Positions 1 to 64,000 of a DNA stretch of 64,000 nt are shown here, piece after piece; position 1 is the first letter of the stretch, and every line of letters starts with the position of its first letter. The DNA comes from a virus. The position numbers were made by a program, and so were the translations under genes. The DNA is taken from the IMG/VR virus record IMGVR_UViG_3300025127_000013, positions 62,001 through 126,000 of that record. One strand, given 5' to 3'. The notes under the pieces were generated by a model. That model saw nothing but the letters and a program-made list of their open reading frames with translations, searched no databases and was not told where the DNA came from.

Positions 1-1106
1 CTCAAGGTAAAGAAATAACCAATGCTTCTATTAAGCTTGATCGCATTACATATTTTAATAGAACTTACAACACTCAAATGGAATTGAAAAAAGATCGTAC
101 AATGCCACAAAATCCAGTTGAATACGAGAGCTTTAGATTTTTCACTAGCCGAGCCGAAGACGGTAAACTACTATCTTATCCAAGAGCACCTTTATCAACT
201 GTATTATCTTTTGATGATTTCTTCAATACGACACCGGTGGCCGCTGTCCGGGCAACCCTACCGGTCGGTGCGGAGACCGTTACCGGAATTGAGTCTGTAG
301 GCCCGGTCGTGACCGCCGCGACAGGACCAAAGTCAGTCGATGCATTCTCACAATTAGTTCAGAGAAATTTTAACTTTACTAATTTTAATGATGGTCTCTT
401 AAGAGAGGGTATAACTTGGAAGGATGACTACAGATTAAATCTGTTCCAGTATAAATTTTTCATTGATGACGATAGATTTAATAGAGCAACAACCGTTGGT
501 CCGTCTGGCATTGCATCTGTTAGTCCTACAAAAGAAGGTCACTCAAGAGATCTACATAGAATTACTATTAAAATTGAGGATGATTCATATCTAGCTTTAA
601 TAGCTATAATTGATACTTACGATAGAATTTACACAAATTTTAAAAATAATTATTATGATTTGGCACTAGAACAATGTTCTTATAACGAATACTCTGAAAG
701 ATTTAATGATTTTTTTGTATCAGCAATTAAAGAGAAATTTCCCGGTATTCTCAATCCATGGGCTAAAATGGTCTCTGTGTATGTGCAGTACATAAATATG
801 TTTACAAATAGTTTTGAAGGTAGCTATGTAGAAATGGTTGATTTTGGAGAAAAAATGTTAAACAGCATTAGGCCCGAAACGGGAACTTTGGATCGGTTAG
901 TAAGTGTAAATGATGCATTTGCTTCGTTTAATAATCGTTTACAAAATTTAAAAAATCTAGCAGAGGTGGATTATGAAACTTATAGTCGTACTCAAGTAAT
1001 AAGTATTGATAATGACATTGAAAGAGGTATATTGGATCACATCGCCGATCATTCTGTTTTGTCTAATTCATTGGAGCCATTTCCTGACCCACCGGAGTCT
1101 CTGTAA
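1..1106 (+). CDS. Virion structural protein, 5'-partial (unrecognised)
   Basis: The frame is open to the left window edge (codons readable from base 3), so the gene very likely starts upstream; the first internal ATG is at 78. At least 342 residues are encoded. I recognise no domain. The protein is soluble-looking, aromatic- and Asn-rich, and joined to the next gene by a TAATG overlap, which places it in a run of co-translated tail or baseplate-type genes. An internal stretch at about 225-335 is strikingly G+C-rich (about two thirds G+C) and encodes a small-residue loop of Val, Ala, Gly and Thr, unlike the rest of the gene. Function not assigned. Confidence 0.6.
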   Translation, partial: QGKEITNASIKLDRITYFNRTYNTQMELKKDRTMPQNPVEYESFRFFTSRAEDGKLLSYPRAPLSTVLSFDDFFNTTPVAAVRATLPVGAETVTGIESVGPVVTAATGPKSVDAFSQLVQRNFNFTNFNDGLLREGITWKDDYRLNLFQYKFFIDDDRFNRATTVGPSGIASVSPTKEGHSRDLHRITIKIEDDSYLALIAIIDTYDRIYTNFKNNYYDLALEQCSYNEYSERFNDFFVSAIKEKFPGILNPWAKMVSVYVQYINMFTNSFEGSYVEMVDFGEKMLNSIRPETGTLDRLVSVNDAFASFNNRLQNLKNLAEVDYETYSRTQVISIDNDIERGILDHIADHSVLSNSLEPFPDPPESL

Positions 1107-1669
1107 TGATTAAAATACCATTTGAAACATCGCAAATTAAAAAACAACCAAAGCTTCAAACTAAAAATAAAAATAAGTTTATATTAAGTGACAAAATTGT
1201 TAATAAAAATATTGAACCAACACTGTTTAATGTTCAAAATGCCGCAATTTCTATGAAGGCTATATCAAACCCAGCCGCTAGTCGTCCGGTTGTTAGAACA
1301 ATTGAAACCGACCTGCCAAAGATTTCTATCGCTACTTTAATTGAAATGAATGTTGGTCTTAGTAGTTTGAAAGAAGACTTTTCTTTATTAGAAGATAACA
1401 GCCCACAAATTGATTTATCAAACTCAAATATTATATCTAATGTTGAATTGGACAATCTTACTAACGAACCAATTAAACCCAGTGGGTTTGAACTAGCTAA
1501 CGATCCTTTCTACGAACTTGATGATAATAGATTGCCCGGAGCAAATAGCAATGACTTACAAAATGCAAAAGCTTTTATTCCTCCAATTGATTCTTCACAA
1601 ATACTAGAAGGTTTGCATGTTTTTAATCAAAGTGAAAATTATTTTGGCAAAAACAAATACTATAAATGA
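1106..1669 (+). CDS. Hypothetical protein, 187 aa, tail module
   Basis: It starts with ATG overlapping the stop of the previous gene (TAATG), implying translational coupling. The N-terminus is very basic (Lys/Asn-rich, first ~35 residues) and the rest is acidic and disordered-looking, with many Asn, Ser, Leu and Pro and no transmembrane segment. I do not recognise a family. Its position between larger structural genes suggests a minor virion or assembly protein; this is inference from context only. Confidence 0.55.
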   Translation: MIKIPFETSQIKKQPKLQTKNKNKFILSDKIVNKNIEPTLFNVQNAAISMKAISNPAASRPVVRTIETDLPKISIATLIEMNVGLSSLKEDFSLLEDNSPQIDLSNSNIISNVELDNLTNEPIKPSGFELANDPFYELDDNRLPGANSNDLQNAKAFIPPIDSSQILEGLHVFNQSENYFGKNKYYK

Positions 1670-1679
1670 GAGATAATTA

Positions 1680-2513
1680 ATGAGTACAACGAATAATGCA
1701 ATATTTACTGATAGAGATAGAGATATAGAAGCTGGAAGTCTCGATGTATTAGAAGAAGATTTAACTACAGTTATTCCTAATAATACTCAATTAATGGTGG
1801 GCAGCAATGTCCTAACTGATGGCGAAGTCATTGATACTAATAGTTTTACATACGAAAATGCAGTGCTGAACATAGGCTTACAAACAGAAAATTTCTTAAA
1901 TATATCACCTGAACAATTTGAACTTTACTCTCAGACTTTAAACGACAGTATTGGTCTTATGGTTATTAATATGGACAATGTTACAGTAGTTGATGGTAAG
2001 GCTTTAACTGAAACAGTCCCGATGTTCGCACACACTGCTAATGATTCGTTAGCTGATCCAGAGATAAATATGAGTTTTCAATATGGTTCACAACATGCCA
2101 GTGGTATCTTACCCATGGATGAAATATCATATGAGCCATTCGGGCCGGAGGCATATAACTCTGGTGAATTTACATCTCTTAAAAATAAGTTTGGATATGA
2201 AATACTTTCTGATGAGCCCGAATCGGCTGCTTATTATGAAACAGAAATTAGAATTAATAATAGCATTAATGATTTAGTAAGAGACATCGCTTCTGGTCTT
2301 CTTACAACTAGACCATTAACAAAAACGACTGCCAGATTAGAATTAACAGATGAACTATTTCAATCTATTACGACCGATGAAAAAATAAGCACCCGAGCTT
2401 CATTGTCGCCGTCTAGTGCAGCGACAACACCAGTTGAAATCTCTGTCCCGGTTACCAGCGGAGGAGCAACAGGTGGCGGTGGAGGCTCTGGAACCGACGG
2501 GAGCGGTTACTGA
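1680..2513 (+). CDS. Hypothetical structural protein, 277 aa, Gly-rich tail
   Basis: It follows the previous gene by 10 bp, with GAGA before the ATG as a weak ribosome site. The body is acidic. The last ~35 residues are Ser/Thr/Gly/Ala low complexity with a run of five Gly, ending in Gly-Ser-Gly-Tyr; the end of the gene is clearly more G+C-rich than its body. The gene at 54320 also ends in a Ser-rich low-complexity tail closing with Ser-Gly-Tyr, so the two may share a C-terminal attachment peptide. No family recognised; likely a tail or baseplate component by context. Confidence 0.55.
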   Translation: MSTTNNAIFTDRDRDIEAGSLDVLEEDLTTVIPNNTQLMVGSNVLTDGEVIDTNSFTYENAVLNIGLQTENFLNISPEQFELYSQTLNDSIGLMVINMDNVTVVDGKALTETVPMFAHTANDSLADPEINMSFQYGSQHASGILPMDEISYEPFGPEAYNSGEFTSLKNKFGYEILSDEPESAAYYETEIRINNSINDLVRDIASGLLTTRPLTKTTARLELTDELFQSITTDEKISTRASLSPSSAATTPVEISVPVTSGGATGGGGGSGTDGSGY

Positions 2514-5365
2514 TGAGCGACCTTATGGAACAAATTCAAATTTACATTGATACCATGTCAACTTATCCAGCAGATGAATATGCGGGCAAGTTTACAAGTC
2601 TTGTGGATGTAAATTTATTTTCAGGTTCTAATGATTTATTTAGAAATTCTGTTGGTGGTTTCTTTTTTAATTCTTTAGATCCCAATGAACAATTACATGT
2701 GCCACCAAATTTTAGAAGATTTTTATATCTTGATAATATTAATCCTGAAATATATTCTATAAATTCCTACAAGGGGAGTCAAATAAATAGAAATATTAAT
2801 TTTGTTCAGTCTGGAATAGATTCTGATCCTGATCCTACACTGGGTGCTATACAAAGAACAGGAGTGACAAGTCAAAACACACTATTGCCTTCAGTAAAAT
2901 TTGTTTGTCAGATTCAAGGAGATCCTAGGGCTCAGTTGTTACAAGATCCTGTTACTGGTAATAAATACTGGGAAAAATTGTTTACGGGTGGCAACTTTAA
3001 CAATCAGAATATAGAACCAATATACTCTACTGAATCATTTGATGCACATTACACTTTAATTAATCTACCATACGATAAAATTAATTTGAAGCTTCTAAAA
3101 AGTGGGCCATCAATCAGAAAATTTACCGAAATCTCTTATGATTACAATACATACAATCCAATGTACCAAAACTTTGTTAGTTCACTTAGTTCAGAAAAAC
3201 AAAACTTGAATTGGTATCTGCTTAACATGTACTCACTTAACTTTTCAACAGATAACATTAGTAAATCACATTATAATTTTTCACTCGTCGAGCAGCCAAT
3301 AAAAGCATTTGACACAAATCCAAAAGACTATCTTAACACCGTTAGAACCAATATCTTAAATTCAAGTGTGCAGGTTTCTTCTGAATTTGAAGCAAGACAA
3401 ACAAATTTGCTTTTCAACAACAATTCAGTTCGTAACCTACTGGTGCCGAACTCAGATGCCAACACACTTTCAAGCTTACTGCCATATTACACAAAAATTT
3501 CAGTTGACACAGAAGAAAGTGCTGTGTACTCGGAGATAATTAAATCTGAAAACTATTCCACCAATTTGTTGAAAACATTAAAAGAAGTTTTCTTGCAACA
3601 AACTCAAGCTGCACCAAAATTAGAAGAAATAAATTTTACTGTTAATCAAAGAGCAATGGTATCTTCGATAAGTGATAATATTGATAAATCCGTAACTACA
3701 TCCGATACACAAACATTTAAGGGATTAGATTTTGTAGAAATGTTATTGTATTCTCATAATCAAATTAAAAATGAACAAAATGATTTCACTGTTATCGATG
3801 AGGAAAATTCTGAATCCAAAGCGGCATATGATAACAAAGGAACTTATCGAGCATATAATACAAAAAACACTCTGTCAGTTTTAAATAGAACAATAGCTAC
3901 ACTTAATGGGCAAGATGCTGCCTTTTATATGAGTGACTTAAATTCAATTATGAATGTGCAAAACAAAACAACTGATTTTGATATTAGTAATTTAAGCTCT
4001 ATTTTTCCAGAGCCAAAATACAATGAAGTACTGGCTTACAGAGTTGAAAAAATAGCCGGCCTCACAACAGGTGACTCTAATACACAAAATGTAATACAAA
4101 ATTTTTGGATTTTCAACTCAGATGAATTAACCACACTTAATCTCAAGGATACTCAAACTAAGTATGGAGTTCAGTATACATATAAAATATATGCATATTA
4201 TATTATCAAGGGTTACAAATATCAATTTTCAGATTTGCAGTTAACAAAAGTTATTGGTGTTGCTAGAGAGGACGATTCCATAAGTTCCGATACTGATGCA
4301 GCTACGGGAATTGATAAAAGAGGTGTTAGTTCTGATAATCCAATTAAAGGATATTGTGTTGAATATTTTGATCCGACGACACAACAATCGGTAAGAGATC
4401 TTTTAGATCGTGCTGTGGGAGATATCGCCGATACAGGAACCGTTTCTTCAATTGCAAAAGAAGATCAAGTCAGAATAAGAAATTCGTCTGTAAGTTCGTT
4501 ATCTGGTGATCCTTTGCCGCCTTACTTTGCAAACTTTGTAACCACAGTTCAGCCATCTTTGAAACTTGTAGAGGTGCCAATACAAACAAAATCAATGGCG
4601 GTGCTCGACCATCTTCCTAATAGGGTTAATGTTGAGCCATCTTTTGAAATTAAAAATACCAATAAACTTTTGTTTAATTTAACTTATCAAGAATTTAGTC
4701 CCGACTTATACACAGAAATAACAAGCAATAATGAATTATTCTTTAAGGATACATACCTAAAATCAAATGATCTCACAGAAATTTCCAAATTGCAAAAAGA
4801 ATCTGTATCACCTGCTAGATTTATTGATGTTTACAGAATAAGTGATAAGCCTAAATCTTTTAGTGATTTTGAAGGTAATTTAATTACTACCATTGACAAG
4901 AAAATAAAAAACCATAACAATGCATATAAATTTTGCAGATATAGTGATATAGTAAAGTCAAATCAGAAATATTATTATTTGTTCAAAACAAGAAATGAAC
5001 TTGGTGTTGAAGGTCATGTAAGTCAAATTATTGAAGCGGAATTGATAAATGACGGCGGATATAAATATGCTACATTTGATGTTGTTAATAAAAGTGAAAT
5101 GCTTGTTGACAAATTTAAAAACATTTCTGAATCTGTAAGTAGAATCTTGCAAGTTAGTCCTAAAATTTCTCAAATTAGCTTTGATGATTCAGAAGTTGAC
5201 TATTCTAAGACTGCAGCATCGCAGATTGATAAAATCAAAATTGGTGTAGCAGATGATTTAATATGGAATAAGACTTTTAAATTGAGACTAACATCAAAGA
5301 AAACAGGCAAAAAAATAGATTTAAACATTACTTATAGTGAACCAAATGCAAATTTGGACGAATAA
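2513..5365 (+). CDS. Large tail/baseplate-associated structural protein (FN3-like segments)
   Basis: A 950-residue protein whose ATG overlaps the preceding stop. It is Asn/Ser/Thr/Tyr-rich, as expected for a beta-structured virion protein. A segment around residues 500-600 alternates charged and aromatic residues (Tyr-Arg-Val-Glu-Lys, then Tyr-Thr-Tyr-Lys-Ile-Tyr-Ala-Tyr-Tyr), and a second lies around 770-860; both look like fibronectin type III-style beta sandwiches. No enzymatic motif seen. It closes the first structural run: the next gene has its own putative late promoter. I cannot equate it with a particular T4 baseplate gene. Confidence 0.6.
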   Translation: MSDLMEQIQIYIDTMSTYPADEYAGKFTSLVDVNLFSGSNDLFRNSVGGFFFNSLDPNEQLHVPPNFRRFLYLDNINPEIYSINSYKGSQINRNINFVQSGIDSDPDPTLGAIQRTGVTSQNTLLPSVKFVCQIQGDPRAQLLQDPVTGNKYWEKLFTGGNFNNQNIEPIYSTESFDAHYTLINLPYDKINLKLLKSGPSIRKFTEISYDYNTYNPMYQNFVSSLSSEKQNLNWYLLNMYSLNFSTDNISKSHYNFSLVEQPIKAFDTNPKDYLNTVRTNILNSSVQVSSEFEARQTNLLFNNNSVRNLLVPNSDANTLSSLLPYYTKISVDTEESAVYSEIIKSENYSTNLLKTLKEVFLQQTQAAPKLEEINFTVNQRAMVSSISDNIDKSVTTSDTQTFKGLDFVEMLLYSHNQIKNEQNDFTVIDEENSESKAAYDNKGTYRAYNTKNTLSVLNRTIATLNGQDAAFYMSDLNSIMNVQNKTTDFDISNLSSIFPEPKYNEVLAYRVEKIAGLTTGDSNTQNVIQNFWIFNSDELTTLNLKDTQTKYGVQYTYKIYAYYIIKGYKYQFSDLQLTKVIGVAREDDSISSDTDAATGIDKRGVSSDNPIKGYCVEYFDPTTQQSVRDLLDRAVGDIADTGTVSSIAKEDQVRIRNSSVSSLSGDPLPPYFANFVTTVQPSLKLVEVPIQTKSMAVLDHLPNRVNVEPSFEIKNTNKLLFNLTYQEFSPDLYTEITSNNELFFKDTYLKSNDLTEISKLQKESVSPARFIDVYRISDKPKSFSDFEGNLITTIDKKIKNHNNAYKFCRYSDIVKSNQKYYYLFKTRNELGVEGHVSQIIEAELINDGGYKYATFDVVNKSEMLVDKFKNISESVSRILQVSPKISQISFDDSEVDYSKTAASQIDKIKIGVADDLIWNKTFKLRLTSKKTGKKIDLNITYSEPNANLDE

Positions 5366-5376
5366 CTAAAAACTAG

Positions 5377-5387
5377 TACTATTTATA
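5377..5387 (+). promoter_or_regulatory. Candidate late promoter motif TACTATTTATA
   Basis: The 11-mer lies 15 bp before the ATG of the gene at 5403, just ahead of the AAGAGG ribosome site. The same core, ACTATTTA, recurs before many virion genes in this window without a TTGACA box upstream, suggesting a T4-late-like -10 element. The very short distance to the ribosome site is a weak point here. Confidence 0.45.
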
Positions 5388-5402
5388 AGAAGAGGTAATA
5401 AT

Positions 5403-6407
5403 ATGGCATTTTTGGATAATTCAGGAGACATCATACTTGATGCAGTTCTCACCGATGTTGGTCGTAAAAGAATGGCACAAGGAGATTTTAGAATCTCTAA
5501 GTTTTCAGTTGGCGATGATGAAATAGATTACCAACTTTACAACAAAAACCATCCTTCTGGTTCTGCATATTATGATTTAGAAATCCTTCAAACACCAGTA
5601 CTGGAAGCATTTACACAGGTTAATGCAAATATCAATTATGGGTTAACTACCTACTCAAATCAAAATTTGCTTTATTTGCCGTCTATTGTTCTTAATGATA
5701 AAACAACAGTTGGGACCATCGCGGTTAAATCAAATGGTGTGATTTATCTTTGCGATAACGGAACAACTGACCCTACCACTGGTCAGGGAACATCTGACAG
5801 ATTATCAAATGACAGTAACATCACCAATGTGCTGATTGGTTCTTCAGACGGCAACAATGTTATTTTAATTGAGACAGGAATTAGTACAACTGACCTTACA
5901 CCTTCATCGACTAATCAATCGCAATTTATAGTTACCAACGGATTACTAGATAACAGTTTTATGGTTAGTTTTGATTCAAGATTTATATCAGCGGTACAGT
6001 CGATCAGTTTAGGTTCTACATTAACTAATGCATCGGCTGTTGGTGATGGAAAACTTACTTTTACTGGGTTTGATACCTTAACCGGTGATTCAATTGATAA
6101 TATTGTTGAGAATTATAGAAGAGCATCAGCAAACGGTTTTATAAATCAAATTTACGAAAATGTTGTCGGTTCTGTTGATAAAAGTCTTAATTCTTCAGCT
6201 ATAACCGGCCCACGAGCAAGTTTCTGTGGTTTATCCTTTTTGATTCAGGACATATCACAACAGGATTATATTGACTTTGGTAAAACTAATCAAACCCAAG
6301 GCCCCGGCACGGAAACATACGACTTTATTGATACGACAGTTTATGTTCGCGGTGCATCAACAAATGTCACATTACAGCTTCCAATTAGAATTATTAAACT
6401 GTCATAA
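5403..6407 (+). CDS. Virion structural protein, 334 aa
   Basis: It starts with ATG after AAGAGG. The N-terminal ~50 residues (Met-Ala-Phe-Leu-Asp-Asn-Ser-Gly-Asp, then an Asp-Val-Gly-Arg-Lys-Arg-Met-Ala segment) look like a compact conserved module; I believe I have seen similar starts in other marine myovirus structural proteins but cannot name the family. The remainder is Ser/Thr/Asn-rich with beta-type alternation and no transmembrane segment. It heads a three-gene unit (5403-8829) behind a putative late promoter. Likely a tail-tip or fibre-associated protein; role inferred. Confidence 0.6.
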   Translation: MAFLDNSGDIILDAVLTDVGRKRMAQGDFRISKFSVGDDEIDYQLYNKNHPSGSAYYDLEILQTPVLEAFTQVNANINYGLTTYSNQNLLYLPSIVLNDKTTVGTIAVKSNGVIYLCDNGTTDPTTGQGTSDRLSNDSNITNVLIGSSDGNNVILIETGISTTDLTPSSTNQSQFIVTNGLLDNSFMVSFDSRFISAVQSISLGSTLTNASAVGDGKLTFTGFDTLTGDSIDNIVENYRRASANGFINQIYENVVGSVDKSLNSSAITGPRASFCGLSFLIQDISQQDYIDFGKTNQTQGPGTETYDFIDTTVYVRGASTNVTLQLPIRIIKLS

Positions 6408-6425
6408 ATATAACGGAGATTTTAA

Positions 6426-7559
6426 ATGCCAGCAAATTACGAACCACTTGATGTCAATACCGACTCAACAACCACAAAGACTATCTTACATGAAGTAATT
6501 CCATTAACCGGAACTATTGTAAGTGGTACATACGACAGTCCAGATGGCACATCTTTTAACATTAAGAATTATACTCATGGTATGTTTCAATCAGTCTATG
6601 ATTATCCATTCCTTAGTTCTTCTGCAAACCACATATTTGACTTAACAGTTTGTATACATTCTGGTTCTTCTTTAAGCTCGTCCACTCCCGGCACCCAACA
6701 AGCCAAGAAAATTAATACATATACACAGTTTGCTCAAGTTCTTCTCGGCTTTGAAGACACTGGATTAAACACAGTTGAAGTCTTTGAACCTGATCTGAAC
6801 ATCACTGACAACAACAACCAAATGAAAGAAGTATTTGTTATTCCTTTCTCGCGACTTGTAACAAAAGATCAGATTAAGAAAGGTTCTTTTTCTATCACTC
6901 TTGGAACTGGCTCGCATGCCTTCCCATTTGATAGCGGGGCCCCCGGAGATTCAAGACTGAAAATTCAAGATCTCTCAGCTAGTGAGCAAGGCGGAACATC
7001 ACCACATGTCGGCGGAGACTATGGTGTATTATATGTCTCCTCTGGTAGTCAACCATTTGCAACTAATCTTGTACCTGCGGGCCACGGCCCGGCCAATGCC
7101 GAAGATGATCACTTGGCGGTTGGAGCAGTATTCTATCAAGCCGGTATCGCTGTTATAACTGGTTCTGTTTTTGATCAAGTAAGTGGATCTTTTATAACAA
7201 CTGGTGGCGATACTGCAACATTCTCTGATGCCATAACAGGATCAGCTATTAGTGCCTCTTGTGATGCTATCAGACACAGAATCGGCGATATATCGTTTAA
7301 CAACTCCACAGAAATCAACTCTACAATTTACTTCTGCAGATTACCTGTTAATAAGTTTAACTATAGCACAAACCCAACATATACAAGCGGCAGTAAAATA
7401 CAAGTAAAAAGAACTGCAAGTGATTTACCAATCGCTTATGTGTCTACGATTGGATTGTATAATACCAGAAATGAATTGTTGGCCGTCGCAAAACTTTCCG
7501 AACCTCTTAAGAAGACACCACAGAATGAGTTGACAATTAGAGTTCGATTGGACTACTAA
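6426..7559 (+). CDS. Tail/fibre-associated structural protein A, 377 aa
   Basis: The ATG follows AACGGAG. The C-terminal ~90 residues resemble those of the next gene: a Phe/Val-Asn-Tyr-Ser-x-Asn-Pro segment, then Tyr-Val-Ser-x-Ile/Val-x-x-Tyr, Asn-Glu/Lys-Leu-x-x-Val-Ala-x-Leu-Ser-x-Pro and an Arg/Lys-Leu-Asp ending. The two genes are therefore tandem paralogues that diverged in their N-terminal parts. The composition is typical of exposed virion proteins (Gly, Ser, Thr, Asn). No catalytic motif seen. Confidence 0.6.
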   Translation: MPANYEPLDVNTDSTTTKTILHEVIPLTGTIVSGTYDSPDGTSFNIKNYTHGMFQSVYDYPFLSSSANHIFDLTVCIHSGSSLSSSTPGTQQAKKINTYTQFAQVLLGFEDTGLNTVEVFEPDLNITDNNNQMKEVFVIPFSRLVTKDQIKKGSFSITLGTGSHAFPFDSGAPGDSRLKIQDLSASEQGGTSPHVGGDYGVLYVSSGSQPFATNLVPAGHGPANAEDDHLAVGAVFYQAGIAVITGSVFDQVSGSFITTGGDTATFSDAITGSAISASCDAIRHRIGDISFNNSTEINSTIYFCRLPVNKFNYSTNPTYTSGSKIQVKRTASDLPIAYVSTIGLYNTRNELLAVAKLSEPLKKTPQNELTIRVRLDY

Positions 7560-7560
7560 T

Positions 7561-8829
7561 ATGTCTTACCGTAAGTTCGGTAAAAACGATATTCTCCTCA
7601 ATACAATGAGGACATATCCTGTTGTTGACTTTTTTGTTTACAATGGCAACATTTATTTCAACAACAATAGACACGAATCTGGTTCGTTTTCTGATAATAT
7701 ATTGGGAATTAGTAGCAGTTTCAGCGGTGGTGTTAGCTTATATGAATATAACATCGATCGGCTGACGGGTTCAAACAACTTTAGTTATCCTTACATTACA
7801 AAACAATCTGCTGGTGCCTCATTTAAAACCGTAAGTTCAACAAGGGCATCCACTGAGTTTCAATATGGCGATAGAATAAATGGGTCTTATCCAATGACTG
7901 CTTCGATATCTAGAGAGTTGATGTCTCCACAAGCTGGCATGAGAGAGTCGCTGATCAATAATGAAACTGGAGGCTCTACTCCAAATGCCGGCCGTCCAAA
8001 ATATCGACACTTTTATGCACTTAAAAATATTTTAAATGCAAATGCACAATTAAGTGAACATTATAGTGTAACTTCTGATTTAGGATCCGGCTGGAACAAA
8101 GCTGAGCAAATAATCAACACACTTTATATCCCGTCTATATTTTACGGCAGCAGAGTTAATCCGGGCTCTGTAAGCCTAAAGTGGTATGTTAGTGGTACTC
8201 TCGCCGCAGAACTAAGAGATACAAAAGAAAACGGAGAGTTAATAGAAGTCAGCAGCTCGAACTCAACTGGTAACGGTTTAGTAGCTGGGGTGGTTCTTTA
8301 TGATCAAGGCATTATCATGCTCACAGGCTCTTGGGATGTAGACCCAGCATCATCACTTCCATTAATTGATGGAACACCAGCAGGGGGTAATGTAAGCCCG
8401 AAATGGATATACTTTGGTATTGGTGGGAATGATGGAACTAATCCTGATACATTTACTCAACATTTTGGTTCTGCATCTTTTGGAATCAAATTTGAAGGTC
8501 ACACGGAAACACAAGTGTGTACAATGTTTGCTAAAGCCGGCCGCGGCCAAGTAAATTACTCTAATAATCCGTCATTTATTGAGAGAGGCCAAAGTTATCT
8601 TTTGAGATCTTCTTCAAGTGTTTATGAAGAAAACCCAAACAGAAAAATTAAAAATATCAATTCATCTAGTTTTGCAACACACAACGAATCGTTTGAAAGA
8701 CAAGTATATATTTCAAGAGTTGCAATATACGACGAAAACAAGAACTTAATGGGTGTTGCCACTTTATCAAACCCGGTCTTGAAAAAAGAAGACGAAGATT
8801 TTACATTTAAATTAAAACTGGATATATAG
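7561..8829 (+). CDS. Tail/fibre-associated structural protein B, 422 aa
   Basis: It starts one base after the stop of its paralogue. Residues ~330-422 match the C-terminus of the preceding protein in order and spacing (Val-Asn-Tyr-Ser-Asn-Asn-Pro, Tyr-Ile-Ser-Arg-Val, Met-Gly-Val-Ala-Thr-Leu-Ser-Asn-Pro, Lys-Leu-Lys-Leu-Asp). The N-terminal part is longer and different. Probably a second subunit of the same tail-end structure. This is the last structural gene before a switch to DNA-processing genes at 8842. Confidence 0.6.
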   Translation: MSYRKFGKNDILLNTMRTYPVVDFFVYNGNIYFNNNRHESGSFSDNILGISSSFSGGVSLYEYNIDRLTGSNNFSYPYITKQSAGASFKTVSSTRASTEFQYGDRINGSYPMTASISRELMSPQAGMRESLINNETGGSTPNAGRPKYRHFYALKNILNANAQLSEHYSVTSDLGSGWNKAEQIINTLYIPSIFYGSRVNPGSVSLKWYVSGTLAAELRDTKENGELIEVSSSNSTGNGLVAGVVLYDQGIIMLTGSWDVDPASSLPLIDGTPAGGNVSPKWIYFGIGGNDGTNPDTFTQHFGSASFGIKFEGHTETQVCTMFAKAGRGQVNYSNNPSFIERGQSYLLRSSSSVYEENPNRKIKNINSSSFATHNESFERQVYISRVAIYDENKNLMGVATLSNPVLKKEDEDFTFKLKLDI

Positions 8830-8841
8830 TAAAATATTGCT

Positions 8842-9408
8842 ATGATTTTAGGTGTAGATGTATCAACTAGCATTACAGGATTTGCGGTAGTCGCAGATGA
8901 ACAACTGGTTTATTACGATTCAATTGATTTAAGAAAATACAAAAATGTTTTTGATAAAACAATAGTCATTAAAGAAAAGATACTAGACTTGTATGAAATG
9001 TATCAGCTTAATAATGATGACAGTTCTTCGGCAGGGTTTGGAGATTCCGAGTTTCCCATTGAACATATTTATGTTGAGCAGCCATTTACATTTTTTAATT
9101 CTGGTGGTTCTTCCGGCAAGACTATGGCAGCTTTACAGAAATTCAATGGTATTGTATCTTGGTTACTGTTTGAAATATTCGAGATAAGACCGGAATACAT
9201 TGGTGCTACCTCTGCAAGAAAACAAGTGGGCATTAAAGTGCCCCGCGGAAAGAAAGCCAAACAAGTAGTTTTGGAACACTTGCTTGAAACAGAGCCAGCA
9301 TTTAACATCGAATATACAAAACATGGTAATCCAAGACCAGAGTCGTATGATCGTGCCGATGCAATTGTGATTGCAAAGGCGGGCTATAATTTAAAAAATG
9401 CTTCCTAG
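8842..9408 (+). CDS. RuvC-like Holliday junction resolvase
   Basis: A 188-residue RNase H-fold nuclease. It opens with the RuvC motif Gly-Val-Asp-x-Ser-x-x-x-Thr-Gly (Asp6), has a second acidic residue in Tyr-Val-Glu-Gln-Pro (Glu79) and ends with Asp-Arg-Ala-Asp-Ala (Asp170, Asp173), giving the expected four carboxylates. Size fits RuvC (about 170 residues). It would cleave four-way junctions made during replication and recombination and debranch DNA before packaging, the role T4 gives to endonuclease VII. It directly follows tail genes and precedes repair genes. Confidence 0.8.
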   Translation: MILGVDVSTSITGFAVVADEQLVYYDSIDLRKYKNVFDKTIVIKEKILDLYEMYQLNNDDSSSAGFGDSEFPIEHIYVEQPFTFFNSGGSSGKTMAALQKFNGIVSWLLFEIFEIRPEYIGATSARKQVGIKVPRGKKAKQVVLEHLLETEPAFNIEYTKHGNPRPESYDRADAIVIAKAGYNLKNAS

Positions 9409-9415
9409 TTAATAT

Positions 9416-9664
9416 GTGGATAAGCCAGAACAACTTTCAAAATTTAAGATTGCTGATATTGTTATAGAAAGCGAACTTATAGTGCCCTCCGATAGACCAC
9501 ATTGGACAGGTTTGGTTTTAAGTATCGAAGAAGATGCTTGGACATTTAGCACATTATATAATTTGGAGACCCAAGATAGAGTTGTTGTTTTGTGGCTTAA
9601 TACTGGTGTAATAGAAGAGCTGCCATCATCAGTTCTTTTGCTAGAATACAGAAGTGAAGAATAA
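9416..9664 (+). CDS. Small SH3-like hypothetical protein, 82 aa
   Basis: The start is GTG at 9416; an out-of-frame ATG at 9414 soon hits a stop. The protein has short alternating beta segments (Lys-Ile-Ala-Asp-Ile-Val, Trp-Thr-Gly-Leu-Val-Leu-Ser, Val-Val-Val-Leu-Trp-Leu) and a Leu-Glu-Tyr near the end, the pattern of small SH3/KOW-like barrels common in phages. The 75-aa gene at 10630 has a similar arrangement. No function assigned. Confidence 0.55.
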   Translation: MDKPEQLSKFKIADIVIESELIVPSDRPHWTGLVLSIEEDAWTFSTLYNLETQDRVVVLWLNTGVIEELPSSVLLLEYRSEE

Positions 9665-9670
9665 AAGTAG

Positions 9671-9699
9671 TTGACTTCTTAAGCACTACCTGTTACATT
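9671..9699 (+). promoter_or_regulatory. Sigma70-type promoter for the uvsE-primase unit
   Basis: TTGACT at 9671-9676, a 17-bp spacer and TACATT at 9694-9699. Transcription would start around 9706, just upstream of or within the GGAGG ribosome site (9706-9710), giving a very short leader. Confidence 0.6.
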
Positions 9700-9715
9700 A
9701 TGTTTGGAGGTTATT

Positions 9716-10648
9716 ATGAATCACTTGGGTTATGCCTGCATTAATATGGGCTTTTCATCGCTGCCAAAGAAACAACGGATTACGACAAACCGCAGCATGA
9801 TTAGAAGAACATTCGACGATCGCGGTATTGATTATGCATCTGAATTAGCATTACAAAATCTTCGTGACCTGTACACAATTCTAGAGTGGAATTTACAGCA
9901 CGATATTTACTTTTACCGACTGTCATCAGACATTATACCGTGGGCTTCAGAGTATAGTTTGGAAAGCATGCCTAATTTCGGTGCAATTCATGCTGCAGCA
10001 TTGAAAGCTGGTAACTTTGCTCGCAAACACGGCATGCGACTTACAGCACACCCCGGCCCATTTAACAAGCTTGCATCACCAAAGGAGCGAGTATTTGAGC
10101 TTACAAAAACTGATTTATCTATCCATGGTGAGTTATTTGATCTAATTGGTCTTCCTCGTACTCCGTATGCAAAACTCAACATTCATGTGGGTGCTGCTTA
10201 CGGTGATAAGCCATTCGCACTCGATAACTTTTGTAGAAACTTTGAACGGTTGCCTGAGTGTGTTCGCTCTCGCTTGACTGTTGAGAATGATGACAAGGAA
10301 TCTTTGTATTCAACTCAGGAACTTTATGAAGGAGTTTACAAGCGAATTGGCATTCCGATTGTATTTGACTATCATCATCATATGCTTCACACCGGTGGGC
10401 AAACTGAGCAGGAAGCTCTAGAGCTTGCATTGTCTACTTGGGGTGACATCAAGCCTGTTGTTCATTATTCAGAGTCCCGTTGCCTTGAACACAACAATCC
10501 TAAGATTAAGCCACAAGCACACTCTGACTTAGTGTATAATACCTTGAACAACTATGGTCATGAGTTTGATATCATGATTGAAGCTAAACATAAAGAGTTG
10601 GCACTGTTCCGATATCGGGAGAACGAAAAGTGTCTGATCGCAAAGTGA
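9716..10648 (+). CDS. uvsE: UV-damage endonuclease (UvdE/UvsE)
   Basis: I place the start at ATG 9716, five bases after GGAGG, rather than an in-frame TTG at 9704 that overlaps the ribosome site; this gives 310 residues, normal for bacterial UvsE. The N-terminus (Leu-Gly-Tyr-Ala-Cys-Ile-Asn-Met) and the TIM-barrel metal ligands are recognisable: Thr-Ala-His-Pro-Gly, Leu-Asn-Ile-His-Val-Gly, Val-Glu-Asn-Asp, Phe-Asp-Tyr-His-His-His and Val-His-Tyr-Ser. The family nicks DNA 5' of UV photoproducts to start repair. It is first in its own transcription unit, and its end overlaps the next start by 19 bp. Confidence 0.9.
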   Translation: MNHLGYACINMGFSSLPKKQRITTNRSMIRRTFDDRGIDYASELALQNLRDLYTILEWNLQHDIYFYRLSSDIIPWASEYSLESMPNFGAIHAAALKAGNFARKHGMRLTAHPGPFNKLASPKERVFELTKTDLSIHGELFDLIGLPRTPYAKLNIHVGAAYGDKPFALDNFCRNFERLPECVRSRLTVENDDKESLYSTQELYEGVYKRIGIPIVFDYHHHMLHTGGQTEQEALELALSTWGDIKPVVHYSESRCLEHNNPKIKPQAHSDLVYNTLNNYGHEFDIMIEAKHKELALFRYRENEKCLIAK

Positions 10649-10857
10649 AAGTTGGAGACTTAATTAGAAGAACTATTTATAGTCCTATTCCTCCTCCAAA
10701 GCAAATTAATTTTAAATTTACTGAGGTAGAAGACTGTGGTATAGTAATAAGGGTAGAACCAAATAGTGATACAATTCATGCCTTGTTTTTCAAACAAAGT
10801 AACTTGGGCCCGATCCCGATAAGAGAAGGTTTTTATACTATTATAGGTGACGAATGA
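10630..10857 (+). CDS. Small SH3-like hypothetical protein, 75 aa
   Basis: The start is GTG 10630, eight bases after GGGAG (10617-10621), inside the end of uvsE; a second in-frame GTG at 10645 lacks a ribosome site. The sequence Lys-Val-Gly-Asp-Leu-Ile followed by Gly-Ile-Val-Ile-Arg-Val is typical of small SH3-like phage proteins, related in pattern to the gene at 9416. It overlaps the primase start by 4 bp (ATGA). Function unknown; co-translation with primase is the only clue. Confidence 0.6.
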   Translation: MSDRKVKVGDLIRRTIYSPIPPPKQINFKFTEVEDCGIVIRVEPNSDTIHALFFKQSNLGPIPIREGFYTIIGDE

Positions 10858-11792
10858 AAAATGCAGAAGCTAAGAAAATATTACAAGGAGTACTTGGAAG
10901 ATGCTCTGACAAAGGTAGTGAACTACTTTTCAGTTGTCCGGTCTGCAATCATCACAAAAATAAGTTTTCTGTCAATATTAATAAGAATGTTTATAAGTGT
11001 TGGATTTGTGATTATAGGGGCCGTAATATTAGGCGTATTGTGCGTCGGTTTGGCAACCACAACCAACTTGCTTCGTGGGACCAACTATTCGGGCGGCAAG
11101 ATTTGGAAAGATTCGCTGATCTCTTTATGGAATCAAAGCCTGAAGAAGTCGTACAAAAATTAGAATTGCCAGACGAGTTTATAAGCTTAGCTACCGATAA
11201 CTTGCCAGCCACATCTATTTATGCTTTTAATTATCTTTTAAAAAGAGGTGTAACTAAAGCTGACATACTAAAATGGAAAATAGGATATTGTTTTAGTGGT
11301 GAATACCGAAATAGAATAATTGTGCCATCGTTTGATGAAGATGGCGATGTAAGCTACTTTATTGCTAGATCTTATAGTGGCGATTCTTACAAGTATAAAA
11401 ATCCAAGAGCCTCAAAAAATATTACTTTTAATGAACTATATATCGACTGGAATAAAGACCTAGTATTGGTCGAAGGAGTATTTGATGCACTGGTCGCCGG
11501 AAATGCTGTTCCTATATTGGGTTCAACCCTACGGTCAGGGTCCGACTTATTACGAAAGATTGTACGAAACGACACCCCAATCTACATCGCACTCGATCCC
11601 GATGCAGCCAAAAAAGAAAGAAGGATTATTAAAATGCTTCTTGAGTACGACATTGAACTTTACAAAGTAGATGTATCTGGATATGAAGATGTTGGTTCAA
11701 TGCCAAAATCTATTTTTGACGAAAGAAAAAGACAAGCCAAGTTTATAGATACAGAAAACTATCTGTTGCTTGACATGTTATCGGCAGTATAA
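10854..11792 (+). CDS. dnaG: DNA primase (zinc finger + TOPRIM)
   Basis: A 312-residue primase of DnaG/T4 gp61 type. An N-terminal zinc ribbon has Cys28, Cys31, Cys49 and Cys52. The central part has the DnaG-like Arg-Ile-Ile-Val-Pro-Ser-Phe block, and the TOPRIM core shows Leu-Val-Glu-Gly (about residue 206) and Ala-Leu-Asp-Pro-Asp (Asp247, Asp249). It would make RNA primers for lagging-strand synthesis together with the DnaB-type helicase at 60972. There is no extended C-terminal helicase-binding domain, as in gp61-type phage primases. ATGA overlap with the preceding small gene. Confidence 0.85.
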   Translation: MKNAEAKKILQGVLGRCSDKGSELLFSCPVCNHHKNKFSVNINKNVYKCWICDYRGRNIRRIVRRFGNHNQLASWDQLFGRQDLERFADLFMESKPEEVVQKLELPDEFISLATDNLPATSIYAFNYLLKRGVTKADILKWKIGYCFSGEYRNRIIVPSFDEDGDVSYFIARSYSGDSYKYKNPRASKNITFNELYIDWNKDLVLVEGVFDALVAGNAVPILGSTLRSGSDLLRKIVRNDTPIYIALDPDAAKKERRIIKMLLEYDIELYKVDVSGYEDVGSMPKSIFDERKRQAKFIDTENYLLLDMLSAV

Positions 11793-11800
11793 GGAGTATT

Positions 11801-12292
11801 ATGAGTCAAGAAGCAAAAGACTATATTAACAATGTATTATCTGAAAAACGACAAGAGTTTAATAATAAAGCTGTTTGCCCGTTTGCAAAGCCAGAACTTG
11901 ATGCAAATAAATTGATGATAGCCACCGTTAGTAAAGAAAAAAATTTAGATGTGCTAATTGATGAGTTTCACAACTCTGATTACGAAAGTGCTTTGTTAAT
12001 AATTAAAGATAATGTGCCAGCTTCACAAACTAAAAAGTTTCAAATATTTGTTAACAAAGTTTTAAAGAAAAAAGGGCTAAAACAATATAAGAACATATGC
12101 TTTAATCCAAACGACAAAGTTTCTGTTGAAGGATACAATCCTCGTTCACGAGCACCCTTTTTCATGATAAACATTGCAGACAAGAAAGTTTTATCCAAGG
12201 GACACAGAACACTTAGAAGAACCAACTACTACGAGAAGCTGCCGCCAGAATACCTAAAATTCTTGCAAGTAGACCTTAACGACAAAACTTAG
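11801..12292 (+). CDS. Hypothetical protein with CPFA motif, 163 aa
   Basis: The ATG follows AAGGAG. Near residue 26 there is a Val-Cys-Pro-Phe-Ala-Lys motif, and a basic Pro-Arg-Ser-Arg-Ala-Pro-Phe-Phe-Met-Ile segment lies about residue 122. I believe proteins starting this way occur in other aquatic phages, but I cannot give a function. It follows primase and ends the uvsE-primase unit; no signal peptide or membrane helix. Confidence 0.6.
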   Translation: MSQEAKDYINNVLSEKRQEFNNKAVCPFAKPELDANKLMIATVSKEKNLDVLIDEFHNSDYESALLIIKDNVPASQTKKFQIFVNKVLKKKGLKQYKNICFNPNDKVSVEGYNPRSRAPFFMINIADKKVLSKGHRTLRRTNYYEKLPPEYLKFLQVDLNDKT

Positions 12293-12314
12293 TAAGCTAT
12301 TTTAAATAATTTTT

Positions 12315-12325
12315 TACTATTTATT
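12315..12325 (+). promoter_or_regulatory. Candidate late promoter motif TACTATTTATT
   Basis: It lies 14 bp before the TTG start at 12340, after a T-rich stretch, with a GCGAGG ribosome site between. Same core as the motifs before the virion genes. Confidence 0.45.
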
Positions 12326-12339
12326 GCGAGGTATTTATT

Positions 12340-13149
12340 TTGATAATTAAAGAAAATAGATTAAAACAAATCATTCGTGAAGAAGTAGAGCTTCGGATTG
12401 TAAAACAGACAATCTCAGAAGTGATTGTGGAAATGCAACTTGGACTGACCCAAGAGCAACAACTTATTCTTGAACAAAGTGTGCTTGATGCAATTAAAAG
12501 TGCTGCTAGGAAAGCTGCTGTGCCGATTACTGTTATGGCAGCACTTGCTTTTGGAGGTCAAGTAGCTTCTAATGTCCAGCAGTTAGACGGTATTGGTGTG
12601 ACACCAACTGCTGCTCAACAAATTGATAATGCGATTGAAGCCGGTCAAAATATGTCTGATGCTAGAGCCGAGTTTATTCAAAATGCTATCGACTCTAGTT
12701 CTCGCGAAGGCGAAATACCGGCAGACTTAGCAAAAGGTGTTGGTGCTGATAATGCCAAAGACATTGCTATGGATCGGCTTGAAGCTGAATTTGTTTCAAA
12801 AGGTGATGTTGAAAGCACAGGTAAAATGCAACAAACTGCACGGGGCGGTGTATACATCACATATGTTCCATATGATAGTCTTCCTGAAGGCTTTAAAGAC
12901 ACATTTACTCGCGGTGCAGAAAAAGAAGATCTTAAGCAATACTATCAGACTATGGACATACAAGAATTGGCAGATCTAGTAAGGGACTTTAATAAGTGGG
13001 GCTCCGAAGGTCAAGGAAGTTTTTACAATTCTGAGTCAACCGGAACAAAGCTTCTACCTTCATCTTGGTCAATTGCATATAAAGCATGGCAAGACAAAAC
13101 TGCAGACCGCGGTGCTAAGGGCAAAAGCTTAGCTAAAGAAAGTTCTTGA
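12340..13149 (+). CDS. Putative packaged virion protein with N-terminal targeting helix
   Basis: The start is TTG 12340, eight bases after GCGAGG; no ATG fits as well. The 269-residue product opens with Arg-Leu-Lys-Gln-Ile-Ile-Arg-Glu-Glu, closely like the N-termini of the proteins at 17596, 18286 and 20851, and holds an Ile-x-Glu site of the kind cut by T4-type prohead proteases. A hydrophobic Ala-rich segment lies at about 55-70. Although surrounded by DNA-metabolism genes, it has its own late-type promoter motif. I infer a head-internal or ejected protein; no family recognised. Confidence 0.5.
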   Translation: MIIKENRLKQIIREEVELRIVKQTISEVIVEMQLGLTQEQQLILEQSVLDAIKSAARKAAVPITVMAALAFGGQVASNVQQLDGIGVTPTAAQQIDNAIEAGQNMSDARAEFIQNAIDSSSREGEIPADLAKGVGADNAKDIAMDRLEAEFVSKGDVESTGKMQQTARGGVYITYVPYDSLPEGFKDTFTRGAEKEDLKQYYQTMDIQELADLVRDFNKWGSEGQGSFYNSESTGTKLLPSSWSIAYKAWQDKTADRGAKGKSLAKESS

Positions 13150-13174
13150 CAGCACATCTCTACAATGTTATAGT
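13146..13174 (+). promoter_or_regulatory. Strong sigma70 promoter for the sbcCD-ftsZ unit
   Basis: TTGACA at 13146-13151, a 17-bp spacer and TATAGT at 13169-13174. It overlaps the stop of the previous gene. Transcription would begin about 13181, ahead of the 31-aa peptide gene. Confidence 0.75.
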
Positions 13175-13194
13175 ATATTTATAAGAGGGCACAC

Positions 13195-13290
13195 ATGTTT
13201 GGTTTTATCGCAGACACACTTGTAAAAGCTATTTTTATTTACACATCATGGTATGGCTTTAATGCCTTCTTTTGGATGTTGTTAAATTAG
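13195..13290 (+). CDS. 31-aa hydrophobic leader-position peptide
   Basis: The ATG at 13195 follows AGAGGG. The 31-residue product is rich in Phe, Trp, Tyr and Ile with few charges and could span a membrane once. It is the first coding unit after a strong promoter and its stop (TAG 13288-13290) lies within the AGGAG ribosome site of the Mre11-Rad50 gene, so it could act as a translational leader as well as a membrane peptide. A 31-codon frame can occur by chance; the ribosome site and placement are the support. Confidence 0.45.
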   Translation: MFGFIADTLVKAIFIYTSWYGFNAFFWMLLN

Positions 13291-13298
13291 GAGAATTT

Positions 13299-16200
13299 GT
13301 GAGCATTAAAATAGCACACGTCTCTGATATTCATGTGCGAAAACTTAAATATCACAAAGAATATCGAGCCGTGTTTGAGCAGCTTTATGAAAAGCTGAGA
13401 GAAGAAAAGCCTGATATCATTGTTAATACGGGTGATACATTTCATACAAAGCTTGATTTGAGCCCTGAAGCAATCAGGATGATGAGCGAGCTATTTGTTG
13501 GTCTTGCTGATATTGCACCTTACCACATGATTCTTGGCAATCATGACATGAACTTAAAGAATAGTGGTCGGCTTGATGCCATATCACCAATTGTTGATTA
13601 TTTGGAACATCCAAATATTCACTTTCATAAATATGCATCTGTGGTGGAAGTAGCTCCCGGTATCGACTTGCATGTCTTGTCTATTGTTGATCCCGAGAAC
13701 TGGCAGAAACAATTACCCGATGACCGTGTTAATATTGCACTCTATCACGGTTCAGTAGTAGGGTCAGTGACTGATAGTGGCTGGATGATGACACACGGTG
13801 ACATATCACTCGAAGAGCTTGAAAAGTATGATTATGCAATGCTGGGTGATATTCACAAGACAGATCAAAAAGTTGATAATGATGGTCGAGCACGGTACCC
13901 GGGCTCACTTGTACAACAGAATCATGGTGAGTCAAATGATAAGGGTTATCTTATTTGGGATATCAAAGATAAGAATACATGGGCAACAAGGCATGTCTCA
14001 CTTACTAACCCGAAGCCGTTTATTACTATCGAACTTACTCGCAAAGGACGAATGCCAAAGAATATTTCTATTCCGCTTGGTGCTCGTCTTCGTCTCGTTA
14101 GTAATAATAATTTACCGCTTGACTCTATGAAAAGAGCAGTTGATGTAGCTAAACATAGATTCAAACCAGAAACAATATCGTTTTTGAATCGTGCATCAGG
14201 TGAGCGAGGTTCTGTTGAAGCATTAACTGATGGTTTGCAAACTGAAAATCTAAGAGATATAAAAGTACAAGAAGAATTGATAGATGAATATTTAGTTGAC
14301 TATGAAGTGCAAGAAAAGACACTTGAGAAAGTTTACGAACTAAATAAGAAGTATAACAAAATTGTTGAGGACAATGAGGATGTATCGCGGAATATTAACT
14401 GGAAACTTGTTGACTTTGAGTTTGACAATCTGTTTAATTACGGGGATGGTAATAATGTTAGCTTTGAAGAGCTAAGTGGTATTATTGGTATCTTTGGTAA
14501 AAACTTTTCTGGTAAAAGCAGTATCATTGATGGTATCCTGTGGACACTATTTAATACAACATCCAAGAATGAACGAAAGAACTTGAATGTTATTAACCAG
14601 AACAAAGAAGATTGTCGCGGAAAGGTAACAATACAGATTAATGATTTGGTCTATACAGTCGAACGAAAAGCTAAGAAGTACATCAAAAGACTGAAAGGCG
14701 AAGAAACATTAGAGGCTAAGACGGAGTTAAACTTTGAAGTGTATGACCCAGTTATGGGTGAAACCACATCTTTAAATGGGCTCACAAGAACACTCACCGA
14801 TGCTAACATACGAAAACAGTTTGGTACACTTGATGACTTTGCAGTTTCATCTTTATCGTCTCAGCACGGTGCTTTGGCATTTATCGATGAAGGCTCGACC
14901 CGTCGTAAGGAAATCATCGCGAAGTTTCTCGATCTTGAATTGTTTGATCGTAAGTTTAAGTTAGCCAAGGAAGACTCAGTTGACCTCAAGGGTGCACTTA
15001 AGAGACTTGAGACCAAGAATTATGATGATGAATTAGATTCTGTAAATGCATCGCTTGTTGAAGCGAGACAACAGATGAGCGAACACAAGTCAATTTGCAC
15101 TGCTCTAAAAGAAGCAGTCGTGGAATTAACTGATGTCAGAAATGAGATTGAGTCCAAAATTGATTCTATACCCGCTGAAATTATCGATATTTCAGCAGTC
15201 AATAAAGAAATCAGATTAAAAGAAAATCAAATAACAAAGCACATTCTTGAGAATGATGAATTTGCTGATACTTTAAAAACAAAACAAGGTGTATATAAAA
15301 AGATTGTGAGTTTTCTCGATGAGTTTGATTTACAGAAATTTGAAAATCAACGGCAACAAATTAATCAGTATAAAGAACAACTTAAGACACAAGAAGATAA
15401 TCTTGACAAACTACTCGAAGAACACAACTATATTCTGAAGAAAGAAGGCTTATTGCACGATCATGAGTATGATCCCAACTGTGAATATTGTTCTAACAAT
15501 GAGTTTGTTAAAGAAGCACAAGCAGCCGTTAGCAGAAAAGCTGATGTTGAGGCTCAACAAGCTGACACATTACAAACAATTAATATAATCACGGAAGAAA
15601 TCAAGAGTCTAAATCCAACAGATGTTGAAACACAATTTGAACGGTATAATAAGATAGAGTCTAACAAGCACACAGTATCATCAGAAATTGCTGATTTAAA
15701 TCTTGAGATCGAGAGAAACAAAAATTCTGTTTTATTTTTAGAAGACAAGCTAAAAGAACTGTGTGCAAAACGAGATGAATACGAGGAAAACAAAGAAGCA
15801 ATTGAAAATCTGGAAGCCTTAGTGACTCAGCTTAACAAGTGTCATTATAAGATTGAACAGACACAAAACAAGATTGACACTTGCGATGCTGCCACACTTG
15901 AACTTGTTAAGTCTGTTGGCTCATACGAACAAAAGATTGAAACCATCAAAGAACAAAAGCAGGAGTATCAAGACCTTCAAACCGAATTTGCTGCATACCA
16001 CTTGTTTATGATTTGTATGCATCCTAACGGTATTGCTTACGATGTTATTAAGAAGAAGATACCAGTAATCAACGAAGAGATTGCGAAGGTGCTTGCTAAT
16101 ATTGTTGACTTTGAAGTATTCTTTGAAGCTGCAGGTAATAAGTTTGATATCAACATCAAGCATCCAAAGTATGAAGAGCGACCGATAGAGATGGCATCAG

Positions 16201-16466
16201 GTGCCGAGAAATCACTGTCGGCAATGGCTATCCGCTTAGCATTGTTGGGAGTTTCATCATTGCCAAAGTCAGACTTATTTATCCTTGATGAGCCGGGCAC
16301 AGCACTGGACGAAGACAATATGTCGGGTTTTATTCAGATTTTGGAACTAATTAAGGTATATTTCAAGAACGTTTTGTTGATCTCCCACCTTGATTCGCTC
16401 AAAGATTGTGTTGATATGCAAATCGTAATTGATAAAAAAGCAGGATATGCAAGGGTCAACCAATGA
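13299..16466 (+). CDS. Single-chain Mre11-Rad50 (SbcD-SbcC) nuclease-ATPase fusion
   Basis: I place the start at GTG 13299, five bases after AGGAG, giving 1055 residues. Residues 1-~330 are an Mre11/SbcD phosphoesterase: Asp-Ile-His, Asn-Thr-Gly-Asp, Gly-Asn-His-Asp, Tyr-His-Gly and Gly-Asp-Ile-His. From ~370 the chain is Rad50/SbcC: Walker A Gly-Lys-Asn-Phe-Ser-Gly-Lys-Ser (~397-406), coiled coil, zinc hook Cys728-Glu-Tyr-Cys731, second coil, signature Ala-Ser-Gly-Ala-Glu-Lys-Ser-Leu (~966) and Walker B Phe-Ile-Leu-Asp-Glu-Pro (~992). T4 encodes these as separate gp47 and gp46. The complex processes DNA ends for recombination-dependent replication and host DNA breakdown. ATGA overlap with the next gene. 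Confidence 0.9.
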   Translation: MSIKIAHVSDIHVRKLKYHKEYRAVFEQLYEKLREEKPDIIVNTGDTFHTKLDLSPEAIRMMSELFVGLADIAPYHMILGNHDMNLKNSGRLDAISPIVDYLEHPNIHFHKYASVVEVAPGIDLHVLSIVDPENWQKQLPDDRVNIALYHGSVVGSVTDSGWMMTHGDISLEELEKYDYAMLGDIHKTDQKVDNDGRARYPGSLVQQNHGESNDKGYLIWDIKDKNTWATRHVSLTNPKPFITIELTRKGRMPKNISIPLGARLRLVSNNNLPLDSMKRAVDVAKHRFKPETISFLNRASGERGSVEALTDGLQTENLRDIKVQEELIDEYLVDYEVQEKTLEKVYELNKKYNKIVEDNEDVSRNINWKLVDFEFDNLFNYGDGNNVSFEELSGIIGIFGKNFSGKSSIIDGILWTLFNTTSKNERKNLNVINQNKEDCRGKVTIQINDLVYTVERKAKKYIKRLKGEETLEAKTELNFEVYDPVMGETTSLNGLTRTLTDANIRKQFGTLDDFAVSSLSSQHGALAFIDEGSTRRKEIIAKFLDLELFDRKFKLAKEDSVDLKGALKRLETKNYDDELDSVNASLVEARQQMSEHKSICTALKEAVVELTDVRNEIESKIDSIPAEIIDISAVNKEIRLKENQITKHILENDEFADTLKTKQGVYKKIVSFLDEFDLQKFENQRQQINQYKEQLKTQEDNLDKLLEEHNYILKKEGLLHDHEYDPNCEYCSNNEFVKEAQAAVSRKADVEAQQADTLQTINIITEEIKSLNPTDVETQFERYNKIESNKHTVSSEIADLNLEIERNKNSVLFLEDKLKELCAKRDEYEENKEAIENLEALVTQLNKCHYKIEQTQNKIDTCDAATLELVKSVGSYEQKIETIKEQKQEYQDLQTEFAAYHLFMICMHPNGIAYDVIKKKIPVINEEIAKVLANIVDFEVFFEAAGNKFDINIKHPKYEERPIEMASGAEKSLSAMAIRLALLGVSSLPKSDLFILDEPGTALDEDNMSGFIQILELIKVYFKNVLLISHLDSLKDCVDMQIVIDKKAGYARVNQ

Positions 16467-17599
16467 ACGACAACGATAATAACGAATTTGATTTTCTGCC
16501 TCCCGCAGAGGCACCACCCTCCTTTAATCAGGAGAAAGACCATTATCACGAAGAAGTAGAAGCAGAAGACTTTGGAATGGTAGAAGATTTCGGATTACAG
16601 ATGGAATACTCTGATGAAGATTTACTGCCTGAGAACACAGCCCCATCATCTATTAATGTGGGGTTTGTTGGTGTTGGTGGTGGTGGAAACAAAATGGCTA
16701 ATGCTTTTATTGAGCTTGGCTTCAACAAAACATTGCTTGTTAACACAACGGGCAAAGACATTCCTAAGAATGTTGAAGAGGATCATGTTGTCCTCATTCC
16801 CGATGCCGACGGTATTGGCAAAAATGTAGAATATGGAAAAGAGGTATTAACACAAAATGGAGCGATTGTTGAAGATGCTCTCCGCATCAAATTGGGGAAA
16901 GTTGATTGGTTATTCGTCCTTGCTGGCGGTGGCGGTGGGACCGGTAGCAGTGTCACTGCTCTTCATCCTGTGTTTGAGCGGTACCTTCGCTCTGTTCAAG
17001 CTTCTGGACAAGTAGTATATGTCACATCTTGGCCCACAGCACAAGAAAACCTTAATCCTACAATCGCTAGAAATGCCCTCACTCTTGCGAATGATGTGTC
17101 AAAACACCCACACATCATACTAGACAACGAACGAGCAACAAGATTACTTCGTGGTAGAATTGGTATGCTGGGTATGTATCCGGTTGCCAACACACAATTT
17201 GCAAAGTCATTAGCCCAAGTTTTGAAACTCTCCAATGAGGACTCACCGATCCAATCTTTTGATAGTAAGGACTTAGAAACTTGTCTGGGCAATGACGGTC
17301 GTGCCTTCATAGGCTCAACTATGATTAAAGATCCAAATACTGGTAAGCTTGGATCGGTGATCCTCCACAACTGCATGAATCGCTCTGCATGCCCTCCACC
17401 CAAAGGCAAAGCTGCAGCAGGATCGTTGGTGCTGGTTGTGTCAGAAGAGATGGTAGCTGACCCAAGAGTTAGCAAAAATATTGAGTCGGCAATCGCTTAT
17501 GTCGGCGGTCGATGTGAAACACTTTTCTCTGGTGTTTATGTCAGAAAGAATGTGCCCGGATTGATTGCGATACTAAGTATGAATGGATTAGCAACATGA
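16463..17599 (+). CDS. FtsZ/tubulin-like GTPase
   Basis: A 378-residue protein with an acidic, disordered ~65-residue N-terminal extension followed by an FtsZ fold. Visible are the first glycine loop Gly-Val-Gly-Gly-Gly-Gly-Asn (about 67-77), the tubulin signature Gly-Gly-Gly-Gly-Gly-Thr-Gly-Ser (155-163), an FtsZ-like segment ending Ile-Leu-Asp-Asn-Glu-Arg, and a T7-loop-like Phe-Asp-Ser-Lys-Asp-Leu (Asp267, Asp270) before Ala-Phe-Ile-Gly-Ser. Both T7-loop acids needed for GTP hydrolysis are present, so an active polymerising GTPase is likely. It overlaps the Mre11-Rad50 gene upstream and the next gene downstream by ATGA. It could position phage DNA or capsids, or interfere with host division; these roles are inference. 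Confidence 0.85.
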   Translation: MNDNDNNEFDFLPPAEAPPSFNQEKDHYHEEVEAEDFGMVEDFGLQMEYSDEDLLPENTAPSSINVGFVGVGGGGNKMANAFIELGFNKTLLVNTTGKDIPKNVEEDHVVLIPDADGIGKNVEYGKEVLTQNGAIVEDALRIKLGKVDWLFVLAGGGGGTGSSVTALHPVFERYLRSVQASGQVVYVTSWPTAQENLNPTIARNALTLANDVSKHPHIILDNERATRLLRGRIGMLGMYPVANTQFAKSLAQVLKLSNEDSPIQSFDSKDLETCLGNDGRAFIGSTMIKDPNTGKLGSVILHNCMNRSACPPPKGKAAAGSLVLVVSEEMVADPRVSKNIESAIAYVGGRCETLFSGVYVRKNVPGLIAILSMNGLAT

Positions 17600-17979
17600 A
17601 AATAACAAAACAACAACTTAAAGAAATCATCAAAGAAGAAATCAGTTCTATTATTGAAAAGGATGACGAAGACAAAGCAGAAGATGAAGAAGCAGAAGAC
17701 AAAAAGAAAAAATCTAAAAAGCAAATTGACTTGCACGGATTTTCTTCCGAGAAAGAGACGGCCGATTTTGTCAAGAAAAACCCATCATTTTTTAACGAGG
17801 ATGTAGAAGTTCCCGGCGGCGGTGTCAGAAGTGTAAAAGGTGTAAAAAGAAGTATTATGGAAAATTTAGAAGATGCTATGCAAGCAGCACAACGGGGCGA
17901 CTTCAATGCAGTTGCTACCAGAGTTGCTAACTTAGAAGCTTTTGTTGAAGCATTAAAAAAAGTAGGAGAAATCAAATGA
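17596..17979 (+). CDS. Small protein with shared N-terminal helix (candidate capsid-targeted)
   Basis: A 127-residue protein, ATGA-coupled to the FtsZ-like gene. It begins Met-Lys-Ile-Thr-Lys-Gln-Gln-Leu-Lys-Glu-Ile-Ile-Lys-Glu-Glu, a segment nearly repeated at the start of 20851 and related at 12340 and 18286. It is followed by a highly charged Asp/Glu/Lys linker (about 20-45) and a helical C-terminus. The Ile-Lys-Glu fits the Leu/Ile-x-Glu cleavage rule of the T4 gp21 protease family, a homologue of which is at 26588. I infer a head-core or packaged protein; not proven. Confidence 0.6.
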   Translation: MKITKQQLKEIIKEEISSIIEKDDEDKAEDEEAEDKKKKSKKQIDLHGFSSEKETADFVKKNPSFFNEDVEVPGGGVRSVKGVKRSIMENLEDAMQAAQRGDFNAVATRVANLEAFVEALKKVGEIK

Positions 17980-18284
17980 ACTGGTTAACAAATTTATGGA
18001 CTGCCTTAGTTAGAAAAACCTCAACAGTTGCAGACGAAATTACCGAAGAAGTTACCGAGGTTTTGGTTGAGGAAGATGATTCCTCTGTAGCAGAGATCTT
18101 TGAGGGCATCTGCAAGCAAGCAGGTCTTGGCGGCAAGTTCCTTGAAGGTTTGAGTGCAACTGAAAAGTTTGTTGCTTGGTACGATGGTACTGCTGATGAA
18201 GAATCTGTTAGAGCTTCATTGGCAGAATTCAAAACTACTGATCCAGCTATCAATGCAAAGATGACATCTATTGGTGGATTTTAA
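17976..18284 (+). CDS. Hypothetical protein, 102 aa
   Basis: ATGA overlap with the gene before it. The N-terminus (Met-Asn-Trp-Leu-Thr-Asn-Leu-Trp) is hydrophobic and could lie on a membrane, followed by an acidic segment with two Glu-Val-Thr-Glu repeats and a compact C-terminal part. No family recognised. Its place just before the holin-like gene makes a lysis or virion role possible, but this is only context. Confidence 0.55.
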   Translation: MNWLTNLWTALVRKTSTVADEITEEVTEVLVEEDDSSVAEIFEGICKQAGLGGKFLEGLSATEKFVAWYDGTADEESVRASLAEFKTTDPAINAKMTSIGGF

Positions 18285-18285
18285 A

Positions 18286-18921
18286 ATGAAAATTAGTATC
18301 TCAGAACTTAAAGAAATTATACAACAGGAAATTGACTCTCTTGATGAAGGCGGATATGGTGAAGGTTCTATGGCTCGTAGTCAACTTGGAAGAACTGCAG
18401 AAGTTGCTTTAATGCTTCAGGATATGATCGGAGACGATACTAATCTCGAAGAATGGGTTGAGTCTAAAATTACTAAATCACAAGATTATCTTAGTTCAGT
18501 ATTAAATTATATGAGAGGTGAGCAGCTTTCTGAAAGAGAATTGTCTAAATCTGAAAAAGATGAAAAAGAAGACATTGTAAAAGGTATGAAAAAAAATACG
18601 AAAGACTTTGAGAAAAGATATGGTAAAGATGCTAAAAGTGTAATGTATGGTGCTGCTACAAATATTGCTAAAAAGAATAAAGGCAAGAAAGTCAAAGAAG
18701 GTCTTGAACAACTTACTCCCGAAAACATGGAGTTGTTGTTTGATGTTTTCAAAAAGATGGCAACAGAGCCAGCAATTGTAACTGCTCTTGGCATGGGCGG
18801 GATGGTCGCTGCTATTGATAAAATGAAAGATATGGTTATGAAGGATCAGAATCCACCCTCCGGTGTTTCGGGCACTACTAGTCCTGATGGCCCAGATATG
18901 ACATCTGGAGCAAGTGAATAA
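18286..18921 (+). CDS. Hypothetical protein with shared N-terminal helix, 211 aa
   Basis: The start is ATG 18286, one base after the preceding stop; an in-frame GTG at 18271 lies inside the previous gene. The N-terminus Met-Lys-Ile-Ser-Ile-Ser-Glu-Leu-Lys-Glu-Ile-Ile-Gln-Gln-Glu belongs to the shared leader set. The middle is Lys/Glu-rich and helical, and a Gly/Ala/Met hydrophobic segment lies at about 160-180. Ends in a Pro/Ser/Gly-rich tail. Likely another head-internal or virion protein by analogy; function unknown. Confidence 0.6.
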   Translation: MKISISELKEIIQQEIDSLDEGGYGEGSMARSQLGRTAEVALMLQDMIGDDTNLEEWVESKITKSQDYLSSVLNYMRGEQLSERELSKSEKDEKEDIVKGMKKNTKDFEKRYGKDAKSVMYGAATNIAKKNKGKKVKEGLEQLTPENMELLFDVFKKMATEPAIVTALGMGGMVAAIDKMKDMVMKDQNPPSGVSGTTSPDGPDMTSGASE

Positions 18922-18931
18922 CGGAGTTAGT

Positions 18932-19132
18932 ATGATGTCTAAAGCAAATGCATTTTTAGATACTTGGCTAGCCAAACTGACATCTCGCAAGCTAATGGTC
19001 TGGTTAGCTGCGACTGGTTTAACATTGGCGGGACATGTTACTAGCGAAGACTGGGTAATTATTTCAGCAATCTATATTGGAGGTCAAACTATTATTGATG
19101 GCATCTCTAGATTGCGAGGTTACAATGATTAG
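18932..19132 (+). CDS. Putative holin, 66 aa, two transmembrane segments
   Basis: The start is ATG 18932, five bases after CGGAG (or ATG 18935). The protein has a basic Thr-Ser-Arg-Lys before a first membrane helix (about 24-40), a short polar turn with Ser-Glu-Asp-Trp and a second helix (about 45-60), then a basic end. This matches a small phage holin pattern in which Ser-Arg-Lys precedes helix 1 and an Asp-Trp turn precedes helix 2. It is followed, with overlaps, by two membrane-anchored coiled-coil proteins resembling spanins. Topology is clear; the holin role is inferred. Confidence 0.55.
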   Translation: MMSKANAFLDTWLAKLTSRKLMVWLAATGLTLAGHVTSEDWVIISAIYIGGQTIIDGISRLRGYND

Positions 19133-19508
19133 AAAACAAGTTTTAGAGTTTGTTGTATCACACTGGAAAGAAATACTAATAGTTGTGTTAGCAATCGTGG
19201 TCGTTGCCAAGACGAGATATGACTATAATCTAATGCAGAAAACATATAAGACACAAATAGAGTCTGCACAATCACAAATCGAAGGTCTTAAAGAAATACA
19301 CAAGCAAGAGATTAAAGAAAAGCAATTGCTTATGGAAAGTCATCTTGAATCAATCGCCGAAATAGAAAAAGACTACGAAGATGCTCTTGATATGATAGAC
19401 GAGCTAAGACAAGACAAAGCTGGCAAATACAGGAATAAGTTTAATAGTGATAGAGAAGAACTAATTAAAGATATAGAATCTAAGTTTGGTATTGAGTATG
19501 TTCCTTAA
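19125..19508 (+). CDS. Inner-membrane coiled-coil protein (Rz/i-spanin-like)
   Basis: The start is ATG 19125, overlapping the holin-like stop by 8 bp. The 127-residue product has one N-terminal membrane helix (about 12-29, Ile/Val-rich) and then a long Glu/Lys/Gln coiled coil to the end. This is the layout of inner-membrane spanins that help breach the outer membrane in Gram-negative hosts. The position between the holin-like gene and another membrane coiled-coil gene supports that. No lipoprotein partner with a clear lipobox is seen, so the assignment is tentative. Confidence 0.5.
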   Translation: MIRKQVLEFVVSHWKEILIVVLAIVVVAKTRYDYNLMQKTYKTQIESAQSQIEGLKEIHKQEIKEKQLLMESHLESIAEIEKDYEDALDMIDELRQDKAGKYRNKFNSDREELIKDIESKFGIEYVP

Positions 19509-19917
19509 GTTATTACTTCTGCTGACAATGACCGCAAATGCCACAGAGCCTGCGAAGTTTACCGTATTAGAATATAAAGCCCCAGCACCTTTTGCTGGTG
19601 TTTTGTTTGACGAAAATGCAATAGCAAAGGTATTGTCAAGTTATGACATAGCATTATACTCTTGTGAGATAAAAACTGAGTATGAACTTAAAGTGTTGAG
19701 AGAAGAATACGAATTTAAATTAGAGAATTTAAAAATAGAACACAATGCTTTAACAAAAGAATACGACTTGTTTATAATGGAGAAAGACAAGGAAATAAAA
19801 GCACTTGTAAACTCTCTAGAGAAAACAGCACCAAAATATAAATGGTGGTGGTTTGCTGGAGGTGTCGCCGTTGGCACTGCGAGTGCATATGGTGCTTATA
19901 AGGTATTTAATGAGTAA
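19498..19917 (+). CDS. Secreted coiled-coil protein with C-terminal membrane helix
   Basis: The start is ATG 19498, overlapping the previous gene by 11 bp. The 139-residue product has a signal-peptide-like start (Met-Phe-Leu-Lys, a run of Leu, then Ala-Asn-Ala as a likely cleavage site), a Pro-rich segment with Ala-Pro-Phe-Ala-Gly-Val-Leu-Phe, a long coiled coil and a C-terminal Trp-Trp-Trp, Gly/Ala-rich membrane helix. It could be a one-gene spanin-like or periplasm-spanning protein working with the preceding gene in lysis. No lipobox Cys near the N-terminus. Confidence 0.5.
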   Translation: MFLKLLLLLTMTANATEPAKFTVLEYKAPAPFAGVLFDENAIAKVLSSYDIALYSCEIKTEYELKVLREEYEFKLENLKIEHNALTKEYDLFIMEKDKEIKALVNSLEKTAPKYKWWWFAGGVAVGTASAYGAYKVFNE

Positions 19918-20302
19918 TAAAAACTTTGATCAGATTGCTGCAATCGAGAAGGCCATAAAAGAAAAGTATGGTGATGATGCGATTGCGAACCCAAAAGCTT
20001 TCTGGGACGAAACTAAAGAAAAAGAATATCTTGAGCAGATGAAAGATTTTTATGCCAAGACTTCTAAAAATTTAGAATGGGAAGATAAAATTGATGTAAA
20101 TGGTATAAAGGTTAGCAAAAAACTACTTAATAAAGAACCTCGTAAAAATTGTCCTGTCTGCGGAGCCTTTCCAAAGAAATCCATGGATGATGTCTGCTTA
20201 GTCAAATTTGAATGTTGCTACAAATGTTTCATACAATATGTCGAAGGCAGAGAAGAACGATGGCAAAAAGGTTGGCGACCAAAACTAAATAAGGATAATT
20301 AA
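19910..20302 (+). CDS. Putative zinc-binding protein, 130 aa
   Basis: I choose ATG 19910, which overlaps the preceding stop, over an upstream in-frame start within that gene. The N-terminal half is helical and charged; the C-terminal half holds Cys-Pro-Val-Cys and Cys-Cys-Tyr-Lys-Cys about 25 residues apart, a probable zinc ribbon, then a basic Trp-Gln-Lys-Gly-Trp-Arg-Pro end. No enzymatic motif. It sits in the run leading to terminase; a packaging or head role is possible but not shown. Confidence 0.6.
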   Translation: MSNKNFDQIAAIEKAIKEKYGDDAIANPKAFWDETKEKEYLEQMKDFYAKTSKNLEWEDKIDVNGIKVSKKLLNKEPRKNCPVCGAFPKKSMDDVCLVKFECCYKCFIQYVEGREERWQKGWRPKLNKDN

Positions 20303-20303
20303 A

Positions 20304-20846
20304 ATGGCTACAGTTTATGAAATAGTTCAAGGCTTATCACAGGCAGCAGCGAATGCATATGACGGTGCATTGGATGAAAACAACGAACTTCTTAAGATTG
20401 GATTAAATCGTGAAGAGGGTGATATGTTATATGATAGAAGAGTGATGGACGGATTTAAGGTCCGCTTTTCTGGCAATACCATGTGTTTAACTTATATGTC
20501 CGAAGTGCAGCTTAAGCAGGTGCATGAGACAGGCTTTGAAGATGAAGTGCAGTCTACCATGTCTGAAGTTATCAAGTTCCTTAAAAAAGAGTATCGCAAA
20601 ATTACAGGCAGTTCTGTGACACTAACACAGATCGAAGAAGCAGACATTAGAGTTGAGAGCACATCAAATGTTCGTTCATTTTTAACAGCCGTTCAGCAGT
20701 TTACGGTTGGCGGACTAGACGAGGAAATGAATAATAAAGATGGTTCAAAGGCACCAAACGATTATTGGCAAGACTTCATGTCTCAAGGTGGCTGGACTGG
20801 CGATGGTGGTAAAAGACCATCAAACGATACCAGAAAAAAGGAATAA
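20304..20846 (+). CDS. Hypothetical protein, 180 aa, pre-terminase
   Basis: The ATG follows AAGGATAATTAAA. It is a well-folded-looking alpha/beta protein with Arg-Glu-Glu-Gly-Asp-Met-Leu-Tyr-Asp-Arg-Arg near residue 35 and a Gly/Asp/Trp-rich disordered C-terminus. I do not recognise a family. It is encoded two genes before the terminase large subunit, where small terminase or head genes are often found, but nothing in the sequence shows a DNA-binding small-terminase fold. Confidence 0.55.
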   Translation: MATVYEIVQGLSQAAANAYDGALDENNELLKIGLNREEGDMLYDRRVMDGFKVRFSGNTMCLTYMSEVQLKQVHETGFEDEVQSTMSEVIKFLKKEYRKITGSSVTLTQIEEADIRVESTSNVRSFLTAVQQFTVGGLDEEMNNKDGSKAPNDYWQDFMSQGGWTGDGGKRPSNDTRKKE

Positions 20847-20850
20847 GTAA

Positions 20851-21297
20851 ATGAAGATTACCAAGAGACAACTTCACAAAATTATTCTTGAAGAATACAT
20901 GAAAGAAGAAAACATCACAGAGTATAGCGAAGAAGCAGAAGAATTAATTAGAAAAATGATAGGCGACGATGAATACAATCGCCGCCGTGCTCTTGAAATG
21001 CCTAAAGATCGAAACGATGGAAACACAGCCCCGATGCAAAAAACCTCTGATTCGGTAGAGGATAAGATTGCAAGTTTGGTTCAGGGTATGCAACCAGATG
21101 ATGTGGCCGAACTTTTTCAGTCCGTCTTTTCAAGATTACCCGGTGTAGAGATGCAGGATGATGAGCCCGATCCACCTTCTTTGTATGGCGATCCTAGAGA
21201 CGATGGCAGATCTCCAATCACACTTGGCCCTGTTAGAGAAGACTTTGATTTATCTGCACTACAAGAAATGATTCGTACAATGATTAGGGATGTATGA
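20851..21297 (+). CDS. Small protein with shared N-terminal helix, 148 aa
   Basis: It begins Met-Lys-Ile-Thr-Lys-Arg-Gln-Leu-His-Lys-Ile-Ile-Leu-Glu-Glu, almost the same leader as the gene at 17596, with an Ile-Leu-Glu candidate prohead-protease site. The rest is acidic and Pro-rich in the second half (Asp-Asp-Glu-Pro-Asp-Pro-Pro), ending in a helix. The last codons overlap the terminase ATG by 4 bp. Candidate head-core, packaged or small terminase-like accessory protein; unassigned. Confidence 0.6.
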   Translation: MKITKRQLHKIILEEYMKEENITEYSEEAEELIRKMIGDDEYNRRRALEMPKDRNDGNTAPMQKTSDSVEDKIASLVQGMQPDDVAELFQSVFSRLPGVEMQDDEPDPPSLYGDPRDDGRSPITLGPVREDFDLSALQEMIRTMIRDV

Positions 21298-22877
21298 GTT
21301 TTGAACTTACCAAAAAACAAAAGTTTCAAGAAATATTAAAGTGTGGTAAAGACCCAGCATACTTCTTGAAAAATTATGCCCGTATATCACATCCGATGCA
21401 CGGGCTAATCCTTTTTGACACATATGATTTTCAAGATACTTTATTAGACGATTTTAACGATTATAGATTTAATATTATCTTGAAAGCAAGACAACTAGGT
21501 ATTTCAACAATCACGGCCGGGTACATTTCTTGGCTTATGCTTTTTCATAAAGATAAGTCAATCCTTGTTATGGCAACTAAGTTTGCAACTGCTGGTAACC
21601 TTGTTAAAAAGGTTAAAAGCATTATGAAGAATTTGCCAGAGTGGATTCGCATAGCTACAATCTCGGTTGATAACCGAACATCATTTGAACTGTCTAATGG
21701 CTCTTCAATTAAGGCGGCCTCAACTTCTGGAGATGCTGGTCGTTCTGAAGCACTGTCATTACTTGTTCTTGATGAGGCTGCACACATTGAAGGTCTTGAA
21801 GAGTTGTGGACTGGTCTGTACCCCACACTGTCTACTGGTGGTCGTTGCATCGCACTGTCAACTCCTAATGGTGTTGGTAATTGGTTTCATAAAAACTGTG
21901 TTGATGCAGAAAGTGGAGCGAACAACTTTAATCTCACAACACTACCATGGGATGTTCATCCCGATAGAGATAAAGAGTGGTACAAAAAAGAAACCAGAAA
22001 TATGTCCAAGCGGCAGATTGCTCAAGAGCTTGAATGTAATTTCAACACTTCTGGCGAGACTGTAATTGATCCTGATTGTATGGAATGGCTTTTATCAAAT
22101 GTGTGTGAGCCAAAATATAGAACTGGTTTTGATAGAAACTTTTGGATTTGGGAAGAGTATGATCCTACATGTAATTATCTTATGGTTGCTGATGTAGCCA
22201 GAGGTGATGGTGCTGATTATTCTACTTTTCATATGGTTAAGTTAGAAACACTGCAAGTAGTTGGTGAGTATCAGGGTAAGCCAACTTTAGATATGTATGC
22301 TAATATGCTAAATCAAGTTGGTAGAGAATTTGGAAATGCAATGTTAGTTGTAGAAAACAACAATGTAGGCTTCTCAGTGCTTGACAAATTAATCGAAGCA
22401 CAATATCCGAACTTATACCACTCAGTCAAATCGACACACGAATATATCGAGCAGTATCAAGCAGAATATAGAAACAGTGCTGTTCCGGGTTTTACTACAT
22501 CATCAAAGACCCGACCCCTTATAGTAGCGAAATTAGAAGAGTTTATCAGAAATAAACTAATTACGGTATATTCTTCTCGTACAATTAATGAGATGAAGAC
22601 TTTTATTTGGAGGAATGGTCGCCCACAAGCTATGAAAGGTTATCATGATGATCTCATCATGGCTCTTGCAATTGCATGTTGGGTTAGAGATACAGCGATT
22701 CAAAACAGTGCAAGAGATTTAAATTACCAACGGGCTTTTGTTGATGCAATCATAACTTCCAAAACCACCATGAATACACAAATAAAAGGTCAAATAGGAT
22801 ACAAAAAACAAGAATCTTTTGATAAACTTAATGAAGCAAAAAGTATTTATGACCAGTACAAATGGATTATAAAGTGA
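21294..22877 (+). CDS. terL: Terminase large subunit (DNA packaging ATPase-nuclease)
   Basis: A 527-residue TerL of T4 gp17 type. The ATPase half has the Walker A-like Ala-Arg-Gln-Leu-Gly-Ile-Ser-Thr (about 64-72) and Walker B Leu-Leu-Val-Leu-Asp-Glu-Ala (about 155-161) with the catalytic Glu. The RNase H-like nuclease half has Val-Ala-Asp-Val-Ala-Arg-Gly (about 297), Val-Glu-Asn-Asn (about 351) and His-Asp-Asp (about 450). It docks on the portal, encoded next, and drives DNA into proheads. A recognisable small subunit is not seen; it may be one of the unassigned genes upstream. Confidence 0.92.
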   Translation: MSFELTKKQKFQEILKCGKDPAYFLKNYARISHPMHGLILFDTYDFQDTLLDDFNDYRFNIILKARQLGISTITAGYISWLMLFHKDKSILVMATKFATAGNLVKKVKSIMKNLPEWIRIATISVDNRTSFELSNGSSIKAASTSGDAGRSEALSLLVLDEAAHIEGLEELWTGLYPTLSTGGRCIALSTPNGVGNWFHKNCVDAESGANNFNLTTLPWDVHPDRDKEWYKKETRNMSKRQIAQELECNFNTSGETVIDPDCMEWLLSNVCEPKYRTGFDRNFWIWEEYDPTCNYLMVADVARGDGADYSTFHMVKLETLQVVGEYQGKPTLDMYANMLNQVGREFGNAMLVVENNNVGFSVLDKLIEAQYPNLYHSVKSTHEYIEQYQAEYRNSAVPGFTTSSKTRPLIVAKLEEFIRNKLITVYSSRTINEMKTFIWRNGRPQAMKGYHDDLIMALAIACWVRDTAIQNSARDLNYQRAFVDAIITSKTTMNTQIKGQIGYKKQESFDKLNEAKSIYDQYKWIIK

Positions 22878-22885
22878 GAAAATAA

Positions 22886-24895
22886 ATGGCCGATAACAAA
22901 AACAATCCCAGAAACAATCAATCACAATTATTTAAATCTTTGACAAGATTATTTTCTGGGCCAATAATCAATTACAGATCACAATCAGGTCGTAGAATTC
23001 GCAGGCAACACCTTGACAAGTTTTCGTCTAGATTCAAATCAGCTAGCGGCCAGCAGTTTAAAAAGACTCATTATAGTCCGCTTGATCAAATCGGTGCAAA
23101 TGCAATCTCCAATCAAAGAAGATCTGAAAGATATATTGATTTCGATCAGATGGAGTATATGCCTGAGATTGCATCATCGCTTGATATCTATGCAGACGAA
23201 ATGACTACCTATTCTGATCTCAGGCCAATGCTAAACATACATTGTCCCAATGAAGAATTGAGAGCGGTACTAGCAATTTTATACGAAAATATTCTTAATG
23301 TAGAATATAATTTATTTGGCTGGTCAAGAACAATGTGCAAGTATGGTGACTTTATGCTGTACTTGGATATTGATGATAAGTATGGAGTTCAATCAGCAAT
23401 ATCTCTGCCTCCCCAAGAAGTGGAAAGATTAGAGGGACAAGATGCGACCAACCCAAATTATATACAATATCAGTGGAACTCCGCAGGCTTAACATTTGAA
23501 AACTGGCAAGTTGCACACTTTAGAGTATTGGGTAATGATAAGTATACACCTTACGGAACATCCATTCTTGAGCCGGCCCGTCGCATATGGCGACAGTTGA
23601 CTTTGATGGAAGATGCGATGATGGCTTATCGTGTTATTCGTTCCTCCGAAAGAAGAGTATTTAAAATTGATGTTGGTGGAGTTCCACCACAAGAGGTTGA
23701 GCAGTTCATGGAAAAAACTGTTTCACAACTTAAAAGAAATTCAGTCGTAGATCCAGACACTGGTCGTGTCGATCTACGATATAACCCAATGTCTATTGAA
23801 GAAGATTATTTTATTCCTGTTCGTGCAGGCTCAACAACTGATATTCAAACCCTTGCAGGTGCCTCTAATATAACAGCTATCGATGATGTCAAGTATTTAA
23901 GAGATAAATTATTCTCAGCACTTAAGATACCACAATCATATCTTACAATGGGCGAGGGTGCTACTGAAGATAAAACCACATTAGCACAAAAGGACATTCG
24001 ATTTGCTAGAACTATTCAGAGACTACAGAGAGTCGTTATTTCGGAGCTTGAAAAGGTTGGCATTATCCATCTTTACACTCTGGGCTTCCGCGGAGATGAC
24101 CTGCTTTCATTTAAGTTGTCACTTAACAATCCGTCAAAGATCGCTGAGATTCAAGAGATTGAGCACTGGAAGGCCAAGTTTGATATTGCCGGTGCGGCTA
24201 CAGAGGGTTATTTTTCCCGTCGTTGGGTTTCTGAGAATATTTTTGGAATTACTAACGAAGAGTTTATTCGCAATCAAAGAGAGATGTATTATGACAGAAA
24301 ACATGATGCCTCGCTTCAACAAGTTGCAGAAGGTGCAGCAGCCGCTGGTGCTGGCGATGGCTTAGGCGGTGGCTTGGGCGGAGGTGATTTGGGTGGAGAC
24401 TTGGGCGGTGATTTAGGAACTGAAACTCCACCAGCCACTGGCCCCACAGAGATCCCAGCGACTGATGTTACCGATACGACACCAGCACCCGCAGGTGATA
24501 CTGGTGGAGGCGACTCGCCGCTATTGGCAGTCCCTCCCGGTTCAAGAACTTCCAAGAGCTTAAATCCATCCGATCCAAAGGTTAGCACCTATGCTAAGAG
24601 TAGCTACAGAAGAAAAGACGGAGTAAATGATGCTCGCCCGGCCGGCAAAAGAGCACAATCATATGCTTCGCTCGCGACACCTGAAACTAACACGATGCGA
24701 AAAAACAATCTTGGTTACCCTGAGTTAAGATCATTGGGCAGAGGAGTTTTTACTGAGGAGACATCTATATATTCTGATAGAGAATTAGACGAGGAACAAA
24801 AAATCCTTGAAATGAATAATTCAGTGAAATCACTAATTGATGTTTTAGATAAAAAAGATAAACTACTGACGGAGCAAAAAGATGAAACACAATAA
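22886..24895 (+). CDS. Portal vertex protein (gp20-like)
   Basis: A 669-residue protein directly after terminase. The N-terminal two thirds match the T4 gp20 layout: Glu-Tyr-Met-Pro-Glu-Ile-Ala-Ser-Ser-Leu-Asp-Ile-Tyr-Ala-Asp-Glu, then Tyr-Gly-Thr-Ser-Ile-Leu-Glu-Pro-Ala-Arg-Arg, the Arg-Val-Ile-Arg-Ser-Ser-Glu-Arg-Arg-Val-Phe stretch and Lys-Ile-Pro-Gln-Ser-Tyr-Leu. The C-terminal ~180 residues are extra compared with T4 gp20 (about 520): a Gly/Ala/Asp repeat region (about 480-520), a Pro/Thr-rich linker and a helical end. It forms the dodecameric DNA gate and nucleates head assembly. Confidence 0.88.
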   Translation: MADNKNNPRNNQSQLFKSLTRLFSGPIINYRSQSGRRIRRQHLDKFSSRFKSASGQQFKKTHYSPLDQIGANAISNQRRSERYIDFDQMEYMPEIASSLDIYADEMTTYSDLRPMLNIHCPNEELRAVLAILYENILNVEYNLFGWSRTMCKYGDFMLYLDIDDKYGVQSAISLPPQEVERLEGQDATNPNYIQYQWNSAGLTFENWQVAHFRVLGNDKYTPYGTSILEPARRIWRQLTLMEDAMMAYRVIRSSERRVFKIDVGGVPPQEVEQFMEKTVSQLKRNSVVDPDTGRVDLRYNPMSIEEDYFIPVRAGSTTDIQTLAGASNITAIDDVKYLRDKLFSALKIPQSYLTMGEGATEDKTTLAQKDIRFARTIQRLQRVVISELEKVGIIHLYTLGFRGDDLLSFKLSLNNPSKIAEIQEIEHWKAKFDIAGAATEGYFSRRWVSENIFGITNEEFIRNQREMYYDRKHDASLQQVAEGAAAAGAGDGLGGGLGGGDLGGDLGGDLGTETPPATGPTEIPATDVTDTTPAPAGDTGGGDSPLLAVPPGSRTSKSLNPSDPKVSTYAKSSYRRKDGVNDARPAGKRAQSYASLATPETNTMRKNNLGYPELRSLGRGVFTEETSIYSDRELDEEQKILEMNNSVKSLIDVLDKKDKLLTEQKDETQ

Positions 24896-25682
24896 AAAAA
24901 GAAACACGGCATTTGTTTTTGAGTCGCTTGTAAAAGAAATTACTGCAGCGATTATCAAGAATGATGTTGATAGAAAAAACAAAGCGGTTTCTATTGTCAA
25001 GAAACACTTCCAGCCCGGCAGTGCTCTTCGCCAGCATCTAGATTGTTACAAATCTTTATATGAAAATCAAGGTTTAGAAAGAGAGACATGCGAAAGAATA
25101 CTTAAAGAAGCTAACATATCTGCTCGTTTGATTGATCCTCATGGATTATTTAAACAACAGACTGAACTTATTAATGATATTAATAAAGAATTAGACTCTA
25201 CTGTGTTTAACAATTTTGTACCAAACTATAAAACTCTGGCGACCATTGATCAAATATTCAATGTTAAGACATCCCCAAAAAATAAAGTAATGCTTGAAAA
25301 TCAAATTGTTCAAAATATGTCTAAACAACAAGAGACCAATTCACAACAAGATGTTGATGGACTTACTTTAACAACATTTATCAGTAAGTTTAATGAAAAG
25401 TACTCTGATACTTTGCTTGAAGAACAAAAAGAACTTCTGAATTATTACATCACATCATTTGTTGACAATGCTGTAGAACTTAAGATGTTTTTAAATGAAG
25501 AGCTTGTAAGATTAAAAGAACAAATTGATTCTGTAGAAGATGGTGAACTTAATGATAAGAAACAACAAATTACAGAAAAGTTGGACAGCTTTCAATCATC
25601 TGATATAAACGATAACTTGTTGCTTACTGTATTAAAAACACAACAACTCGTAAAGGAACTTAGCAATGGCAGTGATCATTAA
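24882..25682 (+). CDS. Hypothetical head-module protein, 266 aa
   Basis: The ATG is inside the end of the portal gene (14-bp overlap). The protein is almost entirely helical and charged (Lys, Glu, Gln, Asn) with coiled-coil potential in the last 80 residues. It is where T4 keeps the small head-core genes between portal and protease, so a core or portal-associated assembly factor is plausible. No family recognised. Confidence 0.6.
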   Translation: MKHNKKRNTAFVFESLVKEITAAIIKNDVDRKNKAVSIVKKHFQPGSALRQHLDCYKSLYENQGLERETCERILKEANISARLIDPHGLFKQQTELINDINKELDSTVFNNFVPNYKTLATIDQIFNVKTSPKNKVMLENQIVQNMSKQQETNSQQDVDGLTLTTFISKFNEKYSDTLLEEQKELLNYYITSFVDNAVELKMFLNEELVRLKEQIDSVEDGELNDKKQQITEKLDSFQSSDINDNLLLTVLKTQQLVKELSNGSDH

Positions 25683-26205
25683 AGTTGGTAAGAAGTCAAA
25701 TCAAAAAAAGATAAGACTTGAAATGGATTTACGTCGTTCTATGAACGGTGATTTAATGATTTTTGATCACGGAGACATTGATATAGTGCTATCACCAAAT
25801 AAAAATAAAGTTGTTGCTTTTCCAAAAGATTCTTTAACTGAACTTTCGTATGGTGCACAGAATAGATTGTTTGCATGCCTACGAAAAAAGGGAATTGTTA
25901 TTCCTGAAAGTATTCAAGCCGGCTCTTTCTTTGGATCTTTTGAGGCTACTCTTGAAGAATCTACCGACCCTGATGCTTCATCAGCGAAAATGGCACTGAT
26001 TAACATACACAATTTTATTGAAGAAGAAAGACCATACTTTGAACAAGTTGAAGCAATTGTCTCGATGGATGATCAACATAACATTCACCCCGACAAGGAA
26101 TACTCTACAGAACTTGGCGAAGTGCCACAGGCTGAAGAAAAAGGATCTATCCAGCCCGGTTACATTAGAGATCCTTATGCATACAATTACATGTATACAA
26201 TTTGA
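25666..26205 (+). CDS. Hypothetical head-module protein, 179 aa
   Basis: It overlaps the previous gene by 17 bp. The N-terminal half is beta-rich and basic (Arg-Arg-Ser-Met-Asn-Gly-Asp-Leu-Met-Ile-Phe-Asp-His-Gly-Asp), the C-terminal part acidic and ending in a Tyr-rich peptide. I know of no named family for it. Its conserved placement between portal and protease genes suggests a head-assembly role. Confidence 0.6.
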   Translation: MAVIIKVGKKSNQKKIRLEMDLRRSMNGDLMIFDHGDIDIVLSPNKNKVVAFPKDSLTELSYGAQNRLFACLRKKGIVIPESIQAGSFFGSFEATLEESTDPDASSAKMALINIHNFIEEERPYFEQVEAIVSMDDQHNIHPDKEYSTELGEVPQAEEKGSIQPGYIRDPYAYNYMYTI

Positions 26206-26212
26206 GGAATTA

Positions 26213-26575
26213 ATGGAATTATTAACATTTATACTTTGTGCATATGGCTTAACTCAAATTGTTGTATACGGTAAAATATTTAAAAATGTAAGACCAAAGG
26301 AAGGCCGCCTTGGAGAATTATTTAATTGTCCAATGTGCATGGGCTTTCATATAGGTTGGTTTTTATTACTACTTTCTCCATTCACAGAACTATTTAACTT
26401 TGATGTGACTGTAGCCAATTTTTTTCTTATGGGTTGGTTATCGTCAGGGACATCTTATGTACTTAACATGATTTTTGGAGATGAGGGAATTAAACATGAA
26501 TACAAACAATCAAACCCAGAGTCCTGCCACTTGGACAAACAAGTGGATGCTGCAGCCAGTCAGACGGTGCTGTAA
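26213..26575 (+). CDS. DUF1360-like small membrane protein
   Basis: I start it at ATG 26213, four bases after GAGGA and 8 bp beyond the preceding stop; a longer frame would run back inside that gene. The 120-residue product has an N-terminal hydrophobic helix, a Phe-Asn-Cys-Pro-Met-Cys-Met-Gly-Phe-His motif characteristic of DUF1360 proteins, then further hydrophobic segments (about 45-85). A membrane protein with a Cys-Pro-x-Cys pair is unusual inside a head-gene cluster. Its role is unknown. Its 3' end overlaps a possible 29-codon frame. Confidence 0.65.
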   Translation: MELLTFILCAYGLTQIVVYGKIFKNVRPKEGRLGELFNCPMCMGFHIGWFLLLLSPFTELFNFDVTVANFFLMGWLSSGTSYVLNMIFGDEGIKHEYKQSNPESCHLDKQVDAAASQTVL

Positions 26576-26585
26576 GGGCTCTTAG
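26496..26585 (+). CDS. Possible 29-aa overlapping peptide
   Basis: In another frame from the end of the DUF1360-like gene there is an ATG at 26496, eight bases after GAGGG, opening a 29-codon frame closed by TAG at 26583. The peptide is Asn/Gln/Thr-rich then Trp-Met-Leu-Gln-Pro-Val-Arg-Arg-Cys-Cys-Lys. The well-spaced ribosome site is the only support; overlap with an accepted gene makes chance plausible. Confidence 0.25.
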   Translation: MNTNNQTQSPATWTNKWMLQPVRRCCKGS

Positions 26586-26587
26586 CT

Positions 26588-27193
26588 ATGGGTAAAAAAT
26601 TACTACGAGAATACTACGAGCTTTGCGAAGGTGGAGTTTGTAAAGATCTTCTCACAGAAGAAGAGAAGAGATTTGTCTCTGATGGTGGGATGATTCTTTC
26701 TGGCATTATGCAGATGTGCGAAACACTAAACGGCAATGGTCGTATCTATACGGAGAGTGTTCTAAAAAGAGAAGTTGGGAAATACCAACAGCTTGTTAAG
26801 GAAAGACGGGCCCTTGGTGAGCTTGATCATCCAGACAAAGTTGAAGTTTCATTGGCATCTGTCTCCCATAAGGTTACCTCTATCTGGATGGAAGGCAATA
26901 AAGTAATGGGTAAAATTCAAGTTCTTGATACACCTGCCGGTCAAACACTTCGTGCACTTGTAGAGGGCGGATGCTCGATTGGTATTTCGTCCCGCGGCAC
27001 TGGATCAGTTCAAGAACAAAATGGTAAATCAATTGTACAAGAAGACTTTGAGTTGGTTTGTTTTGATGTTGTGTCAGAGCCATCAACCCCGGGTGCTTTT
27101 ATGATGAGAGAAGCTAAGGACTACGGCTTAAAAGAAAGCAAGAATGATAAAATTAACAGTCTCATAGACGAGGTATTAAAAGATGAAATATGA
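26588..27193 (+). CDS. Prohead core protease (gp21-like)
   Basis: A 201-residue serine protease of the T4 gp21/herpesvirus assemblin type. Visible are the N-terminal Gly-Asn-Gly-Arg-Ile-Tyr motif (49-54), the catalytic His81 in Gly-Glu-Leu-Asp-His-Pro and the Ser in Gly-Ile-Ser-Ser-Arg-Gly (Ser134/135). Family members remove the scaffold core and trim capsid proteins after Leu/Ile-x-Glu. Matching sites occur after Glu60 of the capsid protein at 36603 and in the shared N-terminal leaders of several small proteins here. Length is like T4 gp21 (about 212). Confidence 0.92.
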   Translation: MGKKLLREYYELCEGGVCKDLLTEEEKRFVSDGGMILSGIMQMCETLNGNGRIYTESVLKREVGKYQQLVKERRALGELDHPDKVEVSLASVSHKVTSIWMEGNKVMGKIQVLDTPAGQTLRALVEGGCSIGISSRGTGSVQEQNGKSIVQEDFELVCFDVVSEPSTPGAFMMREAKDYGLKESKNDKINSLIDEVLKDEI

Positions 27194-27728
27194 AAACTAT
27201 GCATTAATTCAGGAAAACTGGAACAAGTTTGCTGTCGAAGTTACTGAAGATAAAATGGAATTAGACGAGGCCCGTGGAGGCAAGATTGCAGCTACAGCAT
27301 TAGACGGTGCTGTGGGACTTGGTGTAGCCTTAGACTTAGCTGGTGTTGATTTTGCGAGCATGATACTTACGGATGATTCGGCACCATATTTGATTGGGTA
27401 TGCCCTGTTCAGGCTTGTTCAGAAAGTAGCAAAACAAACTGGCAAATCCCCTAAAGAAATTATTGTTAATCATTTAGATGCAATTGACAACAACCCAAGA
27501 GCTAGTGCAGCTCTAAGGTATTTAGTTAGGCAAGCATCTGTTATAATCGACCCCAAAGGTGATGAAGAATTGGATGATCCAAAAGCACTTGAAGCAGCAC
27601 TCGCTCCAGTTGTCGATAAGACGAAAGATGCTATTCAGAAAGACCCATCGTTTAAGGGTGCCAATCCATCAGCAGATAAGTCAAAGGCCAGCATGGGCCA
27701 GCCAGTTCCCGTTAAAATTACAGAGTAA
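27183..27728 (+). CDS. Hypothetical head-associated protein, 181 aa
   Basis: It overlaps the protease end by 11 bp. The N-terminus (Met-Lys-Tyr-Glu-Asn-Tyr-Ala-Leu-Ile-Gln-Glu-Asn-Trp-Asn-Lys-Phe) resembles short leader helices seen on small phage head proteins and may be a second type of targeting leader. A hydrophobic Gly/Ala/Leu segment lies at about 38-60, and the C-terminus is Lys/Pro/Ser-rich. Function not recognised; head-core or packaged protein is an inference. Confidence 0.55.
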   Translation: MKYENYALIQENWNKFAVEVTEDKMELDEARGGKIAATALDGAVGLGVALDLAGVDFASMILTDDSAPYLIGYALFRLVQKVAKQTGKSPKEIIVNHLDAIDNNPRASAALRYLVRQASVIIDPKGDEELDDPKALEAALAPVVDKTKDAIQKDPSFKGANPSADKSKASMGQPVPVKITE

Positions 27729-27731
27729 ATA

Positions 27732-28124
27732 ATGAAAAAATCAGAATTAAAAAAAGTTATAAAGCCACTCGTAAAGGAATGTATACAAGAAGTTCTTATT
27801 GAAGAGGGTTTGCTTTCTAGTGTTGTTTCAGAAGTTGTAAAAGGTATTACAGATACAACCATAGTTGAACAGAGAAAAGCTGTGCCACAACAGATTGTTC
27901 GTGAGCCGAAGAACACAAACTTAAAACAACAAAGGCAAAAGCTGATGGGTGCTATCAATAAGGATGCATACAACGGTGTAGACTTGTTTGAAGGTACAAC
28001 TCCTGCCCCAGCACAAAGAGAACAATCTGCAGGTGCTGTTGATTTGGGTGATCCAAATGATGCGGGAGTTGATATTAGCTCAATCATGGGTGCATCATCT
28101 AAAATATGGGAAAGATTAAAGTAG
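27732..28124 (+). CDS. Hypothetical head-module protein with amphipathic N-terminus, 130 aa
   Basis: It follows the previous gene by 3 bp. The first ~45 residues form two amphipathic helices (Ser-Glu-Leu-Lys-Lys-Val-Ile-Lys, then Cys-Ile-Gln-Glu-Val-Leu-Ile-Glu-Glu-Gly), a looser version of the leader found at 17596 and 20851. The rest is polar and disordered, with Gln/Arg and Ala/Pro-rich stretches and an Ile-Trp-Glu-Arg-Leu-Lys end. Probably a scaffold- or head-associated protein. Confidence 0.55.
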   Translation: MKKSELKKVIKPLVKECIQEVLIEEGLLSSVVSEVVKGITDTTIVEQRKAVPQQIVREPKNTNLKQQRQKLMGAINKDAYNGVDLFEGTTPAPAQREQSAGAVDLGDPNDAGVDISSIMGASSKIWERLK

Positions 28125-28130
28125 GTAATA

Positions 28131-28373
28131 ATGAAAAAGAAGTCACAAGTAGTAACTAAAAGATTTAATAATAGAGAAAGCAACGAAAGATTAATTCGTA
28201 GATTTCTTAAGAAAGTCAAGAAAGAAAGAATTGTCGAAGAAGTCAGAGATAGACGGCACTACGAAAAGCCCTCAGTTAAGAAGAAAATCAAAAAAGAAAG
28301 AGCACAAAGAGCAAGACTCAGAGAAGAAAGAAAAAAGCAAAGAGCTTTAGAAAGACGTCGAAGAAAAATTTAG
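28131..28373 (+). CDS. rpsU: Ribosomal protein bS21 homologue
   Basis: An 80-residue, extremely basic protein. Its centre carries the bS21 hallmark: Glu-Arg-Leu-Ile-Arg-Arg-Phe-Leu-Lys-Lys-Val, then Glu-Val-Arg-Asp-Arg-Arg-His-Tyr-Glu-Lys-Pro-Ser, ending in a helical Arg/Lys/Ala tail, close in length to bacterial S21 (about 71). bS21 sits near the anti-Shine-Dalgarno region of the 30S platform; phage versions are known and may bias ribosomes to phage mRNA. It is the last gene of the head-assembly run, just before a late-promoter motif. A histone-like DNA-binding role is the alternative, but the Tyr-Glu-Lys-Pro motif favours bS21. Confidence 0.8.
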   Translation: MKKKSQVVTKRFNNRESNERLIRRFLKKVKKERIVEEVRDRRHYEKPSVKKKIKKERAQRARLREERKKQRALERRRRKI

Positions 28374-28374
28374 T

Positions 28375-28385
28375 AACTATTTACA
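28375..28385 (+). promoter_or_regulatory. Candidate late promoter motif AACTATTTACA
   Basis: It begins at the stop codon region of the bS21 gene and lies 31 bp before the ATG at 28417, which has an AAAGGAG ribosome site. Core ACTATTTA conserved; no -35 box. Confidence 0.5.
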
Positions 28386-28416
28386 TTGTAAATCAAAAAT
28401 TTAAAGGAGTTTAATA

Positions 28417-28845
28417 ATGGGAAGTTGGGAACTTAGACCGGGATTACATAATGTCGGTTCCTTTCAGGTAAGTGGAAAACCTTTTGCTTCAGGCTCGTGC
28501 TTAGCACCAGCCAGTGGCTCGACACATGTATTAACAGTAGATTTTCCAAATGTAACCAAGTGGGTTCAAATAATACCTCATCGTGACCAAGGCGGAGATT
28601 TGAAGGTTGGATTTAGTGCCGCTGGAATCACCAGTGCCACTGGCGAAGCTTGTTTTAGAATTCATTGTGGTCAGAGCGGTTCTGTTAACGACCCACTTGA
28701 TCTTAAGATTAGTAGATTAACCTTTCAGTCAACCACTACTGAAACTGTAACATTTGATATAGTAGCCGGCTTAACAAACATTCCACCAATTTCTGTTGAA
28801 ACTGAAGATGGTCCAAGTTGGCAAGGCACCACCGGAGTAAAATAG
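28417..28845 (+). CDS. Virion surface protein, 142 aa (decoration-like)
   Basis: First gene of the fibre-like cluster, preceded by AAAGGAG. A small Gly/Ser/Thr-rich, Cys-containing beta protein with repeated hydrophobic/polar alternation and no charged clusters. No recognised family. Position and composition suggest a decoration or fibre-base protein. The next gene follows after 4 bp. Confidence 0.55.
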   Translation: MGSWELRPGLHNVGSFQVSGKPFASGSCLAPASGSTHVLTVDFPNVTKWVQIIPHRDQGGDLKVGFSAAGITSATGEACFRIHCGQSGSVNDPLDLKISRLTFQSTTTETVTFDIVAGLTNIPPISVETEDGPSWQGTTGVK

Positions 28846-28849
28846 GCCC

Positions 28850-29560
28850 ATGGCAAATTTCGGCTGGGCATATGTTAATTGTGAAGACACTGGGACTGGC
28901 GGCGGCCAAGCCGCTGGCCCGACCGGTTCGCTGCAATTTTTAACTGGTGCTAATTCTACTAATGGTTCTGCCGCATTAATGTATCATACGGCATCTGATA
29001 CTAGTGTTCATCCATATACTCCAAGCACACTAGTACTATCAGGAAACCTTTTAGTAACTGGTTCAGTATCAGCTAGTGTTTTTCATTACGAAGATATCAC
29101 TAGAATTGATGCAACTGGTTCTACATTTTTTGGTAATACAAATGATGACACACACATGAGAACCGGAAGCTTGGTCGTTACAGAAGCAGGTGCAGGTGCC
29201 GCCACAAACTTTGTGTTAAGTGCAAGTGCAACTCAAAAAGTTGTTAGTGTCGCCGGTTTTGCTGGGGGATATAGCTCTAAAAATGCAGATTTTGCGATCA
29301 CAGAAGATAAACACATATATGGCATAACTAAAACAACTGCCACGATAATTACGGTACCGGCCGCCGATACAGTGCCAACCGGTTTAATTTGGACTATTAA
29401 AGATGAGGTCACTGCAAGAACCGGAGCTAGCAATAATATTACTCTCACCAGTTCATCACCGGTTCAAAACTTGTTTGATGGTGCATCAACTTATATTTTA
29501 ACTGGCACGATGCCAGCAATCAGTATTTATTCAAATGGGACAAACTGGTTTGTCTTCTAA
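28850..29560 (+). CDS. Fibre-like protein 1, 236 aa
   Basis: It starts with ATG 28850. The N-terminal half holds Gly-Pro-x-Gly-Ser-Leu-Gln-Phe and Ser-Gly-Asn-Leu-Leu-Val-Thr-Gly-Ser-Val-Ser-Ala-Ser-Val, repeats typical of trimeric fibre shafts. The last ~65 residues form a domain shared in order with the next genes: Trp-Thr-Ile-Lys-Asp-Glu, Asn-Asn-Ile-Thr-Leu, Leu-Phe-Asp-Gly, then Tyr-Ser-Asn-Gly-Thr-Asn-Trp-Phe-Val-Phe. Member of a family of at least five (28850-35248). Head-fibre or tail-fibre role is inferred. Confidence 0.6.
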   Translation: MANFGWAYVNCEDTGTGGGQAAGPTGSLQFLTGANSTNGSAALMYHTASDTSVHPYTPSTLVLSGNLLVTGSVSASVFHYEDITRIDATGSTFFGNTNDDTHMRTGSLVVTEAGAGAATNFVLSASATQKVVSVAGFAGGYSSKNADFAITEDKHIYGITKTTATIITVPAADTVPTGLIWTIKDEVTARTGASNNITLTSSSPVQNLFDGASTYILTGTMPAISIYSNGTNWFVF

Positions 29561-29579
29561 TTAAAGAAGGAGGCACCAA

Positions 29580-30326
29580 ATGGCATACAACAATATATCT
29601 GGAACTGTTCTCCTCCCAAACGAATTATTAAAAGTAGAAGGTATCACTTCTGGTATCGTCTCTGGTAATCTCAGCACATCCGATGGTGCTGAAGTTATTA
29701 ATGTTCCGAGAGTTGCGAATGCGACCAATAATGCAATTGTAACAAATGTTGACGGCAATGCCAATACTTTAACATGTGAATCAAACCTCACATTTGATGG
29801 TGACACATTAAATGTCACAGGAGAAATTACAGCAAGTACGGGTATATCAGCCTCTTACTTAATGGGTGATGGTAGCAGGCTAACTGGTATTTCTGCAGGC
29901 GGCGGTGGAAATGCTAATGCTCAAGGCCCGTTAGGGGCACTTCAATTTCGCAACGATGCGGGTGCTGGAACAATTAGCGGTTCTGATAACCTAATATTTA
30001 ACAACAATATTCTTCAAGTTTTTGGTGGCTTAAAGTTAAACAGAAGAAACACATCATCAACCATAACTGCCTCAATAACCGACTACTATATTGGCACCAA
30101 TACAACTAATGGTGTTTTATCAATTAGATTACCTGATGCCGCTAATTTATTAGATGGTCAAACATATGTTGTGAAAGATGAAGCAGGCACGGCAGCATCT
30201 AATAATGTTACAATTTTAGCATCTGGTTCACAAACAATCGACGGTCAAAATTCAGTAATTTTGGAATCACCTTTTGCATCTATCCAGCTTTATTGTAACG
30301 GTACAAATAAATACTTTATTACATAG
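29580..30326 (+). CDS. Fibre-like protein 2, 248 aa
   Basis: The ATG follows AAGGAGG. It begins Met-Ala-Tyr-Asn, like fibre-like proteins 4 and 5. The centre has the fibre-shaft pattern Leu-Thr-Phe-Asp-Gly-Asp-Thr-Leu-Asn-Val-Thr-Gly and Leu-Met-Gly-Asp-Gly-Ser-Arg-Leu-Thr-Gly-Ile, and the C-terminal domain Tyr-Val-Val-Lys-Asp-Glu, Asn-Asn-Val-Thr-Ile, Ile-Asp-Gly-Gln, Tyr-Cys-Asn-Gly-Thr-Asn-Lys-Tyr matches its neighbours. Likely a structural fibre subunit. Confidence 0.6.
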   Translation: MAYNNISGTVLLPNELLKVEGITSGIVSGNLSTSDGAEVINVPRVANATNNAIVTNVDGNANTLTCESNLTFDGDTLNVTGEITASTGISASYLMGDGSRLTGISAGGGGNANAQGPLGALQFRNDAGAGTISGSDNLIFNNNILQVFGGLKLNRRNTSSTITASITDYYIGTNTTNGVLSIRLPDAANLLDGQTYVVKDEAGTAASNNVTILASGSQTIDGQNSVILESPFASIQLYCNGTNKYFIT

Positions 30327-30345
30327 AAAAATACTGTACGGTACA

Positions 30346-30356
30346 TACTATTTATA
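30346..30356 (+). promoter_or_regulatory. Candidate late promoter motif TACTATTTATA with long leader
   Basis: This exact copy of the consensus lies 91 bp before the gene at 30448, the longest leader in the set. Just upstream, 30334-30344 contains the interrupted palindrome TGTAC-G-GTACA. The 30357-30447 leader holds short inverted repeats (ATACA...TGTAT, CATAT...ATATG) but no tRNA or reading frame that I can support. Confidence 0.55.
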
Positions 30357-30447
30357 ATTGAGCGGGCTGCCATTTATACATATGAAATATGGATAGGTGT
30401 ATCTCGTTCAGCTATAAATAAAACTTAAAAATGGAGGGTTTTTAAAC

Positions 30448-32037
30448 ATGGCTTACAAATTCCAATTCGGACAGGCAATCTTGTCCGGTGCTCTGGACCA
30501 AGAAGGTGATATTCAGGTCAAGGATCAAAGTGGTAACACCCAGATCTTACTTGATGACAATGGTATCATTTCTGGTGCAGGCAATTTTCAAACTAACGGT
30601 GCACTCGTTATGAGAGATGTCACCCGTATTAGTGCGGCTGGTGCTGGTTCTTTCGCCGGTGTTGCTGCTGGTGGTGCAATCACTACCGCAACTGACATTG
30701 ATGGTTCTGGTGACCTCACTATGGGCACTATTACTATGACTGGAATGTCAGTCGACGCCGACGGTGACACCATCGTCAAAACACTTGCAATGCCAGATGA
30801 TGCTACAATTGGTAACAACACAAACTCTGACATGCTGACTTTTGCTGCAGCCGAGCTTACAGTAAAAGCCAACAGTGATTTCACTATTGCTAAGGCCGGT
30901 GGTCTTAAGCTTGCTGACGGTGCAGTTACTTCAACTGCTGCCGAGCTTAACTTCCTTGATGGCTCAACCGCTGGTACGGCTGTCGCATCTAAGGCTGTTG
31001 TTCTTGATGCAAGCAAAGATATCAGTGGTTTAGGCCAGTTATCGGCTGTCGGTCTCAGTGGTTCGCTTAGATTCTCGCTTGATGTTGAAGCTAACGGCGG
31101 TCTTGGAATGACACCATTCCAGAACAGTGCCAATGTTGCCGACCTTAAGATTAGTGGTGCTTTCATGCAAGCTGCTGCTGTTTCAGTCGGTGTTGATGAG
31201 CTTATGATGCTTGATGCTGATGGTTCTGTCAAAAGAGAAAGCTTCGCTGACTATGCTACTGCAATCGCCGGTGACGGTCTTGCGGCATCTTCTGGTGTTC
31301 TCTCTGTATCCTTGAGCGAGTTAACCGAAGCTGCTGTTAGTGTTGGTGCTGACTCATTGATTTTCATCGATGCAGACGGAAACGTTACTCGCAAAGATAC
31401 TTTCGCTGATTATGCGACCGCAATCGCAGGTGATGGTCTTGCTGCTTCTTCCGGTGTCCTCGCTGTTGGTGTCGATGATTCGTCTATCGAACTCAACTCC
31501 GATGCACTTCGCATTAAAGCAGACGGTGTTACCGGTGCTATGCTCGCTCCAGCAGTCGCTGGTGTCGGTCTTGCTCAAGATGGTTCTGGTAACCTTGACC
31601 TTGACCTTAATGAGTTAAGTGCCGCTGCAGTTGATGTCAGTGCCGATAGCATTGCTATTATCGATGCTAACGATAGTGATGCCTCCAAGAAAGAAAGCAT
31701 TGCTGACCTTGTTGCAGGTATGGCTGGTGCTGGTCTTTCGGCTGCATCTGGACAGCTTTCTGTTCAAGGTAACTCGGTTGCTGTTGCAGTTGATGGTACT
31801 GCTGTTTCTGAAGGTTATAACTTCGCTACTGGCTCTGACGGTGGTACAGTTACTCTTCCAGCCTCACCATCAGTCGGTGATGTTGTCACACTCAAGAACT
31901 CCTCTGGAGGTGTTTTGGTTCTCGCCCGAGGCGATGCTGGCCACGATATCGACGGACAGTCCGCTGTCGTTCTTGAATCGCCATTTGCTGCTGTTACATG
32001 TGTATACATGGTTGCAAACAAGTGGAAGATTGTGTAA
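30448..32037 (+). CDS. Fibre-like protein 3 with internal repeats, 529 aa
   Basis: A strong GGAGGG ribosome site and a leader sequence shared with the gene at 38557 precede the ATG. The protein is Ala/Gly/Asp/Ser-rich with about three tandem copies (about residues 245-450) of a ~60-residue module containing Phe-Ala-Asp-Tyr-Ala-Thr-Ala-Ile-Ala-Gly-Asp-Gly-Leu-Ala-Ala-Ser-Ser-Gly. The final ~65 residues (Val-Thr-Leu-Lys-Asn, Ile-Asp-Gly-Gln, Leu-Glu-Ser-Pro-Phe-Ala) are the family domain. Codon use is richer in C-ending codons than in neighbours, as in the capsid gene, suggesting high expression. A terminator follows. Confidence 0.65.
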   Translation: MAYKFQFGQAILSGALDQEGDIQVKDQSGNTQILLDDNGIISGAGNFQTNGALVMRDVTRISAAGAGSFAGVAAGGAITTATDIDGSGDLTMGTITMTGMSVDADGDTIVKTLAMPDDATIGNNTNSDMLTFAAAELTVKANSDFTIAKAGGLKLADGAVTSTAAELNFLDGSTAGTAVASKAVVLDASKDISGLGQLSAVGLSGSLRFSLDVEANGGLGMTPFQNSANVADLKISGAFMQAAAVSVGVDELMMLDADGSVKRESFADYATAIAGDGLAASSGVLSVSLSELTEAAVSVGADSLIFIDADGNVTRKDTFADYATAIAGDGLAASSGVLAVGVDDSSIELNSDALRIKADGVTGAMLAPAVAGVGLAQDGSGNLDLDLNELSAAAVDVSADSIAIIDANDSDASKKESIADLVAGMAGAGLSAASGQLSVQGNSVAVAVDGTAVSEGYNFATGSDGGTVTLPASPSVGDVVTLKNSSGGVLVLARGDAGHDIDGQSAVVLESPFAAVTCVYMVANKWKIV

Positions 32038-32067
32038 TCAATCTTTTTCAACTTTGTTGAATCTTTT

Positions 32068-32099
32068 GGATGCCTCCCTTGTGGGGGCATCCTTTTTTT
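32068..32099 (+). terminator. Rho-independent terminator after fibre-like gene 3
   Basis: A 10-bp stem (32068-32077 with 32083-32092, one G-T pair), a 5-base loop CTTGT and seven T residues. Confidence 0.9.
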
Positions 32100-32113
32100 A
32101 TACTACTTATTGT

Positions 32114-32350
32114 GTGAAAGTTTTAGATTTGCATGGTAAAACTTATGTTGAAGCTCGATACTTAGTGGAAGAGTTTATGCTTTTAAATGAAACACCTATA
32201 AAAATAGTTACTGGTAATTCAGATCAAATGAAAATAATAGTAAAAGAAATTGCTGAAAAGCATAAAATGTATTATTTCCCCGAACATTTCAGTAACTTTG
32301 GAGCCTACATAATACAAGACAAAACGATAAGTTCATCTATTTATGGTTGA
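32114..32350 (+). CDS. Mini Smr-domain protein, 78 aa
   Basis: The only workable start is GTG 32114; no clear ribosome site precedes it, so the start is uncertain. The product begins Val-Lys-Val-Leu-Asp-Leu-His-Gly-Lys-Thr and continues Glu-Ala-Arg-Tyr-Leu-Val-Glu-Glu-Phe, then Ile-Val-Thr-Gly-Asn-Ser-Asp-Gln-Met-Lys-Ile-Ile-Val. The Leu-Asp-Leu-His-Gly and Thr-Gly-Asn-Ser motifs fit the Smr fold of MutS2 C-termini, which nicks or binds nucleic acid. It is a lone cytoplasmic-type gene inside the fibre cluster, after a terminator and a TACTACTTATT variant of the late motif (32101-32111). Confidence 0.6.
   Translation: MKVLDLHGKTYVEARYLVEEFMLLNETPIKIVTGNSDQMKIIVKEIAEKHKMYYFPEHFSNFGAYIIQDKTISSSIYG
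32335..32345 (+). promoter_or_regulatory. Candidate late promoter motif ATCTATTTATG
   Basis: A variant of the recurrent motif inside the last codons of the Smr gene, 16 bp before the ATG at 32362, with GAGAGG between. Weaker match (TCTATTTAT), and coding constraint may explain part of it. Confidence 0.35.
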
Positions 32351-32361
32351 GAGGATAAAAA

Positions 32362-33495
32362 ATGGCATATAATGTTTTAAAAGGTAATGTACAAGGTTCA
32401 GTAGATCAACATGGTGATCAAGAAATTGATGGTGTAAAGGTATTTAAGAATACTGTTAGTGCCAGTGTTTTCTGGGATACAGATGCCCAAAGCCCTTGTG
32501 CCACAATGAAAGATGTTGCAATCAAAAGTATTAAAGGCAATGTAAACAACGGCCTGATAGTTTGTGATAAAGAGCATGGTGCCAGAACTCATCACAACTT
32601 AAAATACGATGCAGACACTGAAACACTTTCAGCTAATACTTTATCAGCTAAAACATTTATAGGGTCAGGCATATACTTAAAAGATATTCCTAACAATGCA
32701 TTTACTGGCCCAATAGATGCTAATTTTTTAAATCACGGTCTTGGATTACAAAATTTACGAGGAAATCTACAATTAAAAACAAGTAACGGTTTAGTGCTTG
32801 ATGAGCAGGGTGTAGGTCTTTCGTTGGCTTTAAATTCTGGAATAACAGTCAAATCAAATAAAGTCTCTATTGACCCAACTAAACTTGAGCCGATTAATAC
32901 AGAAGGACAGAACTTAAGTGATAATGATGTGATTATAGTTGCTGATGTTTCTAGAGGTACAACTAGAAATACAACTTTGGTAAACTTGTATGACTCTTAT
33001 GTCAGAACAAAAGTACCATATCCAACCGGAACACCCGGAACAATCCAATTCAAAGGTAAAAGAAACTTTGAGTCTTCTGATAATTTAACATTTAACGGTC
33101 AAACAAATACTTTAAACCTTGAGGGTACTCTTGATTCCACAACTGTGGTTAGTAAAGCTAAAATGCTTTGTCAAGGTGCAGTCCATTACAATATAACAAA
33201 AATTACTGACAATGAATACAATGTTGATAGTTCTGATTATACAATCATTTGTGATGCACAGAAAAATCATGTCAATGTTAAATTGCCGCCGGCTCAAAAT
33301 AATACCGGAAGAGTGATTGTTGTAAAGAAGGCTGACTCAGGTAAAATAAAATTAACAGCTAATAAAGTAAGTGTCACTTGCGAAGATAGCAAGATTGATC
33401 TGAACAACAGAACAGAGATTAAAATGAATTATTCGTCGAGAACTTTTCAATCTGATGGTGAAAACTGGTACATAATTGGTACCAAGGGAACTTGA
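32362..33495 (+). CDS. Fibre-like protein 4, 377 aa
   Basis: The ATG follows GAGAGGATAAA. The N-terminus Met-Ala-Tyr-Asn-Val-Leu-Lys-Gly-Asn-Val is like proteins 2 and 5. The body contains Tyr-Asp-Ala-Asp-Thr-Glu-Thr-Leu-Ser-Ala-Asn and Leu-Thr-Phe-Asn-Gly-Gln-Thr-Asn-Thr-Leu shaft-type repeats, and the C-terminus carries a divergent family domain (Val-Ile-Val-Val-Lys-Lys-Ala-Asp-Ser-Gly, Phe-Gln-Ser-Asp-Gly-Glu-Asn-Trp-Tyr-Ile-Ile). Probable fibre subunit; which structure it belongs to is not clear. Confidence 0.6.
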   Translation: MAYNVLKGNVQGSVDQHGDQEIDGVKVFKNTVSASVFWDTDAQSPCATMKDVAIKSIKGNVNNGLIVCDKEHGARTHHNLKYDADTETLSANTLSAKTFIGSGIYLKDIPNNAFTGPIDANFLNHGLGLQNLRGNLQLKTSNGLVLDEQGVGLSLALNSGITVKSNKVSIDPTKLEPINTEGQNLSDNDVIIVADVSRGTTRNTTLVNLYDSYVRTKVPYPTGTPGTIQFKGKRNFESSDNLTFNGQTNTLNLEGTLDSTTVVSKAKMLCQGAVHYNITKITDNEYNVDSSDYTIICDAQKNHVNVKLPPAQNNTGRVIVVKKADSGKIKLTANKVSVTCEDSKIDLNNRTEIKMNYSSRTFQSDGENWYIIGTKGT

Positions 33496-33496
33496 T

Positions 33497-33507
33497 TCCT
33501 ATTTATA
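33497..33507 (+). promoter_or_regulatory. Candidate late promoter motif TCCTATTTATA
   Basis: It starts just after the stop of the previous gene and lies 19 bp before the ATG at 33527, with an AAAGGA ribosome site between. Confidence 0.45.
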
Positions 33508-33526
33508 AACAAAGGAACCACACAAC

Positions 33527-35248
33527 ATGGCATATAACAACAACAAAGGACCACAACACTCAGGCGACATTCAATTTGAAGGCGATCCTGATGAAACACA
33601 AATTGACTTTGAGAATGATTCTATAAAGCTTAAAACTGGTGGAACAGCCCAGTTAGACATTGGAAACACTAGAAGTGTTTTTGCCGGTGAAGTTAGCGGT
33701 TCATTATTTTCTGGTTCAACATTTCATGGAGATGGCTCAACACTTACGGGTGTTGGTGCGATGGATTCATTTGGTTTTGGTGCAGACGGCGGTTCAACTC
33801 AAACAATAACAAATGGAAATACTGCTAGAATTGCAGGCGGGACAGGCTTGACAACAACAGCAGGTGCTACAGATACCGTAACTGTTAATCTCGATGATAC
33901 ATCTGTCAGTGCAGGTTCTTATACATATACTTCTTTAACTGTTGATGCACAAGGTAGATTAACCGCTGCATCTAATGGTACCGCTCCGGCTCTTACTAGT
34001 GTTACCAATCAATCGGCTAATCGTGTAATAACCTCTGACGGTACTGGACAAGCAAATGCGGAAGCAAATCTTACATTTAATGGAACTGTATTATCCGTAA
34101 CTGGTGATATTTCTGGTTCTAGCACTCTTCAAGCCGTTGGTGCCACCACTCTCGGAAACACTTTAAATGTCAGTGGCACTGTTCAAGCAGCTCAAGCAAT
34201 CACAAGCTCCTTGGGAATACATGTAACAGGTTCCAGTCCTAAATTATCTATTGGCACAAAAGGTGGTCATAGCAACCAAGACGGAATGCTCTTTGTTAGA
34301 CCAACTGATGAAGCCGGCAACAATCATGTTTTGGCTTTGTTCCAAGGAGCTTCAGCAGACGGACAAAGAATTGCCTTTGCTGCCAGTGGCTCAGGCCAAG
34401 TTCTTATAGGTGGTGGACATATCGCCGGCGGTGTGCTTAGTGTTAGCGGATCGACAGCGGAAACATTAATAACTGCAAAAAGCGACTCACTTACCAATGC
34501 TTTTGAGGTTGCTGGAAATGGTAACACAAATGTTGCCGGACAACTGTCAGCATCACTTGGTATCACTGGTTCTGATGTCGCTCTAATCAGCAATACTCCC
34601 AATCTTTTCTTATCAAATAGTGCCGGCACCGGCTTAGGATTTATAGGGTACAATACTTCAGATAACTTACTATTGCAAAATAATGTAACCAACAAGCACA
34701 TAGTTTTTAAAACTAGCGATGCGGGTTCTATGAAAGAGGGTTTGAGAATTAATGGTGCTGTGCCTGAAGTTGTGGTAAATGAAGGATCGGATTCACTTGT
34801 TAACTTCCGTGTAGAATCAAATTCTAACACACATATGGTTTTTGTAGACGGTTCTGAAAATACAGTTGGAATTAATACAAGTAATCCATCTAATACTTTG
34901 GAAGTTACAGGCTCATTCCTTCTTAGCGGCTCTGCCCGTGCAAGTTACACAGTTCGACCGACGGCTGGTGCATATGCCGTGGCTGATACTGACAATGTTA
35001 TTATTTTCAATAACGGTTCTACTAGCACTGCAACATTGCCAACCATAACACACAATAATAGAGGCATCCAATATTATATTAAAAATATTGGAGGAGGAGC
35101 AGTTACGGTAACAGGCTCAACAGGTCAAGAACAATTTATTGATGGACAACAAACTTTATCTCTTACTCAGGGTGATTCTGTCAAACTTATCGGACATGAG
35201 CTTTTGAGTGGCTTTGCTTGGTCGATTCTTTCATATTACAATGTATAA
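33527..35248 (+). CDS. Fibre-like protein 5 (long tail-fibre type), 573 aa
   Basis: Longest member of the family. It begins Met-Ala-Tyr-Asn-Asn-Asn-Lys-Gly. The shaft has phage-fibre signatures such as Phe-His-Gly-Asp-Gly-Ser-Thr-Leu-Thr-Gly-Val (about residue 70), Leu-Thr-Phe-Asn-Gly-Thr-Val-Leu-Ser-Val-Thr-Gly and Asn-Thr-Leu-Glu-Val-Thr-Gly-Ser-Phe. The C-terminal ~85 residues (Tyr-Tyr-Ile-Lys-Asn-Ile-Gly-Gly-Gly-Ala-Val-Thr-Val, Phe-Ile-Asp-Gly-Gln-Gln, Ser-Val-Lys-Leu-Ile) match the shared domain. A receptor-binding or fibre role fits the repeats. Confidence 0.65.
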   Translation: MAYNNNKGPQHSGDIQFEGDPDETQIDFENDSIKLKTGGTAQLDIGNTRSVFAGEVSGSLFSGSTFHGDGSTLTGVGAMDSFGFGADGGSTQTITNGNTARIAGGTGLTTTAGATDTVTVNLDDTSVSAGSYTYTSLTVDAQGRLTAASNGTAPALTSVTNQSANRVITSDGTGQANAEANLTFNGTVLSVTGDISGSSTLQAVGATTLGNTLNVSGTVQAAQAITSSLGIHVTGSSPKLSIGTKGGHSNQDGMLFVRPTDEAGNNHVLALFQGASADGQRIAFAASGSGQVLIGGGHIAGGVLSVSGSTAETLITAKSDSLTNAFEVAGNGNTNVAGQLSASLGITGSDVALISNTPNLFLSNSAGTGLGFIGYNTSDNLLLQNNVTNKHIVFKTSDAGSMKEGLRINGAVPEVVVNEGSDSLVNFRVESNSNTHMVFVDGSENTVGINTSNPSNTLEVTGSFLLSGSARASYTVRPTAGAYAVADTDNVIIFNNGSTSTATLPTITHNNRGIQYYIKNIGGGAVTVTGSTGQEQFIDGQQTLSLTQGDSVKLIGHELLSGFAWSILSYYNV

Positions 35249-35288
35249 TAAATTGTGACCATTAAAAACTGCTTTCCGTTCATAATAA

Positions 35289-35299
35289 TACTATTTATT
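35289..35299 (+). promoter_or_regulatory. Candidate late promoter motif TACTATTTATT
   Basis: It lies in the 82-bp gap before the scaffold gene, 31 bp upstream of its ATG, with a TTAGGAG ribosome site downstream. Strong match to the consensus and clearly non-coding. Confidence 0.55.
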
Positions 35300-35330
35300 T
35301 CTGAATTATTGTCAATTTAGGAGTAAATTC

Positions 35331-36569
35331 ATGTCTAACCTTCTTAACGAATCCATCGTGGATGCAAAAGCACTTCGCGAATCAGCATTAAAAAATGCTG
35401 AATCTGTTGTTATTGAAAAGTATGCCGATGAGGTAAAGAAAACACTAGAAAGCTTATTAGAGCAAGAAGAAGATTTAGGCATGGACACTCAACCTGCTGA
35501 AGAAGCAGTCGGAGCTAATGGTGCTGATGTGGTAGAAGATCAAAGTGATGATGTGCCACTTGCCGCAACTGACGGCTTGGGCGAAAACGAAGGCAACAAT
35601 CTTAACTCTATTCAGGAAGAAGGTGAAGATGTTGAAGTTACTTTGGATTTAGGTGCCCTTCAGGAAGCAATTGAAACTTTGGCTACTGACTTAGATGAAG
35701 AAATCGATTTGACAATTGAAGAGGAAAATTTGAATGAAGGTGTGCCGGAAATGACCCGTGCAGAAGCCGAAAAGAAGTTTGATAAAATTACTGATGATGG
35801 ACCCGGCGATATGTCAATCGGACATAACGGTGACAAAACTCAAATGATTAAAATTGTAAGTGAGTCCGCCACAGAAGAATTAGATGAAGAAATTGATGTT
35901 GATCCTGTGGATGATGATGCAGCGAAGGCTGCAGCAGATGCTGAACAATCAAAAGGCTTAGATGAGGATGTTGACATGGATTCCTTGTTTAACTCTGTAA
36001 TGGAGAAGCTTACCGCAGATATGAACTTTGATTTGTCTGGCTGGGCCGGCCGCCCCACATCACAGATTAAGGACGAGAAAGAAAGAGAACTCGCCCATGA
36101 AGCCTCAACCGATAGTGAAGAAGAAGCAACACTTGAAGAAGAGCAAGAAGAACTTAATGAGTCCAACGAAGCACTTGAAAAGGCTCTCGAAAGTAATGAG
36201 AACCTTAAAGAAGAGTTGGTGAAGTATGAGTCTGCTATGGAACAACTTAAAGAAAATCTCTATGAAGTTAACCTTTCCAATGCAAGACTTCTTTATACGA
36301 ACCGTGTATTAAGAAATTCCTCCTTAAATGAGCGACAAAAAGATAAGATTGTCGAAGCAATTTCCGGTGCGGGTTCAGTCGCAGAAGCAAAAACAATCTA
36401 CGAAACACTTCAAAGCACAGTGGAGGCTAAGCCTAAGCGAAGCCCACAATCACTTAGCGAAGCAATTAGTAACAGGTCTTCTGTATTAACCGCGTCTCGT
36501 AAAGAGACCAAAGCAACTTCTCAGGATCCTTTTTCGGATCGTATGAGAAGACTAGCTGGAATTAAATAA
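35331..36569 (+). CDS. Prohead scaffold/core protein (gp22-like)
   Basis: A 412-residue, strongly acidic protein immediately before the capsid gene, where T4 has the gp22 core protein. It is rich in Glu, Asp and Ala, with an extended coiled coil at about 255-325 (Glu-Glu-Glu-Gln-Glu-Glu-Leu-Asn-Glu-Ser, then Leu-Lys-Glu-Asn-Leu) and a basic C-terminus ending Arg-Arg-Leu-Ala-Gly-Ile-Lys. Several Leu/Ile-x-Glu sites are available to the prohead protease. Family members form the core around which gp23 assembles and are degraded before packaging. The assignment is by position and character. Confidence 0.7.
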   Translation: MSNLLNESIVDAKALRESALKNAESVVIEKYADEVKKTLESLLEQEEDLGMDTQPAEEAVGANGADVVEDQSDDVPLAATDGLGENEGNNLNSIQEEGEDVEVTLDLGALQEAIETLATDLDEEIDLTIEEENLNEGVPEMTRAEAEKKFDKITDDGPGDMSIGHNGDKTQMIKIVSESATEELDEEIDVDPVDDDAAKAAADAEQSKGLDEDVDMDSLFNSVMEKLTADMNFDLSGWAGRPTSQIKDEKERELAHEASTDSEEEATLEEEQEELNESNEALEKALESNENLKEELVKYESAMEQLKENLYEVNLSNARLLYTNRVLRNSSLNERQKDKIVEAISGAGSVAEAKTIYETLQSTVEAKPKRSPQSLSEAISNRSSVLTASRKETKATSQDPFSDRMRRLAGIK

Positions 36570-36584
36570 CACAAATAACATATA

Positions 36585-36596
36585 AAAGGAGGTGAT
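36585..36596 (+). promoter_or_regulatory. Near-perfect ribosome binding site of the capsid gene
   Basis: AAAGGAGGTGAT is a 12-base complement of the usual 3' end of bacterial 16S rRNA. It stands ten bases before the ATG at 36603 if measured from GGAGG. No other gene in the window has so complete a match. Confidence 0.8.
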
Positions 36597-36602
36597 TTAA
36601 TT

Positions 36603-38411
36603 ATGTCTAGCATTATCGAAAGATTGACCGAAGGTGTTGTCAATCGTGATATGCGAGCTGAAGGTCATGCTCTTCTTTCCAAGTGGGAGAAGACAGGACT
36701 TCTTGAGGGACTTGACCAAGAGGTCTCCCGCAAGAACATGGCTCGCTTGCTTGAAAACCAAGCAAAGGAATTGCTCCGTGAGAGTTCTTCCATGGCTGGT
36801 GGCGATGTCGAAGGTTTCGCCGCTGTAGCTTTCCCAATTGTTCGTCGTGTTTTCGCTGGCCTTATTGCCAACGATCTCGTCGCCGTTCAACCTATGAGTC
36901 TCCCATCGGGTCTCATTTTCTTCCTCGACTTTACTGTTGATGGAAGCCGTCCAACCCCTGCAAAGGATGGATATGCAGCTAACACTTCGTTCTACGGTGG
37001 CGGAGTTGTTGGATCGCAAATCACTGGTGGTGTCAGCTTGTCTGGCTTCAATGCAGAAACTGGTCCTTACGGACTTAACAACGGCTATGCATCGCCAACT
37101 GGTTCGCTCTTTGTGAAGTTTGAACAATTAGTTCTCGTCGCTTCGGGTGCTGTTGGTGCTAACGGAACTGATCCCGGTGGTGCCGATTATGATGGCTTGA
37201 CCACTGCTCAGCAAACTAAGCTCGATAAGCTTTGTAGCTACGACCCAGATCTCTCTGGTTCGATGGTTGCAGTTGTTGAAATGTCTGGTTCTTCCGCATT
37301 AAGACAACTTGCTCATGCTGATTTGGTTACCATTCACGGTGTTACTAACAGCACCAATGCTGGTGTTCTTAGAGTTGTCCGTCGTTTGACTCGTCTCTCG
37401 TCTGGCTCTACCACCAATGTACCCGGTGAAGCAGATTACAAGCTCACCATGGTTCTTGCACAAGCATCTGGTGCAGTTGCATTCGATGATGGTACTGCAT
37501 CTTCACTCATGGGTATTGCTACCGGCTCCAACGGATTTGATCTTCGCTTTGCGATTAATGATAATCTTACTGGTTCGGTTGCTCTTGGTTCCGTTATCGG
37601 TGCTAACACATTCGGTCTTGAAGGAAATGTTGATATTCCTGAAATTAACATCAAGGTCGATTCTCTTGCTGTTACCGCTCAAACCAAGAAGCTCAAGGCT
37701 AAGTGGACACCTGAATTGGGTCAAGACCTCAATGCATACCACAACCTTGATGCAGAAGTTGAATTAACTTCGATTCTTTCCGAGCAAATCGCTCTTGAAA
37801 TTGATCGCGAAATCCTTGAAGATCTCGTCGTCGGTGCAACCGCTGGTACCTTGTACTGGTCTCGCTCCCCCGGCTTGTTCGTCAACCGCGAAACTGGTGC
37901 TGAAATTGGTGCATCTTCGGCTGCCCCTGACTTCACCGGTACAGTTTCCGAGTGGTATGAAACCCTCATTGAAACAATCAATGATGTTTCTGCTCGTATT
38001 CACCGCAAGACTCTTCGTGGTGGTGCTAACTTCATCGTCTGTGGACCTGAAGTTGCCAACATCCTTGAGTTCACTGCTGGCTTCCGTGCTTCCGTCACTG
38101 CTGACGATGAGCGAGGTTCTGCCGGTGCGGTTAGAGTCGGTGCAATCAGCAAGAAGTTCGATGTATATGTCGATCCATACTTCCTCCGCAGTGTGATCCT
38201 CGTTGGTCGTCGCGGAACCTCTTTCCTTGAAAGCGGTTATGTGTATGCTCCATATGTCCCACTTCAAACTACACCAACAATCTTCGGACCTGAAGATTTC
38301 GTGCCCCGTAAGGGAGTCATGACTCGCTATGCGAAGAAGATGGTCCGTCCAGATATGTATGGATTAGTTGTCTGTCGTGGAATCATTGGAGAAGCTGGTT
38401 CAACTAGCTGA
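36603..38411 (+). CDS. Major capsid protein (gp23-like)
   Basis: A 602-residue capsid protein of T4 gp23 type. The N-terminal ~60 residues are a helical pro-region; Leu-Leu-Arg-Glu60 followed by Ser-Ser-Ser gives a prohead-protease site at the place where T4 gp23 is cut (after residue 65). Next comes the conserved Phe-Pro-Ile-Val-Arg-Arg-Val-Phe...Val-Gln-Pro-Met-Ser-Leu-Pro-Ser-Gly-Leu-Ile-Phe. The C-terminal half has Leu-Glu-Phe-Thr-Ala-Gly-Phe and Thr-Arg-Tyr-Ala-Lys-Lys. Codons are enriched for C-ending forms compared with its neighbours, fitting very high expression. A terminator follows. Confidence 0.92.
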   Translation: MSSIIERLTEGVVNRDMRAEGHALLSKWEKTGLLEGLDQEVSRKNMARLLENQAKELLRESSSMAGGDVEGFAAVAFPIVRRVFAGLIANDLVAVQPMSLPSGLIFFLDFTVDGSRPTPAKDGYAANTSFYGGGVVGSQITGGVSLSGFNAETGPYGLNNGYASPTGSLFVKFEQLVLVASGAVGANGTDPGGADYDGLTTAQQTKLDKLCSYDPDLSGSMVAVVEMSGSSALRQLAHADLVTIHGVTNSTNAGVLRVVRRLTRLSSGSTTNVPGEADYKLTMVLAQASGAVAFDDGTASSLMGIATGSNGFDLRFAINDNLTGSVALGSVIGANTFGLEGNVDIPEINIKVDSLAVTAQTKKLKAKWTPELGQDLNAYHNLDAEVELTSILSEQIALEIDREILEDLVVGATAGTLYWSRSPGLFVNRETGAEIGASSAAPDFTGTVSEWYETLIETINDVSARIHRKTLRGGANFIVCGPEVANILEFTAGFRASVTADDERGSAGAVRVGAISKKFDVYVDPYFLRSVILVGRRGTSFLESGYVYAPYVPLQTTPTIFGPEDFVPRKGVMTRYAKKMVRPDMYGLVVCRGIIGEAGSTS

Positions 38412-38438
38412 TCCTAGATCATAGCGAAAGTACAGTGT

Positions 38439-38466
38439 AAAGCCTCCGTTTTTTGACGGGGGCTTT
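38439..38466 (+). terminator. Terminator after the capsid gene
   Basis: Stem 38439-38448 with 38457-38466 (AAAGCCTCCG with CGGGGGCTTT, one G-T pair), loop TTTTTTGA. The U-tract is short because the stem itself ends in TTT. Confidence 0.75.
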
Positions 38467-38479
38467 CCTGTATGACAAA

Positions 38480-38508
38480 ACTACTTATGGGTAAGGCTAC
38501 AATTGTAG
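38480..38508 (+). promoter_or_regulatory. Late-motif variant plus 12-bp palindrome
   Basis: ACTACTTAT (38480-38488) resembles the variant at 32101-32111. It is followed by the perfect palindrome CTACAATTGTAG (38497-38508), which in RNA can form a short hairpin. Both lie between the capsid terminator and the gene at 38557. Confidence 0.35.
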
Positions 38509-38556
38509 TCTTTCCTATTATGTTTTTGACATGATTATAAATGGAGGGTTTTAAAC

Positions 38557-39012
38557 ATGGGAAGTAAAAGAATTGGCCTCGCGAGAGTAGAGGCCTTAAT
38601 TGAAAATTTAAAAAGAGAAATATCAATGGGTGCAGGTACTATTTTGTCTGGACTCAAAGGAGTACAGGTGATCACTACCTCAGTAACTGCGACTGATACC
38701 GGTGCTACTATTGAAGATGGTGTGTCGTTCGTTTCAGTTGATGCAGATAGTGATGCTAATCACATTGTTATTCTCCCAACACCAACACCGGGAACAATTA
38801 TTTATCTTACAGAAACTGGCACAACTGGTTATGAGCTTAGATCAAGCGACCCGGACAATGTTGCTATTAATGGCGGTTCCGGTGCCGCTGCTGAATCCGC
38901 AGTCCCGGGCACTGCTACATATGTTAGATGTGTATGTGTTAGTGCAACCTCTTGGATTGCAAATATGTTCGATGCAGATGGCGATGAAGCCAAGCTTCCG
39001 GCCGCTGGCTAA
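38557..39012 (+). CDS. Head decoration-like protein, 151 aa
   Basis: The leader GGAGGGTTTTAAAC before the ATG is almost the same as that of the gene at 30448. The N-terminus is a basic helix (Ser-Lys-Arg-Ile-Gly-Leu-Ala-Arg-Val-Glu-Ala-Leu-Ile-Glu-Asn), followed by Ser/Thr/Asp-rich beta sequence ending Trp-Ile-Ala-Asn-Met-Phe, a distant version of the C-terminal domain of the fibre-like family. Monocistronic unit between two terminators, directly after the capsid gene: an abundant capsid decoration or vertex protein is likely. Confidence 0.6.
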   Translation: MGSKRIGLARVEALIENLKREISMGAGTILSGLKGVQVITTSVTATDTGATIEDGVSFVSVDADSDANHIVILPTPTPGTIIYLTETGTTGYELRSSDPDNVAINGGSGAAAESAVPGTATYVRCVCVSATSWIANMFDADGDEAKLPAAG

Positions 39013-39049
39013 GAGCTTATCAGGCAAACAAATAAGTTTTCATACTTTT

Positions 39050-39086
39050 CCCCCTTCCCTTTCGGGTTGGGGGTTTTTCTTTTTTG
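39050..39086 (+). terminator. Terminator after the decoration gene
   Basis: Five C (39050-39054) pair with five G (39069-39073), and three C (39057-39059) with three G (39064-39066), around two T-T mismatches; then TTTTTCTTTTTT. Confidence 0.75.
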
Positions 39087-39095
39087 TTAATATAA

Positions 39096-39106
39096 CACTA
39101 TTTACT
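39096..39106 (+). promoter_or_regulatory. Candidate late promoter motif CACTATTTACT
   Basis: It lies ten bases past the terminator and 27 bp before the ATG at 39134, in a non-coding gap. Core ACTATTTA conserved. Confidence 0.5.
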
Positions 39107-39133
39107 TTACAGGTTTTATAGCGAGGATATATC

Positions 39134-39442
39134 ATGAACCCAAGAAAAAGATTAGCTCTCAAGCTTAAGGCAAGAGCACTTAACGAAGCAGCAGCAGCAG
39201 TTAACACTGGCACTGCTACCGGAACCACAACTGTAGATGATACTACAACTGGCACAACCGTTGGTACCTCAACTGGCACTACAGTCGGCACTACCACCGG
39301 TACAACCACCGACACGGAGACTGGTGCAACTACCGATACAGCGAGCGAAACGGTTGTAACAACTAGAAATACTAGAAAAGCTACCAAGACAACCAAAACA
39401 CGGGCCCGCAAGACAACTAAAAAGACAACTCAGAAAAAGTAA
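39134..39442 (+). CDS. Thr/Gly-rich low-complexity protein with basic ends, 102 aa
   Basis: The first ~18 residues are basic (Arg-Lys-Arg-Leu-Ala-Leu-Lys-Leu-Lys-Ala-Arg), the middle (about 22-78) is almost only Thr, Gly, Val, Ala, Ser and Asp in Gly-Thr-Thr-type repeats, and the end is a Lys/Arg/Thr-rich tail. The repeats use varied codons, so they are not recent DNA duplications. A flexible linker with a nucleic-acid-binding tail, or a cement protein threading between capsomers, would fit; no homologue recognised. It has its own late-type motif. Confidence 0.6.
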   Translation: MNPRKRLALKLKARALNEAAAAVNTGTATGTTTVDDTTTGTTVGTSTGTTVGTTTGTTTDTETGATTDTASETVVTTRNTRKATKTTKTRARKTTKKTTQKK

Positions 39443-39522
39443 ACTGAAATAGTTCAAAACTAATATTTTTTTAAACCGGTCATTGATCGCTTGTTTACTA
39501 ATTAATTTGAGGAACCTTTTAA

Positions 39523-40797
39523 ATGCCAACTAACCTTAGCCCTAAATCTCAAACAAGTGCCATTGTACTTACATCAACTGGTTCTGTCGATGATGTTTCA
39601 TCTGCGGTGCCCTTCGGCATATATACCGGCTCTGTTGAGTTCCTAAGCGGTGCTTCAGATCAGGTTGCCTATACCTTTAAAAAGCTTGGCGGTGATGTAG
39701 TTGACATTGAGCTTACAACTGCAAATGTTTATGCTGCCTATGAAGAGTCTGTTTTAGAATACTCTTATATTGTAAACTTGCATCAAGGCAAAAATACAAT
39801 ATCTAATGCACTTGGTAATGTCACTGGCACATTTGATCATCTTGGTGAAAGCATGAGTGGTCCAGTCAGTGCAAGTCTTAAATATCCAAGATTCCAAGTA
39901 CAACAGGCAAAAAGAATTGGTGATGCTATGTCTGCCATGGGTGGCTATGGCGGTACAATACAGCAATATTCCGCTTCTATTGATGGCACATCGGGACAAC
40001 AGGATTACGATCTTCAAGCCGTAATAGAATCTCAATCAACTAGTGGTGTTGACGACGACGGTAATGCTGTACCATTTGCTGGAAAGGTGGGCAATAAAAG
40101 AATAATTGTTAATAAAGTTTATTATAAAACACCAAGAGCAATGTGGAGATTTTTTGGTTACTACGGTGGAATAAATGTAATTGGTAATTATTCTACATAT
40201 GGCCAGTTTGCTGATGATTCTACCTTTGAGATCATACCAACATGGCAGAACAAGATGCAAGCAATTGCATATGAAGACTCGATTTATACCAGAACTTCGC
40301 ACTACTCATATGAAATAATAGATAACAAGCTTAGAATCTATCCCAGACCCGGAGACTTTGGCTTTGAGAATACTAGAAAGATATGGTTTAGATTCTACAT
40401 TGATGATCAGGATGTATTTAGCACTAATACTGGATATCAAGACGGAACAGATGGTGTAAACAACATTAATACCTTGCCGTATGGTAACATACCTTATGAG
40501 AACATTAACTCTATTGGTAAGCAGTGGATTAGAAAATATGCTCTTGCTCTTTGTAAAGAAATGCTTGGACAGATTAGAGGTAAGTTTACTACACTGCCCA
40601 TACCGGGTGAAAGTGTAACACTAAACCATTCTGAACTTTTATCACAAGCAAAGGAAGAACAACAACAATTAAAAGAAAAACTTATGGAAATGTTCAAGGA
40701 AGTTGAATACAAAGAGCTTGTCAAGTACGATGCAGAGTCTTCCGAAGCAACCGAGAAGATATTCAAAGCTTCTCCATTACCAATTTTTGTGGGGTGA
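39523..40797 (+). CDS. Neck/head-completion protein (gp13-like, tentative)
   Basis: A 424-residue protein preceded by GAGGAACC. It contains Tyr-Glu-Glu-Ser-Val-Leu-Glu-Tyr-Ser-Tyr (about 67-76), a Lys-Val-Tyr-Tyr-Lys-Thr-Pro-Arg-Ala-Met-Trp-Arg-Phe-Phe segment and, near the end, Ile-Arg-Lys-Tyr-Ala-Leu-Ala-Leu-Cys-Lys-Glu with Ile-Pro-Gly-Glu. That pattern recurs in T4-type neck proteins of marine myoviruses as I recall them. Its place between capsid and sheath genes fits gp13, which closes the portal after packaging. The 39443-39522 gap holds no clear signal. Confidence 0.55.
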   Translation: MPTNLSPKSQTSAIVLTSTGSVDDVSSAVPFGIYTGSVEFLSGASDQVAYTFKKLGGDVVDIELTTANVYAAYEESVLEYSYIVNLHQGKNTISNALGNVTGTFDHLGESMSGPVSASLKYPRFQVQQAKRIGDAMSAMGGYGGTIQQYSASIDGTSGQQDYDLQAVIESQSTSGVDDDGNAVPFAGKVGNKRIIVNKVYYKTPRAMWRFFGYYGGINVIGNYSTYGQFADDSTFEIIPTWQNKMQAIAYEDSIYTRTSHYSYEIIDNKLRIYPRPGDFGFENTRKIWFRFYIDDQDVFSTNTGYQDGTDGVNNINTLPYGNIPYENINSIGKQWIRKYALALCKEMLGQIRGKFTTLPIPGESVTLNHSELLSQAKEEQQQLKEKLMEMFKEVEYKELVKYDAESSEATEKIFKASPLPIFVG

Positions 40798-40802
40798 TAT
40801 AA

Positions 40803-41291
40803 ATGTCAGACGAATGGAACAGACCAGAACAGCCGCCACCCCCCTTGTTTTTAGGTAAGAAAGAGAGAGACCTTGTTAAACAAGTTAATGATGAGCTTAT
40901 TGAGAAAGTTGTTGGTCAGCAGATTCTGTATTATCCAATTGATATGGAACGGACAGACTTCCATGACATGTATGGCGAGGCAATTGAAAAGACATTCTTG
41001 CCACCCATAAGAATTTATGCCCTGATTAAAGTTGAAGAAGAAACAACATCTTACCTTGAAGGTGTGGGGGTTGATTCAGATGCTATGATTAATGTATACT
41101 TCCATAAGAGAAGGCTAAATGATGATCAGGATGTTTTTGCTAGGCAAGGTGACTTTGTTTTGTACGGAGAAGTTTATTACGAGATAGTTAAGTTATCATC
41201 GCCCCGTAAACTTTTTGGTCAAGTCGATCAAACATTTGAAACGATGGCTGTATGTAAACGAGCTAGAAGAGGATTATTTGATGCTACCTGA
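40803..41291 (+). CDS. Neck protein (gp14-like, tentative)
   Basis: A 162-residue protein 5 bp after the previous gene. It has Tyr-Pro-Ile-Asp near residue 46, Tyr-Gly-Glu-Ala-Ile-Glu-Lys-Thr-Phe, and later Gln-Gly-Asp-Phe-Val-Leu-Tyr-Gly-Glu-Val-Tyr-Tyr-Glu-Ile-Val before Lys-Leu-Phe-Gly-Gln, the layout of head-tail joining proteins. With the previous gene it would form the connector to which the tail attaches. Overlaps the next gene by 11 bp. Confidence 0.55.
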   Translation: MSDEWNRPEQPPPPLFLGKKERDLVKQVNDELIEKVVGQQILYYPIDMERTDFHDMYGEAIEKTFLPPIRIYALIKVEEETTSYLEGVGVDSDAMINVYFHKRRLNDDQDVFARQGDFVLYGEVYYEIVKLSSPRKLFGQVDQTFETMAVCKRARRGLFDAT

Positions 41292-42156
41292 TGATTTTGA
41301 TTTTGCACAGTTACCACCCAAGAAGAATAACTTTACTTTAAGAGAAATAGGTATGCTTGAGTCTTCTTTAGAAAGCATTGATTATTCTATCATGTCTTGG
41401 CTAAAAGAGGATTTAGAATTAAGTGCTAGAACAAATGCTGGTTATACCCGTGTTCCTGTTTTCTGGCAATCCCCAGAGAGATCATTTCAAGTAAAAGATG
41501 ATAAGTCCCTTAGAGACAAAGAAGGATCGATTATCTTGCCTGTTGTGAGCATCGAGAGAACCGGCATAGTCAAGGATCCAGCCATGAAAGGGTCTTTTCA
41601 AGCTCATCTTTTTTCCAATGATGGTGATGGCCGCACTGGCAGAATGGTCATAGCTAAGAAAATAAAGCAAGATAAAACCAGAAACTTTGCTGTAGCAGCC
41701 GGTTCAAGGAACATAACCGGTGCACCCGGCCAAAGAAACTTTCCCAGAGTGAATCATAAAATTGTAATTCAAACATTATCTATTCCAATCCCTGTGTATG
41801 TTAATTTGGAGTATAAGATTACACTAAGAACAGAGTATCAGCAACAAATGAATTCTCTGATGGAGCCATTTATTGCAAGAACAGGACAGATTAATTCTTT
41901 CCTGCTGAGACGAAATGGACATATTTATGAGGCTTTTATAGATCAAAACTTTGCTCACAATAATAATGTAGCAACTCTTAACGAAGAAGTTCGCATGTTT
42001 GAGACAGATATAACAATTAGTGTTTTAGGTTACTTAATTGGCGAAGGCGACAACGATGATCGAGAGTTAGTTAAGCGAGAAGAAAACTTTGTCGAAGTAC
42101 AATTTCCAAGAGAAAGAGTTCCACTTCCCGGGGAAGCAAGCTTTTTTGACGACTAA
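41281..42156 (+). CDS. Tail completion/sheath-terminator protein (gp15-like, tentative)
   Basis: The start is ATG 41281, preceded by AGAGGA, overlapping the previous gene. The 291-residue product has Ser-Ile-Pro-Ile-Pro-Val-Tyr-Val-Asn-Leu-Glu-Tyr-Lys-Ile-Thr-Leu-Arg-Thr-Glu-Tyr-type beta sequence (about 170-190), followed by Gln-Gln-Met-Asn-Ser-Leu-Met-Glu-Pro-Phe. Length and position just before sheath and tube match T4 gp15 (272 residues), which caps the tail and binds the neck. The assignment rests mainly on gene order. It ends in Phe-Phe-Asp-Asp, similar to the end of the sheath protein. Confidence 0.5.
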   Translation: MLPDDFDFAQLPPKKNNFTLREIGMLESSLESIDYSIMSWLKEDLELSARTNAGYTRVPVFWQSPERSFQVKDDKSLRDKEGSIILPVVSIERTGIVKDPAMKGSFQAHLFSNDGDGRTGRMVIAKKIKQDKTRNFAVAAGSRNITGAPGQRNFPRVNHKIVIQTLSIPIPVYVNLEYKITLRTEYQQQMNSLMEPFIARTGQINSFLLRRNGHIYEAFIDQNFAHNNNVATLNEEVRMFETDITISVLGYLIGEGDNDDRELVKREENFVEVQFPRERVPLPGEASFFDD

Positions 42157-42210
42157 ATCAGGAAGTGAACATTATTTTGTTGTTTCTCTTCCTCCTTTTG
42201 AAGATGAAAA

Positions 42211-42221
42211 TACTATTTAAG
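42211..42221 (+). promoter_or_regulatory. Candidate late promoter motif TACTATTTAAG (sheath)
   Basis: In the 118-bp gap before the sheath gene, 53 bp upstream of its ATG. Non-coding context and no -35 box. Confidence 0.55.
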
Positions 42222-42233
42222 TTATGATATACA

Positions 42234-42246
42234 TGTCATCATGACA
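42234..42246 (+). promoter_or_regulatory. Inverted repeat TGTCATCATGACA in the sheath leader
   Basis: Six-base arms around a single C, just downstream of the late motif. It could be an operator or a 5-bp RNA hairpin in the leader; no function shown. Confidence 0.35.
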
Positions 42247-42274
42247 ACTTATTCTAGAAAAGGAAAGCAACATT

Positions 42275-45163
42275 ATGTCAGCAAAGAAATTTAAATTTGT
42301 GTCACCGGGTGTTTTTATCAACGAAATCGATAACTCGTTTATTCCCCGTACAGCAGATACAATAGGTCCAGCAGTTATTGGTAGGGCAACTCGTGGTCTT
42401 GCGATGCAGCCTATTAGAGTTAACTCGTACTCTCAATTCGTTGAGAACTTTGGCGAAACAGTTCCGGGCAACGGCGGTGGAGACATCTACAGAGATGGTA
42501 ACTTACAGTCGCCCATGTATGGTCTTTATGCAGCTAAAGCTTTCTTACGACCTAATGTAGCTCCCCTTACTTTTATGAGGCTTCTTGGTCACCAGCATCC
42601 CGACAATGATGGTACCGATGGTGCTCAAGCTGGTTGGAAAACAGCACAGAATGCAGGTAACCAAGGTGGCGGTGCATACGGTCTCTTTGTTATGAATTCA
42701 AGTTCAGCACAAACTGCCCACATCGCTGGTGATAAAGTTACAGCAAACTTAGCAGCAATTTTGTATGTTGACAACGGAAGAGTTGAATTGTCCGGATCTG
42801 TTTTCGGTGAGGCCGCCAACCTTCAAACATCCTCTATCGGTACCGCAATTAATTCCGATTCGGGCGGTGTCTTCAAGTTGAATGTTGTCAGTGGATCCAG
42901 CACTGTTGTTGAAACAATTAATGTCAGTCTTGACGATACAAACAAAGAATACATAAGAGAAGTATTAAATACAAACCCACAAGTTATAGATTCGACTGGT
43001 GGAACATTTTACAATTCATCTGCTCTTAAGCAGTACTGGCTTGGTGAAACATTCGATCAAGAAACAAGAGATGTGCACTCCAACTTGAGCACAACACTTA
43101 CTGGTTTTATTGCCGCCATAAACTTGAGTTCGTCGATCGCTAGCTCGCCTTCACAAATGAAGGGTGCTAACTCTCGCGAAGCTGCAGCCGGCTGGTTCAT
43201 TGGTCAAGACTTGGGAGCCGCTGGGCTTTACACTGCTGAAAAAATGCAAAAGTTGTTTAGACTTCGCGGCCGCGGCCATGGAGAATACTTAAATGAAAAC
43301 CTTAAAGTCTCAATTACCGAGATTCGTAAGAGTAACAACAGTATTGACGATTACGGCAGCTTCAATGTAGTCCTTCGCAGGTTGAGCGATATGGACGGCT
43401 CCGTTCAAATTGTCGAGCAGTTCGCAAACTGTAATCTAAATCCCGCCTCGCCAAACTTCATTTCGAGAAAGATTGGAGATCAATTCCTTGAATGGAGTGA
43501 GACTGAAAGAAGACTTAAGCTCTACGGTGAATACCCCAACCAATCCAATTATGTTTATGTCGAAATGAACACTGATGTTGAAGCAGGAGCAACCGATCCT
43601 GCACTTCTGCCCTTTGGTTACTTTGGACCACCAAAGTACACAAACGGAGATGTTATCATCGCTCAGGCCGCATCTGAGCAGCAAATAGGTGATGGTTTAT
43701 ACTTCTATCTGGGTTCGTCCACACTTGCCGGTGGTGTAACTCGCAAGTCCTTTGTTTCGGGTGGTAATGCAACTGCTCCAGCACTCGGACTTACCGCATC
43801 GCTTGTATATCCCGATATTAGACTTCGACTGTCATCTTCTGATGGTTCAACTTCCAGAGCAGAAGATGTCTGCTTCGGAATTCAAACTACAAGAACAGCA
43901 CAGTCAAACAGATTTGATCCAAGCACAAGATTTGTTAACAGAATGCTTAATAATGATATTGGCCAAGATCCAGTAGATTCTGTAATCGCAGGTATTGATC
44001 CATTCGGTTATGTATTCTCGCTTGATGATATTGTAGCAACCTCTGATAACACAACATTCTATCAGTCAGGTTCTCGTGCTCTCGGTTCGTCCAAGAGTGC
44101 AACCGGTGGATACGGCTCACTTCTTGACTTGGGCTTCAACTCATTCACTGCTCCGTTCTTCGGAGGATTCGATGGACTTGATATTACTCAACCTGATCCC
44201 TTCCGTAACAAGCAGTTTAGTGCTGGTTCAACCGAAAGAAATAGCTCGCCGTATTACTCAATTCTCAGAGCTATTGACACCTTGGCAGATCCCGAAGCTG
44301 TTGATGCAAACATGATTGTTATGCCCGGTCTTACCAACGAGGGTCTTACAAACAGAATTATTGATGTCTGTGAGGACCGCGGCGATGCCATGACAATTAT
44401 TGATTTGGAAGACGGCTACATTCCTCCTCACGAGGAAAGAAAAGCTACTAAGTCTGCACAAATCCCTAACACCCCACAGCAGCTTGCCAACAATCTTAAG
44501 AATCGTGTTGTTGATTCTTCCTATGCTGCCACATTCTATCCATGGGTACAGACCCGTGAAGAAAGCAATGGTCAGCTTGTTTGGGTACCGCCAAGTGTTG
44601 CAATGATGGGTGTGTTGGCTTCGTCTGAAAGAAAGTCTCACCTCTGGTTCGCCCCTGCCGGCTTTAACCGCGGCGGCCTCTCTGAAGGTGCAGCAGGTAT
44701 CCCAATCGTTGGTGTTACCACAAAGCTTACATCGAGAGAAAGAGACACACTCTACGATGCTAGAATTAACCCGATTGCCTCGTTCCCATCTACTGGAATC
44801 GTTGTGTTCGGTCAGAAGACTCTACAAGAGCGACAAAGTGCCCTTGATAGAATCAATGTTCGCAGATTGGTAATCTTCTTGAAGAAGGAAATTTCTAGAA
44901 TTTCCTCAACAATTCTCTTTGAGCAAAATGTCCAAGCAACTTGGAACCGCTTCAAGGGACTCGTTGAGCCCTTCTTGGCTACCGTTAGAACAAACTTTGG
45001 TATCTCCGATTATAGATTAATCCTTGACGAGTCTACCACTACCCCTGACCTTGTTGATCAAAACATTCTTTATGCGAAGATCATGGTCAAACCCGCTAGA
45101 GCAATTGAATTCATCGCGATTGATTTCGTGGTGGCCTCAACAGGTGCGTCTTTTGACGACTAA
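42275..45163 (+). CDS. Contractile tail sheath protein (gp18-like, enlarged)
   Basis: A 962-residue sheath protein, much longer than T4 gp18 (659). The N-terminus is typical: Val-Ser-Pro-Gly-Val-Phe-Ile-Asn-Glu-Ile-Asp-Asn, then Pro-Ala-Val-Ile-Gly-Arg-Ala-Thr-Arg-Gly. The C-terminal core has Val-Pro-Pro-Ser-Val-Ala, Pro-Ala-Gly-Phe-Asn-Arg-Gly, Leu-Tyr-Asp-Ala-Arg-Ile-Asn-Pro-Ile and Arg-Ile-Asn-Val-Arg-Arg-Leu, the conserved sheath fold. The extra ~300 residues lie in the middle (roughly 130-620), probably as surface domains. C-ending codons are frequent, as in the capsid gene. Sheath contraction drives the tube through the host envelope. Confidence 0.92.
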   Translation: MSAKKFKFVSPGVFINEIDNSFIPRTADTIGPAVIGRATRGLAMQPIRVNSYSQFVENFGETVPGNGGGDIYRDGNLQSPMYGLYAAKAFLRPNVAPLTFMRLLGHQHPDNDGTDGAQAGWKTAQNAGNQGGGAYGLFVMNSSSAQTAHIAGDKVTANLAAILYVDNGRVELSGSVFGEAANLQTSSIGTAINSDSGGVFKLNVVSGSSTVVETINVSLDDTNKEYIREVLNTNPQVIDSTGGTFYNSSALKQYWLGETFDQETRDVHSNLSTTLTGFIAAINLSSSIASSPSQMKGANSREAAAGWFIGQDLGAAGLYTAEKMQKLFRLRGRGHGEYLNENLKVSITEIRKSNNSIDDYGSFNVVLRRLSDMDGSVQIVEQFANCNLNPASPNFISRKIGDQFLEWSETERRLKLYGEYPNQSNYVYVEMNTDVEAGATDPALLPFGYFGPPKYTNGDVIIAQAASEQQIGDGLYFYLGSSTLAGGVTRKSFVSGGNATAPALGLTASLVYPDIRLRLSSSDGSTSRAEDVCFGIQTTRTAQSNRFDPSTRFVNRMLNNDIGQDPVDSVIAGIDPFGYVFSLDDIVATSDNTTFYQSGSRALGSSKSATGGYGSLLDLGFNSFTAPFFGGFDGLDITQPDPFRNKQFSAGSTERNSSPYYSILRAIDTLADPEAVDANMIVMPGLTNEGLTNRIIDVCEDRGDAMTIIDLEDGYIPPHEERKATKSAQIPNTPQQLANNLKNRVVDSSYAATFYPWVQTREESNGQLVWVPPSVAMMGVLASSERKSHLWFAPAGFNRGGLSEGAAGIPIVGVTTKLTSRERDTLYDARINPIASFPSTGIVVFGQKTLQERQSALDRINVRRLVIFLKKEISRISSTILFEQNVQATWNRFKGLVEPFLATVRTNFGISDYRLILDESTTTPDLVDQNILYAKIMVKPARAIEFIAIDFVVASTGASFDD

Positions 45164-45175
45164 AATAAACTAAGA

Positions 45176-45186
45176 TACTATTTAAA
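45176..45186 (+). promoter_or_regulatory. Candidate late promoter motif TACTATTTAAA (tail tube)
   Basis: It lies between the sheath stop and the tube gene, 23 bp before the ATG, with CAAGGAGA after it. If used as a -10 element the transcript would begin just upstream of the ribosome site. Confidence 0.55.
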
Positions 45187-45209
45187 AATATACAAGGAGA
45201 ACCCAAAAA

Positions 45210-45809
45210 ATGCCATTCTGGTCAGATGATTATCGCTCAGGAAACCTGAAAGATCCAAAGAGACAATTTAGATTTAAAGTAGAGATTACAGGTATCGATG
45301 CAGATACGGGCGGATCACTTATGTGGTATGCCAAAACAGTAAACAAGCCTTCGTTTGAGATTTCAACTGGTGAGCATGTTTATCTTAACCATAAGTTTTA
45401 CTACCCCGGTGGAGTCACTTGGGCTCCCATTAGTATGACTCTTGTTGATCCACGAGATCCCGACATGTCCGCTACATTATCTGACATTGTTGAACTTGCG
45501 GGATACTCCCCGCCCACAGATCCTAATGATCTTGGTTCGATGTCTAAAGCCAGATCCGCTGGTGCACTTGGAACAGTTTATATTTCGCAGCTTGATGGCG
45601 ACGGAAATGAAATTGAAAAGTGGACTCTCTGGAATGCATTTATTACTAAGGTAGATTATGGTTCACTTCAATACGAAGGCGGCGAGGGTTTGGTTGAAAT
45701 GAGCTTGGACATTGCTTACGACTGGGCTCGTGTTGAAACTGAAGGTGAAGGTGCTAAGGGCTCCGCAGCTACCGCTGGAAGTCAACAGAAAGAATTCTTC
45801 AGAGGTTAA
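45210..45809 (+). CDS. Tail tube protein (gp19-like)
   Basis: A 199-residue protein (T4 gp19 is 163). Visible features: Lys-Asp-Pro-Lys-Arg-Gln-Phe-Arg-Phe-Lys-Val-Glu-Ile at the N-terminus, Trp-Tyr-Ala-Lys-Thr-Val-Asn-Lys-Pro-Ser-Phe-Glu-Ile, Tyr-Tyr-Pro-Gly-Gly-Val-Thr-Trp and Ile-Ser-Met-Thr-Leu-Val-Asp-Pro, then Ala-Tyr-Asp-Trp-Ala near the end. It sits right after the sheath gene as in T4. Hexameric rings of this protein form the rigid tube through which DNA passes. Strong AAGGAGA ribosome site. Confidence 0.9.
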   Translation: MPFWSDDYRSGNLKDPKRQFRFKVEITGIDADTGGSLMWYAKTVNKPSFEISTGEHVYLNHKFYYPGGVTWAPISMTLVDPRDPDMSATLSDIVELAGYSPPTDPNDLGSMSKARSAGALGTVYISQLDGDGNEIEKWTLWNAFITKVDYGSLQYEGGEGLVEMSLDIAYDWARVETEGEGAKGSAATAGSQQKEFFRG

Positions 45810-45835
45810 AAACCCCTCTAAAAGAATATCATATA

Positions 45836-45844
45836 TGTTATAAT
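45836..45844 (+). promoter_or_regulatory. Possible extended -10 promoter TGTTATAAT
   Basis: A perfect TATAAT (45839-45844) with an upstream TG lies 30 bp before the TTG start at 45874. No -35 box. The preceding AGAGG...CCTCT inverted repeat (45801-45819) overlaps the tube stop and may be a weak transcript end. Confidence 0.4.
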
Positions 45845-45873
45845 AAATTTATCTAGAAAAAACGAGGTGTATA

Positions 45874-46752
45874 TTGTCTAGAAATAGTGATCGCTTAATG
45901 GGCGGTGGTGGTGCAACGGAACAGCAAGACACTACCCCGCCACAGCAAGTTACCCAACAAAACTCAAATGATTTTAGTTTTGTAGTTCCAACAGAGTTTG
46001 TAGAGTTGCCATCAGGAGGTGCTTTGTACCCAGCTGGTCATCCTTTATGTGGCCAAGAAACAATTGAAATCAAGCAAATGACAGCGAAGGAAGAAGACAT
46101 GTTGACTTCTCGCAGCTTGTTAAAGAAGGGAGTGGCTTTAGAACGAGTCATCTCAAGTATTATTACCAATAAATCTATTGATCCTGAGACCTTGCTTGTC
46201 GGTGACAGAAATGCAATTATTATTGCTGCCAGAATTTCAGCATACGGTTCAGAGTATAACACACAAGTTACTTGTCCCAATTGCACCACTCAGCAGGAAT
46301 ATTCTTTTAATTTAAGTGACATTGAATTTGTTGACACATCCTCTGCTGACAATGAATTTGATGGCTTGGTTGATTTACAAGAGGACGGCACTTACACTGT
46401 TAGGTTACCAAGATCAGAACTCTTGGTAGGCTTCAAAGTGCTGACCGGTAAGGATGAGAAGGACATGGCTACGGGCTTAGAGCTTGATAAGAAGACCAAA
46501 GGCTCGTATGAAAAAGGGGTCACCAGACAACTTAAAAATATTCTTGTCTCTGTTAATGGTAATACCACATCAGAGGCCATCAATTATGTTGTAGACAATC
46601 TTCCATCGCTCGATGCCAGATACCTTCGCCAAGCCTACAGGGCAACCGTGCCGAACATCGATATGACTCAAGACTTTGAGTGTATTAATTGTGGCTTTGA
46701 GTCGGCACTGGAGGTGCCGCTTACTGCGGACTTTTTTTGGCCTGACCGATGA
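45874..46752 (+). CDS. T4_baseplate-type tail assembly protein with zinc ribbon
   Basis: The start is TTG 45874 after CGAGGTG. The 292-residue product matches the T4_baseplate family (hub proteins such as gp26/gp28): Phe-Val-Glu-Leu-Pro-Ser-Gly-Gly, Ile-Glu-Ile-Lys-Gln-Met-Thr-Ala-Lys-Glu-Glu-Asp-Met-Leu-Thr, and two Cys pairs, Cys-Pro-Asn-Cys (about 135) and Cys-Ile-Asn-Cys-Gly (about 270), forming a zinc site. Gene order (tube, this gene, short overlapping frame, tape measure) is exactly that of tail assembly chaperones in other phages. A T7 run three codons before its last codons allows a shift into the next frame. Confidence 0.75.
   Translation: MSRNSDRLMGGGGATEQQDTTPPQQVTQQNSNDFSFVVPTEFVELPSGGALYPAGHPLCGQETIEIKQMTAKEEDMLTSRSLLKKGVALERVISSIITNKSIDPETLLVGDRNAIIIAARISAYGSEYNTQVTCPNCTTQQEYSFNLSDIEFVDTSSADNEFDGLVDLQEDGTYTVRLPRSELLVGFKVLTGKDEKDMATGLELDKKTKGSYEKGVTRQLKNILVSVNGNTTSEAINYVVDNLPSLDARYLRQAYRATVPNIDMTQDFECINCGFESALEVPLTADFFWPDR
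46732..46738 (+). other. Candidate programmed frameshift site (T7 run)
   Basis: Seven T residues inside Asp-Phe-Phe-Trp codons, 12 bases before the zero-frame stop (46750). A +1 or -2 shift here enters the frame that continues to 46999 without a stop. Confidence 0.5.
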
Positions 46753-46756
46753 ATAC

Positions 46757-46999
46757 ATGGAGAACATCTACGAGCAATTCTTCTTTTTGAAATATGCTGG
46801 TGGATGGTCTTTCTCTGAAGCTTACAATTTACCTATTGGTCTTAGAAAATGGTTTGTGCAAAGACTTTCAAAACAGTTGAATGATGAGAAAGAAGCTATT
46901 GAAAATGCTAGCAAATCTCGTGGTGGTTCTCAAACACTAACATCGAACAATTCACCACCAGTGCCATCAAGCTATAGCAAAAAATACGGACAGGGTTAA
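46757..46999 (+). CDS. Tail assembly chaperone extension (T-like frame)
   Basis: This frame encodes Gly-Leu-Thr-Asp-Glu-Tyr-Met-Glu-Asn-Ile-Tyr-Glu-Gln-Phe-Phe-Phe-Leu, Tyr-Ala-Gly-Gly-Trp-Ser-Phe-Ser-Glu-Ala-Tyr-Asn-Leu-Pro, then a disordered Ser/Pro-rich end. The first internal ATG is 46757, but it has no ribosome site, and sensible sequence begins before it, at the T7 run. I therefore prefer a frameshift product in which about 87 residues are added to the upstream protein; independent translation from ATG 46757 (80 aa) is the alternative. The stop codon lies in the loop of the following terminator. Confidence 0.6.
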   Translation: MENIYEQFFFLKYAGGWSFSEAYNLPIGLRKWFVQRLSKQLNDEKEAIENASKSRGGSQTLTSNNSPPVPSSYSKKYGQG

Positions 47000-47014
47000 T
47001 CCCTGTCTTTTTTT
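46989..47014 (+). terminator. Terminator between chaperone and tape measure
   Basis: A perfect 7-bp stem GACAGGG/CCCTGTC, loop TTAAT and seven T residues. The TAA stop of the preceding frame (46997-46999) is in the loop, so a ribosome finishing there would cover the hairpin. Confidence 0.85.
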
Positions 47015-47046
47015 GTTGTAACTAATTAATTAAGCAGGAAACGATT

Positions 47047-49617
47047 ATGGCTGATCAACCTTTAGATCCTAAAACCTTAAAAGAAATTCAAAGATTACTT
47101 AAAGGTATCAACGAAGAGATGACAGACTATCGTGATATCATTCGTGATAATGAAACTTTCTTTGGTATGATGCTAGACACAAGAGTGCAAGCAGCCAAAG
47201 CAGAGTTAAAGGGACTTAAAGATTCGATCGCTGCAGCATTAGCTAAGAAAAATGCACAGAAAGAACTCACTGAAGCCGAACAAGAATTAATTGATAATGC
47301 CGACGATCGGATTAATAAATTAAGCGAAGAGGTAGAAAAACAACAACAAATGACTACAGCAGCGAAAAAAACCGCTGCTGAAATGATGAAACTGACTGAA
47401 GTTTACGGCCGTCATGAAATCGTAACAGTTGACTTAATGGCCCGAGTCTTTAAGCTCGGCGGAAATCTTATGAATGTAAAAGCTGCCGCCGGAGTTGCAG
47501 CGGGTGCAATTGGCGGTCTCGCCAACACAATGATTAAACTTGCATTTGATGTTGACGAATCTTCTTCCGCACTCACGAAGAATTTAGGCATCAACAGAGA
47601 AATGGCTGATGCTGTGTTCGCAAACACACAAGAAATGGCAAGACTTGGTGTAAGTGTTGAAGACCAGCAAAAATCGTTTGAATCATTGTTTAAAACATAC
47701 ACTGGATTTTCTTCCGCCAATACATCATTAAGAACAGAACTTACTGCCACAGCCGCCACCCTCGAAAAACTTGGTGTATCTAACAGAGATTTTTCTGTTG
47801 GAATAGAAAACACAACAAAGTTCTTTAATCAGACCGGAGAGGCTGCTGCAGCAACCGCAAGAGATTTGGCTGATTTTGGAACGATAATCGGTCGAACTCC
47901 TCAACAAATTGCATCAGACTTCGCTGGTATCGGTGAATCTATCGCCAAGCTAGGCTCTGATGGCCCAAGGGCATTTAAAGACTTAGCAATCGCCTCCAAG
48001 GTCACAGGAATTGAAATCAATAAACTTATGCAGATTACAGATAAGTTTGACACCTTTGAGGGAGCAGCCACACAAGCAGGTAAATTAAATGCAGCACTAG
48101 GTGGAAACTTTGTTAATGCTATGGATCTAATGATGGCTACCGATCCCGCTGAAAGATTTGAGATGATTAGAGACTCTATTTTAGATACGGGTCTATCCTT
48201 TGACGACATGTCGTACTTCCAAAGAAAATTCTTTACAGAAGCAGCCGGCTTAGATAATGTTGGAGACTTAGCCAAGTTGATGAGCGGAAACTTTGAAGAT
48301 TTGGCTGGTGCAACACAAATGTCATCTGACGATTTTGCAAAATTAGCAGAAAGAACAAAAGCAAATCAGAGCATTCAAGAAGAACTTAAAGCGACATTGG
48401 CGGCATTAGTGCCTGTGCTTCAACCTGTTATTGTTAGTTTGAGAGAATTAGCTCAGGAATTAACTGAAGACGATGAATTTATGAGTAATTTAAAGGACAC
48501 CATAGGATTGATCGGCGAGGTTGTTATATTCTTTATTGAAAATTTAAAAGTGTTAACTTTAACTTTGGGTGGTCTTGGGCTAGTGAGAGCCGTCCGCGGA
48601 TTCGTGGCATTAAAAGGCGGCATATCGGGTGCACTCGGAGCCGTTACAAATTTAAAAACAACTGTTGGAAAGGGCGGCTTTTTAAAATCGCTAAGTTCTT
48701 TCTTGTTTGGTGGAGCCGCTAATGCAGCCGCACCAGAAGCCGCTGCCCGTGGCTTTCAAGCACAAGCAGATGCAGCCGGTGAGTTAGCAGATGTTGGCGA
48801 AGATGCAGCCGGAGCCATTGAAGCAATGGGTGAGGCATCTGGCGATGCTGCTGCTAATCTTGCAAAAATGGTTAAGCCTATCCTTGCCATTGGTGCATCT
48901 GTTGCTATAGCAGCATTTGGTGTGTCATTTTTAGTAAAAGCATTCGGCGAACTTACAGGCGAACAAATTGTTGGAGCTATTGCCGGAATTGCAGCACTTG
49001 GTGGAACACTTGCTTTGTTTGCCAAAGTTGCATTTGCCGCGGCCGCCCCAACAGGTGCTGTGGCTATAGGAATACTGGCAATTGGTGCAGCAGTCGGCAT
49101 AGCTGCGGTTGGCCTGTCTATTTTGGTTGAATCGTTTAGAGGCATGGCCGATCAATCAGCCAATATATTGGCAACTTCTATAGCCTTGGGAGCACTGACC
49201 GCCTCTGTTTTGGTTCTTGGAAAGTTTGGTGCTTTAGCTGGTCCCGGTTTTGCTATAGTAACACTTGGATTATTAGGAATTGGTGCAGCCATATCTGGCA
49301 TGGATGCAGAACCATTAGGAAAACTAACCTCTAGTTTGGCCGAAATGATGGACAATACTGCCGGCCTAAGACTAGTGAGAGCAGAAATTGAAGCCATCGC
49401 ATCCGCTATGGAAAAAGTTCCAACCGGTGCTTCGCTGGCATTCGCACAAACAGCCGCTGTAGCAGGTGATTTTAGAGCTACCGGTGCGGCAGAAAGCAAT
49501 GTAACATTCCAGCCAGAAATGAATGTAAACTTAGTTGTTGAAGGTGAACAATTTAGAACATACATCAAAAATGTTGTTGGCACAGAAATTTCTCAAGCAA
49601 TGAGAAAAAGAAAATAG
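47047..49617 (+). CDS. Tail tape measure protein
   Basis: An 856-residue protein in the tape-measure position. The first ~130 residues are charged coiled coil, followed by Ala/Glu/Lys-rich helical sequence. Hydrophobic Ala/Gly/Ile/Leu segments lie at about 485-515 and repeatedly at 610-760, as expected for the part that inserts into the host membrane during DNA entry. T4 gp29 is 590 residues; if the usual ~1.5 Angstrom per residue rule applies, this tail would be about 125-130 nm. The ribosome site is CAGGAAAC. Confidence 0.82.
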   Translation: MADQPLDPKTLKEIQRLLKGINEEMTDYRDIIRDNETFFGMMLDTRVQAAKAELKGLKDSIAAALAKKNAQKELTEAEQELIDNADDRINKLSEEVEKQQQMTTAAKKTAAEMMKLTEVYGRHEIVTVDLMARVFKLGGNLMNVKAAAGVAAGAIGGLANTMIKLAFDVDESSSALTKNLGINREMADAVFANTQEMARLGVSVEDQQKSFESLFKTYTGFSSANTSLRTELTATAATLEKLGVSNRDFSVGIENTTKFFNQTGEAAAATARDLADFGTIIGRTPQQIASDFAGIGESIAKLGSDGPRAFKDLAIASKVTGIEINKLMQITDKFDTFEGAATQAGKLNAALGGNFVNAMDLMMATDPAERFEMIRDSILDTGLSFDDMSYFQRKFFTEAAGLDNVGDLAKLMSGNFEDLAGATQMSSDDFAKLAERTKANQSIQEELKATLAALVPVLQPVIVSLRELAQELTEDDEFMSNLKDTIGLIGEVVIFFIENLKVLTLTLGGLGLVRAVRGFVALKGGISGALGAVTNLKTTVGKGGFLKSLSSFLFGGAANAAAPEAAARGFQAQADAAGELADVGEDAAGAIEAMGEASGDAAANLAKMVKPILAIGASVAIAAFGVSFLVKAFGELTGEQIVGAIAGIAALGGTLALFAKVAFAAAAPTGAVAIGILAIGAAVGIAAVGLSILVESFRGMADQSANILATSIALGALTASVLVLGKFGALAGPGFAIVTLGLLGIGAAISGMDAEPLGKLTSSLAEMMDNTAGLRLVRAEIEAIASAMEKVPTGASLAFAQTAAVAGDFRATGAAESNVTFQPEMNVNLVVEGEQFRTYIKNVVGTEISQAMRKRK

Positions 49618-49630
49618 GAGTATATAAGTT

Positions 49631-50788
49631 ATGGCAAAAGATCCAAAATCAAGATTCAATAGCGAACGATATAAAGCTATAACTGTGGGCGGCATTCGCT
49701 CAGTGAGAGAACTAGATGAGCTTGGTGTTGATACAGTAGAGGGCCGCAAGGCTTATCCGGACTTTGCCCCGGGATCATACATCGCTGCTACCGATAATAT
49801 AGCTAATCAACATGAAGCAGTAATTTCCTTTCAGCATGTCCCGAGTGGTGAAGATGTTTATTTTAAAGCATTCATTACAACATTCTCAGATACCTTATCA
49901 CCCTCATATACCGAAGAAACTGTTTTTGGAAGAACAGATCCAATATACACATTTAAGAACACAACTAGAAATATTAGTTTAAATTGGAAAATTCCAGCAG
50001 CTTCTGTTAGTGAAGCTTATGAAAATCTTGGCAAAGCTCAAACACTGGCTCAATTTGTTTACCCCAACTATGCGGACTTGGGATCTGCTAACAGTATTGA
50101 TGCACTTACTATTTCTCAAACTCCGTTAGTTAGATTAAAAGTCATGAACTTATTGACAAGTAATCTCGGTGAAGTTGACTCAAGTGGACAGCCAGTAAAA
50201 TCAGGCGATGCAGGCAACACACCGACAAATAAATTAAGAGAATACAGAACAAATTCTGATTCTAGTAACGGGGCCCTTGGTGTAATTAAAAGTATGACAA
50301 TTGTGCATAATCTCGAAAATCATGATATCGGAGTTTTGAATACTGCTCCAAACACAGTTTTACCTAAATTAATTGAGATTAGCCTTTCTTTTGATGTTAT
50401 TCATGAGGACACACTTGGCTGGCAAAACACGAAAGGCTTTACAAACAAAGGCTTTCCATATAAAGTAAAATTAGAAGATGAGATTGATGCCATGGACCTC
50501 TTTGATGTGGCCACTTTTGATCAAAGAATTGATGAAAGAAAAGCCGAACGAGAGAAAAGAGAGCAAAGAGAGCAGGATATAGCTAATGCCAAGGCAAGAT
50601 ACGGGACTTTTGGTGGAAGAGCCAGATTCAAACAAGACGAAAAAAGATTGAACAGGCTTAATAAAAAAGGTGAATTGAATGAAAGACAACAAGCAAGAAA
50701 AGATTATCTTGAATCCGCCCGTGACGGAGTATTAAACCCAGATGATAAAGGAAATGCACAAAACAATTTTGACGACTTTGTTAGTTAG
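49631..50788 (+). CDS. Baseplate-tube junction protein (gp48/gp54-like, tentative)
   Basis: The ATG follows TAGGAG. In its 385 residues, a tube-protein-like region (about 65-140) includes Tyr-Phe-Lys-Ala-Phe-Ile-Thr-Thr-Phe-Ser-Asp, then Ile-Tyr-Thr-Phe-Lys-Asn-Thr-Thr-Arg-Asn-Ile-Ser-Leu-Asn-Trp and later Leu-Ile-Glu-Ile-Ser-Leu-Ser-Phe-Asp-Val-Ile-His-Glu. T4 gp48 and gp54 likewise carry tube-like domains and start tube growth on the baseplate. The last ~90 residues are a charged helical region (Glu-Arg-Glu-Lys-Arg-Glu). It directly follows the tape measure, supporting this role. Confidence 0.5.
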   Translation: MAKDPKSRFNSERYKAITVGGIRSVRELDELGVDTVEGRKAYPDFAPGSYIAATDNIANQHEAVISFQHVPSGEDVYFKAFITTFSDTLSPSYTEETVFGRTDPIYTFKNTTRNISLNWKIPAASVSEAYENLGKAQTLAQFVYPNYADLGSANSIDALTISQTPLVRLKVMNLLTSNLGEVDSSGQPVKSGDAGNTPTNKLREYRTNSDSSNGALGVIKSMTIVHNLENHDIGVLNTAPNTVLPKLIEISLSFDVIHEDTLGWQNTKGFTNKGFPYKVKLEDEIDAMDLFDVATFDQRIDERKAEREKREQREQDIANAKARYGTFGGRARFKQDEKRLNRLNKKGELNERQQARKDYLESARDGVLNPDDKGNAQNNFDDFVS

Positions 50789-50799
50789 GAAAATAAATT

Positions 50800-51138
50800 A
50801 TGAGCCGCTACAACAAACATAAAATTTTAAATAACTCAAACGAGTATTACAGAAGGTTACGACAAACCCGTAACAATCAAAAAAATATTAGTCAGTTTGA
50901 AACACCTATTTTAAGACACCCCACCGTATCTGATCGTATTGACATCGACTCCACACAAATCGTGTATGGTGTAGGCGATAGACTTTACAAACTCGCAGAT
51001 CAATATTACAATGATGTTACACTTTGGTGGATTATTGCTTGGTATAACGGCCGCCCAACAGAAGCTGACTTTTTCCCGGGTGACCTCATAACAATACCAT
51101 TGAATATAGAACAAGTTATTGAAGCATATGGATTATAA
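50800..51138 (+). CDS. Baseplate wedge protein with LysM domain (gp53-like)
   Basis: A small 112-residue protein. The C-terminal ~60 residues have LysM-like features: Gly-Val-Gly-Asp-Arg-Leu-Tyr-Lys-Leu-Ala-Asp-Gln-Tyr-Tyr-Asn-Asp, Leu-Trp-Trp-Ile-Ile-Ala-Trp-Tyr-Asn and Phe-Phe-Pro-Gly-Asp-Leu-Ile-Thr-Ile-Pro. T4 gp53 and the P2-like tail protein X use such a fold to link baseplate parts, so a structural wedge or hub role is more likely than cell-wall binding. Three bases separate it from the next gene. Confidence 0.7.
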   Translation: MSRYNKHKILNNSNEYYRRLRQTRNNQKNISQFETPILRHPTVSDRIDIDSTQIVYGVGDRLYKLADQYYNDVTLWWIIAWYNGRPTEADFFPGDLITIPLNIEQVIEAYGL

Positions 51139-51140
51139 AC

Positions 51141-54100
51141 ATGAGTAAGGAAGAATTATTAGAAAAATATGCTGATGATAAACATATCAATAGAAGAACA
51201 TGGATTGAGAGCAATTATGAATCTTTTATAAGTAAATCAGCAAATTTATCCAGCATTCTTGCTAATAATAACGATAGTCTAATGAGACTATCTCAAATTG
51301 ACTCCGAACTTGCTACCGATTCTACTATTGTTGGCTACTACGGCGGCTTCAATGAGGTTGTCTTACAAGAAGCAATCAATGACGGAGAATTGGACACTTT
51401 AGTTAATGTTATCATACCTGAAATTCAAGGCAACCTTGCTAATAATGATGAACTTTCGGCACAATATCAAAATGAAAAAGTTTTAGATCCTGATTCGGAA
51501 AAAACCAAGGCTCTTCAAAAATTAGTAGATTCAAACTTAGCACTTAGAAACCAAACAGCAAAATTACTAGAATTGTCTGGTAAATATCAAAAGGCGATTC
51601 AAAAAGATCTCGATGCCGTTCAAGAAAAGCTCGATGAAATAGACCGATTAGATCGAAATCGTTTAGAGGCGAGTAGAGTAGCGGAACTTGAAGGTTCAAA
51701 AGCAGAAATACAAAGTGACACCAGTCTGGGAGCACTAGCAAGAAAAGAAGTCAGTGCGACTTTTAAAGAACAATGTTTTATGTTGCAAAACATATATGAG
51801 ATAATTGACATAAAAAGAAAATACATGGATGAGTTAACTAAGCTGCCATACGAAGAGGGAAAATCAAGCGGCTTTAATCGGCCCCTACAAGTTGAATCAC
51901 AGCCATTTGGTTTTATCAATAGATTAACTCAACAAGAAAGCACGGCACAATTATTTAATTTACCAAATGTTATTTTGTCGCAATTACAACCCATGGTCAG
52001 GCTGTATAAGGTTGACGAAAACAACAATCAAATACCTATTGAGTTTCCGGCAAAAATTAAGTTTGGCGAGGGACTAAAAAAGACATCAAATGACATTACA
52101 AAATATTTAAAAGGCAGCAACAGAAGAGGTTTTGGGGTGGGTCTAAAAGACTTCTCCTTTACATTTAAAGGTAGCGACCCTTTCGCTGTAAAAAAATCGA
52201 TAGAAGCAAGTTTGACCATTTATGCAGCTTCTTTTGAAGAACTGCTAGAAGAAAGAACCATTAAAATAAAAGTGGGAAAGAAAAAGATACCTTTTAAATA
52301 CACTTATGCTGACTTGGCACTTAAAACCGGGACAGCCCTAACGGAGCAAAATGTTGTCTCCGATAAAAATTCAAAAGCTGTTATAGATAATCTTGATAAA
52401 TTAAAGTTTAGATTGAAAGCAGTTGTGGGATATGAATTTCCTGATAATCTACATATTCCAAGATCCACAGGATTCTCTGCTCAGCAAATCAAAGATGCAG
52501 TGTACAACAGTTTTACAACATTAGCACTAACACCAACAATTCATGAATTTAAATTTAGAGAAGGTGGTGAAATAGAATTTAAAATAAATTATTTATCCTA
52601 CATTGAAGACTTTTTTGATCAATCGTATTTTAACATATTTTCGGATGTCAGAATCACATCAGAAAGCTATGAAAGAAAATTATTAATTAAAAGATATGAA
52701 GAGTTATGCTTAAAAAATAAGATTGAGACTGAGAAAAAATTGGATGCAAAGAGATTTAAACAATTAAAGGCCGACTCGCTTAGAACACTTATAGAAACAA
52801 TGATACAACGGGGTAAAATATATCACTTTAAAGTTCCCTATGAAAAATTAGCAAACTTTGCTGAAGATCCGCTTTCCGATGAGAGTTTAGACATTTTCAA
52901 TACACTTGGTATAACTGATAATATTTCTGAGACAAGTCTTGATCCCAAAAAGGATGCCAAGGGGGCCACATCCACTACAGACTCAGGCTCTAAAGTGCCG
53001 GAGACAATAACAATTAACAGTGAGATTGACACAAACTCTGTAGAGCAAATAAATTACTTTTATCTCAACGATCTTATAGCTATTATAATGGAAAACATTG
53101 AGACATCGTTATCAAGCAATGGATATATTAAGTCGCTTGAAAAAATAAAAGGCAAAATTGGTGATAAACTTTATAAAGATGAAAAAAGAAAATTGAAAAA
53201 AATGCTAGAAAATTATAGGAATCTAAGAGTTGTGCTTGGGCCGATTGAAATTAGAAACCCTAGACAACCCGGTGTTTACAAAAATGTATCATTAGGAGAT
53301 ATTCCGATGTCGTTAACATATTTCGCAGAATGGATGACATCAAAAATTGTCTCTAGAGATAGGATAGAGTATAGCCTATCGGCATTTGTTAATGACTTTA
53401 TAAAAACTTATGTAAGAAATTTTTTGAACAGTGAAACATGCTTTGGTGGCAAGGTTAAACAAAGATTAATAGTGTACAATTCAAATATCTCATCTTACAG
53501 TCAAAGTGAATATGACGAAATATCAGCAAAAATTTTTGATGCCAAAAGAAAAGCCCCGGCCGGCTCTCCAGAATCAAAATTAACAAGATATGACATGCCA
53601 AGTTCGGGCCTAACAGGGGTATTAAATACCATGGGCACCAGAGATTTACCAAACCCAAGCAAAGGCTTTCTAAATCAAACAAACTATATGATTTTTTATG
53701 CTGGAAGATCGCAGCCGCAAAAATTAATGGCCGGTAAAAGACAATCTGACCTTTCAAATGGTATTTTTCATTACATACTTGGTAAAAACAATGGGATTGT
53801 TAAAAAGATAGATCTAACTAGAACCAATGTTACGGGCCTCAGAGAATTAAGATTTGAACAGGAAGGTTTTGACGGCCTACAACAATTGAGAGAGGTATAT
53901 GATGCAAATATAGATACATTTCTAAATTCAACTGCATATCCGGGTACATACATATTTATTAATCCACGAGGTTTTGCACCCGACACTTCAAACTATAGTA
54001 ATAAAACTTCCAAATTCAATAAATTGGAATTGTCCAAATACGGAATTGGTGGCTATTTTATGATTATAGAATCTTCACATAGATTTGCTGAGGGCTTGGC

Positions 54101-54299
54101 TGAATCTAAAATCACCGCTAAATGGGTTGCAGGTCTGGAGTCTGATGCAACTCCGGCAGGAGAGTCAGGCACAAAGATTGAAAGTCGAGGTAATAAAAAA
54201 CAAAAATGTGCTGTTTCTTCTACACCGACACCTGATGTGTCTGTGTCAATCCCCGGAGCAACTGATGTACCTGACACCGTGGGTGTAACAACTAACTAA
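51141..54299 (+). CDS. Very large baseplate protein, 1052 aa (hub-like C-terminus)
   Basis: It starts with ATG 3 bp after the gp53-like gene. The N-terminal ~220 residues are coiled coil, the centre is mixed alpha/beta with many Lys, Asn and Phe, and the C-terminal ~130 residues hold Gly-Thr-Tyr-Ile-Phe-Ile-Asn-Pro-Arg-Gly and Gly-Tyr-Phe-Met-Ile-Ile-Glu-Ser-Ser-His-Arg-Phe, the style of baseplate hub proteins. No lysozyme motif seen. Codons are markedly A/T-ending compared with capsid and sheath genes, suggesting low-copy product. I cannot match it to one T4 gene. Confidence 0.6.
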   Translation: MSKEELLEKYADDKHINRRTWIESNYESFISKSANLSSILANNNDSLMRLSQIDSELATDSTIVGYYGGFNEVVLQEAINDGELDTLVNVIIPEIQGNLANNDELSAQYQNEKVLDPDSEKTKALQKLVDSNLALRNQTAKLLELSGKYQKAIQKDLDAVQEKLDEIDRLDRNRLEASRVAELEGSKAEIQSDTSLGALARKEVSATFKEQCFMLQNIYEIIDIKRKYMDELTKLPYEEGKSSGFNRPLQVESQPFGFINRLTQQESTAQLFNLPNVILSQLQPMVRLYKVDENNNQIPIEFPAKIKFGEGLKKTSNDITKYLKGSNRRGFGVGLKDFSFTFKGSDPFAVKKSIEASLTIYAASFEELLEERTIKIKVGKKKIPFKYTYADLALKTGTALTEQNVVSDKNSKAVIDNLDKLKFRLKAVVGYEFPDNLHIPRSTGFSAQQIKDAVYNSFTTLALTPTIHEFKFREGGEIEFKINYLSYIEDFFDQSYFNIFSDVRITSESYERKLLIKRYEELCLKNKIETEKKLDAKRFKQLKADSLRTLIETMIQRGKIYHFKVPYEKLANFAEDPLSDESLDIFNTLGITDNISETSLDPKKDAKGATSTTDSGSKVPETITINSEIDTNSVEQINYFYLNDLIAIIMENIETSLSSNGYIKSLEKIKGKIGDKLYKDEKRKLKKMLENYRNLRVVLGPIEIRNPRQPGVYKNVSLGDIPMSLTYFAEWMTSKIVSRDRIEYSLSAFVNDFIKTYVRNFLNSETCFGGKVKQRLIVYNSNISSYSQSEYDEISAKIFDAKRKAPAGSPESKLTRYDMPSSGLTGVLNTMGTRDLPNPSKGFLNQTNYMIFYAGRSQPQKLMAGKRQSDLSNGIFHYILGKNNGIVKKIDLTRTNVTGLRELRFEQEGFDGLQQLREVYDANIDTFLNSTAYPGTYIFINPRGFAPDTSNYSNKTSKFNKLELSKYGIGGYFMIIESSHRFAEGLAESKITAKWVAGLESDATPAGESGTKIESRGNKKQKCAVSSTPTPDVSVSIPGATDVPDTVGVTTN

Positions 54300-54319
54300 A
54301 CTAAAAAAGAGGGCACACA

Positions 54320-55585
54320 ATGGCAATTTTATTTAAAGAAAACAACGATGGAAAAGCAAAATCTCTATATGCAAAAAAAATATTTTATGATGTCATTGTT
54401 AATGAAAGTGAATATGAGAATCTAATAGATTTTTATTTCGCTGAGAGATATCTTTACGGCCGAGTCGATAACTTCTTTTTACCGATAATATTTGACACTG
54501 CTGGTATGCCTCTGGCGACAATATCACAGACCAATACAGAGCAGACCGGCTTACAAGCTGCAGCATTTGTTGTTCAAGCATTCAATGACCTTAATCAAAA
54601 GTTTAAGACAAAAATATTAACCGGCGAGATAAATCAAAATGATCAATTTCTCAGCACCCTTGAGGTTACAAAAGCATATCAAGATCCTCGCACACTTTAT
54701 TCAGAGTACTTGCAGAAAATTGTCGAAGTTATGAGTGAACAAGTTTTGGAACAGGACATTAAATTTGATAATTTTGGTCAATTCAATATGTTTTTTGATA
54801 ATTTTGTTTCTAAGATGATAGACGAAATGCCATTAACATTTTCTGGATTCATAAAAAGTAAATATTGTCCTATGAATGTGTCGGGCTTGGTGATTGAAAT
54901 ATCAGATCAGAGCTTTGCCAATGATGATGAAAAAATAAAGAACTTTAAAGAAAGTCCAAATTGGAAATTTTATCTTAATGCATGCAGAAGCTATGGTTTT
55001 TGGGTTGATAAATCAAATCCGTTTAGGCTTGTTGCAAACATAGGCTCACCTGAAATGTTAACATATGCAAGAAACACTAGTAATTGCAATTTTACTAGTA
55101 CTTTTGATATTCTTTCCAGAGGGTATAGACCGGCTTATATTGATGATGTCAACAGTCTTAAAAATTTAATGTTTAGTACTTATAAAGCTGTTAAGCGGCC
55201 ATACATTAAAAGACAAATATGTAACAACTCTAAGGATAACCGAACTATTCAAACCATTGTAACCCCAGAAGATTTTACAATTGAACAATTTACAAAAAAA
55301 TATCCTTTCAATTACTTTTTGAAGAAATATATGAGTATTAGGATTAAAGAAAATAAACTAAAATTAAAAAACCATCAACAAAAAAAGATAATAAACGATT
55401 CAATCTCCTTATTAAGCATGAAAGGACTACCGAAAGCAATTAGCTCATTTGAAAAGGTTGTGGCACAAACATATACATACAGTGGATCCTTGACAGACCT
55501 TATTAACAATGTTACAATGGATAGTGAACAGGAAAAACAAACCTCTCAAGGCTCCTCCAGTTCATCATCTACATCAGGATATTAA
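54320..55585 (+). CDS. Baseplate/tail structural protein, 421 aa
   Basis: The ATG follows AGAGGGCACACA, the same ribosome-site sequence as before the 31-aa peptide at 13195. The protein is Phe/Tyr/Asn/Lys-rich; the segment Asn-Ala-Cys-Arg-Ser-Tyr-Gly-Phe-Trp-Val-Asp-Lys (about 222) and Arg-Leu-Val-Ala-Asn-Ile-Gly-Ser-Pro may mark a conserved core. It ends in a Ser-rich tail closing with Ser-Gly-Tyr, similar to the tail of the gene at 1680. Last structural gene before the replication module; the next ATG overlaps its stop. Confidence 0.55.
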   Translation: MAILFKENNDGKAKSLYAKKIFYDVIVNESEYENLIDFYFAERYLYGRVDNFFLPIIFDTAGMPLATISQTNTEQTGLQAAAFVVQAFNDLNQKFKTKILTGEINQNDQFLSTLEVTKAYQDPRTLYSEYLQKIVEVMSEQVLEQDIKFDNFGQFNMFFDNFVSKMIDEMPLTFSGFIKSKYCPMNVSGLVIEISDQSFANDDEKIKNFKESPNWKFYLNACRSYGFWVDKSNPFRLVANIGSPEMLTYARNTSNCNFTSTFDILSRGYRPAYIDDVNSLKNLMFSTYKAVKRPYIKRQICNNSKDNRTIQTIVTPEDFTIEQFTKKYPFNYFLKKYMSIRIKENKLKLKNHQQKKIINDSISLLSMKGLPKAISSFEKVVAQTYTYSGSLTDLINNVTMDSEQEKQTSQGSSSSSSTSGY

Positions 55586-56787
55586 TGTATTTTCAATCAC
55601 TTGACGATAAAACGGAATGTGTAGGTGTGTATTGTGATGGTCGGCTTCATTTTGAAAGCATTCCATCGGGTCTAACAAGAACATGGCGGTACACTGGCTC
55701 TATCCGTGATGAAAATATAGAATATGCATGGTTGTATAATGGTGGCAAGAACTTATTAGACTCATGCCCTCCTGAATACGAGAAAGAACTAAAATCTTCA
55801 ATCAAAAAAATGGAGGCATTTCACAAATCTTTCAAAATAGCCAAAATCAACATGCGAGAACATTGCATATTTGATCTGATACCTGAAGATTCATTGGTTC
55901 AATTTTGTGAAGTAAAGAATAAAATAACTGAATATATTTTTGCGACAATGGAAAAGCCGGATAATTATGATTTCCTCGATAAATCATATAAATTGCTTCA
56001 CAAGATTAGAGAGCAAGATTTAAATATTCAAACTTCTGATTGTAAATCGCTTTTTACATCTACCAATAACCGTCTGGGTTTACAAAAAATATTGAACGGC
56101 AATAAGTTTATTGATTACAACCTCTTTGGAACGGTCACAGGCCGCCTTGCCACATACCCAGCATCATTTCCGATGTTGACTATGAAAAAGGACTTCAGAA
56201 GGATTGTAAAGCCACACAACGACTGGTTTTTGTCACTTGACTACAATGGGGCAGAAGTCCGCACCGTTTTATCGCTTTTGGGCCATCCACAGCCTGAAGA
56301 CGATATTCATGCATGGAATATTGCAAATGTATTTAATTCGACCAACAATGATGATATGACTTTAAATCGAGACGATGCAAAGGTAATGTTCTTTGGCTGG
56401 TTATACAATCCAGACTCAGAAGTTATCCAATCTAAAATTTACGACCGAGATGCCATTGTTGAGGCTTTTTATTCAGATGGCGAGGTTTCAACTCCTTTTG
56501 GTAGGAATATCTCGGTAGACCGCAGAAGGGCACTTAGCTATATTGTACAAAGCACGACATCAGATCTTGTTATTGACAGGGCAGTAGAGATTGATAAATT
56601 CCTACAAGATAAGAAAAGTTTTGTGTCTCACATTGTTCACGATGAAATCGCCATTGATTTATCGGATGAAGACAGAGATCTAGTACCAGAAATTAAAGAG
56701 ATATTTTCTAATAACAAATTGGACAAATTTATGGTAAACTTAAGTGCGGGTAAAAACTACCAAGATTTGGAAGAGTTAAAAATATGA
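55585..56787 (+). CDS. polA: Family A DNA polymerase, compact, without 3'-5' exonuclease
   Basis: A 400-residue polymerase in TAATG overlap with a tail gene. Motif A is Leu-Ser-Leu-Asp-Tyr-Asn-Gly-Ala-Glu-Val-Arg (Asp219), motif B is Arg-Asp-Asp-Ala-Lys-Val-Met-Phe-Phe-Gly-Trp-Leu-Tyr (Lys266) and motif C is Ile-Val-His-Asp-Glu (His352, Asp353, Glu354). Thumb-type sequence such as Asn-Leu-Phe-Gly-Thr-Val-Thr-Gly-Arg-Leu precedes motif A. Only the palm, fingers and part of the thumb fit in this length; no proofreading domain is present. T4 relatives use a family B polymerase, so this is unusual beside T4-type virion genes. Confidence 0.85.
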   Translation: MYFQSLDDKTECVGVYCDGRLHFESIPSGLTRTWRYTGSIRDENIEYAWLYNGGKNLLDSCPPEYEKELKSSIKKMEAFHKSFKIAKINMREHCIFDLIPEDSLVQFCEVKNKITEYIFATMEKPDNYDFLDKSYKLLHKIREQDLNIQTSDCKSLFTSTNNRLGLQKILNGNKFIDYNLFGTVTGRLATYPASFPMLTMKKDFRRIVKPHNDWFLSLDYNGAEVRTVLSLLGHPQPEDDIHAWNIANVFNSTNNDDMTLNRDDAKVMFFGWLYNPDSEVIQSKIYDRDAIVEAFYSDGEVSTPFGRNISVDRRRALSYIVQSTTSDLVIDRAVEIDKFLQDKKSFVSHIVHDEIAIDLSDEDRDLVPEIKEIFSNNKLDKFMVNLSAGKNYQDLEELKI

Positions 56788-57650
56788 TTTCTATTGTAGG
56801 TATCGGCAATGCAGCCTCTGCGATTGCTGATAAATTTTCAAGCATTCCACAGTATGATGTGTACATGCTTAACAGTAAAGTTAAGAAACGATCAAAAAGA
56901 AAACACAAATTAAATGTGTATGAAAATCCAGAAGAATACGAGCAAAACATACCGGATTTAACCACTTTTTTTGCTGATCTCAAAGACAGAGTACAAGTCT
57001 TTGTTGCCGGAGCATCATTAAGCTCTATTTACAGTCTTGGAATTTTAGAGCAAATTAAAGACAAAGAGATTGATGTATTTTATATCAAACCAGACACCGA
57101 ACTTTTAACTGGTATTCCAAAAATGGTTGAAAATACTGTATTTGGTGTTTTGCAAGAGTATGCAAGATCCGGCAAGTTTAGATCGTTCACTATCTTTTCT
57201 AATGAGAGTATTGAAAAAATACATTCGTCCATCAATCTTAAGACTTACTACGATACACTAAATGAGACAATTTATTCTTCCGTGCATTACTTAAATTATT
57301 TTGAACACACTGAGCCACATGTCGGCAATATGTCTAAGCCAAGCGATATTAGTCGCATTCGCTCCGTTGGCATGTTAGATATGAAAAAATTGTCAGAAAT
57401 GTGGCTTTATGATCTTGACATGGAGCGAGAACTGTGTTATTATATGTGTATAAATTCTGAAAGACTTGAGGGGGAAGTTGGTCTTCATAAAAAACTTGTT
57501 GATATTTTGAAAAGTAAACCTAGAAACACTTTTCGGAAGATTTCATACTCGATTTATGAAACAGAATTACCAGATTTTGGGTTTGTCGTGGCCCATACAA
57601 ATGCGACACAAACAAACAAAAATACTCTTGACAAGCTAGAGCAAGAGTGA
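56784..57650 (+). CDS. Divergent tubulin/FtsZ-fold-like protein, 288 aa
   Basis: ATGA-coupled to the polymerase. It opens Met-Ile-Ser-Ile-Val-Gly-Ile-Gly-Asn-Ala-Ala-Ser, like an FtsZ first strand and glycine loop. Residues ~71-130 follow FtsZ topology (Val-Phe-Val-Ala-Gly-Ala-Ser-Leu-Ser-Ser, then Ile-Asp-Val-Phe-Tyr-Ile-Lys-Pro, a helix, then Phe-Thr-Ile-Phe-Ser-Asn-Glu-Ser), but the Gly-Gly-Gly-Thr-Gly signature is replaced by Gly-Ala-Ser-Leu-Ser. It would therefore bind nucleotide poorly or not at all. It may be a partner of the canonical FtsZ-like protein at 16463. A Rossmann-type protein is the alternative. Confidence 0.5.
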   Translation: MISIVGIGNAASAIADKFSSIPQYDVYMLNSKVKKRSKRKHKLNVYENPEEYEQNIPDLTTFFADLKDRVQVFVAGASLSSIYSLGILEQIKDKEIDVFYIKPDTELLTGIPKMVENTVFGVLQEYARSGKFRSFTIFSNESIEKIHSSINLKTYYDTLNETIYSSVHYLNYFEHTEPHVGNMSKPSDISRIRSVGMLDMKKLSEMWLYDLDMERELCYYMCINSERLEGEVGLHKKLVDILKSKPRNTFRKISYSIYETELPDFGFVVAHTNATQTNKNTLDKLEQE

Positions 57651-57656
57651 TACATT
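57628..57656 (+). promoter_or_regulatory. Sigma70-type promoter for the SSB gene
   Basis: TTGACA at 57628-57633, a 17-bp spacer and TACATT at 57651-57656, overlapping the end of the preceding gene. Start expected near 57663. Confidence 0.7.
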
Positions 57657-57658
57657 AG

Positions 57659-57679
57659 ATATCAAGGAAAGCTTGATAT
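57659..57679 (+). promoter_or_regulatory. Inverted repeat at the SSB transcription start
   Basis: ATATCAAG-GAAAG-CTTGATAT, an 8-bp perfect stem with a 5-base loop. It straddles the predicted start (about 57663), so it may be a DNA operator, or an RNA hairpin in read-through transcripts. T4 gp32 autoregulates through its leader, which makes this site of interest. Confidence 0.5.
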
Positions 57680-57707
57680 ACTTTATAACAACAATAGGAG
57701 AAAACTA

Positions 57708-58481
57708 ATGTCAATCAATATGGATCTAATGCGGAAGAAGCTTGCTTCTCTGCGAGGAGAAGGTCAACGAGACGGTGACTCGTTATTTTTTAAACCTGAA
57801 GAGGGCGATCAAGATATTCGCATTGTCCCAACAGCGGATGGCGACCCGCTAAAAGAAATGTATTTTCACTATAATGTAGGTGAACATAAAGGAGGCATCC
57901 TTTGCCCCAAGCGAAACTTTGGAGAGCGATGCCCTGTCTGTGATTTCGCATCTGCAGTGTGGAAGGAATCGTCAGAGACCAATGACGACGAAGGCAAGAA
58001 GCTTGCCAAGTCTCTTTTTGTCCGTGCACGGTATTTTTCACCAGTAGTCTTGCGAGGTCGTGAAAGCGAAGGAATCAAGGTCTATGGCTACGGAAAGAAG
58101 GCATACGAATTGCTTCTTGGTTATATTCTTGACCCTGAGTATGGCGACATCACAGACACTCAAGAGGGCACTGACATTACACTAACCTATACTAAGCCCA
58201 CCACACCCGGTGCTTACCCACAAACTAGCATGAAGATGCGACGAAACACATCTTCCCTGCTTGAAGACACGGAAGCGATCCCTGCCCTCCTCGATCGCAT
58301 GCCAGATTTCGGTTCTCTTTTTGAGAGAAAGACACCCGAAGAAATCGACACCATTCTCGATGAACAACTAGTAAACCCATCATCAGCAGAATCCTTGTCC
58401 AGTGAAACTACGGCGTATGGAAAAAGTAGTTCCGCAAGCGATGTCGATAAAGCTTTTGACGAGCTTATGAGCAGTAAGTAA
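57708..58481 (+). CDS. ssb: Single-stranded DNA-binding protein (gp32-like)
   Basis: A 257-residue T4 gp32-type SSB with a TAGGAG ribosome site. The N-terminal basic segment (Met-Arg-Lys-Lys-Leu-Ala-Ser-Leu-Arg) corresponds to the cooperativity domain. A zinc site is formed by His60 and Cys66, Cys75, Cys78 (Cys-Pro-Lys-Arg-Asn-Phe-Gly-Glu-Arg-Cys-Pro-Val-Cys), matching the gp32 His-Cys-Cys-Cys pattern. The C-terminus is acidic and Ser-rich, ending Asp-Val-Asp-Lys-Ala-Phe-Asp-Glu-Leu-Met, the tail that contacts other replication proteins. It is transcribed from its own promoter and followed by uvsX. Confidence 0.9.
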   Translation: MSINMDLMRKKLASLRGEGQRDGDSLFFKPEEGDQDIRIVPTADGDPLKEMYFHYNVGEHKGGILCPKRNFGERCPVCDFASAVWKESSETNDDEGKKLAKSLFVRARYFSPVVLRGRESEGIKVYGYGKKAYELLLGYILDPEYGDITDTQEGTDITLTYTKPTTPGAYPQTSMKMRRNTSSLLEDTEAIPALLDRMPDFGSLFERKTPEEIDTILDEQLVNPSSAESLSSETTAYGKSSSASDVDKAFDELMSSK

Positions 58482-58507
58482 ATAGTTTAGTGTGTGGGAA
58501 ACCGCTG

Positions 58508-58534
58508 GCAGACCGGTCAAAGTCTGCTGCTTTT
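58508..58534 (+). terminator. Hairpin before uvsX (attenuator or weak terminator)
   Basis: A 6-bp stem GCAGAC/GTCTGC with an 8-base loop, extended by wobble pairs, then TGCTTTT. The T-run is only four, so it may partly stop SSB transcripts and set the SSB to UvsX ratio. Confidence 0.45.
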
Positions 58535-58553
58535 ATTCCAAGGAGGTTGTATG

Positions 58554-59702
58554 ATGGCTAGAAAAAAAGCCAGCAAAGCAGGTCGTGTAGATATGCAGGA
58601 TCTGATGAAGATTGTAAATAAAAAAGCAGGGCAGAATGTGGCACACAATCTGACGGGTGATAACCCAACTGCTGTGAAGGAGTGGATTCCAACTGGATCC
58701 CGTTGGCTTGATTCAATCATTGCCAAAGGACAAGTAGCTGGCATTCCTGTTGGTAAGATTACAGAGATTGCAGGTTTAGAAGCAACTGGTAAATCTTATA
58801 TGGCAACACAGATTGCCGCAAATGCCCAGAAAGTGGGCAAGATGGTCGTTTATTTCGATTCTGAGTCTGCTATCGATCCAATGTTCTTGGAACGAGCAGG
58901 CTGCGATTTAGACCGTCTTATGTATGTGCAAGCATCCTCTGTGGAGTTTGTACTTGAGACTATCGAAGAACTATTAGGTGCGACCGACGAACAACTAGTA
59001 TTTATTTGGGATTCGTTGGCATTTACACCATCAATTTCAGATGTTGAGGGAGATTTCAACCCTCAGTCATCAATGGCTGTCAAAGCCCGCATTCTCGCGA
59101 AGGGAATGTCAAAGCTTGTTATCCCTATTGCGGATAAGCGAGCAACATTTATTGTCCTCAATCAGTTGAAGACAAATATTCCACAGGGCCCGATGGCCCG
59201 ACAAATAGCGATGACAACACCTTATATCACCCCCGGTGGTAAGGCAATGCATTATGCTTATTCACTTCGTATTTGGTTGACTGGCCGTAAAGCAAAGTCA
59301 GCATTTATTGAAGATGAACGAGGATTCCGTATTGGCTCCGAAGTTAAGGTGAAACTTGAGAAGTCTCGTTTTGGTACTCAAGGTCGTTCTTGTGCTTTCC
59401 GTATCATGTGGGGCACCGACGATGTTGGAATCCGAGACGAGGAGTCTTGGTTTGATGCAATCAAAGGTTCGGAACACCTAACTTCCGCAGGTGCATGGTA
59501 TACATTCGCCACTCCTGATGGATATACTAAAAAGTTTCAACCATCTAAGTGGACTAGCATTATTACCTCCGATGAGGAGTTTAAGAATCGTGTCCTCAAG
59601 GTGATGGACGAAGAGATCGTACAAAAGTTCGATCAGCGGCAAGGGAATGCAAAAGAGTTTTATGAAGATCCAGAAGATATAACAGTTCCCGTAAAAGAGT
59701 AA
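58554..59702 (+). CDS. uvsX: UvsX/RecA recombinase
   Basis: I prefer ATG 58554, seven bases after AGGAGG; ATG 58551 is also in frame. The 382-residue product has the RecA core: Thr-Gly-Ser-Arg-Trp-Leu-Asp, Walker A Gly-Leu-Glu-Ala-Thr-Gly-Lys-Ser (about 74-81), Tyr-Phe-Asp-Ser-Glu-Ser-Ala, Walker B Val-Phe-Ile-Trp-Asp-Ser-Leu, the Asn-Gln-Leu-Lys-Thr-Asn loop and Thr-Pro-Gly-Gly-Lys-Ala. It promotes strand invasion for recombination-dependent replication, working with the SSB, the Mre11-Rad50 fusion and the RuvC-like resolvase in this window. Terminated by the hairpin at 59723. Confidence 0.92.
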   Translation: MARKKASKAGRVDMQDLMKIVNKKAGQNVAHNLTGDNPTAVKEWIPTGSRWLDSIIAKGQVAGIPVGKITEIAGLEATGKSYMATQIAANAQKVGKMVVYFDSESAIDPMFLERAGCDLDRLMYVQASSVEFVLETIEELLGATDEQLVFIWDSLAFTPSISDVEGDFNPQSSMAVKARILAKGMSKLVIPIADKRATFIVLNQLKTNIPQGPMARQIAMTTPYITPGGKAMHYAYSLRIWLTGRKAKSAFIEDERGFRIGSEVKVKLEKSRFGTQGRSCAFRIMWGTDDVGIRDEESWFDAIKGSEHLTSAGAWYTFATPDGYTKKFQPSKWTSIITSDEEFKNRVLKVMDEEIVQKFDQRQGNAKEFYEDPEDITVPVKE

Positions 59703-59712
59703 AGAAAATACT

Positions 59713-59741
59713 TGACTCTGGCCCTCCGATTGGTTATAATA
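59713..59741 (+). promoter_or_regulatory. Near-consensus promoter with its -10 inside a terminator loop
   Basis: TTGACT at 59713-59718, a 17-bp spacer and a perfect TATAAT at 59736-59741. The start falls near 59748, within or just before the 3' arm of the hairpin at 59723-59756, so transcripts made here lack the 5' arm. Confidence 0.8.
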
Positions 59742-59762
59742 AATCAGTCGGAGGGTTTTTTT
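59723..59762 (+). terminator. uvsX terminator whose 3' arm is the next ribosome site
   Basis: Stem CCCTCCGA (59723-59730) with TCGGAGGG (59749-59756), extendable by four pairs with wobbles, then six T residues and the ATG at 59763. GGAGGG of the 3' arm is also the Shine-Dalgarno site of the next gene. Confidence 0.8.
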
Positions 59763-59963
59763 ATGAAGAAAACACACCATGATATTTGTGGTGCTTGTGA
59801 AAAGGTGCCGCTTGACTGGACACCAAATGAATTTCCTCAGCCCGGGGAAATAGCTGAGAGGATATTATCAAAAAATCCTGAATGGGCTAAATTGCATTAC
59901 ATGATTTCAATGGCTATTTCAAGACGAGACAAATTATGGAGAGAATATTATGAAAACAGATAA
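59763..59963 (+). CDS. Small hypothetical protein, 66 aa
   Basis: The start is ATG 59763, six bases after GGAGGG; an in-frame TTG at 59712 lies upstream of the promoter and is rejected. It begins Lys-Lys-Thr-His-His-Asp-Ile-Cys-Gly-Ala-Cys-Glu-Lys, a possible metal site of two Cys and two His, then a Pro-rich turn and a helical Trp/Arg-rich end. It overlaps the exonuclease gene by 14 bp and is first in its transcription unit. Unknown function, possibly a regulator or cofactor of the exonuclease. Confidence 0.65.
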   Translation: MKKTHHDICGACEKVPLDWTPNEFPQPGEIAERILSKNPEWAKLHYMISMAISRRDKLWREYYENR

Positions 59964-60921
59964 GAAAAGAGTTATTGTTATTGATGCACTTAACATGTTC
60001 TTAAGAGCTTATATTGTGGATCCTTCATTGTCAACTAACGGTGATCCCATTGGTGGTATTAAAGGATCCTTTAAGATTCTTCAAAAGCTTGTAAGAATGA
60101 CCAAGCCAGATTCTGTTGTTATTGTTTGGGATGGCCCAAATGGTTCCCGCAAACGGCGGAGTATGGATAAGAACTACAAGTCTGGCCGTAAGCCCTTACG
60201 GTTAAATCGTTCTGTGCAGAACCTTACCGAAGACGAGATTTTACAAAATAAGATATGGCAGCAAAGCAGGACAATTGATTATATCAACCAGATGCCCATT
60301 GTTCAGATAATGATCCCAGAGGTCGAAGCTGATGATGTCATAGCATATGTTACTAGAATGAGTCATTACGATGGTTGGCAAAAGGTTATTATCTCAAACG
60401 ATAAGGATTTTTTGCAGCTTTGTGATGAGGACACCATTCTGTATCGTCCAACAGTCGATGAGGTCATGAATACCAAGAGAGTAATTGAAACATTTGGTGT
60501 TCACCCTTCTAATATGGCTTTGGCTCGCTCTATTATCGGCGATTCATCGGACAATCTGCCCGGTATCAAGGGTGCTGGTGTGACATCTGTCAAAAAGAGA
60601 TTGTCATTTTTAGCATCTGAGAAAGATTATACGATTGATGATGTGATATTATTCTGTGAAAATGCAGATAGTAAGCTAAAATTCTTCACAAATATTATTG
60701 ACGGTCGCCAAGTGATCGAACATAATTACAAAATGATGCAACTCTATTCTCCTCAACTTTCGATTCAATCTAAGAAGTTTGTTGACAATGCAATAGAGAA
60801 CTTTGAATGTAATTTCAACCAGTTAGAAATCTATCGGAAAATGATGGAAGATGGATTCGGTGAACTGAACTGGGAAGACTTAAAAACAAATATGAATCGA
60901 ATTAAAATTGATTGTTTCTAA
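59950..60921 (+). CDS. 5'-3' exonuclease / flap endonuclease (T4 RNase H-like)
   Basis: A 323-residue FEN-family nuclease. Conserved acidic motifs are visible: Val-Ile-Asp-Ala-Leu-Asn-Met-Phe near the N-terminus, Val-Trp-Asp-Gly, Pro-Glu-Val-Glu-Ala-Asp-Asp (two metal ligands), Ser-Asn-Asp-Lys-Asp-Phe, and Gly-Asp-Ser-Ser-Asp-Asn-Leu-Pro-Gly-Ile-Lys-Gly-Ala-Gly, the helix-hairpin-helix with its ligands. Length equals T4 RNase H (305) closely. It removes RNA primers and flaps on the lagging strand, needed because the short polymerase here has no such domain. Confidence 0.9.
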   Translation: MKTDKKRVIVIDALNMFLRAYIVDPSLSTNGDPIGGIKGSFKILQKLVRMTKPDSVVIVWDGPNGSRKRRSMDKNYKSGRKPLRLNRSVQNLTEDEILQNKIWQQSRTIDYINQMPIVQIMIPEVEADDVIAYVTRMSHYDGWQKVIISNDKDFLQLCDEDTILYRPTVDEVMNTKRVIETFGVHPSNMALARSIIGDSSDNLPGIKGAGVTSVKKRLSFLASEKDYTIDDVILFCENADSKLKFFTNIIDGRQVIEHNYKMMQLYSPQLSIQSKKFVDNAIENFECNFNQLEIYRKMMEDGFGELNWEDLKTNMNRIKIDCF

Positions 60922-60922
60922 G

Positions 60923-60950
60923 TTGACTTTACAGAAAACTCAGTTATACT
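60923..60950 (+). promoter_or_regulatory. Sigma70-type promoter for the helicase-nrdJ unit
   Basis: TTGACT at 60923-60928, a 16-bp spacer and TATACT at 60945-60950, right after the exonuclease stop; start near 60957. Confidence 0.7.
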
Positions 60951-60971
60951 TATTAATTCACGGGAGCAACT

Positions 60972-62375
60972 TTGCAAAGTAAGCCTAATTTCGCAGACTA
61001 TGGTAAATCATTTCAAGAAAACCTAGTTCAACTGATTTACCAAGATCGACCGTTTGCGGATCAGATTACTGAGGTACTGGATCTAAATTTTTTAGAACTG
61101 GAATACCTGCGAGTATTTTCACGAAAAATAGTTAGTTATCGTGACAAGTACGGCTCACATCCATCTGCGAATGCTGTTGCATCAATCCTGAACACTGAGT
61201 TAGAGGACGAAGATGAGATTGTCAGATTACAGGTAAAAGAATATTTTACCAAGATTCTGACAAAAGATATTGATGGTGATGCTGACTATGTTAAAGAAAC
61301 TTCACTGGATTTCTGCAGAAAACAAAATCTGAAAGAAGCAATGATGAAGTCTGTTGGCTTGCTTCAGTCCTGCTCCTTCGATGAGATATCCAAGATTATA
61401 AATGATTCACTTGTATTGGGTTCCGAAAATAATTTTGGTCATGACTATCTTGCTGACTTTGAAGAGAGATACAAGCCCCGCTTCAGAAAGCCAGTAACAA
61501 CCGGTTGGGACGATATTGATAAGATATGTGGCGGCGGTCTCGGCCGCCAAGAATTGGGTGTTGTGGTGGCTCCTACAGGAGCCGGCAAATCAATGGTGTT
61601 GGTGCATTTAGGAGCCCAAGCGATATTGGAGGGCAAGACTGTTGTGCATTACACTCTTGAACTTCAAGACACTGTAGTTGCCTCTAGATATGACAGTTGT
61701 ATTACTGGTTTCCCACTCTCTAATCTCTTGTCATTCAAAGAAGAGATTTACGAATCTGTTAAAGATATTGAGGGCAGACTTATAGTAAAAGAGTATCCGA
61801 CAAAATCAGCCTCAACAAACAGCATTCGATCACACCTCACCAAACTTAAAAAAAGAGGAACCGTTCCGGGCATGATTATTGTTGATTATGCTGATTTGCT
61901 CAAGCCTGTGGTTATTAGAAAAGAAAAAAGAGCTGAACTTGAGTCAATATATGAGGAACTGAGAGCCTTATCTACAGAATTTGAGTGCCCTATTTGGACT
62001 GCTTCGCAAACTAACCGTTCTGGTTTGAATGCTGAAGTGATTACAATGGAGCAGATTTCCGAAGCATTTAATAAATGCTTTGTGGCGGATTTTATTATGT
62101 CCGTGTCCCGCACTGTTGAGGACAAACAAAATAATACTGGTAAGATTTTTATTGCAAAAAATCGTAACGGACCCGATGGGATGATATATAATATCTTTAT
62201 GGACACTTCTAATGTAAAAATCAGGGTGCTACCTAAGTCTAATACAATCATACCAACCAATACAGGACAACAACCTCCTGTGGCGAGTAATCCAACTTCT
62301 CTAACTCCGAAAGAACAAAGAGAAGTTTTACAAGACAAATATGCTAAATTCAGAAAACTAAAAAGGAAAAAATAA
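60972..62375 (+). CDS. dnaB: Replicative DNA helicase (DnaB/gp41-type)
   Basis: The start is TTG 60972, five bases after GGGAG. The 467-residue product has an N-terminal helical domain (about 1-150) and a RecA-type C-terminal domain: Thr-Gly-Trp-Asp-Asp-Ile-Asp, Walker A Ala-Pro-Thr-Gly-Ala-Gly-Lys-Ser (about 201-208), Tyr-Thr-Leu-Glu-Leu, Walker B Ile-Ile-Val-Asp-Tyr-Ala-Asp-Leu (about 300) and Ala-Ser-Gln-Thr-Asn-Arg. Length fits T4 gp41 (475). It unwinds DNA at the fork and partners the primase at 10854. A basic Lys/Arg tail ends the protein. Confidence 0.92.
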   Translation: MQSKPNFADYGKSFQENLVQLIYQDRPFADQITEVLDLNFLELEYLRVFSRKIVSYRDKYGSHPSANAVASILNTELEDEDEIVRLQVKEYFTKILTKDIDGDADYVKETSLDFCRKQNLKEAMMKSVGLLQSCSFDEISKIINDSLVLGSENNFGHDYLADFEERYKPRFRKPVTTGWDDIDKICGGGLGRQELGVVVAPTGAGKSMVLVHLGAQAILEGKTVVHYTLELQDTVVASRYDSCITGFPLSNLLSFKEEIYESVKDIEGRLIVKEYPTKSASTNSIRSHLTKLKKRGTVPGMIIVDYADLLKPVVIRKEKRAELESIYEELRALSTEFECPIWTASQTNRSGLNAEVITMEQISEAFNKCFVADFIMSVSRTVEDKQNNTGKIFIAKNRNGPDGMIYNIFMDTSNVKIRVLPKSNTIIPTNTGQQPPVASNPTSLTPKEQREVLQDKYAKFRKLKRKK

Positions 62376-62378
62376 ATA

Positions 62379-64000
62379 ATGAGAACTTTAAGCACCATCA
62401 GAAAATTCAGATTGTCCGATTCCTTCGTGGAACCATACAAAACCGCAGAGGTACCTTGGGGCCCGCTCGGTTATGTAACTTTTAAAAGAACTTATGCCCG
62501 TAGGCTGAGTGAAATCGAACCAGATGCCACTGGCACAGAAGAATGGTGGCAAACATGCCGCCGTGTTATTGAAGGTATGTTCAATATTCAGAAGGAGCAT
62601 GTCGTCGGCCTTGGCCTTGAGTGGAACGATAATAAGGCCCAGAAAACAGCAAAGGATGCTTTTGATCGCCTCTTTAATTTGAAGTGGACCCCACCCGGCC
62701 GCGGCTTATGGATGATGGGCACTAAATTTGTTGAGGAGCGAACAGGAGCAGCTTTGTTTAATTGTGCCTTTCGTTCTACTCAAGACATTGATCGAAAAGG
62801 CGGCTACATTTTTTCTTGGATTATGGATGCTTTAATGGTCGGTGTCGGTGTTGGTTTTGATACCAAGGGTGCTGGCACCATCACCATCAAAGAGCCAACA
62901 TATACTAATGACACACATGTTATTGATGATTCTCGCGAGGGCTGGGTCAACTCCGTTCATATTCTGCTTGATGGGTTTTTTCACGGTGCTAATGTTCCGA
63001 AGTTTGATTACTCTAATATTAGACCAGAGGGTGCCCCAATTCTTGGTTTTGGTGGCACCTCATCCGGTGCAGGACCACTTATTGAGCTTCATGACAATTT
63101 AACAGAGCTATATTCTGGCAAGATCGGAGAGCCTATATCCTCTGTGGATATCGTAGACACAGAAAATTTAATTGGTCGTTGTGTCGTAGCTGGGAATGTT
63201 CGTCGCTCTGCAGCCCTTGCGATTGGCGAACATGACGACATTCGTTATCTCGAAATGAAAAATGATCAAGAAAAACTGTATCACCACCGGTGGGGCTCCA
63301 ACAACTCATTTAATGCTGAAGTTGGAATGGATTATGAATGGCATGCCGAACAGTCACAAAACAATGGTGAACCGGGTTATATTTGGCTTGAGAATGCCCG
63401 TGCATTTGGCCGGATGAAAGACGGAGTGAATTATGATGATGCAGAGGTCATGGGCTTCAATCCTTGTGTTGAACAAAGTCTTCACAATGCTGAAATGTGT
63501 TGTCTCGTTGAGACCTTTCCTGCAAAGCATGAAGACTATGAAGATTATGTAAAAACACTTAAGTGTGCTTATCTTTATGGCAAAACTGTCACCCTTGTTA
63601 ACACCCATTGGCCTGAAACAAATGCTAAGATGCTTAAGAACCGTCGAATCGGCCTGTCTCAATCAGGAATTGTACAAGCTTTCAATAAGCACGGCCGCCG
63701 CTCAATGATGGAATGGTGTGACGATGCATACGACTATGTTCGCGAATTAGATACGGAATATTCCAATTGGCTGTGTGTTCCTAGATCTATTAAGATGACA
63801 TCTATAAAACCATCTGGTACTGTTTCCCTTCTTAATGGCTCAACCCCCGGTATTCATTTTCCAGAAAGTGAATTTTATATTCGTCGTATTAGATTTTCCA
63901 ACTCTTCTCCAATCGTACCACAGCTACAGGAAGCTGGTTACAGAACTGAGAAAGACAAATACTCGCCCAACACCACTGTTGTTGAGTTTCCGATCCATGA
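62379..64000 (+). CDS. nrdJ: Class II (adenosylcobalamin) ribonucleotide reductase, 3'-partial
   Basis: It starts at ATG 62379, 3 bp after the helicase stop, and stays open to the window end (540 codons seen). It matches monomeric ribonucleoside-triphosphate reductase of the Lactobacillus type: Trp-Gly-Pro-Leu-Gly-Tyr-Val-Thr-Phe-Lys-Arg-Thr-Tyr-Ala-Arg, Pro-Gly-Arg-Gly-Leu-Trp, Phe-Asn-Cys129, Gly-Gly-Thr-Ser-Ser-Gly, Val-Ala-Gly-Asn-Val-Arg-Arg-Ser and His-His-Arg-Trp-Gly-Ser-Asn-Asn. The radical Cys363 and Glu365 (Asn-Pro-Cys-Val-Glu) and the redox Cys374 keep the spacing of the well-studied enzyme (Cys408, Glu410, Cys419). It makes deoxynucleotides without oxygen dependence but needs host vitamin B12. 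Confidence 0.92.
   Translation, partial: MRTLSTIRKFRLSDSFVEPYKTAEVPWGPLGYVTFKRTYARRLSEIEPDATGTEEWWQTCRRVIEGMFNIQKEHVVGLGLEWNDNKAQKTAKDAFDRLFNLKWTPPGRGLWMMGTKFVEERTGAALFNCAFRSTQDIDRKGGYIFSWIMDALMVGVGVGFDTKGAGTITIKEPTYTNDTHVIDDSREGWVNSVHILLDGFFHGANVPKFDYSNIRPEGAPILGFGGTSSGAGPLIELHDNLTELYSGKIGEPISSVDIVDTENLIGRCVVAGNVRRSAALAIGEHDDIRYLEMKNDQEKLYHHRWGSNNSFNAEVGMDYEWHAEQSQNNGEPGYIWLENARAFGRMKDGVNYDDAEVMGFNPCVEQSLHNAEMCCLVETFPAKHEDYEDYVKTLKCAYLYGKTVTLVNTHWPETNAKMLKNRRIGLSQSGIVQAFNKHGRRSMMEWCDDAYDYVRELDTEYSNWLCVPRSIKMTSIKPSGTVSLLNGSTPGIHFPESEFYIRRIRFSNSSPIVPQLQEAGYRTEKDKYSPNTTVVEFPIH

What the first reader, a model, noticed from the sequence alone, without database searches (positions are those of the whole stretch)
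1..64000. CCWGG (CCAGG/CCTGG) appears to be absent from the whole window
Reading the sequence through, I found no CCAGG and no CCTGG, although at this base composition some 40-50 would be expected by chance. The reason shows in codon choice: every Pro-Gly pair I checked is written CCC-GG or CCG-GG (for example at 6941, 16294, 25013, 38786, 44324), while CCA and CCT are the commonest Pro codons elsewhere. CCSGG and other palindromes (GGCC, GATC, CCGG) remain frequent. This is the pattern expected from strong selection against a CCWGG-specific restriction system (EcoRII type) in the host range, and may help predict the host.
Basis: partly seen in the sequence, partly recalled or inferred. Interest (0 to 1): 0.75.

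Follow-up and report, generated by a model that had tools for sequence, protein, structure and literature searches.

The report
Phage genome purged of restriction sites
A marine T4-like phage has removed every CCWGG site and about 98% of RCGY sites from its genome; the RCGY purge tracks a restriction-modification gene pair that the phage lineage itself carries, so it appears to be cleared of its own weapon's targets, while the CCWGG purge is best explained by a restriction enzyme in its hosts.

Summary
The count is right: CCWGG = 0 in 64,000 bases (0 in the whole 130,761-base record, against 112 ± 7 after shuffling synonymous codons), while CCSGG is 2.5-fold over-represented. TTCGAA, CAGCTG, GAGCTC and CTCGAG are also nearly absent. 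Codon evidence shows selection against the words, not 5mC deamination.

The record ends inside a C5 cytosine methyltransferase gene. In sister contigs this gene is followed by a restriction-endonuclease gene whose predicted fold matches R.HinP1I (GCGC) and MspI. Nine phage contigs with this cassette (about seven lineages, gene order and location shuffled) are all RCGY-depleted (observed/expected 0.01-0.27; one 0.65). Ten long relatives without it are not (0.81-0.99). Two carriers found afterwards by the endonuclease alone were predicted correctly. So RCGY avoidance is most likely self-avoidance of a phage-borne R-M system of inferred RCGY specificity.

CCWGG avoidance is independent of that cassette: it switches at least 11 times on the terminase tree, and no phage gene was found that tracks it. 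Host unknown; nothing tested at the bench.

The parts
1..64000 (.). No CCAGG and no CCTGG; CCSGG over-represented (65)
   Evidence: whole record
1..64000 (.). RCGY nearly purged: 11 sites left, at 11033, 11042, 13318, 16369, 25731, 28355, 30755, 31382, 36492, 45146 and 58413 (about 218 expected); GCGC 0. The methyltransferase gene linked to this lies beyond the window end (record 130112-130759, i.e. 4.1-4.8 kb past base 64000, cut by the record end)
1..64000 (.). Further avoided palindromes: TTCGAA 0, GAGCTC 0, CTCGAG 0, CAGCTG 1, AGGCCT 1, GTCGAC 1
6941..6946 (+).
21294..22877 (+). Terminase large subunit (T4-like); used to find relatives and build the tree
22886..24895 (+). T4-like portal protein gp20 (PF07230)

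Best explanation
The genome is shaped by restriction-site avoidance from two sources. (1) RCGY: the phage lineage carries a mobile type II restriction-modification cassette, a C5 cytosine methyltransferase next to a HinP1I-fold endonuclease, with inferred specificity RCGY. The endonuclease would cut DNA that has RCGY sites (host chromosome and/or competing phages). The phage survives because selection has removed about 98% of the sites from its own DNA and the methyltransferase can protect the few that remain. (2) CCWGG and several 6-mers: these are purged independently of that cassette, most likely under restriction by host enzymes with these specificities (EcoRII/MvaI type for CCWGG). Shown: the counts, the selection signature, the gene pair, its fold match, and its association with RCGY depletion. 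Inferred: the exact specificity, enzymatic activity, the biological target, and the host origin of CCWGG pressure.
For: Codon-shuffle: CCWGG 0/112, RCGY 17/699. Of 372 RCGY sites in sister phage G005 aligned to this phage, 2% persist versus 38-45% of control words; escapes 198 synonymous to 18 non-synonymous, with extra transversions at the outer R/Y positions that deamination cannot make. Arg after an R-ending codon: CGY 8 of 733, versus 332 of 1011 after a Y-ending codon. PF00145 methyltransferase in this record and none of 30 relatives searched. Methyltransferase homologues next to a homologous endonuclease in all carriers with enough sequence, in both gene orders and several genome positions. 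RCGY is the most avoided of 344 palindromes in 6 of 8 carriers; carriers 0.01-0.65 versus non-carriers 0.81-0.99, complete separation. Out-of-sample carriers L257 (1/70) and L261 (19/131). Endonuclease: AF2 pLDDT 83, Foldseek best hits HinP1I 8e-10 and MspI 4e-4; bacterial homologue in the same pair hits PF11463 R-HinP1I at 2e-11 with RCGY 2/21. CCWGG normal in carriers G032, G038 and G041, so independent.
Against: In the window's own record only the first ~216 residues of the methyltransferase are present; the endonuclease is read from sister contigs (methyltransferase 91% identical in L088). Specificity rests on depletion only; in carrier G041 mainly ACGT and GCGT are depleted, GCGC not at all. 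The sister clade L007-L010, in whose records no cassette was found, is mildly RCGY-poor (0.58-0.74 in the TerL region; 0.81 genome-wide in G005). The phage endonucleases themselves match no Pfam or NCBIfam model. Carriers are fewer independent lineages (about 7) than contigs. No host known, so host CCWGG restriction is untested.
Confidence: 0.74

Rival explanations
1. All avoidance, RCGY included, is driven by host restriction systems; the phage picked up a host R-M pair mainly for its methyltransferase, as protection.
For: Bacterial homologues of the methyltransferase exist, some with the same endonuclease family, and several such loci are RCGY-poor. Avoidance of host sites by phages is well documented (PMC6286503).
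Against: Strong RCGY depletion occurs only with carriage of the pair; the endonuclease is kept in every carrier with enough flanking sequence, which protection alone does not need; a methyltransferase that protected all sites would relax avoidance, not accompany it.
Confidence: 0.18
2. Mutational loss: methylation of RCGY and CCWGG by phage or host methyltransferases followed by 5mC deamination removed the sites.
For: C>T/G>A is the commonest single change at lost RCGY sites (158 of 234).
Against: The same share is seen at control RCGR sites (181 of 263); transversions at flanking positions are in excess; CGY Arg codons and Pro-Gly CCW-GG, which deamination can only change non-synonymously, are just as depleted.
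Confidence: 0.03
3. The CCWGG purge also comes from a phage-borne R-M system lying in the part of the genome missing from this record.
For: Phages of this family carry swappable methyltransferase/endonuclease-like pairs; the record is incomplete.
Against: Long CCWGG-avoiding records (146, 101 and 97 kb) have no C5 methyltransferase, and no gene cluster tracks CCWGG avoidance (exploratory, incomplete records).
Confidence: 0.25
4. Compositional or codon-usage artefact.
For: AT-rich genome with low CCW/GG density.
Against: Codon- and protein-preserving shuffles give z -15 and -35; close relatives of the same composition carry the sites.
Confidence: 0.01

Closest known systems
Restriction-site avoidance in phages (Rusinov et al. 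2018, PMC6286503)
   Same: Near-total loss of type II recognition words in a phage genome by synonymous change.
   Different: There the enzyme is the host's; here the strongest avoided word tracks genes carried by the phage lineage.
Chlorovirus R-M systems (reviewed in PMC7019647)
   Same: Virus-borne adjacent methyltransferase and endonuclease genes with 2-4 bp specificities; endonucleases thought to degrade host DNA.
   Different: Eukaryotic algal viruses with heavily methylated DNA; here a tailed phage with site purging.
Marseillevirus GATC R-M system (PMC7253447)
   Same: Scattered presence of an adjacent pair within one virus family; cuts DNA of relatives lacking it.
   Different: Different enzymes and N6-adenine methylation; a giant amoeba virus.
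R.HinP1I (G^CGC, PF11463) and MspI
   Same: Predicted fold of the phage endonuclease matches HinP1I best; GCGC is a subset of RCGY.
   Different: 16% identity; inferred site is degenerate (RCGY); conserved motif reads K-x-D...S-x-K; Pfam model not matched by the phage proteins themselves.

Membership tests
Restriction-site avoidance | Word count far below a composition- and codon-controlled expectation | tested here: met
Restriction-site avoidance | A matching restriction enzyme acts on the phage | tested here: inconclusive
   Cognate gene pair found for RCGY by association; none found for CCWGG
Type II R-M system | Methyltransferase with intact catalytic motifs | tested here: met
   PF00145 and PADLOC MTase_II hits; PCQ, ENV and RKR motifs conserved
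Type II R-M system | Adjacent cognate endonuclease | tested here: met
   In L091, L257, L089, L130, L132/L135, L133, L134 and L261; not readable in the window's record, which ends before it
Type II R-M system | Both enzymes act on the same site | not testable with these tools
   Needs bench assay; RCGY inferred from depletion
HinP1I family (PF11463) | HinP1I fold | tested here: met
   Foldseek E 8e-10, TM 0.59/0.65 on an AF2 model
HinP1I family (PF11463) | Sequence match above the Pfam cut-off | tested here: not met
   Phage proteins: no match; bacterial homologue L151: 44 bits over cut-off 25
HinP1I family (PF11463) | Cuts GCGC | not testable with these tools
   GCGC depleted in most carriers but not in G041
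Marseillevirus/chlorovirus-type viral R-M | Virion DNA methylated at the site | not testable with these tools
   No methylation data

The most novel reading that the evidence does not exclude
Marine T4-like phages exchange type II restriction-modification cassettes as weapons and rewrite their genomes to be free of the weapon's own sites; each lineage therefore bears a barcode of avoided words (RCGY, CATG, GTAC, GGCC, CCWGG) recording the enzymes it carries or meets.
Probability: 0.45. Interest if true: 0.8.

Novelty: new variant of a known kind. Interest (0 to 1): 0.62.

Why it matters
It warns against reading every avoided word in a phage as a host enzyme: the strongest one here points to the phage's own genes. 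It also offers a way to infer the specificity of an uncharacterised R-M pair from the avoidance it leaves behind. Close relatives (DnaE 94% identical) differ by about 700 sites, so the speed and order of purging and cassette gain become measurable. An RCGY-cutting enzyme would be a new specificity as far as I could find (apart from methyl-dependent GlaI, from memory).

Tried and rejected
Deamination as the cause: rejected on codon and substitution data. Near DNA matches in phage records: none; endonuclease in phage and plasmid records: none. Genome-wide bacterial scan with the endonuclease alignment: none; with the methyltransferase: many. First AF2 model (pLDDT 73) gave no fold match; a second with another first sequence and the bacterial homologue added did. 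G005 carries a methyltransferase and a PD-(D/E)XK-like small ORF and avoids CATG; its homologues come from the same lineage only, so that link stays anecdotal. A gene that tracks CCWGG avoidance was looked for by protein clustering and not found; EcoRII-C and MvaI/BcnI models rang nowhere, controls included, so uninformative. GTAC avoidance in G013: no methyltransferase of three Pfam families found. Paper searches for lytic phages with type II R-M pairs gave nothing direct.

Full report
Observation. CCAGG and CCTGG are both absent from the 64,000-base window, whereas CCSGG occurs 65 times. First-order expectation for CCWGG is 63, and it is the most depleted 5-mer under a maximal-order Markov model. 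The window is bases 62001-126000 of a 130,761-base virus record. Over the whole record, with protein sequence and codon usage fixed, CCWGG is 0 against 112.5 ± 7.5. Pro before GG is always CCC or CCG (100 of 100), although CCA and CCT make up 75% of Pro codons elsewhere, and the other two frames are empty too.

A larger signal was missed. RCGY (ACGT, ACGC, GCGT, GCGC) occurs 11 times in the window where about 218 are expected from CG contexts, and 17 times in coding sequence of the record against 699 ± 20. TTCGAA, CAGCTG, GAGCTC, CTCGAG and AGGCCT are also almost gone. GAGCTC is at zero in nearly all relatives.

Relatives. The terminase is T4-like; the nearest annotated phages are Flavobacterium phage immuto (48%) and Microcystis phage Mel-JY01 (44%). 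Eighty viral contigs encode a terminase 85-100% identical. Avoidance differs between close lineages: RCGY is near zero only in the window's own lineage (L001-L006), CCWGG is absent in many but normal in others, and GGCC is purged in yet others. On a tree of 68 terminases the avoid/normal state changes at least 11 times for CCWGG, 9 times for GGCC, once for RCGY and never for GATC.

Selection, not mutation. Aligning sister phage G005 to the window phage, 8 of 372 RCGY sites survive (2%), against 38% of YCGR, 38% of RCGR and 45% of RGCY. Single-step escapes are 198 synonymous to 18 non-synonymous. Changes at the two outer positions make up 18% against about 8% in controls and are almost all purine-pyrimidine exchanges. 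Arg codons after a purine use CGY 8 times in 733, against 332 in 1011 after a pyrimidine. Deamination of methylated C cannot explain these.

A phage-borne cassette. The record ends inside a gene for a C5 cytosine methyltransferase (record 130112-130759); none of 30 relatives searched has one. Homologues sit in other marine phage contigs, and in every one with enough sequence the methyltransferase is adjacent to a homologous endonuclease-like protein, in either gene order and at different places: before DnaE (G031, L257, L261), after DnaE (G032, G041), beside a ribonucleotide-reductase-like gene (G038), before a RecA-like gene (L132) or near an exonuclease-like gene (L133) (the neighbours in the last three are named by eye from their sequences). 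In G005, whose DnaE is 94% identical to that of the window lineage, the two flanking genes are adjacent with no cassette.

The cassette predicts RCGY depletion. Observed/expected RCGY is 0.02, 0.06, 0.01, 0.22, 0.17, 0.65, 0.26, 0.27 and 0.14 in nine carrier contigs and 0.81-0.99 in ten long non-carriers, a complete separation (Mann-Whitney p 1.4e-4); among 128 palindromes RCGY and its members ACGT and GCGC separate the two groups best. RCGY is the most avoided of 344 palindromic words in six of eight carriers. Carriers L257 and L261 were found afterwards through the endonuclease and fitted. The contigs are not all independent: about seven lineages. G041 is the weak case, with ACGT and GCGT depleted but GCGC normal, perhaps a recent gain or a shifted specificity. 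CCWGG is normal in carriers G032, G038 and G041, so the two avoidances are separate.

The endonuclease. Six phage proteins share a possible PD-(D/E)XK core (K-x-D ... S-x-K) and a C-terminal GPLTLQMKGSG...YH..Q block. They match no Pfam or NCBIfam model, and the five scanned match none in PADLOC. A bacterial homologue beside the same methyltransferase in Candidatus Thiovulum hits Pfam R-HinP1I above its cut-off, and that locus is RCGY-poor, 2 against 21. The profile of phage and bacterial proteins has one hit in the PDB, HinP1I (E 0.005). An AlphaFold model of the L134 phage protein (pLDDT 83) finds HinP1I bound to DNA first (E 8e-10), then free HinP1I, then MspI, and nothing else significant. 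HinP1I cuts GCGC, a subset of RCGY (established knowledge). Several other RCGY-poor bacterial loci pair the same methyltransferase family with a different PD-(D/E)XK-like protein.

Mechanism proposed. The phage brings an R-M pair whose endonuclease attacks DNA rich in RCGY, host or competitor; its own DNA is almost free of targets and any left can be methylated. Shown: counts, selection, gene pair, fold, association. Inferred: exact site, activity and target. Precedents in other viruses are the chloroviruses, where the endonucleases are thought to degrade host chromatin (PMC7019647), and the marseilleviruses, where they cut relatives lacking the system (PMC7253447). Avoidance of host restriction sites by phages is known (PMC6286503).

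CCWGG. No phage gene cluster follows CCWGG avoidance, and the long CCWGG-avoiding records carry no C5 methyltransferase, though records are incomplete. The host itself was not identified.

Noticed in passing
window 16463-17599: FtsZ/tubulin-like GTPase (PF00091, NCBIfam ftsZ 5e-12) in a T4-like phage, possibly a PhuZ-type tubulin.
   Followed up: no
window 9704-10648: UvsE-type UV damage endonuclease (TIGR00629, 1e-60).
   Followed up: no
L082 1-2417 (record start): Several adjacent proteins share the N-terminus M(K)LLFENWRKF/Y; may be a capsid-targeting signal of internal head proteins.
   Followed up: no
L099 18198-18755 and G005 119791-120567: A 185-aa PD-(D/E)XK-like ORF (weak PvuII hit) near an N6/N4 methyltransferase in a phage that avoids CATG (167 of 664); possibly a second self-avoiding cassette.
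   Followed up: partly
G013 (L102-L111): GTAC 59 against 414 expected, with no methyltransferase of three Pfam families found.
   Followed up: partly
G006 (L127-L129): TGYRCA 0 of 57 and TGRYCA 4 of 62: unusual degenerate words strongly avoided.
   Followed up: no
G038 (L222-L225): YGCR 134 of 647 and GGCC 5 of 157 avoided; a D12-type methyltransferase sits beside a small ORF with weak REase_II hits (L130 13598-14955).
   Followed up: no
L099 16534-17520: PurA-like adenylosuccinate synthetase in G005, keeping the GDEGKGK motif (so PurA-like rather than PurZ, by eye).
   Followed up: no
all TerL relatives L001-L081: GAGCTC is zero in every relative, across lineages that differ in other avoided words.
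   Followed up: partly
L138, L140, L142, L144, L150, L168: Bacterial loci pairing the same methyltransferase family with a different ~310-aa PD-(D/E)XK-like protein; all are RCGY-poor.
   Followed up: partly

What the first reader, a model, noticed from the sequence alone, without database searches (positions are those of the whole stretch)
16463..17599. Canonical FtsZ/tubulin-like GTPase in a T4-type phage
The protein keeps the glycine loops, the Gly-Gly-Gly-Thr-Gly signature and T7-loop acids, so it should polymerise and hydrolyse GTP. Phage tubulins such as PhuZ are known from nucleus-forming jumbo phages, and TubZ from plasmid-like phages, but this one sits in a lytic T4-like genome, has an acidic N-terminal extension and is translationally coupled to the Mre11-Rad50 fusion. 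That linkage hints at a role in placing or segregating replicating DNA, or in blocking host division.
Basis: partly seen in the sequence, partly recalled or inferred. Interest (0 to 1): 0.7.

Follow-up and report, generated by a model that had tools for sequence, protein, structure and literature searches.

The report
New marine-phage family of FtsZ-like GTPases
A large group of ocean phages carries its own version of the bacterial division filament protein FtsZ, intact in every copy examined and inherited with the phage lineage, and it belongs to none of the phage tubulin families described so far.

Summary
Window 16463-17599 (+) encodes a 378-aa tubulin/FtsZ-fold GTPase whose T1, T4 and T7 catalytic residues are intact in 109 of 109 distinct relatives. 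It is not a recent host ftsZ capture, and it fails the family-model and C-terminal tests for both FtsZ proper and PhuZ. It represents a separate, apparently undescribed phage family: at least 173 close matches in IMG/VR plus a divergent branch (about 50-64% identical) on contigs up to 293 kb. By terminase phylogeny the carriers form one clade, and FtsZ and terminase distances track each other (Mantel r 0.93), so the gene is vertically inherited. The acidic N-terminal extension is real, more constrained than the core and present in all members, while the C-terminal tail typical of FtsZ, TubZ and PhuZ is missing. No chimallin was found. The most likely role is an autonomous cytomotive filament positioning phage DNA or assembling virions without a phage nucleus. 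Polymerisation and GTPase activity are inferred, not shown; the host is unknown.

The parts
16463..17599 (+). Phage FtsZ/tubulin-like GTPase, 378 aa
   Evidence: ORF; Pfam, NCBIfam and PDB matches; AF2 model and Foldseek matches to CetZ, FtsZ, TubZ
16463..16648 (+). Acidic N-terminal extension (residues 1-62), ending in the family-wide element DEDLLPENTAPSS
   Evidence: pN/pS 0.034 in residues 35-62; element shared by both branches, L55 and N58 in 109 of 109; mostly disordered in the model, residues 51-60 mean pLDDT 79
16670..16693 (+). T1 nucleotide loop GVGGGGNK (residues 70-77)
   Evidence: G70, G72-75, K77 in 109 of 109
16925..16948 (+). T4 signature loop GGGGGTGS (residues 155-162)
   Evidence: 157-162 invariant in 109 of 109
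17255..17278 (+). T7 catalytic loop SFDSKDLE (residues 265-272) with D267 and D270
   Evidence: both Asp in 109 of 109
16463..16466 (+). ATGA overlap of the FtsZ-like start with the Mre11-Rad50 stop
   Evidence: present in 14 of 72 distinct relatives
13272..16466 (+). Upstream neighbour: Mre11-Rad50 (SbcD-SbcC) fusion, 1064 aa; context only, not a conserved partner
21294..22877 (+). T4-type large terminase, used as lineage marker

Best explanation
The protein belongs to a separate phage tubulin/FtsZ family. It most likely binds and hydrolyses GTP by the usual head-to-tail mechanism (the T1/T4 pocket of one subunit completed by the T7 acids of the next) and forms a dynamic filament from phage-encoded subunits alone. 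The filament most likely acts as a cytomotive scaffold that positions phage DNA, replication sites or assembling virions in the infected cell, doing without a nucleus what PhuZ does in nucleus-forming phages. As there is no C-terminal tail, the conserved acidic N-terminal segment is the likely place of partner binding or filament regulation. Shown here: fold, intact loops, selection on the extension, one clade, vertical inheritance, no fixed gene neighbour. Inferred: polymerisation, GTPase activity, the role of the extension and the positioning function. Rough odds: self-assembling GTPase filament 0.85; positioning of phage DNA or virions as its main role about 0.45.
For: Tubulin fold with a confident model. 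All catalytic positions of T1, T4 and T7 invariant in 109 members, which argues for hydrolysis-competent self-assembly rather than a decoy. Carriers are one clade by terminase; FtsZ and TerL distances correlate at r 0.93 with 0 of 5000 permutations as high, and FtsZ is as well conserved as TerL or better, so it is a core gene of the lineage. All 16 terminase-seeded contigs with at least 6 kb upstream carry it. It has moved within the genome several times yet was kept, as expected of a function that needs no operon partner. Carriers reach 293 kb. Analogy: PhuZ filaments position phage DNA and traffic capsids (PMC7950403; PMC12908238).
Against: No biochemical or imaging data exist for any member. 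The host is unknown. No chimallin was found in 19 carrier records, so the cargo that PhuZ moves has no known counterpart here. No partner gene is conserved beside it. The branching order among FtsZ, TubZ, phage G and PhuZ types is unresolved (AU p 0.13-0.61), so function cannot be carried over by descent.
Confidence: 0.5

Rival explanations
1. Division blocker: the phage protein interferes with the host Z-ring, by co-assembling with host FtsZ or titrating its partners, so that cells grow larger before lysis.
For: Several phages target host FtsZ (lambda Kil, T7 Gp0.4, T5 Hdi; papers listed). The best family-model match is FtsZ.
Against: Known phage blockers are small proteins unrelated to FtsZ (established knowledge). 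A long stem separates it from cellular FtsZ (3.5 and 3.9 changes per site on the two stems), which makes co-assembly unlikely. It lacks the C-terminal peptide by which FtsZ recruits partners. A poison would not need T1, T4 and T7 all invariant.
Confidence: 0.2
2. TubZ-like partition: the filament segregates the phage genome during a carrier or pseudolysogenic state.
For: TubZ does this for plasmids and a plasmid-like prophage (PMC7950403). The best tree weakly joins the family with TubZ and phage G (85/64).
Against: No TubR-like neighbour and no iteron array near the gene; no TubZ C-terminal tail; the genome carries a virion-assembly and lysis gene set. An integrase was not searched for.
Confidence: 0.15
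3. Envelope or virion-assembly scaffold: the filament organises membrane-linked head assembly or lysis rather than DNA.
For: In L322 and L403 the gene follows the major capsid gene; in the window's group it precedes the terminase.
Against: In other carriers it lies beside phoH or genes of unknown function; no membrane anchor is evident in the N-terminal tail.
Confidence: 0.15

Closest known systems
PhuZ (Pseudomonas phages phiKZ and 201phi2-1; PHROG 4733)
   Same: Phage-encoded tubulin-fold GTPase with T4 glycine loop and T7 acids.
   Different: 13 bits against PHROG 4733 (control 354 bits); no PF22334 C-terminal domain (control 139 bits); no C-terminal acidic tail; no chimallin in carriers; separate clade.
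Cellular FtsZ (TIGR00065)
   Same: Nearest curated family model and nearest PDB sequences; core of similar length, same loops.
   Different: 45.9 bits against a 295-bit cut-off; outside the FtsZ branch; no C-terminal linker or peptide; acidic N-terminal tail instead.
TubZ of Bacillus plasmids (pBM400; PHROG 17961)
   Same: Fold (Foldseek E 7e-19); weak match to PHROG 17961.
   Different: 22 bits against 57 for pBM400 TubZ; no TubR gene, no iterons, no C-terminal tail.
Bacillus phage G gp138 (annotated putative FtsZ-like)
   Same: Only isolate phage with a tblastn match (25% identity over half the protein).
   Different: Separate clade (100/99), no N-terminal extension, has a C-terminal extension; carried by an unrelated phage without a detectable homologue of this terminase.
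A0A6J5RW92, 'FtsZ Cell division GTPase' of an uncultured Caudovirales phage
   Same: Best match in the viral structure library (E 2.8e-19, TMq 0.73).
   Different: 17% identity and 452 aa; its sequence was not at hand for the tree.

Membership tests
Tubulin/FtsZ superfamily | Tubulin GTPase fold with T4 GGGTGS-type loop | tested here: met
Tubulin/FtsZ superfamily | T7 catalytic acids | tested here: met
   D267 and D270 in 109 of 109
Tubulin/FtsZ superfamily | GTP-dependent polymerisation | not testable with these tools
   Needs biochemistry
FtsZ (cell division protein) | Equivalog score cut-off of TIGR00065 | tested here: not met
   45.9 bits against 295.2
FtsZ (cell division protein) | C-terminal linker and conserved peptide | tested here: not met
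   Chain ends 12-18 residues after the start of the PGL motif, directly after the last strand, in 108 of 109 members
FtsZ (cell division protein) | Placement inside the cellular FtsZ branch | tested here: not met
   Separate branches, FtsZ 95/96 and this family 99/97
PhuZ | PHROG 4733 and PF22334 C-terminal domain | tested here: not met
   13 bits and no PF22334 hit; controls 354 and 139 bits
PhuZ | C-terminal helix H11 with acidic tail | tested here: not met
   Ends after the last strand; feature as described in PMC3678025
PhuZ | Common descent with PhuZ to the exclusion of the others | tested here: inconclusive
   AU p 0.55
Nucleus-forming phages (Chimalliviridae) | Chimallin shell protein | tested here: not met
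   0 of 19 carrier records, both controls found; records may be fragments
Nucleus-forming phages (Chimalliviridae) | Multi-subunit RNA polymerases | tested here: inconclusive
   None found with PF00623, but the search also missed phiKZ
TubZRC partition system | Adjacent TubR gene and tubC iterons | tested here: not met
   Neighbour is Mre11-Rad50, no repeat array in 12.2-21.3 kb
TubZRC partition system | Membership of the TubZ-like PHROG 17961 | tested here: inconclusive
   22 bits against 57 for pBM400 TubZ
FtsZl1 / FtsZl2 | C-terminal coiled coil (FtsZl1) or about 300-aa C-terminal alpha/beta region (FtsZl2) | tested here: not met
   Neither present; chain ends after the FtsZ-like core (definition from PMC2875224)
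T4-type contractile-tailed phage | T4-type terminase, portal, major head protein, tail sheath, UvsX | tested here: met

The most novel reading that the evidence does not exclude
An independent phage cytoskeleton: a T4-type marine phage lineage positions its replication or assembly sites with a self-made FtsZ-like filament without any protein nucleus, controlled through an N-terminal acidic tail in place of the C-terminal tail used by FtsZ, TubZ and PhuZ.
Probability: 0.35. Interest if true: 0.85.

Novelty: new variant of a known kind. Interest (0 to 1): 0.6.

Why it matters
Phage tubulins with a demonstrated cellular role come from nucleus-forming jumbo phages (PhuZ) or partition systems (TubZ), and a survey of marine jumbo phages reported shell and tubulin homologs only in its phiKZ-like cluster (PMC9123017). 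A core tubulin/FtsZ gene in a separate, common lineage without chimallin would mean that cytoskeletal organisation of infection is more widespread than thought, and it makes the question of what phage tubulins do without a nucleus testable. The conserved N-terminal tail gives a concrete handle for finding partners.

Tried and rejected
Host from the tmRNA tag: the tag pattern hit a Ca. Neomarinimicrobiota MAG and a Flavobacteriales MAG, but both contigs are themselves phage contigs of this lineage and the ten sampled tmRNA tags of the Neomarinimicrobiota differ, so this is co-binning only. A search of 399 Flavobacteriales genomes added one further carrier MAG, 245 Neomarinimicrobiota genomes none. 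Microcystis phage Mel-JY01 and Flavobacterium phage immuto were checked for a hidden tubulin at comparable places: the first has a DNA methyltransferase after its Mre11-Rad50 gene, and the protein tried in the second showed no tubulin-like sequence on inspection; tblastn against all phage records found only phage G. No match in plasmids. No enrichment of the T4 late promoter upstream. The idea that Mre11-Rad50 linkage tells the function was rejected. Recent ftsZ capture was rejected. The deep sister group could not be resolved. TubZ proteins of a toxin-bearing phage and of a virulence plasmid were not fetched as yardsticks; pBM400 TubZ served instead.

Full report
What is there. The ORF at 16463-17599 (+) is real, 378 aa, and overlaps the stop of the upstream Mre11-Rad50 fusion as ATGA. 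The record is an IMG/VR virus contig of 130,761 bases, of which the window is 62001-126000. The protein matches the Pfam Tubulin domain, the FtsZ profile (well under its equivalog cut-off) and FtsZ chains in the PDB. It scores only 13 bits against the PhuZ PHROG and 22 bits against PHROG 17961, which controls show to be a TubZ-like group. Of two AlphaFold2 models, the one with the divergent branch in its alignment has pLDDT 86, core about 95 and pTM 0.82 and matches CetZ, FtsZ and TubZ structures. Most of the first 50 residues are predicted disordered in both models.

The family. A scan of IMG/VR found 173 stretches encoding relatives of the window protein; the distinct sequences fetched are about 85% identical or more in the core. 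A tmRNA-tag pattern search then led by chance to a phage contig inside a Flavobacteriales MAG with a 56% identical protein, and through it to 28 further IMG/VR loci on contigs up to 293 kb, about 50-64% identical to the window protein. All 109 distinct members compared keep the T1, T4 and T7 residues listed under the observation check. The only isolate-phage hit is Bacillus phage G gp138 at about 25% identity.

The tails. Members carry an acidic N-terminal extension of 43-102 residues (median 30% D+E, 3% K+R) and essentially no C-terminal tail. Residues 35-62 have pN/pS 0.034 against 0.10 for the core; synonymous sites are near saturation, so the values are rough. The two branches share the element just before the GTPase domain: EDFGMVEDF...SDEDLLPENTAPSSI in the window's group and DDFDFVxxYDDDP...DERLLPENxAxSAI in the divergent branch. 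Its last part is modelled with fair confidence (residues 51-60, mean pLDDT 79). FtsZ, TubZ and PhuZ place such elements at the C-terminus; for phiKZ the C-terminal tail stabilises the filament (PMC3678025).

Descent. In a maximum-likelihood tree the family is one clade (99/97), apart from cellular FtsZ (95/96), PhuZ (100/100) and the phage G type (100/99). Which of these is its sister is unresolved; AU tests reject none (p 0.13-0.61). By large terminase, 17 carrier phages are one side of a branch (100/99) against Flavobacterium phage immuto, Microcystis phage Mel-JY01 and a 484-kb metagenomic phage; tblastn with the window protein against all phage records returned only phage G, so these three show no detectable homologue. 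FtsZ and TerL distances correlate (Mantel r 0.93, 0 of 5000 permutations as high), and FtsZ is as well conserved as TerL or better in every comparison with the window. The simplest reading is one acquisition followed by vertical inheritance. Independently, all 16 terminase-seeded contigs with at least 6 kb of upstream sequence have the gene; shorter flanks say nothing because the FtsZ-TerL spacing varies from 2.2 to 7.1 kb.

Genomic context. In the window's group the gene lies between Mre11-Rad50 and the terminase, but the ATGA overlap is present in 14 of 72 distinct loci and up to 2 kb intervenes in others (one mis-assigned locus, L068, left out). In the divergent branch it follows the major capsid gene (L322, L403), lies near phoH (L314, L316, L324, L325, L327-L329, L331) or sits between homologues of two genes of unknown function (L332-L334); in G666 and G672 it is roughly 90 and 50 kb from the terminase (coordinates). 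Linkage to Mre11-Rad50 therefore carries little functional information, and a function that needs a fixed operon partner is unlikely.

Phage type. The record has T4-type terminase, portal and major head protein, head-tail adaptor, tail sheath, UvsX, a DnaB-like helicase and an endolysin. An integrase was not searched for. No chimallin was found in 19 carrier records while both controls rang. The RNA polymerase search was negative but insensitive, since it also missed phiKZ. A PhuZ-style nucleus is therefore not supported, within the limits of incomplete records.

How it most likely works. Invariant loops on both faces of the subunit indicate head-to-tail assembly with hydrolysis at the interface, as in characterised relatives. 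Retention as a core gene without fixed neighbours, in phages up to 293 kb, points to a task carried out by the filament itself; positioning of phage DNA or assembling virions is the best-supported analogy. A division blocker is the main rival, weakened by the divergence from FtsZ and the intact active site. A TubZ-like partition role lacks TubR and tubC. None of this has been shown biochemically, and the host is unknown.

Known or new. No paper found in the library describes this family. A review speaks of two distinct FtsZ/tubulin representatives in jumbo phages (PMC7824862), and a marine jumbo-phage survey reports tubulin only in its phiKZ-like cluster (PMC9123017). A viral structure library holds a remote 'FtsZ' entry from an uncultured phage (17% identity). 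PHROGs v4 shows no dedicated group for it. I file it as a new variant of a known kind: a phage tubulin family with its own tail architecture and phage lineage. That most of these contigs are marine rests on the marine MAGs among the hits and on general knowledge of the JGI data sets, not on metadata checked here.

Noticed in passing
L083:9982-10319 (G000:C1:9982-10319, upstream of the window): The phage encodes its own tmRNA (tag ANNNLHFDEAARLAA) and three tRNAs. Relatives carry tmRNAs with varying tags (ANNNNHFEQRLAA, ANNNNHFESVRLAA and others), unlike those of the sampled Neomarinimicrobiota.
   Followed up: partly
window 17596-21297: Several small ORFs between the FtsZ-like gene and the terminase begin with MKITKxQLKxIIxEE-type leaders, with more in L284 and L235; perhaps a shared signal for packaging into the prohead. 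The stretch varies from 2.2 to 7.1 kb among relatives.
   Followed up: no
window 13272-16466: Mre11 and Rad50 are fused into one 1064-aa protein. Microcystis phage Mel-JY01 has a similar single protein at 31% identity, and a 484-kb metagenomic phage has related reading frames at about 29%.
   Followed up: partly
L402, L403, L404: GTDB species genomes of a Ca. Neomarinimicrobiota (MED589) and a Flavobacteriales bacterium (SZUA-1004) contain contigs of this phage lineage: contamination, or a hint of host.
   Followed up: partly
window 9704-10648: A UV-damage endonuclease UvdE gene lies near the primase and Mre11-Rad50 genes.
   Followed up: no
window 78-9408: Eight consecutive ORFs of 187-950 aa have no Pfam match; three of them were also tried against PHROGs without a match.
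   Followed up: no
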